Shown piece by piece: positions 1 through 64,000 of a stretch of 64,000 nt of DNA (positions are counted from its first letter, which is position 1; each line of letters opens with the position of its first letter). The stretch is from positions 22,239,499 to 22,303,498 of the forward strand of contig JALGQZ010000015.1 in the NCBI GenBank assembly GCA_023105745.1, given 5' to 3'. A model generated the notes under the pieces. It searched no databases. It saw nothing but the letters and a program-made list of their open reading frames with translations, and was not told the DNA's origin. Source of the stretch: Austropuccinia psidii (taxonomy: Eukaryota; Basidiomycota; Pucciniomycetes; Pucciniales; Sphaerophragmiaceae). The position numbers and the translations under genes were made by a program.

Positions 1-680
1 TTCCTATTCCCTTGCTGCCCTCTGGCTCTGAGGGTGTCACTGGTGTGTTGGCCTGTGACTGGGGCTCAAGTGGTATGAAGTTTTCTTCCACTGAATCAAA
101 CAGGAAAAGAGGTCTTATTTCAGTTAAGACTTCTTAAAAGGCTTGTTTTGCATGTCTAAGAATGGCCTCTGGGCTTGTATATTACTACAATATGCCCTTG
201 TATGATGACAGTGTAATTGAATTAACAACTCCACGTCAAAAATACAGCTTATTGATATGTGGTAGACTGTTTGTATACCAATATCTTACAGAATACTTGT
301 AGTTAGCAAGTATAATCTGTCAAAGGTGGTGTATTACAGGGCAATTGAGTTAACAATGTGCCCAAACACACGTCAACTGTTGGTTTATCAGTATGAGCTG
401 TCTTGATTCAATTAAGAATGAAGACTGTATTAATGGATTAGAAGTGTTTTTATATACAAAACACACCAAAAATACTGGTCTTGTGGTTATTACCCACATG
501 ACAGATACTCTTTAAAATATGAGTATTTTTCAAAAAATAAAGAAAAATATATAAAAATATATTTTTTTAAAGAAAATGACGCCCAAAAAAGATAAAACAA
601 ATGTCAATAAATGATAAAAGAGAAAAAACTTACTTGTAAAGGGCCAAAGAAGGTTTTAAAACATGGCCAGGCCCGCAAAA
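1..680 (-). pseudogene. Gypsy-1 leader and gag start (partial)
   Basis: Read on the minus strand, bases 1-140 match the leader and start of gag of the Gypsy-1 copy at 54240-54390 (same spacing, same run of codons from the gag start). This is therefore the beginning of the internal region of a minus-strand Gypsy-1 that continues off the left edge. Bases 140-660 are the AT-rich untranslated leader. A primer-binding-site-like sequence directly next to the LTR (about 664-680) corresponds to the one at 53689-53705. No intact ORF lies in this part. Confidence 0.7.
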
Positions 681-2117
681 TGTCAGGGTGAGTCTATGAT
701 GAGAGCATTAAAAAGTATTTACAACTCTTATCTATGACTGTGAAACAGTGGATAAAGATTTAAAAGGGTTTTATAAGAGTTAAAGATGGTTTAATTTAAT
801 AATAAGAGGGCTTTACTATAAGGAAGATAGTGGTGGTGAGCGCTGTTGAAAGCCCTGGGTGCAGCTTTACCTGTTGGGTTACAATAATAAAGACTACAAT
901 ACTATAAATTAAGAGTATACCTGCTTATTACCCAAGAGTAAAACTGTTTTTGACAGTTTACTACGTAGGGTATTCAAGAGCAGGATGATGAGACAATTCT
1001 GGCTTGGAAAAAGCCTCCTTTCATTCTGAAATGGGGTGGAAAGGGTGCTAGACCTCTCCACGTAGAGGAAATGAAGATTTTTCACTCTCTAGGACTGACT
1101 TGTGGTTTGCAAACAGCCTGTATAGCCTGTATTGGGCCCAGATGTGGTTTTGAAACCACATCTGGGAAGCTTTCACCAATACAGGGTGAAAATTTTCATC
1201 TGGGGACCTCACAGCCTGATTCTGACATGTATGATGCATAGAATGCTGTACAGAAACTGTATGGGACCCCAGTATTCACTGAATTATGAGGTATTGAAGT
1301 ATTAACATGCTTCTTTGTCTGTTTGACACCTCATAATCAGAGTACAACTGTATCCTGTCATAATACAGCTGTATTGGTCATATTGTGGCATTATAAATTT
1401 CAAATGGCCATACCTCTGTCAGTTTTTGAGATATCATTCTCGAAGTTGGTTCATTGGATAGCCCTGTATGAGCTCTACACAATGATACCCAATTTGGTAT
1501 GGTTATCATTAAATATGACAAAGTTATCCAATGTACAAGGTTTTTTGTACATAGGCGTGGTTTGGGAAAAAGCTCTATTGAGCTTGTTTGCCTCATAGCT
1601 TCTGTTATAGTTGAGATATGAAGAAGTGGATGGCACCATCAGATAGCCCTGATTGTGCTCTTTCTAAAAAGACCCGACTTCAAGTATCCCACACTAAAAC
1701 TGTAGAAGTTAGATGAGAGGTGAATGTTTTGTTCACCCTTATTTGGCCTGAAATTGACCATAACTTCAGTAATATTGGTGCTAGCTCAGTTTGGCTGGTA
1801 CCATTGGATAGTCCTGGCTTAGGGCTTCATTTTGAGTTCCATTTGATGGGGTTAAGCCTCTCCTCCTAGATTTTAGATGAGAGGTGAAAATTAAGGTTTA
1901 TGCTCAGAAATAACTTTGAGCAGGAATGACTTTGTTATTTCTTGCCCTATGGTGATGGGACTTATGTTTTCAGAAATAAGTGAGTTTCCTCTTCCTTTTG
2001 ATACCTTTTGAGCTTATTTGGCTCAGCTCCATGTTTTGGTGGTATCTTGGTTATACCATTGGTTTATGGTATTTTGGCTGTCATGCTTGTACTCTGGTTT
2101 TGAGTCACAGGCTGACA
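681..2117 (-). repeat. LTR-1: 5' LTR of left-edge Gypsy-1
   Basis: On the minus strand this 1437-bp block begins TGTCAGCCTGTGACTC and ends CCTGACA, giving the short inverted ends TGTCAG/CTGACA. It aligns along its length with the 5' LTR at 52275-53688 and with partial copies at 37859-38774 and 40076-41476. It is the 5' LTR of an element running leftwards out of the window. Small ORFs inside it are spurious. The insertion cuts the copia element at 2118. Confidence 0.8.
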
Positions 2118-2569
2118 GTTTGAAAACTGGTACCACCCAAAACCTCCCCTGAAACACTTAAAACCTTTTGGATGCAAAGCCCCGATCCGAATTCCACCAC
2201 AATTATGTACTCAGAAGTTTGCCCCTGTCTCATGGGAAGGAGTACTTCTAGGCTATGAAAACAATGGATCCAGTTATAGAATACTCAGAAGTTGAGACCA
2301 AGCCATGGTAGTGAGCCGGCATGTGGTTTTGGAAGAAAAAACTTTCCCTTCAATTTTCTCTCAAAGCACCATTTCAACCACCCCTGATCTCAGATCTCTT
2401 TTTCTGTACTCCAACAGAAATGCAAGAGAGTCAACACACACAACCCTTCCCAAACCAATCTCTGAACAGATGGAACTACCAAAGAAGAGGAAGAAGAGCA
2501 AGAGTCCTTATCAGAAGCTCCAGAATTTCAACCCAGCAGAAACAAAGTCATCGTCAAAAGGCATCCCAC
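2118..2569 (+). pseudogene. Copia integrase C-terminal fragment
   Basis: Frame-shifted reading gives the typical end of a Ty1/copia integrase: a segment like LKPFGCKAPIRIPP, then the GxxLGYENNGSSYRI stretch, then VVVSRHVVLEEKTFPS (about 2305-2350), followed by the hydrophilic linker that precedes reverse transcriptase. The fragment is cut on the left by LTR-1 and on the right by Gypsy-2 at 2570. Its continuation lies at 35346 on the other side of Gypsy-2. An in-frame stop shows it is dead. Confidence 0.75.
2565..2569. other. TSD of Gypsy-2 (left copy)
   Basis: CCCAC here and ACCAC at 35346-35350 flank the two LTRs of Gypsy-2. Four of five bases agree. They sit exactly outside the TG..CA LTR ends, so this is the 5-bp target duplication with one later substitution. 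Confidence 0.65.
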
Positions 2570-3330
2570 TGTCACATGGGCTCTTTGAAGTGAAGAGGGC
2601 CTGGCACTCAGTAAACTTGGACTCACTTATGGAGGGCTCAAGGATATGGTAAGAAGGGAGACACTTAAGAGTGTTAAAGATGAATTACTAAAAGAATAAA
2701 TATAAGAAAAGAAGCAGCAAAGAAATAAGAGTAAGAAATAGAAGAGCCAACCACAAACAAGTCCAAGTCCACTGTTTCAACCTGTCAGAATGGAAAGAGA
2801 AGGGTTAATAAGGATATGGCCACCCAGGTCATACTGTACAGGCAAAGGAAGAAATGCAAAGACTAACTTAAGATTAAATAATTATAATACCCAAAATAAG
2901 GATAAGAATAATTATAAAATAATAAATAAACTAAATTAATTGAGTGGGGAAAAGTCCCCAGGGGGGAGAAAGAGGGGCTGGTATATGTGAGAATCACCAG
3001 CCGTGAGCCAGAGGAAGAATTTTCATGAGAATAATTGATGATTGAATTGAGTCTGGCCAATACATGTCCTGTACATCTGTACAGAACCTGTACAAGGGGT
3101 GTGGTGTATTTGAGTGATCATACAGTTTCATACTGGTGTATTGAAACTGTATTAGGTGAATCCAACCTGTACAGGTATTGACAGGCTGTATTGATGTACC
3201 AAACTGTATACATGCTTCAGAATGAAGATTGCTGAAACTGAATATTGATGCAAGAGTGGATCTTCTGATTTTGAGGTGTTTGAGTGGGTATATGAATGAA
3301 TAACCTTACCCCTGATGGATGGTTGTTACA
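2570..3330 (-). repeat. LTR-2: 3' LTR of Gypsy-2
   Basis: 761 bp, with plus-strand ends TGTCACATGGG...GGTTGTTACA. The same 761-bp sequence occurs at 34585-35345 with roughly 20-25 differences by eye, so the LTRs are about 97% alike and the insertion is not very recent. Because gag and pol of Gypsy-2 run on the minus strand, this left copy is the 3' LTR. The LTR at 55459-57088 belongs to a related family (shared block around CTGGGGAC..TTTTCCCC in the same sense). Confidence 0.85.
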
Positions 3331-3345
3331 GTATCCCCCTCTTGA
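3331..3345 (-). promoter_or_regulatory. Polypurine tract of Gypsy-2
   Basis: Minus-strand sequence AAGAGGGGGGATAC lies immediately before the 3' LTR. This is the expected position and composition of the plus-strand DNA primer of an LTR retrotransposon, and it confirms the minus orientation. Confidence 0.7.
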
Positions 3346-4263
3346 ATCTGGTGGGCTCCTGAATACCATAATACCCTGCCACTGTTGAGTGGCATCTCAA
3401 TATCCCCACATTTTTTCAAAAAATTTCTTTTTAATTTTCCTTTCCTCTTGACCATTATCCTGAAAATCCTTCTTCAATTCTTCTCTGTCAAATTAAATTG
3501 ATTGCCCCCTTCTTTCAAGTTTTGAGTAAGTATTCCACTTCGAAATATGCTTTTCTGTTCTTCTGATTCAATCAACCATGCCCTTGGGATGTGGCCTTGG
3601 GATGTATCCCAGATTAAGGGCCACTGACCTCTTGTGCTCAAAAAATGATGCCCAATGAGTATATGAAGTGTACTCATTGGGCAAGGCTTAATCCATGAAA
3701 TCTTGAAAAAATTTCCTCCAAGGGGTCTTGTCCCCATTGTCCATGGAAATGGCCTCAAACAGCCCTCAAAAGTGTTTTTTGGGCTGTGGCCTTTACTCTG
3801 ATGAATCTTGATATTTTTGATTTTTATGGCCTTTTGCGCCTTTTTGGGTTCTTTGGTGAATTTGGTCCTGTTTATTATTTTTGGCCATTATTGGCCGTTT
3901 TACGTCTTTGGGGTCCTACGGTCCGCGGGCTGTGGACTGTTCACCACGGTCTGTGGTCTGTGGTCCGTGGGGGCTATTGGAGGCGCCCAGGACCAAAATG
4001 GAGCCCCTGGGCCCAAATTTGCTGGGGACCCAGGGTGACCAAGGGGCCCAGAAATGGCCCAATTCCAATTTTCACCATACATGGCCTGGACCCATTGATG
4101 GGGTCCAGGACCATCAATATCCTGGCCTCCCCAAAGTTTCAGGGGAGGCCCTGGGTGATGAGTTCAGCCCCAAAGGGGTATGAACCTTCACCTTAGAGGC
4201 TTTGAGGGGGGGCATAATTGAGTTATGGCCCCATTTCCCTGAGGTCAAATTCTTTTTCTTGAT
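3346..4263 (+). other. Gypsy-2 3' region, GC-rich, non-coding
   Basis: This lies between the polypurine tract and the antisense zinc-cluster gene. From about 3750 to 4190 it becomes rich in GGCCC, GGTCC and GTCCGCGG-like words and resembles the middle of the solo LTR at 55459-57088 (around 55800). The Trp/Gly/Pro-rich ORFs here are by-products of this composition. The block may supply the promoter of the downstream plus-strand gene. That is inference. Confidence 0.5.
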
Positions 4264-5558
4264 ATGGAGTGGATTGGCTCTGACATCTTGAATCTTCTGC
4301 TTGCATATTCTTCATTTATGAGTTCCAAACTGACTGAGCTCACTGAATCTTCTCCTTCTGCACCACCACCGTCTGTTCTTTGTGGTTCTGGCATCTTCAG
4401 TCAATTGTCCTCCCCTTCCATGGCGTCTTCTGGCCATTTTGATCCCTCCCAAACCTATGAGGTGTTCAGAGCAGTTGAAGTTCTTGATCCTGCCTGTACT
4501 GAATGTTTGGCCAAGGGTAAGGATTGCTTTCAACATTACAATCCTCGATTGTCAAAATGCCACTTTTGCTTCGTTGGGAAGACACCATCTCATTGTACCG
4601 GGTCAACTTTGTCCCAGATCAGGAGGCACTTATGGAGCAGGAAAGATGGGCCTTATGGGCAGGAATTCCCAATTCTTGAGGAACCTACTCCTGATGCAAC
4701 CTCACAATTTTCTCAATGTGAGTGACTTGCATATCTTGATTGAATTGGTACTGATATTTTGATGTAGTGACTGGTTCCAGGCAGAGGGATGTGGCAAGAT
4801 GGACTAGTGTTGGAGGGCCCATTCCAGTTGGTGGTAGGCCCATACATTACAGCTCAGAAGTCCCAATCTCAAGGACCAACACTGATTGAGTAGTAAAGGT
4901 AGTCAAGAAACTAAGAAGAATTGTTGATTCCCCAGCAAATCCAGATGCTGAAGGAAGTGATGAGCTGAATGGTGAAGAGGTTGAAGTTGTTCCTCAATCA
5001 CTTGGCCATCCATCCAGCGATTCCTCTTCTAAACCTCTTTCCAATACTAGATTCCAAAGCCAAATTGTTCCCAGCACTCCAAGAACCTTCCAACCAATGC
5101 TTGCTTCCATTCCTACAACCCTTCCTCCTCCTTCACCAACTACTTCCCACACCACCAGGCCTGCCTTGAATCCAGCAGTAAGACCATCACCAGTTCAACA
5201 GTCCAGAAACTCACTCATAACCACCTTCCGTCAACTCCAACCTGTTGCCAGTTCCAGCCGAAGAAGAGATGGATTGTCCCCTTTGCCGTTTCCTGCTGCT
5301 CAACTTTTTCAAAGAAGAGAACGTTGGCCTATGCGGGTTACTAGAGAAGATCCCAACGTGGCTAGTGAAAGTCAAGATGCTGTGGCCAGGTTATTGAGGA
5401 GGTTTGATAGAAATAGCAGAGAGGTGATTATGTATGCCAATGACAGGACTATTCCAGGTACTGCTTCTGAAGAGATGGCTGAAAAATTTGCCTGGTATGA
5501 AGATGAGTTGATAAATGATTTCCAGAGAACTTTTGATGATTTGGGTAGAGATAACTAG
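4264..5558 (+). pseudogene. Antisense Zn2Cys6-like protein carried by Gypsy-2
   Basis: Plus-strand gene inside Gypsy-2, antisense to pol and downstream of it. Exon 1 is 4264-4717, a 50-nt intron runs 4718-4767 (GTGAGT...GATGTAG), and exon 2 is 4768-5558, reading on in frame. Residues about 80-115 contain cysteines spaced C-x2-C-x6-C-x10-C-x2-C-x8-C (from CTECLAKGKDC on), which fits the fungal Zn(II)2Cys6 DNA-binding cluster. The rest is Ser/Pro-rich, with a charged C-terminus ending DDLGRDN. One in-frame TGA (4887-4889) breaks exon 2. I remember very similar proteins as abundant hypothetical proteins in A. psidii. Function is unknown; a DNA-binding or element-regulatory role is inference. Confidence 0.7.
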
Positions 5559-6320
5559 TTTTCCTTTTCCTTGTTTGTGTTTGGTTTGACTTCTATCCCC
5601 ACTCTTATAAATACTAAAAAATGAAAAAATAATGGAACCTCCCAATACATGATTTGGGAGGGGATGCTGCTGCTTTAAAGAAATAAAAGAAAGAAAATTA
5701 TACAAGTAAAGAAAGAAAGAAATAAAAGAATAAGAGAAAATGAGAGGAAAGAAAAGAAATAAAGAAAAATCCTGATGGATGGTCCTCCTTGTGGTGAGTT
5801 GCTTGATTCTGGCCAAGAAGTGTCTGAAAAATGAAAACCAAGCATTTGATTTCCACAGAGTGGCCAAGGTAATGTTTTACAAGAAGTAGAACCCTCAGGG
5901 ATGCATACCAGGAGGTGGAACTCACTTTCATAACTTCCACTCCCCTCCAAGCACCATAAAAATGAAATAATTTGCCATAAATGACTTCTGACATGAATTT
6001 CCATAAATAACTTCTGAAATTAATTGCCGTAAATGACTTTAAGTAATGAATGTCTTGAATTATGATGATTGGCATAAATGAAGTGATAAATAAAAGAAAA
6101 GAAAAGAGAAAGAAAGAAAACATTTGGCCATATCTTGATAAGGTCCAAATGGAGGGTGTTGATTTTGTATGCTTCCTGAACCTGTCCAAAGAATTGACAA
6201 GTGCTCACAAAGTGGCCAAGGTGATGCTTACAACAACATATGGGTAGAATACCCCCTTAAAGGTGCATTCCAGGAGAGGAACTTACTTTCATAACTTCTT
6301 CTCCCCACCAAGCACCATAA
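5559..6320. repeat. A-rich spacer with duplicated segment
   Basis: Non-coding stretch between the antisense gene and the end of pol, with long AAAGAAAG-type purine runs. A segment of about 110 bp occurs twice in the same orientation, at 5854-5959 and 6206-6320. Both copies start CACARAGTGGCCAAGG and end AGCACCATAA, with many substitutions. The ORFs in this stretch are low-complexity artefacts. Confidence 0.6.
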
Positions 6321-7738
6321 TCACACTCTTGAGGTATTTGGACCAGGCTTGTCTGGATATAATGAATGGAAATCCTTGACAAGGTCTGGTGAGTTGGTAA
6401 TATTGGAAGCTGGTTCCCAAGTGGTTCTTTCTGGGTCTTCACTGAATCCTTTCCACTCTACAAGATACCATAATTTACCTCTTTTGAGTTTTAAGTCCAG
6501 AACCTGAGTCACTTCCCATTCTTCTTGCTCCTCCACTAAAACTGGTGGTGGCGACAATTGATGATGATTTGGGATAGTTGAATGCTTGAATGGTTCTAAT
6601 AAGGACACATGTAATACAGGGTGAACTGTCTTCCATTGTTGAGGCAACTTGAGGTGATATGCATGACTTCCAATCTTCTTCAGAACTTCAAAAGTTCCCA
6701 ACCCTCTTTCTGATAATTTCTTGGTGGGTCTTGTTGTCTTGATGTTCTTGGAAGCTAGCCATACTTTGTCCCCAGGTTAGAAATCAGGTGGAATTGCTCT
6801 ATTTCTATCTGCATACTTCTTGAATCTCCTTATTGCTGACTATAATTCTTCTTTGACAACTTGCTGTACTGATTGGAGTTTTGATGATAACTCTCCAGCA
6901 GGTGAGTCTTGAGAAATATGGATTGAGTCAAAGCTGGGGTTTCTTCCATAAATGGTGAAAGAAGGTGATTGCTTTGTTGATGAATGTTCTGCATTATTAT
7001 AGGCAAATTCAGCCAGAGGGAGCCAGGTGTACCAGTCATCTTGATGATAGCTGACATACATCCGAAGATACTGTTCTAGAATCTGATTTACCCTCTGTGT
7101 CTGTCCATCTGTTTCAGGATGAAAAGCAGTTGAAAGATCTCTTGATATCTTGAGCTGCTGACATAATTGAGTCCAAAATGATGAAACAAATAAGGATCCT
7201 CTATCACTGATGATACTGACTGGAAGGCCATGCTTGGAAAATACATGACTAATGAAGATTTGAGCTAAGTCCAGAGCAGTGATTGTTCCATAAGTTGGAA
7301 TGAAGATTGCCATTTTTGAGAATCTGTCCACAACTATTAAAATTGAATCAAAGCTGTTTAACAGTGGCAATTGAGTGATGAAGTCCATTGATAATGAATT
7401 ACAAGGACCAGATGGAATTGGAAGAGGCTTGAGTAATCCAAACTTCTTGTGATGAATGTCCTTGTTTCTTGAACATTGCTGACATGAGGACACATAGTCC
7501 TTGATGAAGTGATTCATGCCAGCCCAATAAAAATCCCTCTTGATGAACTTGAGGGTCTTCTCCTGGCCAGGATGGCCAGCCAATGGTGAGTCATGATGCT
7601 TTTGAAGAATATTGAGTTGAAGTTCTTCATTGCTTGGGATTACCACTCTATCTTTGAATGATAATAACTTGGCTTGAGGTTCAAGAGAATAATCTGGAAC
7701 TGATTCACCTATTGCTAGTTGCTTGAGTATTTCTTTAT
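6321..7738 (-). pseudogene. Gypsy-2 pol, C-terminal half (integrase, chromodomain)
   Basis: Second half of the split Gypsy-2 polyprotein. In order on the minus strand: a zinc-binding H-H-C-C module (HHDSPLAGHPG...CQQC, about 7590-7460), the integrase core with MDFITQLP and ISDRGSLF, and a C-terminal chromodomain (KLWYLVEWKGFSEDPERTTW, about 6480-6420) ending near YPDKPGPN. The catalytic Glu expected in the DGQTxRVNQ motif is Gln (CAG, 7095-7097), so the core looks inactive. Two in-frame stops, TAG 6840-6842 and TAA near 6779, fit C-to-T changes of Gln codons. The reading frame runs directly into the TSD at 7739 and resumes at 29922. Confidence 0.85.
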
Positions 7739-7741
7739 AAT
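7739..7741. other. TSD of giant transposon (AAT, left)
   Basis: AAT directly precedes CACCAGGG. The same AAT follows the right end CCCTGGTG at 29919-29921. Both lie in the same pol codon context of Gypsy-2. Confidence 0.8.
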
Positions 7742-7786
7742 CACCAGGGCGAATCTCGCGTCAATCGTCGGCGATTGACTTCACGT
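7742..7786 (+). repeat. Left terminal inverted repeat
   Basis: 45 bp, matching the reverse complement of 29874-29918 at 43 positions (C/T differences at positions 9 and 16). Inside it is a perfect 8-bp stem, GTCAATCG-TCGG-CGATTGAC (7760-7779), which could fold as a hairpin or act as a dyad binding site for the transposase. Confidence 0.85.
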
Positions 7787-7935
7787 AACACCGCTGTCAG
7801 TATAAAATCTTGCTTCAGTCGCGTTAGTGTCACTTTATAGTCACTGGATTTAGTGGGTCACGTCACGTCAGCATCAAGACAACGTCAATTGTCACATGTG
7901 TCACATGAGAATGTCACTCAAATCCCAAACCCATT
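7787..7935. promoter_or_regulatory. Left subterminal region with GTCAC/ACGTCA words
   Basis: About 150 bp just inside the left end with many copies of GTCAC and ACGTCA, for example GGTCACGTCACGTCAGC and TTGTCACATGTGTCACATG. The right end has ACGTCAAGC twice and GTCGAGC twice. Subterminal short repeats bound by an element-encoded protein are typical of CACTA elements. Equivalence here is inference. Confidence 0.45.
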
Positions 7936-8019
7936 TCAACACTATTCACAATGTTCGGGTAATTTCACCTCATTGGCTTCTGCATCCCCAACTAATCTAC
8001 CCTGATGCTTCACATGCTT

Positions 8020-8632
8020 ACGAGCCCGCACTGCCCTCCAGATGAGACTCCGACACTGCCCCCCCATCTCCGTCCTCACCACTCCTTACGCTTTCACACC
8101 CCCACCCATACCATCTTTATGCTCATGTGGTGCACTCCCGACATGCTCCCAACATCACTTATCCTTACGCTCGCTCAAGTGCCCTCCCGATATGCTCCCG
8201 ACACTGCTTACGATCATTACGCTCGCGGAGTGCACTCCCGACATGCTCCCAACACCAATTATCCTTACGCTTGTGTAGTGCCCTCCCGACATGCTCCCGA
8301 CACTGCTTATCCTTACGCTTGTGTAGTGCCCTCCCGACACTGCTTATCCTTATGCCTGTGTAGTGCCCTCCCGACACTGCTTACCATCCTTACGCTCGCA
8401 GAGTGCACTCCCGACATCCTCCCAACACTGCTTACCATCCTTACGCTCGCGGAGTGCACTCCTGACACCACTTATCCTTTGCTTGTGTAGTGCCCTCCCG
8501 ACACCACTTATCCATACGCTTGTGTGGTGCCCTCCCGACATGCTCCCGACACCACTTATCCTTACGCTCGCGGAGTGCCTCTCAACATTCTCCCGACACA
8601 ACTTATCCTTACGCTTCCGTACTACATCCATA
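8020..8632. repeat. Minisatellite array 1
   Basis: About a dozen degenerate head-to-tail units of roughly 36, 48 and 51 nt. Each contains TTAYCCTTACGCTTGTGTAG or CTCGCGGAGTGC followed by CCTCCCGAC and TGCTCCCGACACTGC. Many units carry the 12-bp palindrome GGAGTGCACTCC. All overlapping ORFs are by-products. The array is GC- and CpG-rich, in contrast to its surroundings. Confidence 0.85.
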
Positions 8633-8658
8633 GTGTACGGTGGCTTGTTGGCGTACAC
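8633..8658. repeat. Palindrome site a
   Basis: Near-palindrome with perfect outer arms GTGTACG/CGTACAC around a GGTGGC-type centre. First of six related sites in the giant transposon (others at 11511, 15418, 19762, 19898 and 25623). Followed by about 500 bp without genes up to 9158. Confidence 0.55.
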
Positions 8659-9157
8659 CATGAACGCAATCGCCGAAATATGCTGAGTGGCCTTCTCTGC
8701 CAACAGGACCTAAGGGGAAATTGGTCAGTATATTCACAATTTTGTGGTTAGGGTTTAAATCATGAGACTCACAAATTAAAACCTAATAAGTGGACTATTT
8801 AAGACAAGAATTGTGTCTCCTGTTTCCCTGACAAACCCATTTTATTTCACATCATTCAAATGGAACACTTTGCTTAGTCCTTACCTCATGAGTGTTGAAT
8901 AGTTCAAAAGTTGACTTTAGTAGGTTTCTAACTAGTCAACTTTATTCAATGTCTCACAGGGAAGTGATTTCAATTGCATGATATGAAATAATTTGCAAAA
9001 CATCGCCTCCTTCAATTTCCCGACAAATCGCATTTTGCAAATGCAATTATTTTACTTGCACCTTTTGTCTTCAATTTGGATCTTTTTATTCAAAAATTTT
9101 CAAACAAGTTATCAATCAACTTGTCACCATATATTTGCTTAATAAACTACCTCCGCT
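8659..9157 (+). other. Upstream region of first cargo gene
   Basis: No ORF. Moderately AT-rich 5' flank of the gene starting at 9158, with no clear TATA box. A short near-repeat occurs around 8740-8800 (TTAGGGTTTAAATC). Confidence 0.35.
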
Positions 9158-11392
9158 ATGGCCCAAACCCCGGGAAATTCACATGAATTCAATGAACATC
9201 CAACTTCAGCCTCAGAGAGTGGAAGTGAAATCTCTGATATCGCCAGTAGTCGTGAATCAGGAATTGAAGTAGAGAGCCAGTCTCATGAAGATAATCAAGA
9301 TCCACCAGTTCTTCCAGAATGTGAGTATGCATCCATCTTGAATATTTCTAATCTCCCAAAACCTGATATTGTGTCATAGCCTTTATTTCAGGTCAGCCTC
9401 CAAGCTCTCAGAAGCTGAATTTTAAAAGTTATGAGAAGGAAAAGACTGTTGGACCTTGTGCACCGACAGAAGATGATGGGCAAGATGATGTAATTTTCAG
9501 TGGGGAGGTGGAAATTATATCCAAGGAACAATTTGTCACCAACATTGCTCAAACAATCCCAAGGCTTGAAAAAATCCAAAATGATAGTAAAATTCCTGAT
9601 TATGTGCATCAAAAGATTTGTGAAGCCATGAGCCTGCTCAAAATGGATTTGAACCATAAGTCCATTACTAATTCAAAACAAAGTTGATAAAAATAGCTGC
9701 TTACAATATATGGGCAGGTGTGGAGGTGGGAGATTCTCTACCTGAAGGATCTCGAGTCGTAATTGGATTTCCAGGAAAAGGATTAGGAAAAAGACCAAAT
9801 ATACATGCAACCAAAAAAACAAACAAAAAACGCCGTACCTTTGAAGCCGCAAAAGATTCTCTGGATCAAGGTCATTAAATTATCAATGGTGAAGGGGACC
9901 ATATTGATAATCAACCTCTGCATACTCAACCCCCCCAATACTCAATGAAACAATCCATGATGAAGCTCCACATACTGAAAGCCCCCCGATACCCAATGAA
10001 ACAATGCATGATGCAACCCCTCCCGCCTCTCCTCGGAATATTCAAGCCTTTCAAGAAAGGGAAACAATTAAACATGATACAATGGGACGAGATATGACTG
10101 ATATAGTTCCTGACCCTGAGCCCAAAGTGTCATCGTCTGCTAATTTTCAAGAAATATTTTTATCCCACATGGAAGAGTTTGCAGGCATTTTGAATTATCA
10201 TTCCAATATTACTCAACAATCATGGAAAAGGGGGCTTGATAATATCAATAGTATTTACAAAAATTGATGGGACAATTTACCAACAAAAGATGCTCATACA
10301 TTGCTGCCTGTTGATATTAAGGTGATCAGTAACCGAGAGCTTAAAATGTCAGCCTGGCTGGAGGACCTTGAGATGGCAGGTGAGTTTTATCTTTGTGCAT
10401 GATACATGTTTATTGGCTGTTGACTGGTGATATAAATTGCAATATACAGGGTTAGATTTTTTTAAGCCAACCAAAACATAAGCGTTTTTTGATCACAACA
10501 TTTGGAATCTCAAATTGATTAAGGAATCAGCTAAACCTCCAGAGAATCTCCCAAAATCTGAACACTCCTTCTTCAAAATGGTTCAGAGCCTTCTTTACCC
10601 TGCCAATCCAGTTAAAAACCTTTGGGCAAATGTTATGTTTGAATCCATTAGTTTAGTCTCATATGATGTGATTGCACCCAAACCATATGTTGCACCAACA
10701 TCAAATTCGACCGATCCTCTTGGACTCGAACGGGGGGCAGTTGAATACCTTGCCTCCTGCTTGAGTAAATTGAAGCAACGTGCAACCCAACTCAGCCTTG
10801 AAGGTGGCGGGGCTGACAATGAGATATCCACAAGGCCGCACAAGAACCTGGAGGATCTAATGGATACAGTTACCATTTGATGATTGCGTACAACATGGTA
10901 CGTGCACATACAAAGGTCGAAGTTAATGGCATCAAAGGCAAACTCACGAACTAAAAAAAAAATGAGGCCATCAAAGATCTTTTGGCGTGTCACAAGAATC
11001 TCGGAATAAATCGAATTTGCTATGGTATATTAGCGGAATTCTGTGCGGCGGGGGATTGTGGTTTGATGGTATGCTCAGATGACTGGAGAACAAGCTCAGT
11101 TAAAGGGGCTTTATCACTAATTGACATTTCCACAACACTTTCAGAGGGTAAAAATCTAGTGGAGGCAGTGTGGCTACGTACTAAGAAGTACATATGTAAT
11201 TTACTGAATAAAAGTTTCTTCTCATCAGATTCTTTTAACCCCACTGTACCTCTTAGATTTGAATTTGCATTATGCTTAGTATTAGACTTTGGTGATGCCT
11301 GGGTGGCGAAACGCAGTCTTGGTTCAAGTGATGAGGTCACCTTGACGGTACCCAGGTCAGCTAAACTCACAACCAGGATTGACCCGTTTTAG
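9158..11392 (+). pseudogene. Unrecognised cargo protein 1
   Basis: Broken gene with at least two introns. Exon 1 is 9158-9320, intron 9321-9391 (GTGAGT..TTTCAG), and exon 2 starts at 9392. A further intron runs 10380-10449. The N-terminus is Ser/Glu/Asp-rich. Near 9830 is a basic patch (KKTNKKRR) like a nuclear localisation signal. Around 9930-10020 a Pro-rich motif (PP-I-x-NET-x-HD) is repeated twice. The C-terminal third (10515-11392) is a well-formed globular-looking region with CYGILAEFCAAGDCG and several Trp residues. Stops at 9685-9687 (TGA), 10479-10481 (TAA) and 10878-10880 (TGA), plus frameshifts (one in the C-run near 9930), disable it. I recognise no domain. By position it is the first gene inside the left end. 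Confidence 0.6.
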
Positions 11393-11928
11393 ATTAGCTT
11401 TGTACTAGATAGATTGTAATTGAATTTTGTAAAGTGATTTATGAATTTAATAATCATGACTTCCTATACTACTACTGCCCGGATGCCACAGTCTGAGTAC
11501 CAATAGTAATTGTACGGCGGCATGCCTCCGTACATCATTGCAAAGACTCCGACAAGACGCAAGCTGAGTCAGGCGTTGTGCCCGCAAGTAGCACACACGG
11601 GGGCATTGCAGGAAGTCGTGTTTATCACTTCCCGCCAGCCCATAATAGGCCAAAAGTTCCTGTGTCTTTCAAGAGGACTAGGATAGCTAGGGATCCGCAG
11701 CAGGATGCATATTGCATTTGCGTGTTCTTGCAATATTCCAAATGGTTGGATTGGAAAGTGATTGCATGGGAACATCAATATGTAAAATTGAATAATGCAC
11801 TATCCACTGCAATTTTCAGGTTCAGGTATTTGAGATCGCGAATTTGCAAAGGTCAGGTGTTATCTTTCTTTTTAGCCAAAAAAAAAAATCAGTAATCATT
11901 CGGTTTCATTTCATTTTCTGCTGAAAGC
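11393..11928. other. Intergenic spacer, cargo 1 to TET-like gene
   Basis: AT-rich 3' flank, then palindrome site b (11511-11534), then about 390 bp containing a weak ORF (11578-11895) that I do not believe is coding because it has no family resemblance and ends in an A-run. Confidence 0.4.
11511..11534. repeat. Palindrome site b (best copy)
   Basis: 24-bp near-perfect palindrome, TGTACGGCGG..CATG..CCTCCGTACA, with one mismatched pair. It contains CGG-N10-CCG, the inverted-triplet geometry known for Put3-type Zn2Cys6 proteins. It lies between two cargo genes. Confidence 0.65.
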
Positions 11929-13195
11929 ATGCCATTCACAAAAAAAGGAAAAGAGCGTAAAAGGGAACTTGCGAGAAAGCGTCGGGCTGAGGAAGGAAAG
12001 TGTGAGTTTGTCGCTTAATCTCAGTGTATATATATATGCTACCACATTTATGTGGCACCCTCATTGGGCCCCACGGAAGAAAATTGGCTTTAGTCGGTTC
12101 AGATTGTGCCAATGTCATGTGGGCTCCAACAGGGAAGTCAAAGGATGTGTGCCGAAGAAAGCTCCTGGGCAGTATCTGATATCTTGTGTGCTTCAACACA
12201 TAGTGATCCCTCAACCACTTGGGAATAGTAGCAGATCCCAAAAGACAAATGAGCGCAAAACGACCCAAATGAATAGGTTGTTTTCCTCCTCTCGCCCAAC
12301 AGCACAAATATCAATGCCAGTATCAGCAAATATCACCCCAAGTGAAATTCGGAGGGTTGTGGATGTCAATCAGATCAAATGCATTCACTTTGGGCGTGTG
12401 GCAATTTTCTCTTCAACCAGATTACTCATTGCCCTTGTCGAATTCTGACCATTCACAACAATGAGTGAAGTCGAGGTCAATCAATGGAATGAATTATCAC
12501 AATTCTCATTTCGCAAAAAGAGATTCACCGACCCGATTGCAACCAATGGAGCATTACTGGAGGGATTTATGTTCGCGATTGGGTGGCGCAAGTGCAGCAC
12601 GAAGAATGAACAATTTGGTCTGTATGGAAGTGTTGGGAAAATTGAAAACGCAAAAGATGAATGGCAGAACCGAGGTCCCAATCTTAGCTTGGTGGGTTGC
12701 ATTCTAGGTCAATCCTTACAATATGTTGGGAATAATTTATTTGAGAAGATTCAAAATTTCTACAATTCATTGGGGGTTCCGTCTTTTGATCAAGTCAACT
12801 ATGAAGGCAATATTCTGGCAAATCAGGGTGCATTCGAGTTTGCTTCCGCACTCACTTTCACCATGAATAGATTCAAAAACGCACCTCATGTTGATAAGGA
12901 TGCATCGCTGTATGCTTTGGGATGGTGGTTTCAAGCTGATAAGCCGACCGGCCAAATTCAAAGAGATGCGACAAAGCGGTGTACAGGGGGAAAATTGATT
13001 TTCCCAAATTAGCATTTTTGGATTGATCTATCCGCATGTCATGGGCTCATTCAGGTAGTGTGGGCCAGTAATACATTTGTTCATTATACTGATCCAGCGC
13101 AGGACAACAAAAGCACGACACTTGTGGGTATGTCCGCACAATGCTCAAGCAGGTTAGCAAAAACAATGCGGCAAAAAAAGCCATGGATATTATGA
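11929..13195 (+). pseudogene. TET/JBP-like 2OG-Fe(II) dioxygenase relic
   Basis: The family oxidises 5-methylcytosine or thymine in DNA using Fe(II) and 2-oxoglutarate. A likely start at 11929 gives a very basic N-terminus (KKGKERKRELARKRRAEE). After a shift of frame the reading runs through a Cys-containing segment (KKIGFSRFRLCQCHVGS) and then 12461-13012 with LTFTMNRFKNAPHVDKDAS, where H-V-D (12887-12895) matches the iron-binding HxD. Past a stop, the frame continues with CHGLIQVVWASNTFVHYTDP, which supplies candidate distal His residues (13040 or 13082). In-frame stops at TGA 12446-12448, TAG 13010-13012 and TGA 13193-13195, and the early frameshift, make it a pseudogene. It matches tet-like oxygenases I remember from rust fungi. 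Confidence 0.7.
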
Positions 13196-13387
13196 GATTG
13201 GCAAGAGAGCGGGCTATCAAATCAGGGATGGTAATACAATCTCATGCCGATTCAAAGAATGAGGAGATTTGCATGTGTGTTGGGTGAGTAATGGTGGGGT
13301 AAGGCAGAGGACAATAAACACCAGGATTGGATGGATTCGAGTGCGGGAGATGGGTGTCTCACATGAAACAGGGGTGAAGTGGATTAT

Positions 13388-15413
13388 TGTAAGGTTTGAC
13401 TATGAAACAATAAGTAAAAATTACTAATTATTTACTTATTGTACTCTGAATGTCCTTATAATTGAAATAAATAAGATTAAAATAATACTAATAATAAAGA
13501 AATATTATTATTATGGCGTAAAAATATTATATTATTAAATAAATATAATAATATAATTAATATTATATGAAATTATAATATTATAAATAATATATTAATA
13601 TAAAATAATTAATAGATTATAAAGCTCTTTATTATTGTTACCAACAAATAATAAAGGCGTAAAAAATTGTTTTTTATTAATAAAAAACAATTAATAACAA
13701 TAATATTACTAATATTAAAGTTATGAATTAATATAAATACTATTTATATTAATTAAAGAATTATTAAGAGAGTAATAATAGAGAAATTATTATAATAAGA
13801 GAAAATAACCTACTTTGAACACTTAATATAATAATTTTGAAGTATTTTACGCCAAAAAATATAAATACAACCTTTTCAAATTGTATTTACAATAAAAATA
13901 AAGAAAATTACAAATTATTCAGTATTTTTACGTGGAAATGAGTTTTAGAGAGATTTTTAACAAAAACAATTAAATAAATGATTTAATCACGTCAAAATAG
14001 ATGATTATAGAAAGGTGGTCTTTGGTCTTTAATAATATAACAGTTTTATATATAAAGAATAAAGAAAATTACCTTTGATTTGATTGATTTAATGTTTTTG
14101 ATGCGTCTGAGGGGAAAATAGAGTAAAAAGAGCTCTATTTATAGTAAATACCTCCCTCCTAGAGTCCAACAGGCTTTTAGTAGACGTGTACTGATCATAT
14201 CCACTGGAATTGATCAATATTTTAAGGTTTGAGGGTGATTACATCATGATCAAACCATATTACATCATTATTACACCATTATTTAAAGTTATCACTATAA
14301 CTCTAAGTTTGATGACATCAGAGGCTTGGCAGAACCCCAAATTTCGTGGATTTTATTAGTTTTAATCATAAACTAATAGTATTCACCAATTTTATCACTC
14401 TTAAGACTGTTAAACTTAATTTAAGGTTACAGTATGTGATCATAACAGCTCAATTTAAGCTCAAACTTTGATCCTCAATAACTTTTAAGGTTTTCACGCT
14501 ACAGAAATTCAGAGAGTGAATTCTGATAGCCTGACATAACCTTATTATGCTGCCAAGAGCTTTTCATTACATCATCAAAACTCTAATTTTGATGATTTTT
14601 CTTGTAACCCATCTTTTCTGTCGAAATTTAATATTTTAAACTTCAAACCATGATTTCAGGGGGTTATACCCTGAATTTAACAATAAAAATTACGTCATTC
14701 TTCTCGAATAAACTAGTAGAATCCAACTGTATACTTTTTTTTAAGTTTGGACTACTTTCACAACAAAGTGGTCAACAGCTCTGTTGATTTTTATCAATAT
14801 TTCCTCATAAGTCTTAAGGTTGTTTATAATTTGCAAAATAAAGTTCATATCTGTGTTCTTACAGTAATTACGTGGTAACTTTATTTTTGGTTCATCATTC
14901 TAGCATGTATAGTTTAGAAGATATTAGCTATGATCACTGAATATATGCGTTGACCAAAAAAGTGCATATATTCAGGATAATTCCTTAAGTATTGATTTTG
15001 GGAATTAGCTTATTAATTGTTTTATATGTGGATTTTTGTGGGGAATCCACTGGTACAATTTATTTCACATGTTGTTTCATTAGTTTCTGAGATAAATAAG
15101 GTTTTATGATTTTTATAAGGTATTATACCTTATAATTCCTTAAATATTGACTTTACAGATATGCCATAAAAGTGGTATATGTGTATTTTTCCATGGGGAA
15201 TCCAATTGTATAATTTATTTCACATGTTCATTCATTGGTTTTTAAGTTAAACCAATTTTAGTACCAATTTATGGTATTTTTTGTATATTTGAGTAATTAT
15301 TTTTAGTGTATAATTATTCTAATTAATTTTAATATAATTATATTAAAGGTATAATTATTATTAATCTTTTTTGTGACCTTATTGGATATGTGGTCATATC
15401 TCAAAGGCTCACA
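13388..15413 (-). mobile_element. Solo LTR-3 inside the giant transposon
   Basis: 2026 bp, extremely AT-rich, reading TGTGAGCC...CTTTACA-like on the minus strand (plus-strand ends TGTAAGG..GGCTCACA). Perfect 5-bp TSD ATTAT at 13383-13387 and 15414-15418. It aligns over its full length, inverted, with the solo LTR at 41611-43588. There is no internal coding region, so it arose by LTR-LTR recombination. It sits between the TET-like relic and minisatellite array 2, and its right TSD directly abuts palindrome site c. Confidence 0.9.
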
Positions 15414-15417
15414 ATTA

Positions 15418-15441
15418 TGTACGGTGGCATGCCATCATACA
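15418..15441. repeat. Palindrome site c
   Basis: TGTACGGTGG-CATG-CCATCATACA: left arm intact with CGG, right half-site decayed (CAT for CCG). It overlaps the last base of the LTR-3 TSD, so the LTR inserted right at the palindrome. Confidence 0.6.
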
Positions 15442-15925
15442 TCTGTCCTGGTTTGTTGCTATTGTCCAGGATGCCAATGCTTCACACGCGAATCCTTATG
15501 CTTGTGCAGGTTCCGACGATGCTAAAAGTTCCTTACGCCTATGCAGGGTGCCGACGCTACACACGCCAATCCTTACGCCTGTGCAGGCTCCCAAAAACTT
15601 ACACACCAATCCTTACGCTTGTGAAGGTTCCCAAAAATGCTAAAAATTCCTTATGCCTGTACAGGCTTTCGACGATTCACACACCAATCCTTACGCTTGT
15701 GAAGGTTCCCCACAATGCTGCAAATTTCTTGGCCTGTGCAGGATCCCAAGAATTCACACGCCAATTCTTACGCCTGTGCAGGCTCCCAACAATTCACATG
15801 CCAATCCTTACGCCTGTGCAGGCTCCCAACAATTCACACGCCAATCCTTACGCCTGTGCAGGCTCCAGACAAGTCACACAACAATCCTTACGCTTGTGAA
15901 GGTTCCAGACAATTTAAACAATTTA
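15442..15925. repeat. Minisatellite array 2
   Basis: About 11 units of 40 nt with longer variants. The unit reads ATCCTTACGCCTGTGCAG then GCTCCCAACAATTCACACGCCA. The core ATCCTTACGCYTGTG is shared with array 1, and GCCTGTGCAGGC inside the unit is an imperfect palindrome. ORFs here are artefacts of the repeats. Confidence 0.85.
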
Positions 15926-16323
15926 ATACATGAGTAAGATTAATAGCGTGTGACCATAGGAAAGGCCATGTTTCACAAATCCGGAGTGGATTGCTCACAT
16001 GCGGGAAGCTCCCGCTTTTTTACAGTTAAGAATGGATATGGCTCTAAACCATGGAAGAAGAGAATATATAGGGGACGGTAACGGCAACTATTGGCGCATT
16101 TTGGGAAAAAGAGGTTCACTCAAACTCTTGGTGGGGCACTTACAAAAATAATTCTCACGAAATCAGGGTTTTTCTCTGAGGAGGAAATAAGTAACTTTTA
16201 CGTGAACAAAGAATGTAATAGAATTTGAACATAATAATGATTGAATACAAATGATAATTTATTTAAAAGAAATTATTACAAATGATAAAAAGTGGAAATA
16301 ATGAGATTATTTTTTTTAAATTT
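15926..16323. other. Spacer downstream of array 2
   Basis: About 400 bp with no ORF or recognised motif, AT-rich towards the right. It should contain the 3' end of the minus-strand zinc-cluster gene. Confidence 0.35.
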
Positions 16324-17622
16324 TTATTTTTTGAGGAATTTGGAGACTATCCCTGTTATTTCCTCCTTTGGATAAGCCTCCAGTGCCTGGGCAAGGAGGG
16401 AATTTAGTTTGTCCCGGAATTCCCAGTGCATCTCATTTCGATGAGTTGCATCCACAAAAGGAATTATGTGGAGCAAGCGGCGATGCTCCAACAAGATTCG
16501 GTTGATCAATTCGTGGATGATGGCTCGAGGAATCATTAGGGTTGGTCGCAGGTCAGTGAATTCCTGGAGAGCGTCGTCGTGGGAATGAGAGGAGCTTGGC
16601 ACCGGGGGGGAGGAGGAGGTTTAGTTCTCTGGGGAGGGAGGGGAAGATGGCCGAGTTGGTGAAGAAGAAGGGGGATGGGGGGATCCGACGGGCATATCGT
16701 CAATGATGATTATTGAGCGAGGAGTGGCGGGATGAGCTGGAGACGGTCGAAGAAAAAATGAGGAAAAGGGGATATGGATCAAAGAGAAAAAAGGGGTGAC
16801 TTACCATAAGGTTCCTCCGTGGATTGCGTAGGAGCCACCTCAGGTTCTGGCTCACGAGTCGTATTGTCCTCAGGTGGTTGGGACGATGGACTCGGGCCAG
16901 GAATAGGTGGCTCTTCGGTTCAGGAGGGTTCTAAAAAAGGAGTAAGAGTCAGTTCACTCGACTCGAAAGTGAAAGTGAAAATGAAATGAAACTTTGGCTG
17001 CTTACCACGGAATAATTCCTCAGACCATTGGGTGCCACTCGGGCCTGGAGTGGGTTGCCGGGGGGTTTGCTCGCGAGGCAAACTAGGAACGGGACAGTCT
17101 TGTCAGGGGGGATTTGGGGGGTTTTGTTCTATGAGTAATGGAAAAAAGTCAGTATTATTGCGTGAAGAGAAATGAGATAAGGAGGAGAAAGAAAACTTAC
17201 TTTGGCGTTTGAATCCCATCGGTGACAAGACATGGTGACGATCAGCCCAAGCTCGAATGTCCTCTCGCCATCGCCATCCTTCATCAGCCGGATAATCACT
17301 TTGCTCCGGTCAAGGAGTGAAGTGACCATCGGATGGTGGCCTAGGAGGGGGAGGGGACAGGGCTAATCGTCCGGAATCGTTCCCGTCAGCCTGTTTGGGG
17401 GCCCGGCTTCCATTCACGCTCGCAAATGGTTTCATCATTGTTGACCACAAAGGAGTCCTCGCGAGGGCGTCTTGGGCGGGAACTCCTCTGGCCTCGTGGT
17501 CAGAAGGGGTGGACAACAAACGAACATTTCTTGTGTGCTTGTCAGCAAGCATCACAAGCGTTGTTCGTCGTCGAGGAACGAATGCAGGGGATACCCCGCT
17601 TGGTGCATAAAGTGCACGACAT
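16324..17622 (-). pseudogene. Zn(II)2Cys6 zinc-cluster protein of the giant transposon
   Basis: Minus-strand, multi-exon gene. The ATG at 17622-17620 directly follows a splice-acceptor-like TTTTTAG, so an untranslated first exon is likely. Residues 3-33 have cysteines C-x2-C-x6-C-x9-C-x2-C-x6-C (MSCTLCTKRGIPC...), exactly the Gal4-type binuclear cluster that binds CGG triplets. Then follow basic/Arg-rich sequence, Pro-rich exons (about 17110-16985 and 16935-16805), and a final exon (about 16770-16324) with a predicted helical segment (IPRAIIHELINRILLEHRR) ending SKFLKK. Stops at 17544-17542 and 17502-17500 (TGA, inside and just after the cluster), later TGAs and a frameshift in a C-run disable it. 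Likely nuclear regulator of the element; role is inference. Confidence 0.65.
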
Positions 17623-18044
17623 CTAAAAACATAACAATTGGACTTAGTAACTGCATACAAAGTAAACAATCAAGAAAGAAAATGAAGGCGTACGATGAAT
17701 TATAAATTTAAAGCGTTAACAAAATAAAGAACTCTACTCGGAAGGTTTTAAAAGTCTGGAAGAGAGTCGTGAAGAAAAATAAGTATTAATATTGGTATGT
17801 AATGTCGACAAAAGTTTAAAAAAGAGGTAACGCACGAGGTGGATAGAAGTGAGGTTCTGAACGGATCAGAAGAATAAACAAACAGGCAAAAGGCAGGGGA
17901 GTGGGGTTAGTGTAGTGCGAAAGACAAAAGTAGAAAGGCAGGAAGACCAAGGGGAATACGCACAAGAAGGACACATGCGGGAAAGGTTGAACGAAGTGGA
18001 GCGGGTGAGGAAGAAAGTGAAGGGCGTGTCGTGTGAAGATGGTC
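17623..18044 (-). other. Leader of zinc-cluster gene
   Basis: Between the TATA-like box and the ATG. No credible ORF. The acceptor abutting the ATG suggests a leader intron, but the donor is not certain. Confidence 0.4.
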
Positions 18045-18051
18045 TTTTATA
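18045..18051 (-). promoter_or_regulatory. TATA box, zinc-cluster gene
   Basis: TATAAAA on the minus strand (within GGTATAAAAGACC), about 430 bp upstream of the zinc-cluster ATG. The following pyrimidine-rich minus-strand sequence resembles a transcription start region. Confidence 0.45.
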
Positions 18052-19761
18052 CCATGTTGAAGCTGAGACGCTCTCAGCAGTTGCAGCACCCGCAAAAGTC
18101 TCAGCTTCAAGGCGTGTGGGCAAAATTGAAGCTGAGTCGCAGCCAATGTTGCAACTGAGAAGTGAAATGCTCACGTGAGGCAGAAGAACAATGGGGGTCT
18201 GGCTGAGTATTGCAATTTATTGAATTGTCAAGCTCAGTCAAATCCCCTTTGTTTCCTTAAGTAGTCACCCGTTCACCCAGGAGGGTGGTCGTGAGGCCCT
18301 CGTTGAATGTGCATTGTGGGTGCAATGCACAAGTGACCCATGCAGAAATGCACCCGGTGCGTTTGGTCACAAGTGACCGTGGCAAGATTACCGGCCATAT
18401 GGCCTGGTAATAGTATGTGAACAAAGGGGGGGGCTGTAACACAAGTGAATACAGTGTGAGCTTGCCTCGAACCATTGCTCAGGTTTGCTTTTGGGTCATA
18501 ATTGAAATGCTCAGTGGCTGAAAATTTTAATTGCACAGTAATTGAACTATTGATATAAAAATATCAAATGCACCATGCTGAGCCATTGCTCAGTAATTAA
18601 TGTATGCACACAATATGAGCATTTGGCACAGCATTGGGTGACATTTCAGCCAGGTGCAGCATTTCACACGCTTTGGTGAAGTGCTCCAAACTGAGCCTTC
18701 CAATTAACTATTGCAAAAATAGTTCATTCCATGGCTTTACTGAGCACTTCCTCAAGGTGCTTTTGACCATGACATGCTCAGCTTGCGTGTGCAAATTGGG
18801 TGAAACGCAATTCTGAGCATGTGGCACATGAACTATGCATATGCAAACGATCAGAAGGTGCATGCACATTTGCTATATGCATGCAGGCTCAAGTAGTATT
18901 ACACCTTCCTGATCTGTACAGCCAACACTGTAGTATGCAGTACATCTTTGTAAATGTATGCTGCGGGGCAGAGAAAAAGCTTTTCAACAATGTAACATGC
19001 AATCAGGTCAAGCCATCAAGTCATATCTCTCACCTGCATCCCTTTGATGCACCTTGTTGGACAGGTCTGCCTAACTACGGCACAGATGCAGGTGTAAGGC
19101 AGTTTAATGAAAGTGGGTCATATTGGGATGACTTATTATTTGGGTCATACAGAAACAGTGGATTCACTCTGGTGCCATTGTTGGGGCAAACTTTGACTGG
19201 CGGCGCTTGTTCATCGCGTGTGCTCATTGGCAGGCAGCCACACACTTTCATATGCACCCTCCAACTGGTCATACACAGGCAACCTTCACACGCCTGGAAG
19301 ACATTTTACTTCCAGTCTTCCAACCGGCTATTTTCTTGGTCGGGTGGTCAGCTTGACTGCAGACGCTCACCTGAGGCCAATCAGTGTGGATTTGCTTCAG
19401 CCTCATCCACATTAGAATAATCCCAGCCTATGATTTCTGAGGCTGGTTATGTTTGCATGGGTATCTCCCACTGCGGGTCATTTTCTTCACGTTCTCACAC
19501 GCCCCGCGCAAGTTGTGGCACCTGGCTTGCAGCCAAAAATTCCCTTGGGCGGGTGGCCTCTTTTGCCGGAGTTTTGTACACGCGTGAGGCAAAGACCCTG
19601 ATGCCAATCTCAGTGGATTAGTACCCGCCTCAAACGCAATAGGGGTCAATGTATATGTGGATCACGGCTCAGGGTCGGTGCCCCCTTTGATCATGCCACA
19701 CATCCCCCCCTGAAGCCTAGTTGGCATCAGTCATCAAAAAACTTAACACAAAATCAAACTC

Positions 19762-19787
19762 ATGTTTGGTGGCACACCACCGAACAT
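19762..19787. repeat. Palindrome site d
   Basis: ATGTTTGGTGG-CACA-CCACCGAACAT: 11-bp arms with a single mismatch, TGG-N10-CCG core. Upstream of the SNF2 gene. Confidence 0.6.
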
Positions 19788-19897
19788 ATCTCACCCGCCC
19801 ACACACAAACATCCCCACAGTGAGATTGCCCTTTGAAACTGCCAACATTGCCTAGTAGGTCCCTGTGCAACAGTTAACCTGGGGATGATACGCTCAT

Positions 19898-19921
19898 TGT
19901 TCACTGACACACCAGCGAACA
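19898..19921. repeat. Palindrome site e
   Basis: TGTTCACTGA-CAC-ACCAGCGAACA: imperfect palindrome of the same layout as site d, 136 bp further right. Core triplets are altered (CAC/GCG). Confidence 0.5.
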
Positions 19922-20289
19922 TGGCCGCATGCCTCTAATATGCCCCTCCACAATAAGTTTCTACAACCCACCCAATCTCGGATATGCTAATGTCAACCTT
20001 GTTCCACCAAAGGTTTCGTAACTTGCTGCAGATCCAGCAGTCATATTGGTGCACCCACATTTTGGCCACCTTGCCTTGATATATGCCCCAAATTGGATAT
20101 GAAAATTATGAGCCCGAGAGGCCCACCCCCATCAAGTCCATGCACGTAACCACAGGCCATCCCCCCTTGACCCCATTTCTGCCTCTCATATAAGCTCCCC
20201 ACCTGCGCTTATCTGTCTTCATTAAGTTTAGCTAACCCTTCCCGATCATATAATTTCCGACTATCCCCAAATAATTTAAAATAGCTATC

Positions 20290-22711
20290 ATGTCAACCCC
20301 TTCACAGCCACTTTGCATTGGGATGATTAATATTTGTATTCAAATAAATAGTGATATAACCTTAAATCCTGAGAATTCCCACTTAGCTTCTTGGATTATC
20401 ATATGGCACAATCAACACAACATATTTGTTTATCTCCCCAATCACCAGCATGCTATTGGCTCTCTACCTGGAACCCTTTCCAAAACGTTGATACCATTCC
20501 TTGGGGCACCAAAACCTCTCATGAACTGTGGTCCTGGTGGGGCATGGATTGAAAATTGCCAATCCAATCCTACTCAAATATTATTTGTTGAGGGAGTATT
20601 TATGACTGATGCAAATGATCCCTCCTCATCTCAGAAACCCAATCTAGCATTGATGTTCTTCACATGGTATCCAAACATTTTATTCATAATGGAAAGCTTT
20701 CAAACACAAGATTTCAAGCTTAAAATGCCCAAAGAATATGACTGTAATACTCATAGTCAATGTCAACTCTTTACTCCGACATTTCCCGCTTCAAACTCGA
20801 CGCCAGCTTCATATCCTGCTGTTTCATCATTGATTTCCAAGCAAAAACTGATACAATTACCCAGTGGATCAGACCTCCCCATGATGACCCCGCCCCATGC
20901 CATTATTCAAACCCCCCTCCTCCCTCATCAAAAGACCAGACTAGCTTTTCTCTGGGATTGAGAAATCCACAATGGCCAATCAGCCCGTAACCTTTGGGCC
21001 ACCTCACCCCCAGGATCCACTTTCAATGCCAGGCACATCATTACAAACAAGGTTGTTAGATCATTTGAATCCCTTTCGACCAATACCCCTCTTGGAGGAC
21101 TGCTTGCGGATGATATGGGTTTAGGGAAAACCATTCAGGCCATTTCTCTAATTGGTACCTCCAAGGAGCGGATGATTGAAAACCCCCATCGCTCCACGCC
21201 CATCATGATCATCTGCCCCCCTTGCTTAATTACCAACCGGCAATCAGAAATATCCAAGCATGTTCAGGCTGGAGCGCTGCATTCCAAAATCTACCATGGT
21301 CCCACTCGTCACTCATTATCCGAGGCCGACATCTTAAAATATGATATCATCATCACTTCTTACAATACTATCACCCAAGAATTGAAGCAAACCAATACCT
21401 CTACATCATTCATTTTTCAAATCAAGTGCCATCGTATAATTTTGGATGAAGCACAGTGAGGGTCTGATCTTAAATGATTCAAATTACCTTTTATATCCAA
21501 TAACCCTTTCCCCATCTTATAGCTATATTTGCTCTCAATACACTGCCACTCACTGTGCCATTAATAGCCTCCTTTCATCCCGTCAAATATGTTTAACGGG
21601 CACACCTATTCACAACACCATTTATGACCTTTTGGGCATAATATCATTCATCACTCAACCCCAGAGCGCCAATCAAGATAACTGGTCAACATTCATCCTG
21701 AGTAGTCTTTCCAAAGGTTGCAATGATATCTTGCATTTATAATTGCGGCATTTAAGTTTGCGCCGCCCCAAAACCACACATCTCGAATCCCTCCCCACTA
21801 TTAGCCATCATTATGAGCTGCTCCCACTCAACCCAACCATGCAGCAAGAATATTCAATATTATATGAAGAATTCCTATCATCCAAAAGCAAAGGACCTGG
21901 AGAATTTTTCAGAAATATCAATAAGCTGCAAATATGTTGTAACCATCACATCATGCTTAACACAATTGCAGAGGCAGATTTGGAAGACCCCGAGGGCAGG
22001 AGCACTCAGGATAACTCCCCAACAATCACACAAACTATTGTGGATGTGGAAACATGCATGATGAGTAGTAAAATTGCACACCTCCTACAAAGCTTAATGA
22101 AGAACAAACAAACAAGGTGTGGTCCAACCAAATCGGTGGTTTATATCCAATGGACCCAATTTCTAGATTTGTGCGTTAATTCTAATATGCATCCATTACC
22201 AATTGAATCCATCTGACTTTTTCATATTGTAGAATTGGTATTGCACTTTCCCATCACTCTATCCTTTCAGCACAAATTGATGGAACAATTACAGCACGAG
22301 CACATGAGAAGGCACTGGAGAATTTCTTCAATAATCCTGAATGTGAAGTACTGATTGCATCCATTGCCGCAGCTGGAACTGGCATCAATATAACTTGTGC
22401 TAATACGGTCTATTTAATGGTGAGGTGACCCCCAAAATTCTGCCCTGATTTGCGGCCCCTGACATCCACATTTCCAGGAGCCCAATTGGAACCCAGCCAT
22501 TGAGGCTCAGGCTGTTGATCGACTCCATCATATTGGCCAACAACAACCTGTAAAGGTCATCCACTATATCACTCCTCATTCAGTTGAGGTCAACATGCGG
22601 AAGGTACCTTTCAAGATCATCTTTGACCCTAATTGTATTGCTATTCTAAAATCCTTCCTTATGGAAATACCATTTTCCAAACACCAATAGGTCCAAGAAA
22701 AGAAAAAATAA
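20290..22711 (+). pseudogene. SNF2-family helicase-like ATPase
   Basis: Swi2/Snf2 (Rad5/Rad16-like) DNA translocase. Exons 20290-21455, 21523-22170, 22233-22419, 22478-22603 and 22691-22711, all with GT..AG introns of 58-87 nt, give about 715 codons. Residues 1-220 are a non-conserved N-terminus. Motif I is DDMGLGKT (21109-21132). Motif II is DEAH with the His codon split by intron 1. Motif III is LTGTP (near 21598), then AAGTGIN (near 22375) and the motif VI region QAVDRLHHIGQ, where the usual Arg is His. No RING domain is seen. Two in-frame stops, TGA 20959-20961 and TAA 21740-21742, break an otherwise open gene. In this element it probably remodelled or opened chromatin. That is inference. 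Confidence 0.85.
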
Positions 22712-23028
22712 TTAACTGCATGAGCCTTACTGATATTATATAATTTGTGTTTGACAAAGTTGATAACTCTTGTTCACCCTGGCATAGGTCCACAATTATG
22801 AACACCATGAGTTGGATCGAACTCCTTCAATATTTCCTCAATGAAAATGAGCAATAGAGTCTTATTTCTAAGGGAGACGGTGATACATTCCAATTCATAT
22901 TGTCTATATTCTGGCATATTTAGCAAGTTGTTGAATCTTTAAGAAATAATACTCAGATTGTATTACACCTGCACAAATAATTCACAAAATGTTAATTTGT
23001 AACGGTGCTATACATTTATATTACTAAG
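22712..23028. other. Short spacer between convergent genes
   Basis: AT-rich 3' flank shared by the plus-strand SNF2 gene and the convergent minus-strand gene. No ORF or motif seen. Confidence 0.4.
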
Positions 23029-25056
23029 TTATTGCAGAGCATCACCATTCGGCCTAATAACTGGCATGTCAAGTATTTTGAGGGCGTTAGTCTGCATCTT
23101 ACTACAGCCTTTGAGCCAATCTTGATCAAATACCTGAAATGATAAGCCTTCCAGAATATCACCATCATCTGTCGATTGTAATTCTGGCAATCTATCAATA
23201 GTTTTTCTACCCTTTTTTTTAATGCAATTGCAAAACTCTATGTCTCGATCCATTTTTAATACCAATTCATTAAATAACTGGGAGCGCCAGCGTAATCCCA
23301 CTTTGCGGTAAACTTGACGGCCATTTTCCAGTACCTCCTCAGTATCTGAGCATACTCGAGGGTCATTGAATTGTGATGCTAGAATGGGAAATTCAGCCAT
23401 ATCACACCATTCACAACGGCCCTCACAGGTCTGCACATAATCAAGTAGATCATCATCAGTCTTTGCTCACAATGAAGAAGAGATACATTAACTAACCCTT
23501 TGACAAATCTTTGCGAGCTTTTGATTCTCGTTCTTTTTAACCAAATACTGTTCATGCTTTTGAATAGACTTCCATTCTCTTTTCAAATAAGTGAAATATC
23601 GCTCCATTAACGCCGCCACGACCCCATAGTTATTATGATCCTTGTTCCAACAGTAATGATGATACTTGGTGCTGACCGGTGCAAGACGGAATGTACGGTA
23701 AAACACCATAGACATCAGCTCATTGAATGGATGTTGCCATGAGCTCTCCCAGTCCCAAGTGAATCGCTTTAGTCCTAACTTGTGGAGCTCATTTTTGCAG
23801 TAGCTTTGGAAGCCCTGAGACTGAACCTGTGTTGATGGCTCATTGAAAAAATCTTCGGGGACATAACCGAGATGACCAGCCACTTGAATTGCAATTTCAC
23901 GCTCTTCTGTGCCTGGTGGTGCTGGTAGTGAGGAAAAATGTGCACTGCTGATCTCATTCCATGGACATTCTCTGGAAGTTCTGCTTTCAGCCATTCTTGT
24001 TGCTCCTTCTGGCTTGCACGTTTCGCCACATTGTGAGCTTTACGAGCCTGGTTCCTTTGCTGTCTGACGTCGGATTGTTCAAGCATAATCTGGGCAAGGC
24101 CCATTTGAGGATTGGTGAACTCATTATTTGACTGAGTGCTATGCTCATGCGCCATGAAATTGTCCCTCCTTGATTCATCATTTGTTTCCATTTGAGTCGG
24201 AGACATGTTCTCATCCTCATCATCCACCATTTTTCTCTTGATGAACTGGCATGAGGTGTTCTTGGTTTGGAGGCATATGGATGATGACGTCCAGAGACTT
24301 TCTCTTTATGGACCAGAGGTGAAGATGCATAAAGTTCATCACCTGCCATGCACATCATCAGTTAACACATCAAAAAATTAATGAAGACTGGTCATACTCA
24401 CAATCTTCAATTGGCTCCTGAGATCAGACTGACTTGCCTTTAGGTGCCATATCTAACCCATGAAACAAAAATATCAAATTGTGAAAAAGGTTATACTCCA
24501 AAATTAAAATGACTTACTTTTATGAAGCGTCAATCCTTGATTTCCCTCCGACAGACCACTCCAAGTTACATTCTCCAATGGTCTTTCTCGTCGCCCCCCA
24601 TCCATGTGCCTTTCTTCACCCACATGAACCTGAGATCCTGATGGAATATTGAGGGTTGGCTGTTTACTTTGGCCAAAGGGATCCTGGGATGCGACTGGAT
24701 TCCAACCGGGATTAAGGAGGAACTCACGTGGAAATTTTGATTGGGGATTAGCGTGTGATGAGATTTGAGGTGTGCCTTCTGGCCCCTGAGACACATGCGT
24801 TTGTGTATTAGTGGGATTTGGGGGAATTGGAGTGACGGAAATATTTGGGATCGACCAAGTGCTTGAAGTTGGAGCCTTTGGATTGCCCACATCAATGTTA
24901 AGACCTGATACATTCATTGAGGATGCGATAGGGGTTGTGAGAGGAATGTTGGGACTCAATGGTGACTATGTTTGAACATATTCTATGCTAGATTCACTAT
25001 CTGAGTCATGAACAGAACCTGAACGGGATCTATGTGACTTGGAAGATGACATAAGG
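23029..25056 (-). pseudogene. Unrecognised rust-type cargo protein 2
   Basis: Minus-strand gene, start near 25056-25054 (MSSSKSHRSRSGS, a Ser/Arg start). Likely introns are 24517-24453 and 24401 to about 24333, and one ends just before the last exon, where acceptor GTGCAG precedes TCEGRCEWCDMAEF. The N-terminal 180 residues are Pro/Ser/Asn-rich and disordered-looking. The middle has a Gln/Arg/Lys-rich, coiled-coil-like stretch (QQRNQARKAHNVAKRASQKE). Next comes a compact region with FTWDWESSWQHPFNELMSM, FYRTFRLAPVSTKYHHYCW and NNYGVVAALMERYFTYLKRE. Stops (TAG near 24967, TGA near 24430) and two frameshifts are present. I recall many rust hypothetical proteins with this middle region. Function is unknown, and cargo or host capture are both possible. 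Confidence 0.6.
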
Positions 25057-26013
25057 GCTGAAAAAGTACAGTAATATTTTTAAATAGATAAAAAACCTCA
25101 GTATTATGATAAAATAGAGTGATATGAGATGAAATCTTTTCAAATTTAGAATAGAGAAATTCTATGAATAGTTGGAACTAAGTATTGCGTGGAAGTCCAA
25201 TAAGCCTCTTTTTAGGAGAATCCTCCCTGCCTCCTCTTGAGCTCCTCCGCTTTTGTCGGAAACCACCCGGCACAGCCTACCACCATATAATGTAATATTC
25301 CCTTGATCTCAAAGGGGACCCATGATCCATAAGTAATCATATTTGGTAACATTTCCGCCTCCCCATTGTCACATTTTGTGAATTATCCAAACTGCCAATA
25401 TATGCATTGAAATTCCACAGCATTGTACATCTGTCAAGGGGTATATTCATGAAGGATTTACCCACAAAAGAGACATCACCTTTTCAAGAAAGGCGAGAAA
25501 ATCCAAATCACATTCCAACCGATTAAAAGCCTGCTGCACTCAAACCAAATACCAAGACTTTAGCTGCACTCCAACCCCTTATGTAATAGAGTTATATCGT
25601 TATGTCTGTAATAAGGTTTAAGCCATGTACGATTGCGTGCCAGCGTACATGGTTTGAATGTCAATCCCCCCAAATCAATGTTGACACATCCCTATTGGAA
25701 CACCCCTCAAGGGTCAAAACCGCAGTATCGCCATGTGTAAATAAAATAGAATATGTATGAGCATTGAGCAGCATGGCATTTTACCCAATTAAACTCCTAA
25801 CCAATTCCGCCATCCAGATGGGACATGTTACACTCCATCAGCTGCAGCTCACGCACCATTACAAATGGCATAAAATTCTCAGCTGGCTCAAATCATCTCC
25901 CCCTTCATAAATAATCACTCAATTTTTTTGCCAATTAATAACACTCCTAAACACTTTCACATCAGCCATAGATATTTATACACAAACCAACCGTACTCCC
26001 AATTCCTGCAACA
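25057..26013. other. Divergent spacer upstream of the transposase
   Basis: Lies between the divergent cargo gene 2 and transposase gene, so it should hold both promoters. It contains palindrome site f. No ORF is credible. No definite TATA box; an AT-rich word at 25970-25982 is the nearest candidate. Confidence 0.4.
25623..25652. repeat. Palindrome site f
   Basis: 30-bp dyad with perfect 9-bp arms CCATGTACG/CGTACATGG around ATTGCGTGCCAG. It sits in the divergent promoter region between cargo gene 2 and the transposase. Confidence 0.6.
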
Positions 26014-29000
26014 ATGACAACCCCCCGCTATTCCTCAATGCGTATATGCATGTGTCAACACTGCTCAACTCAAACACACTCTTCGCCTGAGGGTGATAGG
26101 CCTGGAGTTGCCTTCACACCTTTCCAATATAAACAGAACATTAAGAAGCTCAAATCAACCATTGCACCCAAATCTCTTCCAAACATCCCTACTTCTGCAT
26201 CAGGATCTGAGTGCCAACAACTTCTATTGGATCAAATATTCCCAGCTGATTATTCACCATGGGCCCAAAGCACCTTCTCCACAGCACCGGGGCTCAATTC
26301 AATTGCACAGAAACCATACAGCAGCAGTCAAACCCTTCCTCCACAAGACTTTGGAATGATAATATCTGCCATTCTATCATTAAGGTAGAATATACCCCGC
26401 AGGGCTTCACGCATTCTCAACCCCGCCATAAACCTGCTGATCAAGTCCAGCATCTCAAGCTCCGGTGGTCCCCCCATTCCTGCATTCCATATTCCTCAAG
26501 ATCTGAGTACCATATTTGAACATCTCCAATTGGAGCCAGTGATTCAAAACTATATATGCTGTCCTCAATGTTTCTCTCTTAATGGCCTTACTGAATTAGT
26601 CACAACTGACCAACCCCACTGTCAACGCCATAATGACCCAAATGATCATGATCCCCCTTGCACACAATCATTAGGCAAATTCATCTATTCAGTTGAAGCC
26701 CACATTCAAAACACCACCAACATGAAGCAAAAATTTATACCAACAAAACATTTCATTTATCAACCATTCAAAAATTGGCTTGCCAGATTTCTCCAGCGGG
26801 CTGGAATTATGGACATTCTGCATCAACATCAACAATCCCAAACTCCCAAAGATTCCCCAAAATGTGACGTCTGGGATGGATTGGTCTGGAGACGCTTCAC
26901 TGGCACTAGAAATATCCATGACCCCCCATTCATGTCCATTCCTGGTGCATTGGCCTTCTCCATTTATTTGGACTGGTTCAATGCACATGGAAAGTCCACC
27001 CGGTTGGCCAGCATTGGACCTATCATGCTTATTTGTCTTAATCTCCCCCCAAGTGAAAGATTGAAGCCAGAGAATGTCTATGTTGCAGGAATCATCCCTG
27101 GTCCAAAGGAGCCAACTTCCCTTCAATTGAATTTTTTATTAATGCCACTCATCAACGAGCTCAAAGAGCTATGGCAAGGTTACCATTTTTCACCCACCTC
27201 AACAGGTCCTTCAGGATCCTTTATCCGTGTTGCCATTCTCACAGCCATTGCGGATGTGGTTGCCATGCACAAGCTTACTGGATTTATTTCCCATTCAGGC
27301 AACCACTTTTGTAATTTTTGCACCATTCACAAAGCTCAAATTGAAGAAATTGGTCCTCAATTTCACTACACACGCTCATATCAAAATCATAAATCAACCA
27401 TTGCCAAATGGCTTCGGGCAACCCCACAACAAAGACAAGCAATTTTCTCTGAGTATGGAGTGCGATATTCAATTTTAGAAGACCTTCTGTATTGGGATGC
27501 AACCAGAATGGTTAATCTTGACATAATGCATAATTTAATACTTGGAATTTTGAAGGATCATGCAGCTTTCAAATTGTGCATTCCAGAGTCCAAATCAAAA
27601 ATTTACCTCAGGTCCCGCAGGAAATCCAATGACACCAACAGTTCAGACTCAGATTCCATGACCTCCAACAGCTCTCTTGATAAAATCACATTGAGAGAGG
27701 CCCGCTCCCTGAGAAGAGATGCAGCAAAAATAATACATGAGCCACTCCCCACTACTTCCACCCAAAAAAACAACTTCCCAATGCCGACCCCTCACACGGA
27801 ACATCCATCTAGTGGTTCTGCGGAGATTCCTTCATGTGATGCCGGTTACATCCCCACTTCTGAAATCCCCTCTGAATTGGATATCACTGCACTGAGTGAT
27901 CACCAGATCAAGGGTGAGGCTCTGGAGCATCTCCAAAAAATCATATCTGAGACGATTATTCCCTCATCATGGACAAGAGTACCTCGCAACATGGGTTCCC
28001 CCTCTCATGGTAGCTTAAAAGCCGCTGAATGGGCTGTCTTATATAAGGTCTATATTCCATTTTTAATGCTCAGTCAACAGATGTCATTAGATGTACACCA
28101 ATCCGCAAACACTCAAAGAAAAATGGGTCAGTCAGAAGAACTTGCAAATGAACTAACCAAGAATACATTCCATTTGATTAGTGCTATCAACATTGCCACA
28201 AGTTGGACTGTTTCAATAGATGATGCGACTGCATTTGCTGAACATTGGAAAAAATTCCGCCTTTCCAATCAACTCCTGTTCCCAAAACAGAAAAGTAAAC
28301 CAAATCATCATTTTGCTGATCATATTCCGGAACTCTTCCAACGTTGGGGCCCAGCACAAGCCTCAGCCACATGGGGTTATGAGCGCTTGATTGGAGTATT
28401 TGCAAAAATGCCAACAAATAACAAAATATGTACGTCAATTAATAAGATCAATATATTCACATTGATTAAACACCTGAACTGAATAAGATTAACTTCTGGC
28501 AACTCTGAATAGATGATATAGATAAAACCTTACTTCAACATATCTGTCAATGTTCCAACCTTTCCGTTCTCCTGAAATCTCCATCCGTGCCATGTGAAAT
28601 AAAACAGCTTTTCGAATCACAGCCACCTGCCCTGTTCAATGACCATAAATATAACAAACCATCCTGCCATGACCAAGAAAATTATGATTGCCTGGTTGAG
28701 TACTTACAGAATTTTCATGCAACAAGGGAAATAGTTGATTGGATCAGCTTAGACACTACCGTGCAATCCACAAGTCCTCCCACTTCAAGGATTGTCTCAC
28801 CTTGGTATTTTCCAGTTTCAAACATTAATATTGGGAACAATATATTTTCAACTGAATCCAAAAATGTCAGAAACAGTGTGATATGTTTTCTGAGGGCCAA
28901 CTCACAACCATTTGGTATTATTAATAGCATTTTTAAAGTCTCTGAGCCATCTAGCATACTGAACAATAACTTTCTGATCTTAAAAACTTTGAAGATTGAT

Positions 29001-29174
29001 GTGAATTTCTTACCAGATTGGCCGCATCTGAATATTTATAAAGCTGTTGGTTTTGATGATGGACACTTGATTATATCTGAAGAAGAAATAGAAGGTAACT
29101 GTGGGTTGTATGATAACAAAGTTCTGTCATGTGGACTGCTTGTAATGATAAAGCCGTTATTTCATGAAATTTAG
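26014..29174 (+). pseudogene. CACTA/Plavaka-like DDE transposase
   Basis: Exon 1 is 26014-28429, an 83-nt intron runs 28430-28512 (GTACGT..GAATAG), and exon 2 is 28513-29174, about 1025 codons. Cysteine pairs occur near the N-terminus (CMCQHC, CCPQCF) and again mid-protein (HFCNFCTIHK). Conserved-looking blocks are ALAFSIYLDWFNAHG, IADVVAMHKLTGF, then NLDIMHNLILGILKDH (about 27500-27560), which matches the D-x-MHN signature of Tnp2/Plavaka-type transposases and probably gives a catalytic Asp. PNHHFADHIPELFQRWGP and ATWGYERLIG follow, the latter a candidate catalytic Glu. The only break is an in-frame TAG at 26386-26388. It sits next to the right end, as expected for the mobilising enzyme. KDZ is the main alternative class, but the ends and TSD favour CACTA/Plavaka. 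Confidence 0.8.
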
Positions 29175-29873
29175 TCTACAGAAATGCAAATATCTCAGAT
29201 TCATTAGCAATTTTGCTAGTGAAATAACTGCCTCAAAATTTAGTGACAGAGACATGCCACTGTGACAAGCAAAGCCCATTATTTCACATTGCCACAAAGA
29301 ACTTACTACTTTGACATTGGGTACAGTGTGGATAAGCCAAGTTCAATGATCAAATGACCCACACACTCACCTTTCACAGCATCCAAAATTTCTAACTGCG
29401 CCATCATCATGTTGGAAGGGGAAGCGCCGCTTGCGCACCCGCACACACCAATGCACACGCAAGCGCACCCGCACCCGCACACACCAATTCACATACAAGC
29501 GCACCCGCACACGCCAATGCACCCGCACACGCGGTATTGTGCCGCGGGCTCTACCAGTGTCACCTGCAAAACGACAATCCTGCTCAGGCGGAGTCCTTTT
29601 ATGGATGACCTGGTGAAGTCAAACCCCCTTCCTACATCAAGACTGGCTGAAGGACCTCTTTGATGTGTGTTTGTGCAAACAGGCAGGTCTTGTGTAATTT
29701 TTACCAACCATTGGAAGGTTGCGGGATGATCAGGTGGTGAGGAATCTGAGTTGAAGGCACAGGGGAACCAATATTGGTGGATTTCACAGGATTTGGTGTA
29801 AGACCAGAGTAGGATGTGTGCTCGACGTTTGCTTGATTTTCGCTTGACGTGAGCTCGACTTTTATCCTGCTTG
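29175..29873. repeat. Right subterminal region with small array 3
   Basis: No gene. 29430-29535 is a short tandem array of GCGCACCCGCACAC and CACACGCCAATGCAC units, sharing CACACGCCAAT with array 2. Closer to the end, read inwards, ACGTCAAGC occurs twice and GTCGAGC twice, like the left subterminal ACGTCA words. Confidence 0.6.
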
Positions 29874-29918
29874 ACGTGAAGTCAATCGCCGACGATTGAC
29901 GCAAGATTCACCCTGGTG
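29874..29918 (-). repeat. Right terminal inverted repeat
   Basis: Reverse complement of 7742-7786 with two C/T differences. It ends CCCTGGTG, followed by the AAT TSD at 29919-29921. Confidence 0.85.
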
Positions 29919-29921
29919 AAT

Positions 29922-32426
29922 CTTTGTCTTGCCATACATCTTTTTGAATCTTGTCCACTAAATCTGAGAAAATTTCCACTTTGATTGAGAAGAATCTTGA
30001 CTCTTGAATTCCATCTTGTTTAAGTACTTGATGAAAATTTTGAGGATTATTGCTGATGAAGTCCACCCCCCTCTCTGGGTACATGTCGTCCCAATGTGAC
30101 AAGGCATCTGGTAAAGTGGCCAGCCTGCCCGGGCGGTAAGTGATAGTGAAATGAAATTCTGAGAGAAATTCAGCCCAACGGGCCTGACGACGAGTAAGAA
30201 CTTTGGAAGACATGAAATACTGCAAGGAAGAGTGGTCTGTCAAGACCTCAAAAGAATTGGAAAGAGAAAGAAGAAATGCTCTCCAGCGCTTGAGAGCCCA
30301 AACTATGCAAAGGAGTTCCTTGTCATAAATTTCATAGTTCAGCTCAGCTGGGAGAAGCTTGTGACTATCAAATGCAATGGGAAGCTTTCCTGAGTCATTA
30401 ACCTGACTCAGTACGGCACCCAATGCATAATCAGAAGCATCAGTCTCTATAATAGTAGGTAGAGATGGATTGAAATAGGATAAGATAGGAGAAGAGGTGA
30501 AAGATTCTTTGAGTGCTTGAAACTGACTAAGAGCTTCCTCATTGAAGATAAAGGGAGAATCTTTTTTGAGAAGGGAAGTGAGAGAAGTGATTTTTTTGGA
30601 ATAGTTTTTAATGAAACAACAATAAAAATTGGCAAATCCAAGAAATGATTGAAGGGCCTTGATCTTTTGGGCTGAGACCAATTGAGAATTTGCTGAACCT
30701 TTGAAGAATCCATCTTGAGGCCATCACTTGAAACAACATAGCCCAAGTATTCCACACTTGAGGCATGGAGTACACACTTGGAGGCTTTGGAAAACAAATT
30801 ATTGTCCCTCAGTCTTTGGAGGACAGATCCCACATGTTTGACATGTTCCTCCTCAGAACTGGAAAAGACCATAATATCATCTAAATAAACCACAACAAAC
30901 ACATCCAAGAAATCTGCAAAGATATCATTTACTAGAGTCTTGAGGCCATCACTTGAAACAACATAGCCCAAGTATTCCACACTTGAGGCATGGAATACAC
31001 ACTTGGAGGCTTTGGCAAACAAATTATTGTCCCTCAGTCTTTGGAGGAAAGATCCAACATGTTTGACATTTTCCTCCTCAGAACTGGAAAAGACCATAAT
31101 ATCATCTAAATAAACCACAACAAACACATCCAAGAAATCTGCAAAAATATTATTTACTACATTCTGGAAAGAAGCAGGAAAAATGGTCAAACCAAATGGC
31201 ATGACCAAATACTCATAACTACCATATTTGGTTCTAAAGGCAGTTAAGTGCTCATCCCCCTCTTTGATTCTCAGAAGGTTATATGCACCACGCAAATCTA
31301 TCTTGGACAAGATAGTTGAACTGTTGAATACGGTAAGGAGCTGGTTCATAGGAGGGACAGGGTATCTGTTCTTCCTAGTGACAGCATTGAGTTTGCGGTA
31401 GCCAACACACAAACAAAGACCTCCATCCTTTTTCTTGACAAAAAGGACAGGTGCTCCTGTTGAAGAGGAGCTTGGTCTTATGAAACCTTTCTCTACATTC
31501 TCTGAAATGTAGGCCCGCAGTGTTTCTGACTCTTGATTTGATAATGAGTAGATAACACTAACTGGAGGTAGAAGACCCTCCAATTTGATATGATGATCAC
31601 AGGCACAGTGTGGAGGAAGTTTCTCTGCTTTCACCTTGGAGAATACATCCAAATATTGGTGATAAGCAGGAGGTACTACCTTCAACACAGTTTCAATCTC
31701 ATCTGGCTCTTCCTCCTCTTACCACTTTTCCTCCAGGGAGGCATGAAATGATAAAGGAGGAATGTCCATATCCCCTTGAAAGAGATGAAGTGAAGATATG
31801 GCAACATCTTCTCCAACATCCTTTATCTCTTTGAAGACTTCATCTCTTAATGGAAGTAATGACTGAGAGGGAATTATGGAAGGGATATGGACAGAAGAAG
31901 GAAGGGAAGGTGTCTTAAGTTCACCAACCAGAGCAGCACTGTTGACAGCAGTGGCTAAGTCATTACTAGTAGAAGGAATAATACCACTAGAATCCTTATG
32001 ACTAGAATCATAGGTGATCAATCCATTTTTCAAATCAATAATGGGATTAAAATGGTAAAGGAAATCATAGCCCAATATCAGTTCTTCTCCCTTGGGTGAA
32101 TCTATGATAAAAAAGTCCCATTCAAAGCTTGGGAAGGAAGGCAAGTCAACTACCCACTTGGTATAATGGGTGATGAACAAGGAAGGGGATTCATTAGAAT
32201 CCAAAATGAAAAGAGGAATCTTTTCAGGGAGCTCTGACAGAGTCAATGAGTACTTGAGAACAAAATTCTTTGCAACAAAAGAGTTTGTAGCACCAGAATC
32301 AATGAGAATACTATAAAAAATATCAGAGACAGAAGAGAAAATAAGAAATTTTAAAGATTTCTTGACACTAGTATTCAGAGTGCACAATTGTGCTCTTGAA
32401 GGAAATAAGTGAGAACCATTGAACAC
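29922..32426 (-). pseudogene. Gypsy-2 pol, N-terminal part (protease, RT, RNase H)
   Basis: Minus strand. The aspartic protease has LIDSGATNSFV (about 32310). Next is the reverse transcriptase with PYR-type entry motifs, SKIDLRGAYNLLRI, YLVMPFGLT and VYLDDIMVFS, then RNase H with ETDASDYALGAVLSQ, YDKELLCIVWALKRWR and LTDHSSLQYF. The frame runs into the AAT TSD at 29921 and continues at 7738. Defects: TAA 31719-31721 between protease and RT, a 1-nt frameshift near 30665-30680 at the start of the RNase H connection, and an in-frame 225-bp duplication that repeats the YLDD block (see findings). Pol is in a different frame from gag. Confidence 0.9.
30714..31163 (-). repeat. 225-bp tandem duplication inside RT
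   Basis: Units 30714-30938 and 30939-31163 repeat head to tail, exactly 75 codons each, with about a dozen differences. Each unit encodes an IFADFLDVFVVVYLDDIMVF block through YLGYVVSSDGLK, so the catalytic YLDD of reverse transcriptase is present twice in one reading frame. Confidence 0.85.
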
Positions 32427-32440
32427 ATCATGATCCCCAC

Positions 32441-33802
32441 TCAGGCTTTTCCCTGCTTGCTAGGGAAGCCTCTTGATGATGACACAGGCTTGTTCTGAGG
32501 TCTCTTGAAGCATTTTTCAATTGGGTGCTTTCCACCACAATAAGTACAAAACCTCTCTTTGATCCTCCTCTCCTTTTCAGAACCGGTTAATTTATTGTCC
32601 TTATTGAGGAGGGCGGCATGGGGCTTGTCCTTTGAAGATTGAAACTGCTTGCCCTTCTTGTTCTTCTTCTGGTGAGGCCTCTTTGAAGATGAGTTTTGAG
32701 GAGGCCTAGATTGATTGGATCCAATGACTGGAGGCTTCTTCTCTTGATTGCCACCCTTTTCTTTTTGCCTCTCATGATATCTTGTGTCTAATTCTAAAGT
32801 GACATCCATAAGCTCTTGAAGAGTATCAAAAGTTCCAGGGTGAGAAGCCAGATGATCCAATAATCTGGATGCCAATCCCCTTCTGTAAACATGGATATAA
32901 GCTCTTTCCCCCCAATCTCCAATTCTTGACATTAAGCTTCTGAAATCTGCAATGTACAAGGAAACATGACCACTTTTCTTCATCCTCAAATTGTCCAACT
33001 CTTGCTCAGCTTTCCTGACTTCATTGGGGTCACCAAACAGAGTGAATAATTGAGATTCAAATAATGGCCAATTATTGAGGAGGTAGGAAGGGTCTTCATT
33101 GGAAATATTTGAGAGATAGGGTTCAATCCACTTTCCAGCTCTACCAGTGAGAAAAGAAGTTTAGTAAAGAACTTTCTTCCTGTCAGAGAAGAAAATTGCT
33201 GGATCATTATGGAAGATTAATTGACAGGATTGGATAAATCATCTCAATTTATGAGCTTGAGTACCATCAAAAGAATCAGGTGCCTTCATGGATGGAGTCT
33301 TGAAAGCAGGGGCTTTGGAATTCTCCCTGGGAGAAACTGCTTGAGTGAGTTGCCCCATGAATTGAGTCATCTGCTCCATCATCTTGAGGAGACTTGGATA
33401 AGTTTGAGAGACAAGAGGTTGACTAGAAAGGGCTAGATTAGAACCCTGAGGCACCTCTGGAGAATTTTCCAAGGAATTTGCCACTTCAGTTTCCCCAGAA
33501 TCTTCCTCTTACACAGACTCTTCCCCCTCTTCATCTTCAACTTCCCCTTGTCTTGCTCTTGCACCTTCAGACATGCCAGGGTAGCCACCCAAAAGTCCAG
33601 AGAAAGATCTTGATCTTCTAGATTTCATTCCACCTCTTCTTGAGGGTGCTGCTCCTTCCATTGGTGGTCCTCTGTCCAAGTTTGCACTCAGTTGATGAAC
33701 TGATGGTGTGTGGTCAAGAGGAGCCCTTGCTGTAGGAATGAGAACAGCTTGAATTCTTTGGGATCTAGTATTTTTGGCTGGGGGACTATGCTGAAATGGC
33801 AT
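32441..33802 (-). pseudogene. Gypsy-2 gag
   Basis: Read as one frame of about 454 codons from MPFQHSPPAKNTRSQ to the TGA at 32441. The N-terminus is basic and Pro-rich. The capsid-like middle includes PDSFDGTQAHKLR, SNISNEDPSYLLNNW, SLYIADFRSLMSRIGDWGE and RLLDHLASHPGTF. The C-terminus is Lys-rich with a zinc-knuckle-like CTYCGGKHPIEKC (C-x2-C-x3-H-x4-C) near 32530. In-frame stops TAA 33509-33511, TGA 33239-33241 and TAA 33161-33163 inactivate it. The start was chosen at 33802 because the upstream extension lies in leader sequence. Confidence 0.85.
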
Positions 33803-34584
33803 TTGAATAAAAATGAAATAAAACTTTATGTTATGAGAATAATAATCAGAACTGGGCCAAATCAATCACAATTAAAATCTTGAAGAATCTTGAGGAATCA
33901 ATTCAAATCTCAACGTGAAATCAAATTCAGTCAACAGTCAAATCAATTCAAACAATCAACAATCAATTCAAATAAAATATCAATAATATTGAGTAAATCA
34001 ACAATCAATCAATATTCAATCAATAATCAATCAATCAATAAATAAGTGTCTTCAATATGAAATCAAGGTCTTGAGGAATCAATCAATCAATTTAAAATCT
34101 TCAGAAATCAATTCAAGATCTTGATGAGTCAAAATCAATGAATACTCAAAATCAATTCTTGAGGATTCAAAGTCAATCAATAATCAAAATCAGCTCTTGA
34201 GGATCAATCAATATCTTGAGAAGTCCATATCAATCAATCCAATGCAAATAAGAATACTTAACCGCTGAATCAATAATCCAATGAATCCCAATGAATAATT
34301 CAATCAATTAAACCAATCAATAACTCCTAAAAGAACCTGAATAAGAACACAGAAAAATTTTGAGTTGATAAAATAGAATGAAGTGAATGAAATGGTCAGC
34401 AATGATTAAGAAAGAAGAAAAATCAATTTCATATTAATGAAATGAATGAGATGAAATTGATGAGAGAGAAAAATCATAATCATTAAAGATCATTAAGTCG
34501 TAAAAGAGATCATAATTGATGAATGATAGAAAATGAATATAAATGAATTAAAAGAAAGAATCAAATATGAGTTAATTAATATAA
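33803..34584 (-). other. Gypsy-2 5' leader
   Basis: Untranslated leader between the 5' LTR and gag, dominated by AATCAATC-type short repeats (33890-34330) and A/G-rich sequence. I could not identify a convincing tRNA primer-binding site next to the LTR. Confidence 0.6.
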
Positions 34585-35345
34585 TGTCACAGGGGCTCTT
34601 CGAAGTGAAGAGGGCCTGGCACTCAGTAAACTGCGACTCACTTATGGAGGGCTCAAGGATATGGTAAGAAGGGAGACACTTAAGAGTGTTAAAGATGAAT
34701 TACTAAAAGAATAAATATAAGAAAAGCAGCAGCAAAGAAATAAGAGTAGGAAATAGAAGAGCCAACCACAAACAAGTCCAAGTCCACTGTTTCAACCTGT
34801 CAGAATGGAAAGAGAAGGGTTAATAAGGATATGGCCACCCAACTCATACTGTACAGGCAAAGGAAGAAATGCAAAGACTAACTTAAAATTAAATAATTAT
34901 AATACCCAAAATAAGGATAAGAATAATTATAAAATAATAAATAAACTAAATTAATTAACTGGGGAAAAGTCCCCAGGGGGGAGAAAGAGGGGCTGGTATA
35001 TGTGAGAATCACCAGCCGTGATCCAGAGGAAGAATTTTCATGAGAATAATTGATGATTGAATTGAGTCTGGCCAATACAGGTCCTGTACAGCTGTACATA
35101 ACCTGTACAAGAGGTGTGGTGTATTTGAGTGATCATACAGTTTCATACTGGTGTATTGAAACTGTATTGGGTGAATCCAACCTGTACAGGTATTGACAGG
35201 CTGTATTGATGTACCAAACTGTATGCATGTTACAGAATGAAGATTGCTGAAACTGAATATTGATGCAAGAGTGGATCTTCTGATTTTGAGGTGTTTGAGT
35301 GGGTATATGAATGAATACCCTTACCCCTGATGGATGGTTGTTACA
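34585..35345 (-). repeat. LTR-2: 5' LTR of Gypsy-2
   Basis: 761 bp, the partner of 2570-3330 (about 97% alike by eye), with the same plus-strand ends TGTCACAGGGG and GGTTGTTACA. Followed by ACCAC, the right copy of the TSD. Confidence 0.85.
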
Positions 35346-37006
35346 ACCACTCTGATCAGTAGTGATATTGACCCAGCAAACATCCTCTCATTTCGTAGAA
35401 GACCAAGAACCAAACTCATTCAAACCAGGGTAGATGAAGTCCCAAATTCCTACAAAAAAGCCCTGTGCAGACTGAACAAGGATTAGTGGGACAAAGCAAT
35501 TCAGACTGAGCTGAGGAACATGGAGAAACTGAAGGTATAGACTTCCCGCTCTTGAGCTACTGAGGACAAAACAATCACCTGCACTTGGACATTCAAGATA
35601 CAAAAGGATGCTACAGGGAACCCTGTTGAATACAAGGCCCGTCTCTGTGCACAAGGCTTTCAACAAATCCCGGGAATCGACTACCAACACACATTCTCTC
35701 CAACTGGCCAACTATGCTCTCTCTGAACGCTCATCTCTTTCTCTGCTTCCAATCACTATCAGTTCCACCAGATTGACATCAAAAGCACGTTTCTGAATGC
35801 CCCACTTGAAGATGATGTGGCAATAGAAGTCCCACAGGGCCTAACTCGCAAAAAGAACTTCCTAGTTCTCCAACTGAATAAAGCTCTCTGTGGGCTAAGA
35901 CGATCTCCCCTGGCCTTCCATAACCATCTCTCTAAATGGCTGATAGGAGTTAATTTCACCCAATCCGTCTCTGACCCCTGTGTGTTCTGGAAACCAGCTC
36001 CAGATCCCATCTGGATTTACATTCATGTAGAGGACCTTGCTTTATTTGGTCCAAATCTCGACCAATTCCAGAAACTCATACAAAAGCACTTTGAAATGAA
36101 GGATGTCGGGGAAGCCAACTTGCTCCTCATAATAACCATTCACCAGCTCCAAAACGGCTTCTCCCTGTCACAAACCCACTACTTCAATTAACTGGCTGAA
36201 ACATTAGATATTGCTGAACGCACTCCATTAAACACTCCCCTGAAACCTCACCTTCAACTTCTACCTGCCTCTAGTGCAGAAATCAAAGAATTTGAGAATA
36301 CCAGAATAAACTATTGAAGCGCTGTAGGCTCTTTAAACTACATCAGTTCTAACACAAGGCCAGATATCACATTTTCAGTGAGCCCCCTCTCCCAATTCCT
36401 TGAGAATCCTGGGATTCTCTATTTGAAAGCCCTTCTTCAAGTCTTACAATACTTGTTTCATACAAGGCACCTCTCCCTGCATTACCACCGTCAAGAAAAC
36501 AATCAGATCATCAGCTATGCTGATGCAGATTTGGGAAACAACCCATTCAACCGACAATCAGTCTCTGGCTATGTGGTGAGCAGAAATCACCACCTCATCT
36601 CATGGCACTCCAAGAGACAAAGCACTGTCTCCCACTCAACCATGGAAGCCAAGTACAAGGCCCTATCTGACGTCACAAAAGAAACCATGTATTTACTCAA
36701 CCTCTGTAAGGAAATCAATCTCCCTCTCTCTAACAAACCAATTATCCTGAATGACAACAAAGGGGCTATTAACCTGGCTCTCTGCAAAGCAAACCACAAC
36801 AGTTTCAAGACCAAACACATGGTCATCAAACTCCACAATATCCAAGAACTCTTGCAAGACAAAAAAATCAAACTTCAACATGTCTCAACACAGAACATGA
36901 TTTCCAATTTTCTAACTATAGCAGTAGGTAAGACTTCCCTAAAGAACTCCCCCATTTCACTCAACCTCATTCCTAACTCAGCATGCTCTCTCCCTGATAG
37001 TACATT
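35346..37006 (+). pseudogene. Copia reverse transcriptase and RNase H
   Basis: Ty1/copia pol continuing from 2569. Visible blocks: ARLCAQGFQQIPGIDYQHTF (about 35635-35700), HQIDIKSTFLNAPLEDDVA, LNKALCGLRRSP, and IYIHVEDLALFG, where the first Asp of the usual VDD is Glu (36030-36032). Then come ISYADADLGNNPFNRQSVSG and SWHSKRQSTVSHSTMEAKY of RNase H (36510-36660) and the TKH motif near 36810. Stops (near 35490, 35550 and 36189) and small frameshifts make it inactive. The downstream PPT and LTR show orientation and end. Confidence 0.9.
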
Positions 37007-37441
37007 GCAAGGGGGAGTGTTAGATTTCCACAGATCTTCCCCCGGCTGAAACCTAATCTAATTATATGTTAGGGTCTGGTCCACGTCTCCCTCCTATTTA
37101 TTATCTCCCACTCCCTTCCTCTTATGGCATCCGACCATCCCTTTCTAGTTTGCTCCTCTTCCCCGTCACATAAAAAAAACTCACACTTTTCCTTCAACAC
37201 ATTTTTTCTTTTTGTTTTGTATCTCTCTCTACTCACAAGTCTGCTGTTTCATACTATGGTCCTGTGAGCCCACTAATACCATAAGACCAACCCCTATTGC
37301 ATCTGCTGTGTATTACTTCTCATTCACTGTTTTTCCTTAGTTTGAAATTTTCAAACCTCAATAATGAAGAGGTGGGACAATGGATGATATGCTTATTAGC
37401 TATATCAGATTGTTGTACAATACTTTTTGGGTGGTAGGGAA
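37007..37441 (+). repeat. Copia polypurine tract and 3' LTR region
   Basis: GCAAGGGGGAG (37007-37017) directly precedes TGTTAGATTTCC at 37018, the usual PPT-LTR junction of copia elements. The LTR continues through pyrimidine-rich sequence. Its right end is not resolved because no second copy is in the window, and it lies at or before 37441, where LTR-3 begins. Confidence 0.65.
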
Positions 37442-37858
37442 TGTGAGCCTTTGAGAGATGACTACATATCCAAAAAGGCCGCAAAATAACTTTACAATAG
37501 TACTAATTAAAAATACTATCTTAAAATAAGTAGAAATGTCATAAATACACATAAATTCTTCATTACCTCACAATCTAATGAATAAACATGTGAAACAAGC
37601 TTGAAAACAGCTTCCCCATGGTAAAATACACATATAAAACTTTTAAGTGATATCTGTAAAAATAATACTTACTGTTTAATGAGTAAAAATCCAATAAAAA
37701 GGCATAAGTTCTTGTTTATCTCAGAAACCAATGGAACAATATGGGAAATTAATTGCACCATTGAATTCCCATTAAATATAAACATTTTTTTTCCACTCTT
37801 TAAATTCAATACCTAAGTAAATAACCTTAATATATGCACTTTTATGATCAGCACATAT
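37442..37858 (+). repeat. Truncated LTR-3
   Basis: Starts TGTGAGCCTTTGAG and follows the first 420 bp of the solo LTR at 41611 with many substitutions. It is cut at 37859, where an LTR-1 begins. The remainder was not found further right. Confidence 0.75.
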
Positions 37859-38774
37859 TGTCAGACTGTGACTCAAAACCTGAGCGCAAGCATGACAGGG
37901 AAATACCATAAACCAATGGTAAAGCTAAGATACCACCAAAAAATTGAGCTGAGACAAACCAGGTCAAAAGGTACAACAAAAATAGGAAACTAACCTCTTT
38001 CCAAATATACTAGTCCCATCATTATAGGACAAAGAAGAACAAAGTTATTACTGCTCAAAGTTGTTGCTGAGCATAAACCTTAATTTTCACCTCACATCTG
38101 AAATCCAGAAGAAGAGGCTTAACCCCAGCAAGTGGGTATTCAAATTGAATCTATCAGTCAGGGCCAACAAATTTTACTAGCCAAATTGAGCTAACACCAA
38201 AATTACAAACATTATGGTCAAAATAAGGTCAAATAAGGGTGAATAAAATATTCACCTCTCATGTAGCTTCTACAGTTCAGGTGTGAGATACTTAAAGTGG
38301 GGTCATTTTGGAAAGATCACAGTCAGCGCTATCTGCTTGTGCCATTCATTTCCCCATATCCCATTTACAAAAAAAGGTGTGGAGCAAACAAGCTCCATAC
38401 AGATATTGAGAAAATGGTATATCTGAATAACAAAGTTGGACATGCCATAGATTTGTCATATTCAATGTTACCCATTCCAAATGAGATAACAATGTGTACA
38501 TACCATCCAGGTTTACACAATAAACCACCTTTGATCTCAATATCTCAAAGCAGTTTTAAGGTTAAAGTCCCACAATTGGGCAGATACACTTTTTCTGTGG
38601 GATAATATCCCATATTCATGATTATGAAGTGTCAATAGAGAAATAAGCATATTCATACTTCAATAACCCAGAGCTCATTCAATACTGGCATTCCATACAG
38701 GTTTTATACATCATTCTACATGTCATACACATCAGAAGAGGCCTGTGTGGTCCCCATATGAAAGCTTTCAGGCA
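37859..38774 (+). repeat. Truncated LTR-1 nested in LTR-3
   Basis: Starts TGTCAGACTGTGACTC and follows the first two thirds of LTR-1 (compare 52275-53190), then similarity stops near 38770. It interrupts the LTR-3 fragment on its left. The ORF at 38297-38605 is spurious. Confidence 0.75.
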
Positions 38775-40075
38775 TTTTATGTTTCAGTTTCAATTAAAAA
38801 TGGTCCCAGGACACCCCTTACATCTTTTTACAAATTTATGGCCAAAAGAGGCAAGGTTTTAGCAAAAGCACATAAGCTCTTACATGTTTTTTAGCAATTT
38901 GCTTATGTGTTTTTACCAATACCCTCTATTTATTCTTCAATTAATAAAAGTTTACTCAAATTAGAACTTAATAATGATATGAAGCTGGAGAATCAAACTA
39001 AAAACTGGAAGTATCAATCCTTCATGTTTAAATTTGCGTTCACTTATGTAATACACCTGCACATTTTTAAATCTTGATTTAAAATATTTCAATTCCTCAG
39101 AAATTTTAATCTGCACACAACACTCTGATTTCAACACAGAAATTAATGATAAACACCACATGTAGTGAGAATTAGATAAATTTCTGAAGGATTCTCACAC
39201 TCCATACATGAAAGACTAAAATTTAATTTAACCTTGGAGTATACCTACAGAAATTTCATCCAGTTGTGAACTACCCTGAATTTTGATATGAAATCCACCA
39301 GTTAAATGAATTAAATTTCCATAAGTATCAGAAAAAATATTAAAACAATGTTCACTCACCATTTTCTCAAAAGATATTCTTTTTCAATGATTTTATTGAA
39401 AATTGTGTTTTTAATTTTATTTTTTAATGAAAATGGTATTTTTAAAATTTTGTGAATTGTAATTTCAAATTCTATTGTGATAATTATTTAGTGATTATAT
39501 TATAATATTTTATGGTCTTTTTCAGTATATTGAGATATCTGTAATAATAATCACTTCAATCATAAAAAACCAATTCAAAATTAACAGTTTAATCCATCTG
39601 GATTAATCATATTATAATAGTCCAAGAAGAGCTCCATAATAATATCTTTTCTCAGAAACCTCAGTACATATTAGGATTATCCCAAAATGGGAGAAAAACC
39701 TCATGAAGAGGACTCACCTGTAAAGTATGGTATAGCAGCTGGTACACCTAGAAAAACAAAATAGTAACAGACTAATTTGACAAATTATGAAAGGAATTAT
39801 TCTAAGTTAGAAAGCTTTTTGTAATGTAGACAAGTAATTAATTTCTTCAGGATACATATAAGAATCACCCTAAAATACTGAAGCAATCAGAGAAGGAATA
39901 TTTAATGAGGAAATCCTCTAAGGAAAGGAAGGGATCACTTTGAAAGAAAGCCCTCAGGAGAGTCTTTTAGATACTTAGTAAGATTCTGTGAGATTCTCAA
40001 AAAGGAGTGGAAAAGGAAGGAGAAAGAATTGAAACCAGAAAATAGACCAATGGATGAAGAAAATAGCATTGCAGG
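38775..40075. other. Unassigned AT-rich sequence
   Basis: 1.3 kb between two LTR-1 copies. No ORF with family features. I could not align it to any element in the window. The missing right ends of the flanking LTR fragments suggest a deletion or an old insertion here. Confidence 0.4.
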
Positions 40076-41476
40076 TGTCAGGTGAGTCTATTTTAAAGAT
40101 TGTAAAATAGTATATGAAGCTTTTACTATGACTCTGACATGGTGTAGATAATATAAAGAGAATGGTTATAGTAGGATTTGGGATTTACTTTAGAGATATG
40201 GTGGTGGTGAGCATTTCTGAAAGTTCTGGGTGCACTTATTATCAATTAATTAGCTATATAAGAAGTAAAATCCTAATATTAGAGTATACCCTTATTGTTT
40301 TCAAAGAGTACAGCTGTTGTGTAATGTTCTAATATGTAGGATATCAAGAGAATTATGGGGGTTCTCCTTTGGAAGAGAAAAGGTCCCTTTTTATCCTGAA
40401 ACTGGGTGGAAAGGGCCTCTGTACCTGCTCACAAAAGAAGAGTGAAGAATTTTCACTTCCATGGACTGGTTTGTGGTTTTCAAATAACCTTTATAGTCTA
40501 AATTATGCTCAGATGTGGCTTTGAAACCACATCTGGGCAGTTTTAATCAATACAGGGTAAAAACTTGCATTTGGGGACCACATAGCCCTCTACTGATGTG
40601 TGTTACAAGTATAATTCTGTAAAGAACCTGTATGGAGATCCCATAAAGGATAAAAGCAAGTTATTTAAGGATGAACAGACTTTTTTGTGGAATTGACACC
40701 CCATATTCAAGGCTTTGAGATAGTATCCCATAGTACAGGTGTCTTGACCAAACTGTGGGAATTCAACCTGAAAAAAGTCCCACAGCTTTTTCAGTTTTCA
40801 AGATATTTAGCTCAAAGCTGATTTATTGTGTAGCCCTGAATAAGCTCTACACAATTGTAAATCATTCAGTATGGCAAAGTTGCTCCACATACAAGTTCCA
40901 TTGTTCAGATATGGATTTCTCTTAAATACTTTTTGGTGTTTGTTTGCTTCATAGCTTATGCTATAACTGAGTCATGAGGAAGAAAATGCACCAAAAGAAA
41001 TACCTGATTTTTCTCACTCTAAAGAGACCCCACTTTAGGTGTCCCACACTAAAGGTGTAAAAGTTAGATGGGAGGTGAATATTTTATCCACTCATATTTA
41101 GCTTTATTTTTGCCATACCTTCTATAGTTTTGATGCTAGCTCAATTTTGGCAGTACCATTGGATAGCCCTAGCTGAGAGATTCAATTTTAGAACCCATTC
41201 AATTGGTTTCAGCCTCTTTCTATGGATTCTACATTAGAGTTTAAATTTGAGGTATATTCTCAGCAATGGCTTTGAGCCTGAATAATGTTTGTATTCTTTG
41301 TCCTATGATTATGGGAGTTTTATATTTGGAAACAGGTGGCTTTAATATTTCTTTGAATAACTTTTATGAGCCATTTTGGCTCAGTTATGCTTTGGGTGGT
41401 ATCTTGATCTGCCATTTTTTTATGGTATTTTGGCTGTCATGCTTGTGCTCTGGTTTTGAGTCACAGCCTGCCCCCA
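40076..41476 (-). repeat. Solo LTR-1 (minus), decayed
   Basis: Aligns with 681-2117 in the same orientation. The left end TGTCAGG is intact; the right end is altered (GAGTCACAGCCTGCCCCCA where GGCTGACA is expected). No gag or leader lies to the left, so it is a solo LTR. No matching TSD was found. Confidence 0.7.
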
Positions 41477-41610
41477 GGAGTATTAAGACTGAAATTATCT
41501 ATCTCAGATATACCTTGATTCACTTCATATAGGAACATTCATACTTAAATCATGGCACAAAATACTTTTCTCCCATAGATATTATTACAGAAATCACTAA
41601 GTAAAAATGG
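41477..41610. other. Short spacer and left TSD of solo LTR-3
   Basis: Nothing coding. The last five bases, AATGG (41606-41610), are the left target duplication of the next solo LTR. Confidence 0.5.
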
Positions 41611-43588
41611 TGTGAGCCTTGGAGATATGACCACATACCCAAAAAGGTCACAAGAAATATTTAAAATACTTATACATTAAAAATAATTACCTTAAAAGTA
41701 CAAAAATGCCAAAAATTGGCATAAAATTTGGTTTAACTTAAAAACCAACGAATAAACATGTGAAAGAGATTATACTATTGGATTCCCCATGGTAAAATAC
41801 ACATATACCATTTTTATGGCATATCTGTAAAGTCAATATTTAATGAGTTATAAGTAATAATACCTTATAAAAATCCTAAATCCTTAATTATTTCAAATAC
41901 CAATGAAACAACATTTGAAATAAATGGTACCATTGGATTCTCCATAAAAGTCCACACATAAAACAATTAAGAAGGTAATCTCCAAATTCAATACTTAAGG
42001 AGTTAAGCTGAATATGTTCACTTTTTTGGTCAACACATATATTCAAGGATTTTAGCTAATATCTTTTTAAATATGCATGATAGAGGGATGAACCGAAAAT
42101 AAATTCATCACGTAATTATGGTAGAGATACAGAAATGAACTTTATTTCACAAGTTATAAACAAGGCTAAAACCTGTAAGGGATTATTGATTAAAATAAAT
42201 AGAGGTGTTGACCACTTTGTTGTGAAAGTGGTCCAAACTTGAAAAAAGTAGACAGTTGGAGTCTACTAGTTCATTTGTGAAGAATGATGTATTTATTATT
42301 ATAATATTCAAGGTATAACCCCTTGAAATCATGGTTTGAAGTTTAAAATATTAAATTTTGACAGAAAAGATGAGTTACAAAAAAAATCATCAAAAATAGA
42401 GTTTTGATGATGTAATATAATGCTCTTGGAAGAATTGTAAGGTTATGCCAAGGTATTATAATTCCCTCTCAATTGCTGTAGCATGTAAAACTTGAAATTT
42501 ATTAAGAATCAAAGTTTGAGCTTAATTTGATCATCTATGATCACTCACTGTAACCTTAAATTAAGTTTAACAGCCATATGAGTGATACAATTGGTGAATA
42601 CTATTAGTTTATGATTAAAACTAATAAAATACACAAGTTTTGGGGTTCTTCCAAGCCTTGACGTCATCAAACTTAGAGCTATAGAGATAACTCTAAATAA
42701 TGGCGTAATAATGAGAGAATATGGTTTGATCATGATGTAATCATAACCAAACCTTGAAATATGGATCAATTCCAGTGGATATGATCACTTAATGTCTGTT
42801 AGAAGCCTGTTGGACTCTAGGAGGAAGGGATTTAATATAAATAGAGCCCTTTTTATCTATTTCCCCCTCAGACGGTTACAAAACATTAAATCATTAAATA
42901 AAAAGGTAATTTCTTTATTCTTTATATATAAAGATTTTATATTATTAAAGAACAAAGATAAAATTATGATAATCTTCATCTTTGACGTGATTATTGCAAT
43001 TATTTAATTGTTTTGTTTAAATTTCTCTTAAAAACCTCAATTCCACATAAAACCAAGAAAATTTGTAATTTCTCTTAAATTTTATTGTAACTACAATTTA
43101 AATAAGTTGTATTTACATTTCTAGGAATAAAATTATTCAAAATTATTATATGAAGTATTAAAAGTAGGTTATTTCTCTTATTATAATAATTTTTCTCTAT
43201 TATTACTTTTGATAATTCTATAATTGATATAAATAGTATTTATATTAATTTATAACTTTAATATTGGTAATATTATTGTTATTAATTGTTTTTTATTAAT
43301 AAAAAACAATTTTTTATGTCTTTATTATTTGTTGGTAACAATAATAAAGTTCTTTCAAATATATTAATTATCTTATATTAATATGTTTATTTTATATATA
43401 TTATTTTTTATAATATAAATTATACTATTATATTTATTTAATAATATAATTATTTTACACCATAATTATAGTAATTCTTTATTATTATAATTATTTTTAT
43501 CTTATTTATTTCACTTATAAGGACATTAATAGTACAATAAGTAAAATATTAGTAATTTTTACTTATTGTTTCATAGTCGAACTTTACA
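41611..43588 (+). mobile_element. Solo LTR-3
   Basis: 1978 bp, TGTGAGCC...CTTTACA, with a perfect 5-bp TSD AATGG (41606-41610 and 43589-43593). Inverted full-length relative of 13388-15413. No internal region. The very AT-rich last third contains several TATA-like words. ORFs inside are spurious. Confidence 0.9.
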
Positions 43589-43593
43589 AATGG

Positions 43594-46500
43594 TATAGCT
43601 ACAGGAAAATTAAGGAAAATTTGAAATTGAATTTTTTGTTGAAAATTTCTATCAAATAGTAATAAGTAACATAGAAGAGTTACCAGAGAATGAAGGGAAA
43701 ATTGGAAAAGATATAGAAACCCAAATAAATCTTTGCACTAAGGTTCAAGAAATCAGAAAATATATTGAAGGAATTCTAGGATATTAAACACCTTATTGCA
43801 TAAAAGTACAATGAGATAAGGAATATGTGGCAAGGCGCCACCTTAAAGAAAATCAAAGACTTGATAGATGTCCAATTTATTTCCAAATATCCAAAAAGAA
43901 GGGGGAATTCCAAATATTACCAAATGGAAGAAATTAATGAGGAATATGGTGCAATCATAACCAAAAATATACCCTTATATACAAGATGATATTAATAAAA
44001 ATTAAGAAATATTGGTCTTTCTTGCTCAAGTGTAAGAGAATAAAGCTATGAGAAAGTGGGAATTAAAAATATCTTGTTCAAGCTCTGGTTGGAGGATATA
44101 TAATAACTAGAAGGGATGTCTTGTGATTATATATTGAGTAAGATTTGGATGCCAAACTTCTCAGTCACAAAAACGATATATTCTCACAGTGAAGCTCAAT
44201 ACAAAGGGACTAGGCTTGAATACAAAGGCTGGAAAGAATTTTTGAAAACAATGAAATATATTTGCCTCAAAATTAAGAATTCACAACCAGAAGAGCCAGT
44301 TAAAGAAGTATTGAGTCAATTAAGACTTATATCAGAAAAAATTGATCTTAAAAATAGGAATTGAAGGGACAAGAATTGTAATTATGATAAGCATACTCCC
44401 CAGAATAATCAACAATACAAGGAAAGAAGTCCTTTAACACCTGTATCATATAGCCACCAAATGTATATTACTGCACAAATTGTTTCAAAAAACCTTTCCA
44501 AATGTATTTATCTATAGAATAAGGTAAAAAATGAGGAATAGAAGATTTTCAGAAATGGGAAAATCAGAAACCAACACAAATTTCTGAAGCAAATTACCCA
44601 TTTCCATGAAAACTTGTACTCAGAACAATGACACAAAGAGTTAAAAGATAAAGTCAAACCCTCAGAAATTTAAAATAAAAGTCAAATATCAACACATATT
44701 TTAGGGAGGAAATCAAAGAAGAAATAGTAATTGTAATTAAAATTCAAGAAATAAACTCTCACAGAGAATAATAAGCTCAACTATCTAGTTTGGAAAGGTG
44801 AAAATAAGAAAAAAAATGAGGAAAAATAAATTAAGAAAAGAAAGTAATAAAAACTTAAAATTTCTATCATCAATATTTCAGAGTTGATTGATATAAAAAA
44901 TTATATTTAAATCATGATAATAATTTTTTACCCAATTTTTTAAGATTCAAGCTCAATTAAAATATGTATTGAAAAAACAACAAATATCAGAATAATATCA
45001 TTTTATGTATATCACCTGAGTTCTTTGATTATTGAAGTTAAGCTTTCAAATGATATGATAAAATAATAGTATAGTTTGACTACTCAAGAAAGATATGAAA
45101 GAATGAAAAGCTGAAATATAAACATTGTTTCTGGGTAATTAAGCAAATAGCTTACACAAAAAAGTACTCAATAAAAATATAATGAAGTTTGAGTATGAAG
45201 AAATTTAAATTATTAAAGTAAGAAAATAATATAATAAATGTACTATTTCTACAAAATACCACAAGAGAAAAGAGCTTGAGATATGATTCCCATAAGACAT
45301 AATGGTGAAAAGACTTGAAAATATTTGTTGGTAAAATTAAACTTTCAAATGTTTATCTTTCTTTCATGAAGAGTAACATCATTGTAATCTACATGAAACA
45401 CAGTCACATGGAAATCCCTCTGTGACTTCTTAAGGGTTAAAGAGGAATTGAAGAAAAACACAAGAATGAAAAAGAACAGTGAAGCTCTAATCAACTTCAA
45501 ATACCAGACACCATTAACTGTATAAAGGACCAATAAATCAAGGGAAAAAACACAAAAATAGGCTAAGACAATAATAGTTATGAAACAAGCTTTCAACTTC
45601 AAAGAAAAATCTACAAAGAATGTAGAGCATACAATTTCTCAAGGCCCTCAAAAGGGTTAATGAAGCTTGAAAAAGAAATATTTTTTTCCAATGTTATTTT
45701 GGACATTGTCAACATGAAATCTACATTCATTAGAGATCTTTAATAACTAAGCAAGCCTTCATAAATATGGAAAGTAAGAAGAGGAAGAAGGAAAAATAAT
45801 TTTAGATTAAATGACTAACAAGACACTTATAATCAGGCAGCTACTTCTGGAAGTATGATTCCAAATGAAATTACACACCAAGGTTCAACTAAGGCTTCGG
45901 AAAAAGATTTAGCAAGTCATTCATAAGCACAAACTCCTGAAATACATTTCAAAAGGGGGAATGGACTAAACAATTTCTAGAATCACAAATTTATGAGAAG
46001 AAATAAGAACAAAAACTAAGGACATCCGAAATTACCTTTTTAGGATATATGATGGACCATTGAATTTCACTTCATTATTAATGGTCATGAGAGTATACTT
46101 GAAAGCAATGTTTTTTATAATCAGGGTGTGATATAATTTCCTTCAAGTCTTGATTGATATTGTTGTTTTGAATAGTTATAAACAGTACAAAAAACCTTTT
46201 TTTATTTCAAAATAATAGTGCTTCAATTGAAAATTTTTGTGATATTCTCCATTATATTCATCTCTGCCTTAATTATACCTCAAAACATAATATTCCGTAG
46301 TCACTATATTTCAAGGAAAAGCTCATGGAATTTCTATCATCTGAAATTTAAACTGAGATGAATGGAATGTTGAAAAATGGTCATTTTACAATATATATCC
46401 AAGTAGAATTTTGCTTCACTGTAAATACTTTTTAGACCATGGAGATTTTAATATTGACCAAATATCCCATCTGAGGCTATCTCAGGATTATTAATGAAGA

Positions 46501-47944
46501 AAATATTAAAGATTTAATTTTAGATATATTGTAATGCTAATATTACCAAATGAGGTAGCAAATGTGTCCCTATCAAATTCATCTATATTTTCTGGATAAT
46601 AAGTCTGCTTTTTTTACTTGATAACATTCTTAGCTGAAAATTACTGTTTTAAGTATTTATCTTACTATGATGATTATATTGAAGGTGAATCTTCAAGAAA
46701 TATTAATTATGAACAGTTTTTCTAGCCAAACTTGTCACAAGATATACATTTAAGCGATGATCTCAGCCTGTGAAGGGATATCGCACTTAGAATTCCTGAT
46801 TTCAAAGACCTCCAATTGAGATTGAAATTCACAATTAAGAAAATTTGGAGGTATTTTTTTCAGCTCTGGAGTTTATTATTAATTGAACGTCCTCTATGAT
46901 GTGTTTTGTGTTCCATTATTTAACAAAAACTGGATTTGAAGGTCAAAGATATTAATCCATATTCAATTCAAGCTAAATAATATTCAATAAAACAATTGAC
47001 AACCATGGGAAAAGGGGGACCAACCAAAGGTAACAATTTGTAAATTATGGAAAGCTTCATTCATTAAGAATTATAATTACGTAACAGTGTGAAAATCACT
47101 ATCTATATTAATATCTATGCTTTAATTTAGATAGAGTATAAATTTATTCAATTCAACACCCGTAGTTATATCACAATCCGTTAAATCCTAATTTGTGAAG
47201 CTTTCTTATAATATAGACTTATATCTATCAATAACATCTCGCCATTTTCCTTTTGTAGAAGAGAGTTTTACAGGAATATGTAATTTAAAGAATACTTATT
47301 AGCTTTATATGGTGGGCCACTTGGAAGTAAATAAGCTATTTTGGCGGAATGAAGAAATTTTTAGTGGAATATTTATCATTTCTACGCATGAGAATATACA
47401 AATTTGGTTGATATCAATATTTCTTAACTCAGAATTGATTTTTTTTCAAATTATTCCGTTATGAAGGTATTGGGCCATTTCTGGGAATCACTGGAGTGAT
47501 CGAAAAAGAAAATGAGTTTTTAGATGAAAGTTTCTTAAAATATAAATTTAGAATTTTGTAAAATACATTTGAAAAGTCATTAATCACAATCTCTAACATG
47601 GAGCTCTGGTTTCAAGTGTGGAAAATAAATTTTATTAAAAGATTTAAGGGAGAACTTCTATTCGAGTTCTTCCTCATCTTGGGTTGTGCAGAAAACTGAG
47701 AATCTCTGTTAAAATTTATCTCTATCATTAATTAAGCTATTCCTTTGTAAACTGTAAAGTTCAAAAATTTAAATTGAAATAAAGTTTGAATTATTTCTCA
47801 GTCGTGTTTATGAAATTTGGTCTTTATGAAGGGCTGAGCTCAAAGCTGATCACTATTCTTTAAGAGTGTTCCACTGAGCGTCGGGGGAGCTCATAGTTTT
47901 CCAAATATACCAAAAAAATTACTAGTCAAACTAAATCTTCAATC
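43594..47944. other. AT-rich stretch, no firm gene
   Basis: 4.3 kb. A short ORF at 44116-44364 (82 codons, Lys/Glu-rich) with open but stop-interrupted sequence on both sides reads like a decayed retroelement gag, but I cannot name the family. The minus ORF at 45345-45602 is a hydrophobic product of T-rich sequence. At 47005 ACCATGGGAAAAGGGGGACC followed by a GTAACA donor could be the first exon of a small host gene (MGKGGPTK...). No downstream exon is convincing. Otherwise I see nothing. Confidence 0.35.
44116..44364 (+). pseudogene. Possible retroelement relic
   Basis: 82-codon ORF, charged, with no signal peptide or membrane segment. Contains YKGWKEFLKTMKYICLKIKN and QPEEPVKEVLSQLRLISEKI, which look amphipathic and helical. 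Neighbouring frames contain further interrupted peptide-like stretches (43640-44700). A capsid-like origin is a guess. Confidence 0.25.
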
Positions 47945-48607
47945 ATGGAAAATAATCCATCCAGGGTAAAGCGCCCTGCCACTCCTCCTGGTATCTCCTC
48001 CCCTCTCTCTAGCTATCCTACTGGATCCCCCAATCAAAGATCTAAAAAAAGGCGCCTAAACAATAGAATTCAGACAGACAATGTTCATATGGATGAAGGC
48101 TTTGCTCAAAGCGCCCCTTTTCAAGTTTGCAGCCAAAGCCACACCTTCCGTGTGAGACCTAATGGCACACTAAAAATTGTCAAACACCGAAGGCCAATGG
48201 ACCATAGGCCAGTTGATGCAAGATTTGCCGATGTCGTAGAGGAATTTGAGGAAGATGATGATGAGGAGGATGACCAGGATGATGACGAGGATGACCAAGA
48301 GGATGAAGAAGACGAAGAAGCTGAAGCTGAAGCTGAAGAGGATGACGAGAAAGAAAATGATGACAAACATGAAGATAACGAAGATGAGCTCAATAATGAA
48401 TTTGTGGACGAGGATTATCAATCCCCTGAATTTGACGAAAATCATGAAGATGAAGATGTGGAGCATGAGGAAGAAGACGAAGATGCGGAATATGTTTTGG
48501 ATGAAGATTATTACCAGAATCAGGTATACGAGGATGAGAAGGAATATGAGTACGTTGATAATCATCTCTCAAAAGTTTTTTTTGGGATGTTAATGTTGAT
48601 CTATTGA
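47945..48607 (+). CDS. Highly acidic, probably nuclear protein
   Basis: ORF of 220 codons. Residues 1-40 are Pro/Ser-rich with a basic cluster (RSKKRRLNNR) like a nuclear localisation signal. Residues 55-90 form a short mixed region (SHTFRVRPNGTLKIVKHRRP). From about residue 95 a 100-residue run is almost wholly Asp/Glu. Such layouts are seen in histone-binding or nucleolar proteins, but I recognise no family. The C-terminal 20 residues are probably intron-derived: GTATAC at 48524 and GTACGT at 48550 are candidate donors, with acceptors at TTTCAG (48636) and TTCTAG (48756). Further possible exons extend to about 49866, but no single model keeps frame. It differs from its surroundings in CpG content and is not within a recognised transposon, so it is the best candidate for a host gene. 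Confidence 0.55.
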   Translation: MENNPSRVKRPATPPGISSPLSSYPTGSPNQRSKKRRLNNRIQTDNVHMDEGFAQSAPFQVCSQSHTFRVRPNGTLKIVKHRRPMDHRPVDARFADVVEEFEEDDDEEDDQDDDEDDQEDEEDEEAEAEAEEDDEKENDDKHEDNEDELNNEFVDEDYQSPEFDENHEDEDVEHEEEDEDAEYVLDEDYYQNQVYEDEKEYEYVDNHLSKVFFGMLMLIY

Positions 48608-51600
48608 CTTCTGAATATCGAATTATTTTTTTCAGTAAACAGTTCTAAAATTTGCCTATTCACCTGTTTGGGTTTTGGTAGTTCACGATAACTTCATTTA
48701 TATAATTACATGACTATATCATTTCTGACTTTACGTTTTATGTTTTTTATTTCTAGAAATTCAGCCTCAAAAGAGCTATTATGAAACGAAATATGACGAC
48801 TGTGGTCTTAATGAATCCTCCTGGTGGGGAGAGACCTGTAAGCTGGTGTAACTACTAAATTTTCTGTGGCATTCTAAATGGATATTTTAAATCTGATTCC
48901 CATATTTTATTGGCTTGATCTTACAGATTATTAAATAATTTGTTTTTTCCTTTGCGAAACATAGTTTTATGGAGAATTGAGAAAAGGTAAGACGTATATT
49001 TTGGTATCTGGAATTATCTTTTCATACGAAATGAACTAAAATAGATAAATTATTTTATTAATTTCTGCAAAGGACTGCGATTATTTTTGACGAAAATTTA
49101 TTGTTCTCTCATTTTGATCTTTGAAATTTATTGTTTTTGATATTGCAAAGAATTTTTTTTATGAAATCTATTTGAATTAAGTGAGTCGTGAGGAATAAAG
49201 GGAATGAGCTTGGGGGAAATAGGCTTTTTTTTATAGAAAGGAATGAAAACTTACAGCCAAAGATGAATAGAAATATCCGTGAGACCAATAAAACTATGAA
49301 ACTGAATGTTCAAGAAATCTGACTCCATAGGAATTCAAGTCCAATGAACTGATGAGCTCAACATTTCAATGCATGAAGCTCTTAAGAATTCAGGGAAAAT
49401 CACTTCGTGTTAAGTTCAAAATGTTTGAGTTTAAAATAAATAGGAAGTCTTAGTAATGTCGAATACACTGGCTTAATAAAATGCCTTGATAGCAGATAAC
49501 TTGTCGATCCCTGTTTACCACTTTATGGATTATGAAATACCAGTTCTAACTACGTCTATATTTCTTTCATTGCTTGTCTTCCTTTTTATTTCCTTAGGCT
49601 CCTTGGTCACTGCGTCACTCCTCTGTCCTTAGTCCATCGGGTAAGACATATTGTATTGCATCTTCAAGTTTTCCTTCTTTCTTTTCAAGGATTAGGACAC
49701 CAGATAACCCATAGTTGAAACTTGTCTTATTTTCAGCTGGTTATGGCAGAGCTCAATGTAGAGATAACAAGAGATGGAAAATGCATTCATCAGTTAAATA
49801 GAACAGGAATAAAGAATGGAAAGTTTCAACTTTCCCCAAAGCTCCCTTTGAATTTGTCTACATAATGAAACTCCTGCAGAAAATGACACTAAGAACCCAA
49901 CGAGGGGAAAATGGCACTTTCTTTACTTAGAATCAACTGCATTGTGAATATTTCTCAAATATTTTATACCAGCTTAAGGAAGGATCCCACCAACATTTCG
50001 AAACTGGTGCAAGAGTACTACCCACAAAATCTCATTGAGAACCATTCCTCATACCTTTCCAAAATATTTTCTACGAAACACAATGTCTTTTATTCTTGAA
50101 GCCAACAAAAAACTACAATTTCTCTTTTCAGGAATGACAATATCACCTGAAGATCTAATTGACTTGGTAATTGAATGTAGGTGATATTTAATCTTCCTCA
50201 TATATTCGAGACTACCATGAAAGTGTGGCTTGAAGAGTGAACGATTAAAGAAAAACCCCAAAAAGAGAAAAATCAAATCACCCAATTCTTGAAAGAACTT
50301 AAATACCTCTAAGAAATTTATCATATCTTGTGGAGAAATGAAATAGACCCCGAAAAATCTCTCTATCTTCGAAAAATTGAAACAAAAATCTCAATCAATA
50401 GATAATTCCAATGGAGATTCATTAAATTCATACGGAGTTCGAGTATCCCACGTTTAACTACCCCACTACTTCCCGAAACTGAAATGATCTCTACGCGTTG
50501 ATTCTCTAGACAGAAATCTAATAATATTAGGTTGGGGTGTGAAGCCAACCTACAAGCTGATGTAAAGATAAACCATCCTTTTTAAGGTCATTTGAGAGAT
50601 ATAATCATTATACCTCATATGTAGAACCCATAAGTGGTAATTTTAAATTAGAAGAGGAAAAGAAGAATTCCTTCTCAAACATGAAAAAAACCTAATTTTA
50701 CCCAGCTTTTGGCAATCTATCACCAGGATATTGAAAAAGAATGTTTCCTAAACAGAAGGTAAACCAACCTAAATGTACAGATTTCTCACTAATTAAAGCT
50801 TTCCAAATTTTATCCAAACTATTTTTCCCACCTGTTATAAGGAAGCTAAAAAATTCTTATGCAAAGAACTTTGGCCATATTGACACTTCTGGAAACCTAG
50901 TGTACTACTATGAAATTAGAGTATGCATTAGATATATTTGTTTTCTATGGCCCAAATTTGTGAAATGAAAGTCTGGAAAAGGACAACTTTTACAAAATTC
51001 CATTCAGAAGGTTCTAAATCAAGCCAAAAAAAGAATTCAGCCTTAAGGCAGAAACTGGAAGTAAATTGAAAAGTGAAAATTAAAACCACATATATGACAC
51101 CCTGAGGTTAGGTTCCTGCTACATTTCTATCGCCTTGATGACTTATTATGGAAAGAGTAGGTGAGAGCCACCAACTAAATTTCAAGCCTCATTCCTAAAA
51201 GATATTTTGGTATATTAACCCCTCACCCCAAGTGGTTCAAATGAGAATCATCTCAAATAAATAATAGGACTTTTGGATTTTTATGCCTGTACTTAAATAC
51301 TATTCAAAGAGGAAATAACTGAGCAAAAGGATCAGAAGGGGTCTTCCTTTAATATTGGGTGGGACAAGAGGCATACCAAAAAGTAAAGACTAATACAGGA
51401 TATTATAAAATGACCCACCATTCTAAATTTGAAATTGAAACTTTTACAATGAAGTTCTCAAAAGACACCAATTACTTCCTGATTTCACTACTTTCGGGAT
51501 TTCTCTATGAAAAGTAAGGAAGATACAAAGTCTGTGAGTAGGTTTTTGAAGGATGGGGAGATTTGTAAATGAAAAAGGTCACATTAAATCTAATCTGGGG

Positions 51601-52274
51601 AATAAATAGGTCCTCTTTGTCTTCCCATATGAATTAGGAAACCTTCCACCCAAAAACGACAATTTCTGTCCCTAGAATCCAATGAAGACTTTCTATGGCC
51701 TCATCTGTGCTTCTGGATCCACGTATGAGTTGTTTATGATCCATTAACAGTGAACACCTCTTTCAGGGAACAAATCAGTAACATTGAGATATCTGTGACA
51801 CATTGGAACCTGCACTTAAAATGTCTATGAGGTGATAATTAGTCATATTAGATGTAGTACTCTTATATGAACTTTGTAATGGGTCATGATGGTGGTATAT
51901 CCTTGTATGGATCTTCTATACCAAATTGTGGTTTTGAAATATTTCAGCCCAAGTCATTTTTGGAGATAATGATTGTGTAGTGAACATATGAGCTGGATGT
52001 TTGAGTCAAAATGGACCTTATGATGATAGAAGAATTACAACTCATGAATAACTCCATGTTCCTGTGCCTGTTTGGCTTTATTTAAGATAAATGACAGCTT
52101 TACTATGTGACAATGCTAAGTAATTGATGATGAGGTCCTTTTCCAGCATAGAAGGCCTGATTTCATCCCTTCTGTTACTGTGAGGGGCTGTTAAGCTCTT
52201 CACAAATCTGGAGAATAAAAATTTTCATTATGGAGGTTGGATTGTGGCTTTTTACTATCAATTCTGATTTAAAA
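48608..52274. other. Sequence between acidic gene and Gypsy-1
   Basis: 48608-49866 probably holds introns and terminal exons of the acidic-protein gene: open stretches follow the AGs at 48756 and about 49737, the latter reading 40 codons to a TAA near 49866. 49867-52274 has only short, unsupported ORFs and no recognisable repeat. Sequence around 51750-52200 is loosely LTR-like in composition but not alignable by eye. Confidence 0.35.
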
Positions 52275-53688
52275 TGTCAGCCTGTGACTCAAACCCAGAG
52301 CGCAGGCATGACAGCCAAATACCATAAACCAATGGTAAAGCTAAGATACCACCAAAGCATGGGGCTGAGCCAAACCAGCTCAAAAGGTATCAAAAGAAAG
52401 AGGAAACTCACCTCTTTCCAATCATAAAAATTCTATAATCATAGGAAAAAGAATAACAAATTTATTCCTTCTTGAAGTTGTTTCTGAGCATAAACCTTAA
52501 TTTTCACCTCCCATCTGAAATCGAGAGGAAGAGGTTTAACCCTGGAGAATGGGTATTCAAATTGAAGCTCTAAGTCAGGGCTATCCAATAGTACTAGGAA
52601 AAATGAGCTAAGACCAAAACCACAGAAGGTATGGCCAAAATATGGTCAAATAAGGGTGAATAAAATATTCACCCCTCATGTAGCTTCTACAGGTTTTGTG
52701 TATGATATTTAAAGTGGGGTCTCTTTGAAAATAGCACAATCAGGGCTATCTGATGGTGCTATTCATTTCCCCATATCTCATCCAGAACAAAAGTAACAGA
52801 AAAAAGAAGCTCCATACAGTTATTGAGAAAATAAAATATCTGAATAACAAAGTTGGACATGGCATACCTTTGACATATTTTGTATTAACCATGGCAGATG
52901 AAGTACAATTGTGTATATCACATTAAGGGCTACAGAATGAACCAAATTTGAGCTCAATATCTCAAAAACTGACAGAGTTATAGGAGTTTTAAGGCTAAAA
53001 TCACACAATTGGGCCAATACACCTTTTCTGTGGGATAATATTCCATAACAAGATTATGAGGTGTCAAAAAGACAAAGAATCATTTTCATAATTCAATATC
53101 TTATACTTTATTCAATACTGGGGTCCAATACAGGTTCTGTACAGCAGTCTATGTGTCATTCAGGTCAGAAGAGGGCTGTGGTGTCCCCAGATCAAAATTT
53201 TGACCCTGCATTGGTAAAAACTGCCCAGTTGTGGTTTCAAAACCACATCTGAGCCCAATACAGAGTATACAGGCCTTGTGGAAACCACAATAAAGTACTC
53301 TGAAATGAAAAATCTTCACTTCATCCACATGAAATTTTCTAGAGGACCTTTTCAGCAAATTTCAGGATAAAAAGGTCCCTTTCTCTGCACAAAAGAGGAA
53401 TCCCAACCCTGCTCTTCACTTCCTACATATTGAAACTTTCAAAAAAAGCTATACTATTGCAAAATAATCAGGTATAACTATTTTCTTAATTATTGCAGAC
53501 TTTATTATAATAAGCCAATTGGTAAAGCTGCACCCAGGGCTTTCAAAACTGCTCACCACCACTAAATGTTTTTAGTAAAGCACTTTATATGAATAAAAGA
53601 ACTTTTTCTTATCATTTTATACATGTCAAAGTCATATTTAAATTTTTATATACTGTCATTATCACTTTTTCATAGACTCAGCCTGACA
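52275..53688 (+). repeat. LTR-1: 5' LTR of Gypsy-1
   Basis: 1414 bp from TGTCAGCCTGTGACTC to CAGCCTGACA, with TGTCAG/CTGACA inverted ends. Other copies are at 681-2117 (-), 37859-38774 (+, truncated), 40076-41476 (-) and 63765 onward (+). Short ORFs inside are spurious. Confidence 0.85.
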
Positions 53689-53705
53689 TTTTGGGGGCCT
53701 GGCTG
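53689..53705 (+). promoter_or_regulatory. Primer-binding site candidate of Gypsy-1
   Basis: TTTTGGGGGCCTGGC directly follows the LTR. TGGGGGCC would pair with a tRNA 3' end ...GGCCCCCA. The left-edge copy has TGCGGGCC at the same place. The tRNA was not identified. Confidence 0.5.
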
Positions 53706-54302
53706 TGTTTTTAAACATTTTTTTGGACTATTGTAATGCAAAAGTGAGTTTTTCTCTTAAATTTCTTTTATTGACACTATTATTTATTTTTTTAGCATAA
53801 AAATATTAAAAAAATAATATTATATTTTATAGTTTATTATTTTTTTGAGTGGTATATATATTTATATACCACTGTGTTTTGAATTTCTCACATGGTTGAT
53901 TATAATTTGATCACCATAAGTGTTATTTTGGGAATGTTTTGCATGTTAAAACACTTAAGCCATTAATATTTTTCCTTTTGAATTAAAAATAAAACCTCTT
54001 CTACTGTAAATAACAGTGTTATAGGAGTGGTTGGGAATATTGATAATTTCAATTTCCAATTACAGAACCACTTCATGTTACACTTTTTAATTACAACTTA
54101 ATCTGTGACATACTGGTATAAAAAAAGTACACCAGAAATCCGCAAAACAGTATTTTTGGAATGTAATTGATAATTTCAATTACAACAGCATAATAAAACG
54201 GAATAATATATAAATATATTGCGCAGAGGCCATTCCTAGACATGAAAACAGAATTTTAAGAAGTCTTAACTGACATAAACCCTCTTTTTCCTCTATGATT
54301 CA
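53706..54302 (+). other. Gypsy-1 leader
   Basis: AT-rich untranslated leader; no ORF. It aligns with 1-680 on the minus strand. Confidence 0.6.
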
Positions 54303-57300
54303 GTGGATGAAAACTTAATATCACTTGAAACCCAATCACAAGGCAATAAACCAGTGATACCATCAGAGCCAGAAGGCAAGGGCAAAGGAAAGAGGAATAG
54401 TGAAGGCCTCATCACAACCAAGACGTGGACACCAATTGCCACTCAGAGAATTAGACAAACACAAAACTCTGCATCAATACAAGGTAAACCAGCCTTGATA
54501 ACTTGTACAGGGAAGATTACAGTAACTAACCCATTTGTAACTTGTAAATGCAAATTACCCAAATCAGTTGATAACAAATTTGTACAAGGAACAGTCAAAG
54601 TTAAATAACCTCAGAACGTTAAGTTTCTGACTGCTTGGAAATACCAATCTGTCACCTGTACACCTCAGGAACCTTGAAATCCCAAGGAGCCAGCCAGAGG
54701 ACAGAGAAGGCCTTTTCAGAACCAGAAGACCTGGAACAGGACACCTTGGACACAGTGGTGGATGGCAAGACACTGAGGGAAATCATACCCACTCTGCCAT
54801 TCACTTTCCAATTCAACAAAAACCTTCAACCAGAGGACTGGAAGGATATGGATCAAGCTCTTAAGTTCCACCAACTCCTCAAAGATGTTTTCCAATGACG
54901 CATGTAGAACAAGAGGTTTGAACAAGCATCCCACTGGGTAGAACTTGGAGAAACCTTTCAGAAAATATATCTCAAAGAGATACCCTTCAAAGATCTTATG
55001 GTAATCACCAAAGGATGGAACCCCACCAGGAAGTTCAGACTCCTGGAGGAGCCAGCAACCAGGATTCGGGAGAATCAAGCAAATATCCAAGGTATAGAAG
55101 AACAGCTGAACCAGACAGGGCCTACTCTAATTCCTTCAGGCTCACAAGGAGTAGACCAACCTAACTCTCCAGTGGCTTCACACCATTCAGAATCCAGCAG
55201 ATCAGTGGCCAAGAGTCACCATTATTCACAATCCCAGGTAGTTTACAGGAGAAGACAAGGATAAAAGGGAAAAAACAAGACTTCTTTCAGCAAAAGGCAG
55301 AGAGAGTCAGACCCAATGATCCGGAATCTTTTGGAATTGGTGAAAGAAGTACACAAGAGCCAGAAATAGTTTTATATAATTCTAGAATAAGAAGCCCCAA
55401 TAATGGAAATATTTACCCCACTCAGAATGAACACAGTGTTGTTACATCTGAGAGTAACTGTCACAACCATGTGTAATAACCCCCCAATGGGTGTTTACAT
55501 CAAATAAAGCCTGACCCCATTTTATGGCGTATTGGTCATTTCATAAGCTTTTGGCCAATTGGACCTCTATGGTGTTTTATAGCCTTTGGGACATATCAAT
55601 TTTCAATGGCCACTTATGGCCTGAGGCCTTATCCTGCAACCATTGGCCCTTTTGGCCAATTCTCCACCTCACCACCCCCAGGCCAATACCTTTTATTTTT
55701 GGACTGGGGGGTCCATCACCAGGGCCTTTGGCCCAACCCCTTTGATTATGGGGTCAAAGGCCCAAATGGCCCAAAAAGATTATTTAGGACCCCTACAGCC
55801 TCTATGGCCCATGGTCCGCGGTTTGTACACCATGGCCCACAGTTCATGGGACCTTTAGGCCCCTTTTGGCCTAAATCCAATGAGGCCAAAAGGGGACAAG
55901 GGGGAAGTCCACCTGCCTCCAAAGCCAGGTGGGTTCCAAACCACAAGTGGGCCAACCTGAGCCTATTTTGGCCCCAGTCTCAACAATCCCAAAATGGCCA
56001 AAAAAACCCAGGACCCAAAATTGGCCACTTTAAACCCCTGGCCTTTGGAAACAACCAGAGGCCACAAGATCAGGTCCAGAAAAGTTTCCCCTCAATTCAG
56101 GGGAAGAAATCTCCTTCACCAATGTACTCCATACCAAAGGATCTAGGAATGGTGCCTATATGGTATAATATACCATTATGCACCAATCTTGATCAGCAAT
56201 CCAATGTTGATGTTTCCAGGAAAAAATTATGCCTTTTAAATTAAAGTCTCCGAATCCATCACCCATTTTGCAAGAAGTCTTTTCAGTCATTCAGCCTTGA
56301 AATCCCTGGCGGCTACCAGAAGACCATTTGAGGACCCAACCACCTGGCCCTTCAGGAGTTGGTTTGTATTTTCTTTTCACAATTATTCAAAGGTTAATTT
56401 AAAGAGGTTATCAATCAGTCAATCAGTCGTAAATACATCAAGTACTTCAGTATACTTTGGAAAACTCCATTGGTCCATACAGGCTGTATTCAAGCAAGCT
56501 GTATGGTCTTGGCCCTTTTGGCCTAATTAATATTCCACTGTGAGAATTCAGTCACACAGTTCATTTCCCAAGATGGCCAGATCTGTATTGTCCGAAAGCA
56601 GTCAATACAGCTGGGTGATCAACCCTTGAGGATTAGTCTTCACCTTTTCACATATACTGGCCACCTTTTCTTCCCTGGGGACGTTTTCCCCAGTTAATTA
56701 AAAAATTGGATTCATTTCTATCCTTATTTTATCTTCATTTATCAAAGTAAATTCTGATAATCCTAAGTCAGTCATTTGCACCTTTTCTTCTTTGCCTGTC
56801 AGTGGATATTGGTGGTCATATCCTTTGCTAATTCCATTGTTAATTCTGGAAGGTTGAAACAGTGAATTGAGGATTCATTTGGTTGGATATTTGGCTTTTA
56901 GCTTTCTCTTATTCTTTTGGCCATTGGATTCCTTCTTTTTTTTATCTTTGGCACATTTTTCCTTACTATTATTCTTCTTTAAAGAAATAGAATCCTTGTT
57001 ATTTCTTTATTCTTTTGGAGGCCTCCAAGTGAGTTCTTGATTCCTGGGTGCCTGGCCACTCTTGTTTTCAACCAGAGCCCCTCAGACAGTAACTCAAGCA
57101 GTGATTCACTGTTGTTACAGATGTCCAAATATGCAGAGAAAACTCAAAAGCAGTTTGCAGAGCTCCAAGAAATGTATTTGAGGATGGAAAAATTAACAGC
57201 CTCAATGGACAAGATAGTCAAAACCCTCTAAAAGGCCATGATCAATTGAGAAAAGCCTCTGAGGAAACAGATAAATGACTGAATCAAGTCTTTGAAGAAC

Positions 57301-58130
57301 AGCATCCCTGCAAAAGGGACAGCAATTGTCTGGGTAAAGACTTAGACAAATTGTTTAGTGTCTACCAAAACATGAAGCCTCAACCACAAGGCAATGTTTT
57401 GAATAATACATACCACCAAGGAGACATCAAACCAGATGCCTTGTTGGAGAATAAGTAAAGGGCTCCATATCAATACAAAGATGGAGCTAAAATGTCTTAT
57501 TCTGAGAGAGAAGCGTTGAAAAAACTTCCAGAGGCCTCAAGCTGGCCCAAATTCTCTGGCACAGGAGAATATGATCATATGGAGCCCATTGATCATATTG
57601 ATAGACTCTTAATTGATGTACCAAGAATACCAGATTATTGAATTACTGCTAGACTCAATACAGCATTCAAAAGAAATGCTATAATCTAGTAAACAGAAAT
57701 GAAAAAAATCTATGGAAGAAGAAACTGGCCATGGTGGAAGAGCCAAATAATCCAAAAGTACAGAAATGGTACTTGGATATGGAAAAAGACCATGCCATTT
57801 GAAAATTACAAATACTGTGTGGACAAAGATCTATATTAGTGGTTTCCTAGAAAGTCTAAAAGACTCAAAGCCATTGATCCTCAAATGAATACTCATATGA
57901 GGAATGAAAAACTCCTGACACAAATTCCAGGTGAACTAGAGCATGAAGCAAAATGCAGATGCAACCAAAGTTGCACTCTAGGTGACATTGCAAACACCTT
58001 ACAACATATAAGGAAAAGAACAAACATAGGTAAATATTCCCAATATAGAAGCAGTAGTTGCAAAGAGAAAAAGCCTTTCAGGGTTGACTTCAAAAAAAAA
58101 CTGAAAGAAAGAGTGGCAGAAGTTACCAAA
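54303..58130 (+). pseudogene. Gypsy-1 gag (interrupted)
   Basis: Start MDENLISLETQSQG at 54303, with frameshifts near 54600 and stops near 54895 and 55263. Recognisable pieces are VDGKTLREIIPTLPFTFQF (about 54760), FKDLMVITKGWNPTRKFRLL (54980-55040), SQSQVVYRRRQG, then, after the solo LTR at 55459-57088, a coiled-coil-like stretch (YAEKTQKQFAELQEMYLRME) and SSWPKFSGTGEYDHMEPIDH (57540-57600), the capsid-type block. Excising the solo LTR and one GTAAC rejoins ESN to SSSDS in frame. The protein continues into a nucleocapsid and protease ORF at 57885. No function remains. Confidence 0.8.
55459..57088 (+). mobile_element. Solo LTR-4 in Gypsy-1 gag
   Basis: 1630 bp, TGTCACAACC...CTCAGACA, with perfect 5-bp TSD GTAAC (55454-55458 and 57089-57093). 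The middle is rich in GGCCC/GGCCAAA words, producing Trp/Gly/Pro-rich ORFs (55524-56244) that I treat as artefacts. Its right half shares an LTR-2-like block (CTGGGGAC..TTTTCCCC, then a long T-rich tract), so LTR-2 and LTR-4 are related families. Confidence 0.85.
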
Positions 58131-58593
58131 AAGAAAAATTATTATCACAATTGTGGGTCAACAGACCACTATGCTAATAACTGTCCAAAGGCAAAGAAGA
58201 AATTCTATGGCATTGAACCAGTCCCAGAAGAAGAATCTCCAACAGAGGATTCTGAATCAGACTCTATGGGTGATGCCATCAGAGAACAATCTGATGATAA
58301 TCAATACCCAAGAGAAGAACTCCTAGTGGAATACCAAGAGGAAAAACGACTGGATATTCAGGACATACAGTTAGAAGCAGGAATTCCACAGGAAACTGCA
58401 AATAAGAACTTGTGTAAACACACACAAGATTCACAGGCATTCCTCATAACACCAACTAAAGGAATGGCATACATACATGGAAAAGCCACAAAGATGACTG
58501 TTTGTATTGAAAATTATCAACACCCATTGATCATTGGCAGTGTGGTATTCCATACCTTTTTACCAGTTTCGGGAAATTTTTTGAAAATTAAAA
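57885..58593 (+). pseudogene. Gypsy-1 nucleocapsid and protease start
   Basis: Open segment of about 235 codons. The zinc knuckle reads YYHNCGSTDHYANNC (58138-58182): the second Cys, His and last Cys of C-x2-C-x4-H-x4-C are present, but the first Cys is replaced by Tyr or His. An acidic linker follows (EEESPTEDSESDSMGD). At about 58530 the protease begins, with HPLIIGS where the catalytic D-S/T-G is expected; Asp is replaced by Gly and the frame is then lost. The ORF ends in inserted foreign DNA. Confidence 0.75.
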
Positions 58594-60270
58594 GTTTGAA
58601 AATCAAGATCACAATGAATAATTCAGGAAATCAACACTCAAAGGACATGATTGAAAAATCACACACACCCAGGAACAACCTCAATAGTAGGGAGTAATGG
58701 AAGAATTTAGCATTCATAATAGAAATAACCAACATATTTCTACAATTAAATGAAAAATAGGGGAATCCAATCTTATGGAATTATACAAGAAAGCCTACAT
58801 ATAAGCCTTACAGAATCAATAATAGGCTTAATACATACAGAAACTCAAAATTACATACGAAAAGTAACATTGTAACATTATACCCACTCTAAATCCATCA
58901 GGAAGATTATATCACTAAGAATCCAATACATCAAAAATAAATAAATGATATAGTTCATATGACACAAGGATCGTCTGAAAGTATCAAATTCATCTCAATA
59001 CATGAAAATCCACTCAAAATTAAAAATTACACAACAATACAGGAGCCCAAATAAGACTTATGCAGTCCACATGCATAAGATCTGGACATTAAACAGCCAC
59101 AGGATTATTAAAATTCAACTCAAGTGAAATTCAACTAGCTGCATGCAAGTAAAATACACTAAAACTGTAAAGTAAACAGAAATTACAGTAATCAAATATT
59201 AAAACTCAAGAAGATATCCCCACATTACACAGCATGATCACCTGGAACTAAATAAATATTACAAACAAATTACACACGGGCTTATTCACATGACACCATC
59301 TTCATCCTTTACTCACCAGAATTAATTCCTCAAGGCTGTGTAAGCTGACTAAAGCAGTGTAAAGGAGGAGTCATCTTATACTTTTATCAAAAACCCTACC
59401 AAACAAAAAACATCTCAATCTACATTTTGACCAAACAAATGGTGAAAATATCTCAGTCATATGATACCATTCCCAATTTTACACACTAGCATTAATCTCT
59501 CAAGGCTGTGCAAGATTACTAGTGCAGTATAACAGATAGGTCATCTGAATTTTGCTACAAAAATCTACACCAGAAAAATTATCTCAAGGGAAAGAATAAA
59601 ACTTTACATGGAGAGCCCATGGGTACTTCTCACAACATGAAAGGAGGCCTCTGTCTCTCATTTTCTCCTCTTTCCTCATGCAAATAATTATATACCAAGA
59701 AGGAGAATAATTATCCATCCCTCACTAGTAGGTTAATCTAGAAATTATTGTTATTAAATTACACTAAATAGTGGTTTATAAATAGCTGTAGTTAACAGTA
59801 GGTCTGCCTATATTATAAATTCATCTCTTATTAAAATCCTCATATTAAAACAAATTAAAAGAAATATTATTTTACACTTCTCACTAGAAGACAAGTCATT
59901 ATTATTATTATTTATCAAATTAAAAAAATAACAAACAAATTTACACATTAGTAGTTTCATTAAGCTTACTATTAAAAGCTCTTATTATCTATTAACATCC
60001 CCCTTATCATCAATTATTACTATTATAAGTAGTAATCAAACTATAAACCTTCACCTGTATTCTTTTAAAAAAAACATATAGTGGTGTTATTATCTATAAT
60101 ACTTATTAGCTATACAATTGTTATTATCACATATATATTCAACATATTATCAAAATTATGTATCAATTACACTTATTCAAAATATTAAACAATATTATTA
60201 TATATTCTCACTTATATAAATTACTCTCATATTAAACTATTATCCATTAAACCAAATCTGTTTAAACATG
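58594..60270. other. Foreign AT-rich insertion, probably a solo LTR
   Basis: Gypsy-1 protein sequence stops at ...FLKIKS (about 58598) and resumes as ASGNMKPIGTIIKEIIIPH at about 60270, which fits one continuous family sequence. The 1.67 kb between has no ORF, an imperfect direct repeat (59285-59400 against 59457-59575) and a T/C-rich, promoter-like zone near 59630-59690, so it looks like an LTR of another family. I found no clear TSD. Confidence 0.45.
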
Positions 60271-63200
60271 CATCAGGGAATATGAAACCAATTGGTACAA
60301 TTATCAAAGAGATAATTATACCCCATAGTAAAGGTAATATAAGACTCAACCCAGATTTTGTTGTGTTTGAAGATGCCCACATCCAAGGATTTTTCACTGG
60401 GAACAGACTACCAGAGGATTTATGGCATTGATATTTACAATAGGGAAAACAGGAATATTACCTTAGGTACAAACAAGGAAAATAAATCTTCACTTGGTCT
60501 ATACCAAATGTCTACCCATGACACTTTGGAAGAATTACTTAATGAATTAAAAGAGGGCCAATTAACCACCAACCTCATGAATAAAAAAAAAATTTGCTTA
60601 CTAAAAATGCTGAGGAAAAAAGACTAGCTTTTTCCATAGGTTAAGAACCTTTAGGAAAAATAAGAGGCCATGATACACAATTATATTTAGATTGAGAAAG
60701 ACCTTATCTACCCATGCTGAGAAGACCTCCATATCCAGAAAGCCTGGAAACCAGGAAAGAAATTGAGAAACACCTCAATGAGCTCCTAGAAATGGATGTC
60801 ATCAGCAAGATAGGACATAATGAAATAGTGGAAATCCTCACTCATGTCATCATCACCTGGAATAATGGCAAATCTAAGCTGTTTGGGGATTTCAGAGCCC
60901 TGAATAACTACACAAACACTGATAGGTACCATATACCATGGATACCCCATTCCCTAGACAAACTGGCAAAAGACAAATATATAACCAAGATGTATTGTAT
61001 GAAAGGTTTCCATCAGAATGGATTTGAACCAAGCTCCCTGAAGTTACTCAAAATTATATGCCATATGGGTATATATGAGTACACCAGGGTGCCATTTGGC
61101 ATCAAAAATGCACCAGTCCACTTCCAAAGGATGATGGTCACAATATTTCAAGAATAAGTATTAGAAGGCTTAATTTTAGTATATATTGATGAAATCATCA
61201 TATACTCAGAGACATGGGAAGACCATATGCAGTACATAGACAGAGTACTAAGTAAATGCACACTCATCAATCTGAAAATTTCACTTAAAAAGTGCAATTT
61301 TGTCCAAAAAGAATTACTGGAACTAGGACATAAAGTCTCAGGCCTTAGTCAGGCAATAGACCAAAATAAAGTATCAGCAGTACTTCAAAAGTCAGTACCA
61401 AAGACCATCAAAGAGATGAAATCTTTTCCTGGGTTTTCAAGCTAGTACAGAAACCACATCAAACATTTTGCTCACATAACTATTAGTCTATATAAGTTAT
61501 GCTGAAAAGATGTAGCTTTTTAAATTACCAAGGAAAGGAGAGATGCATATGAGAGTATCAAACCTGAACGTACTAATGCACCTGTCATGATACTCCCTGA
61601 CCTTTAGTGAACATTCAATCTTTACATAGATGCAGCTTGAAGTCAAGGATTGGAGCTGCCCTACACCAAAGACAAATTGTGGATGGTGAACCAAGGGGAG
61701 GGGTAATATGCTACATCTCCAGGAAACTGAAAGATTCAGAAGCTAGGTATGGAGCAACCCATACTGAATGCTTATGCCTAGTCTGAGCCCTAGAAAAACT
61801 CCATGGCTATCTGGAGGGTGAATCCTTTGAAGTCTACACAGACTGCACAGAACTCAAGTCTTTATTTCATATAAAGACTACCAATTGACACACTTTGAGG
61901 TGGAAAATAGCCATCCAAGAGTATAGAGCTAACATCATCATCATATACAAAGAAGGCAAAAGCCACACCAATAAATATGGACACTGGATAATGTCAAAAA
62001 CAACCCAGCTTAGGACCTTGAAGTAGAAGCCAAGATCCCTATCCACTTCATAGAAATAGACAGGAAGAAAAACTTCAGATTTTCTGAATGTGCACCAGAA
62101 AGCGGTGCCCCAGACAGTGAAGACACTGAATCAGAAGGAACAGAAACTCCCATATTGGGGATAGGTTCCTCAAAACTACACAATGAGTTATCCAGTGCAG
62201 TAATGAAGACTTATTCCAAACACAAACAGTGTGGCATATTGTTGCAACTCCTTCAATAGAGATATAGAAGCGCAGTTAGAGGAACCCTGGTTGAGGGACT
62301 ATAAGGATAACAAGTTTTTCTTTGTAGATTTACTACTCTATCACAGAGAAAAGCATACAAGTACCCTAACAGTGATAGACAGGGTCCACATATCCGTGAT
62401 CCTGCAGGAATGTCCTGACTGCCCCTATATGGGACACATGAGTGAAGACAGGACCAAGGAAAAGGTAGAAAGCACAGCTTGGTGGCCCAAATGGGAGAAA
62501 CAGTTGAGTGAATATATCAGAACTTGTGAAATGTGCCAAAATGAAAACAGAAAACATGGGGAAAAATATGGGCTACTCCAACACATAGAAGAACCCAAAC
62601 ACCCATTGGAAACCATCAATATGGACTGGCTCACAGGACTTGTCCCAGGAGGCAAAGCAAATTTGAATGCCTTACTAGTCATAGTTTATAGGTATCCAAA
62701 AAGGTTTAGATGATCACCATGTCTTGAGGAGGACACAGCAATGGATACAGCTTTTTTTATTTTGGAATAACATGATAGACACATGTGGAGTCCCAAAAAT
62801 CTTCATTAGTCATAGGGACCCAAAATTTGCATCAGAATTTTGCACCAACCTCTACAAACCTCTGGGTAAAAAACTTTCATTTTATACAGTTTACCATCCA
62901 CAGACAGATTGTTTAGCTGAAAGGATGATCCAAACAATGGAGAACAACATTAGAAGGCTCTGTGCATATGGAATGGAATATAAAGACCATGGGGGATATA
63001 CCCATGACTGGGTTAAACTTCTACCAGCCGTCCATCTGGCTTACAACACAAGCCAAAACTCTACCACATGAAAATCACCTTCACAGGTAGAAAAAGGGTG
63101 GTAACCCCTCTTCCCTGGAGATCATCTGAAGACAAATCTTCTAACTATCCACCCCATAGCCAAGGACTTCTATGATATGTGGAAGAGAGCTTTTGAAACA

Positions 63201-63740
63201 GCTGCTAAGTGAAAATCTGAAGCTAAGTAGTACAGCAAGTAGAGGTATGACAAGACCCATATGGAACCAGACTTCAAATAAGGGGATCAAGTGTCAGTGT
63301 CTACACTCAACTTCAATAATCTCAAGGGACCAAAGAAAATGAGATATTCATTTGTGGCTCCCTTCACTATCTCTAGACTGATAGGGAAGAATTCTGTGGA
63401 GGTTACACTCACAGAGAAATTCTCCAGGAAACACCCAATCTTCCCAGTGAGTCTGGTCAAACCATACTTCCAGACAGGAGAGGACAAGTTCCCCTCCAGA
63501 AAGAAGACTACCACTCCACCAGACACAGTAGGAGTGGAGTAGTCCCCTGGACCTTTGAAGAAAATCATCAAGGCCAGGAATGTTATACTGAATGTTAAAG
63601 ACACAAGACAAGATTTGGTTAGATTTAAAAACCAGACAGTATAAAAAGACAAATGGTTGGCAGAGGATGCCATACCAGATTGGAACCTGCATCTGGGGAG
63701 ATTAAGGGCCTCTAGGAGGACAGAACAGTCTCATCAATGA
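60271..63740 (+). pseudogene. Gypsy-1 pol (RT, RNase H, integrase)
   Basis: Ty3/gypsy polymerase in broken frames. RT: LGTDYQRIYGIDIYN, RRPPYPESLETRKEIEKHLN, FGDFRALNNY, KMYCMKGFHQNG (catalytic Asp replaced by Tyr), YTRVPFGIKNAPVHFQRMM and VYIDEIIIYSE (YxDD changed to Y-I-D-E at 61182-61193). RNase H traces follow to about 62000. The integrase zinc module runs from LQECPDCPYMGHMSE to CEMCQ (62400-62540), and the core has [20 protein letters not shown] (second catalytic Asp replaced by His) and [14 protein letters not shown] (62890-62930). The tail SRKHPIFPVSLVKPYFQTGE is near 63430. Over ten stops and frameshifts are present. Confidence 0.85.
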
Positions 63741-63748
63741 TGAGCCTT

Positions 63749-63764
63749 TTTTGGAGGGAGGGTA
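63749..63764 (+). promoter_or_regulatory. Polypurine tract of Gypsy-1
   Basis: TTTTGGAGGGAGGGTA immediately precedes the 3' LTR start TGTCAG at 63765. Confidence 0.75.
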
Positions 63765-64000
63765 TGTCAGCCTGTGACTCAAGACAAGAGCACAAGGATT
63801 CTAGACAAACAGCATAAACCAATGGTGAAGCTAAGATACCACCAAAACATGAAGCTGAGCCAAACCATCTCAAAAGGTTTCAAAAGAAATGGGAAACTCA
63901 CCTATTTCCAAATATACAAGTCCTATCATCATAGGACAAAGAATAACAAAGTTATTCCTTCTCAAAGTTGTAACTGAGCATGAATCTTAATTTTCAACCC
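63765..64000 (+). repeat. LTR-1: start of 3' LTR of Gypsy-1
   Basis: TGTCAGCCTGTGACTCAAG onward matches the first 236 bp of 52275-53688 with roughly 15% differences. Cut by the window end. Confidence 0.85.

What the first reader, a model, noticed from the sequence alone, without database searches (positions are those of the whole stretch)
7742..29918. 22-kb CACTA-like giant transposon carrying a chromatin/DNA-modification gene set
Seen: 45-bp inverted repeats (CACCAGGG...), perfect AAT TSD, precise interruption of one gypsy pol codon context, and a CACTA/Plavaka-type transposase next to the right end. Between the ends are TET/JBP-like, SNF2, Zn2Cys6 and two unrecognised genes. Known: CACTA elements have CAC ends and 3-bp TSDs, and usually carry one or two genes. 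A six-gene element with DNA-oxidation and remodelling functions is unusual and may define a rust-specific family of giant transposons.
Basis: partly seen in the sequence, partly recalled or inferred. Interest (0 to 1): 0.95.

Follow-up and report, generated by a model that had tools for sequence, protein, structure and literature searches.

The report
Giant rust transposon carrying anti-silencing genes
A 20-kilobase jumping gene, present in thousands of copies in what is almost certainly the myrtle rust genome, carries its own DNA-demethylation-type enzyme and a chromatin-remodelling-type enzyme, and its sequence suggests that natural selection has kept both working, probably to help the element escape being silenced.

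Summary
7742-29918 is a CACTA/EnSpm-type DNA transposon with 43/45-bp TIRs and an AAT TSD, inside one Gypsy polyprotein frame between 97%-identical LTRs. The element proper is about 20.1 kb, because 2.03 kb inside is a nested solo LTR. Probes of 29-30 bases give 4,314 TIR, 2,953 transposase and 2,660 TET hits genome-wide; controls 0. Between two subfamilies TET (pN/pS 0.22), an unknown minus-strand gene (0.26), transposase (0.34) and SNF2 (0.49) look constrained, while differences within one group are near neutral. The cargo was therefore probably kept for use by the element. The Zn2Cys6 label is not supported. TET-bearing EnSpm in rusts are published (Kojima 2025), and 16-20-kb EnSpm are known from a red alga. 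Apparently new: the selected co-cargo of SNF2 and the unknown gene, and the scale. Best reading: an anti-silencing module. The organism is almost certainly Austropuccinia psidii.

The parts
7739..7741 (.). left TSD AAT
7742..7786 (+). left TIR, 45 bp, begins CACCAGGG; 7 CpGs in 45 bp
   Evidence: CpG count read from the sequence
8113..8615 (.). minisatellite array (36-51-bp units), variable between copies
9146..11389 (+). putative gene A, several frames; longer frames (233 and 320 aa) in copy c10a; no sign of selection; only a weak sub-threshold CDC24 match
12464..13180 (+). TET/JBP-type 2OG-Fe(II) dioxygenase; HVD motif at 12887, in-frame TAG at 13010, candidate distal His at 13082 (motif roles recalled); frame open through the domain in 3 of 6 other copies and from HVD past the window's stop in 5 of 6
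13388..15413 (.). nested solo LTR (not part of the element), TSD ATTAT 13383-13387/15414-15418; inverted relative at about 41611-43589
15481..15914 (.). minisatellite array (about 40-bp unit)
16327..17669 (-). putative gene M (Pro/Ser-rich frames of 386 and 350 aa in two other copies); coding status unproven
20290..22687 (+). SNF2-family ATPase in several frames (exons presumed); motif I DDMGLGKT at 21109, DEAQ box at 21445; nearest solved chain of its MF-1 relative P0001 is RAD5
23032..24965 (-). gene N, unknown, up to 460 aa open in copy c8a; constrained between subfamilies; all 120 listed relatives (of 158) are A. psidii
25972..29171 (+). transposase (Transposase_21/tnp2); D195 D289 E665 with C308-C311 and H641-H645 present; TAG at 26386
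29874..29918 (-). right TIR, ends CCCTGGTG
29919..29921 (.). right TSD AAT
2570..35345 (-). host Gypsy element (pol read on minus strand), interrupted by the transposon; LTRs 2570-3330 and 34585-35345

Best explanation
This is one copy of a high-copy cut-and-paste transposon family of the CACTA/EnSpm type. Besides its transposase it encodes a TET-like dioxygenase, a SNF2 ATPase and at least one unknown protein. The most likely working is as follows. The host silences young transposons by CpG methylation. The element-encoded SNF2 ATPase opens the packed chromatin of element copies, and the TET-like enzyme oxidises 5-methylcytosine on the element, above all at the CpG-dense ends and promoters. 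The transposase genes are then expressed and the ends can be bound. Gene N may target or bridge these activities. Shown: structure, ends, TSDs, copy number, recurring cargo, and a signal of purifying selection on TET, SNF2, N and transposase. Inferred: enzyme activity, the methylated target, cooperation of the two enzymes, and the role of N.
For: Colinear cargo in 6 of 6 copies as far as fetched. TSDs AAG, TCT, TCT, AAT, ATA in 5 of 5 with both ends. 4,314 TIR, 2,953 transposase and 2,660 TET probe hits, controls 0. On contig C1, 45 of 70 listed exact TET hits have an exact transposase hit 13-34 kb downstream on the same strand; 0 with strand labels flipped, mean 1.2 at random positions. pN/pS between subfamilies: TET 0.22, N 0.26, transposase 0.34, SNF2 0.49, bootstrap upper limits all below 0.8; the same exons in wrong frames 0.97-1.94. 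The A. psidii paper reports 5mCpG silencing of young TEs and CACTA as second in proportion after Ty3 (PMC12774611). Copies show the mark of methylation: CpG transitions 0.115 per site against 0.008 at other C/G sites, highest in TCG.
Against: No activity, expression or methylation data were seen for this family. The strong CpG decay of inserted copies suggests that TET does not protect old copies. The TET frame of c10a has no PDB sequence match at E<=1. The selection test rests on one copy (c10a) of a second subfamily, and its six pairs share that copy. Genes A and M show no clear selection. SNF2 and N genome-wide counts could not be obtained (search machine busy).
Confidence: 0.6

Rival explanations
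1. TET and SNF2 serve the transposition reaction itself, not transcription: they clear methyl marks and nucleosomes from the CpG-dense TIRs so that the transposase can bind and cut.
For: 7 CpGs in the 45-bp left TIR within a CpG-depleted genome (sequence; PMC12774611); both left/right TIR differences in the window copy are of the CpG-to-TpG type. Constraint similar to that of the transposase.
Against: Nothing tested separates it from promoter de-silencing; both may be true.
Confidence: 0.2
2. The extra genes are passengers, captured once and multiplied by hitch-hiking, with no benefit to the element.
For: Within the six copies other than c10a pN/pS is 0.70-0.91 for the four genes, with bootstrap ranges that include 1; genes A and M show no clear selection.
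Against: Between subfamilies TET, N and SNF2 are constrained as the transposase is; the TET probe is nearly as frequent as the transposase probe.
Confidence: 0.08
3. A composite: two unrelated end sequences around a pile of nested elements, not one transposon.
For: The window copy does contain a nested solo LTR and minisatellites.
Against: 6 of 6 copies at other places share the same order of genes as far as fetched; 5 of 5 with both ends have matching TIRs and TSDs.
Confidence: 0.02
4. The TET and SNF2 genes work mainly for the host, for instance in epigenome control, and the transposon is only their carrier.
For: Thousands of copies could supply trans-acting enzyme to the whole nucleus (inference).
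Against: Constraint is seen in the element lineage together with its transposase, while differences within the main group are near neutral; Kojima argues likewise for other families.
Confidence: 0.08

Closest known systems
TET+ EnSpm families of Puccinia (Kojima 2025, PMC12730594)
   Same: Rust host, CAC..GTG ends, 3-bp TSDs, Plavaka-like EnSpm transposase, TET/JBP gene; A. psidii is named among hosts of related EnSpm families (passages).
   Different: No SNF2 is mentioned in the main text (0 occurrences); its supplementary sequences could not be read, so this very family may be listed there.
Enlarged EnSpm of Chondrus crispus (Kojima et al. 2013, cited in PMC6431247, passage)
   Same: 16-20 kb EnSpm with 4-5 ORFs.
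   Different: Red alga; its cargo was not compared here.
KDZ (Kyakuja-Dileera-Zisupton) TET+ transposons (Iyer et al. 2014, paper not held; described in PMC12730594)
   Same: Transposon-borne TET genes in basidiomycetes.
   Different: 8-bp TSDs for Zisupton and Zisupton-1_PGr; different transposase.
Arabidopsis VANDAL transposons with VANC anti-silencing proteins (start of abstract of PMC10398659)
   Same: Element encodes a protein that counters its own epigenetic silencing.
   Different: VANC is described as sequence-specific and binding; that it is neither a dioxygenase nor a SNF2 ATPase is recalled.
Starship giant transposons of Pezizomycotina (search listing)
   Same: Large fungal transposons with cargo.
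   Different: Classified by a tyrosine recombinase and up to about 700 kb (abstract start); here a DDE transposase and recurring cargo.

Membership tests
CACTA/EnSpm | ends CAC..GTG | tested here: met
   CACCAGGG..CCCTGGTG in the window; CACCAGGG left ends in 6 other copies and ..GGTG right ends in 5, one of them CCCCGGTG
CACTA/EnSpm | 3-bp TSD | tested here: met
   window AAT plus 5 of 5 other copies with both ends found; 1 of 6 (c3a) had no right end in the fetched DNA
CACTA/EnSpm | DDE transposase of the CMC type, C(2)C and H(3-4)H between second D and E | tested here: met
   D195, C311, H645, E665 invariant and D289, C308, H641 at 90% or more in 13 aligned proteins, window included; PF02992 1.5e-14. 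Which D is the second was judged from the alignment
CACTA/EnSpm | subterminal repeats of the transposase-binding type | tested here: inconclusive
   short motif counts only: CTTGACGT twice near the right end, none at 15000-26000 or in the left 1 kb
Plavaka | termini TGT..ACA or CATCA..TGATG | tested here: not met
   CACCA..TGGTG; Plavaka Pfam score 20.3 under its cut-off 26.3
TET+ EnSpm of rusts (Kojima 2025) | TET/JBP gene inside complete EnSpm ends in a rust | tested here: met
   PF20515 in the window and c10a copies; colinear copies; rust host inferred
TET+ EnSpm of rusts (Kojima 2025) | identity with a published A. psidii family in Data S1/Table S1 | not testable with these tools
KDZ | KDZ transposase, 8-bp TSD | tested here: not met
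   3-bp TSD, PF02992 transposase
Zn2Cys6 transcription-factor cargo | C-x2-C-x6-C-x5-16-C-x2-C-x6-9-C motif | tested here: not met
   no match inside the element in six unspliced frames, one at 4495-4596 outside; no Pfam match in the frames scanned (minus strand of 7742-15499 not scanned)

The most novel reading that the evidence does not exclude
The element carries a complete, co-selected anti-silencing machine: a SNF2 ATPase that opens heterochromatin, a TET-like enzyme that oxidises 5mC and a lineage-restricted partner protein N. This is the reverse of the host coupling between remodeller and methyltransferase, and it let one transposon family spread to thousands of 20-kb copies and help build a gigabase rust genome.
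Probability: 0.35. Interest if true: 0.85.

Novelty: new variant of a known kind. Interest (0 to 1): 0.66.

Why it matters
Whether transposon-borne TET genes do anything for their transposon is an open question; Kojima states that their function is not experimentally validated. Here is a family with a chance to answer it: thousands of copies, in a genome for which 5mCpG data have been published, with TET and SNF2 both showing constraint. It also widens the list of tools that transposons may carry against silencing, by pairing a DNA-modifying enzyme with a chromatin remodeller, and it puts a concrete family behind the statement that CACTA ranks second among TEs in A. psidii.

Tried and rejected
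Rejected: Zn2Cys6 cargo. Rejected: composite or chance ends. Structure prediction of an N relative (P0208) with 20 further A. psidii relatives gave mean pLDDT 45.8, pTM 0.27: no inference drawn. A scan of viral contigs for the transposase found nothing. A first polymorphism scan by codon phase within the copies gave no clear coding signal; it led to the subfamily comparison. One search used wrong frames for A and N and is superseded. CDC24 match in gene A: 6.9e-4, 20.3 bits under a cut-off of 21.3, not relied on. Genome-wide counts for SNF2 and N were tried many times and never answered; the right-end DNA search likewise.
Full report
1. What is there. The stretch 7742-29918 is bounded by a 45-bp terminal inverted repeat matching at 43 of 45 positions, the longest of 64 inverted pairs found in 7600-30100, and by a direct AAT on each side. 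Outside it lies a Gypsy retrotransposon read on the minus strand. Joining 120 bp from each side, with one AAT dropped, gives one frame open across the junction. The two Gypsy halves are one insertion: their LTRs (2570-3330 and 34585-35345) are 97.2% identical over 761 bp. Inside, 13388-15413 is itself a later insertion, a solo LTR beginning TG and ending CA with a 5-bp duplication ATTAT (read from the sequence), absent at that site from all six other copies examined. Its inverted relative lies at about 41611-43589, 78-88% over the aligned pieces. The element proper is therefore about 20.1 kb.

2. Genes. Pfam scans of the frames, stops read as X, give a TET-like 2OG-Fe(II) dioxygenase (1.8e-43), SNF2 (2.2e-9, 7.1e-25) with a weak Helicase_C (3.3e-4, under its cut-off), and Transposase_21 (1.5e-14). 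On the minus strand nothing reached E 0.01 over 15500-30005; minus-strand frames of 7742-15499 were not scanned. Frames in other copies are longer than in the window: TET 439, 407 and 315 aa, N 460 aa, gene A 233 and 320 aa, M 386 and 350 aa; of the transposase, c10a has T0 and most of T1 in one frame of 634 aa. The TET domain is whole in c10a (7.5e-48, profile 3-210 of 211). The frame runs through the domain in 3 of 6 other copies (c10a, c3a, c8a), and from the HVD motif past the place of the window's stop in 5 of 6. The window copy has that in-frame TAG at 13010, between the HVD motif (12887) and the candidate distal histidine (13082); the roles of these residues are recalled. The transposase carries D195, D289, C308, C311, H641, H645 and E665, each invariant or at 90% or more in 13 aligned proteins from rusts, other basidiomycetes and unnamed sources. 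This fits the CMC arrangement described in PMC12730594 (passages). No Zn2Cys6 protein was found.

3. Source. The top seven SNF2 relatives are all Austropuccinia psidii MF-1 (54-84% identity); the next is at 34% in an Aspergillus (120 listed of 2,571 found; only the 7,996 candidates sharing most words were scored). The 54% one, P0007, looks like a fragmentary member of the same family. All 120 listed relatives of N (of 158) are A. psidii. The transposase has 33 rows named A. psidii of 86 found, then Phakopsora (50%), Puccinia graminis (45%), P. striiformis (31-32%) and Agaricomycetes, with many unnamed rows. The genome G000 has 1,015,390,075 bases in 84 contigs, which fits the 1-Gb A. psidii genome of PMC12774611 (passages). 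The name is an inference. In the separate MF-1 data, an N relative and an SNF2 relative share a contig length of 10,839 and near tags (O181_026215, O181_026219), and an N relative has the tag next to that of a transposase relative (O181_019894, O181_019895, contig 13,103). No listed SNF2 relative shares a contig length with a listed A. psidii transposase relative; most MF-1 contigs there are shorter than the element.

4. Other copies. The left-end search scored 40 places of 3,142 first-look candidates, 39 of them other copies at 95-97%. Six were fetched, chosen from the first seven other copies listed, so they are among the best left-end matches. All 6 of 6 follow the window element in the same order through A, TET, M, SNF2, N and transposase; three of them (c3a, c3b, c10a) carry insertions of their own, and in c3a the fetched stretch ended inside the transposase, and 2.5 kb more did not show a right end. 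In the 5 with both ends the TSDs are AAG, TCT, TCT, AAT and ATA, perfect in each. The inner 29 bases of the TIR occur 2,173 times forward and 2,141 times reverse with up to 3 mismatches, control 0, so about 2,150 element equivalents, on the order of 40 Mb if all were full-length (my estimate, an upper bound for these ends). A transposase 30-mer occurs 2,953 times and a TET 30-mer 2,660 times, controls 0. From the listed exact hits on contig C1, 31 of 57 TIR hits have a transposase hit 18.2-29.2 kb inside on the same strand, 2 are right ends, and 24 are unpaired; the lists hold exact hits only, so unpaired ends may be decayed, truncated or non-autonomous copies. 45 of 70 TET hits have the transposase 13.2-34.3 kb downstream on the same strand; 25 do not; 0 with strand labels flipped; mean 1.2 and maximum 5 at random positions.

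5. Selection. Differences were counted per codon, leaving out transitions of the CpG type, codons with stops and codons with more than one difference, for c10a (4.7% from the majority, against 1.9-3.0% for the rest) against the six others including the window. pN/pS: TET 0.22 (bootstrap over codons 0.12-0.49), N 0.26 (0.16-0.44), transposase 0.34 (0.23-0.50), SNF2 0.49 (0.34-0.76), M 0.73 (0.30-2.14), A 1.18 (0.62-2.73). The same exons of the four constrained genes read in the wrong frames give 0.97-1.94. Among the six without c10a the ratios are 0.70, 0.72, 0.91 and 0.82 for TET, N, transposase and SNF2, all with bootstrap ranges that include 1, as expected of dead copies decaying in place. 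The four genes thus seem to have been kept working in the lineage that jumps. This rests on one copy of the second subfamily, and frames were those of the window, without proven exon borders.

6. Methylation marks. CpG o/e is 0.53 in the element (nested LTR included), 0.10-0.12 in the host Gypsy and 0.16 in 35000-64000; this fits youth and does not prove protection, since PMC12774611 reports that younger TE families keep more CpG (section read). CpG sites differ from the majority by transition at 923 of 7,997 site-copies, against 402 of 51,628 at other C/G sites; TCG stands at 0.20 and the other three contexts at 0.075-0.091, in line with the TCG hypermutation of rusts cited in PMC12730594. 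So inserted copies appear to be methylated and to decay, and TET does not seem to protect old copies. Both TIR differences in the window copy are of the CpG-to-TpG type, and the 45-bp left TIR holds seven CpGs.

7. Working model. Host CpG methylation silences young elements. The element brings a TET-like enzyme to oxidise that mark and a SNF2 ATPase to give access, so that transposase is made and the CpG-dense ends can be used. Anatomy, recurrence and a selection signal are shown; the chemistry and the joint action are inferred. A version in which the enzymes act on the ends during transposition is not excluded. As recalled, plant Spm also couples its own TnpA protein to demethylation, but by another protein.

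8. Known and new. Kojima 2025 (abstract, passages and sections 5, 23, 24 part 1 and 34 seen) describes rust EnSpm families with TET genes, CAC..GTG ends and 3-bp TSDs, names A. psidii among the hosts of related EnSpm, and proposes escape from methylation. SNF2 does not occur in its main text; its supplements were not readable here. Enlarged EnSpm of 16-20 kb with 4-5 ORFs are on record for Chondrus (passage of PMC6431247). Searches for SNF2 or giant CACTA cargo in rusts showed no title or abstract start that reports this family, among the rows listed (9 of 9, 20 of 182, 12 of 116, 12 of 126), in an open-licence library only. I therefore file it as a new variant: TET+ EnSpm with co-constrained SNF2 and N, at a scale of thousands of copies.

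Noticed in passing
13388-15413 and about 41611-43589: Two copies of a 2-kb AT-rich LTR-like sequence in opposite orientation (78-88% over the pieces); the first is a solo LTR with a perfect 5-bp TSD inside the transposon.
   Followed up: partly
30713-31162: A 225-bp tandem duplication (96%) inside the host Gypsy reverse transcriptase frame.
   Followed up: no
4495-4596: Zn2Cys6-like cysteine pattern on the plus strand within the host Gypsy span, outside the transposon; the only match in the window's six frames (0.02 expected in shuffles).
   Followed up: no
7742-29918 and six copies: C to T change at TCG is about twice as frequent as at other CpG contexts (0.20 against 0.075-0.091), the published rust hypermutation signature.
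   Followed up: yes
L011:8836-10000: About 7 kb beyond copy c8a a TIR begins that leads into right-side transposon sequence in inverse order: a second copy in opposite orientation.
   Followed up: no
8113-8615, 15481-15914, 29433-29533: Minisatellites inside the element; the first two differ between copies in the alignments.
   Followed up: no
9146-11389: Gene A frame of 320 aa in c10a has a sub-threshold CDC24 calponin match (6.9e-4).
   Followed up: no
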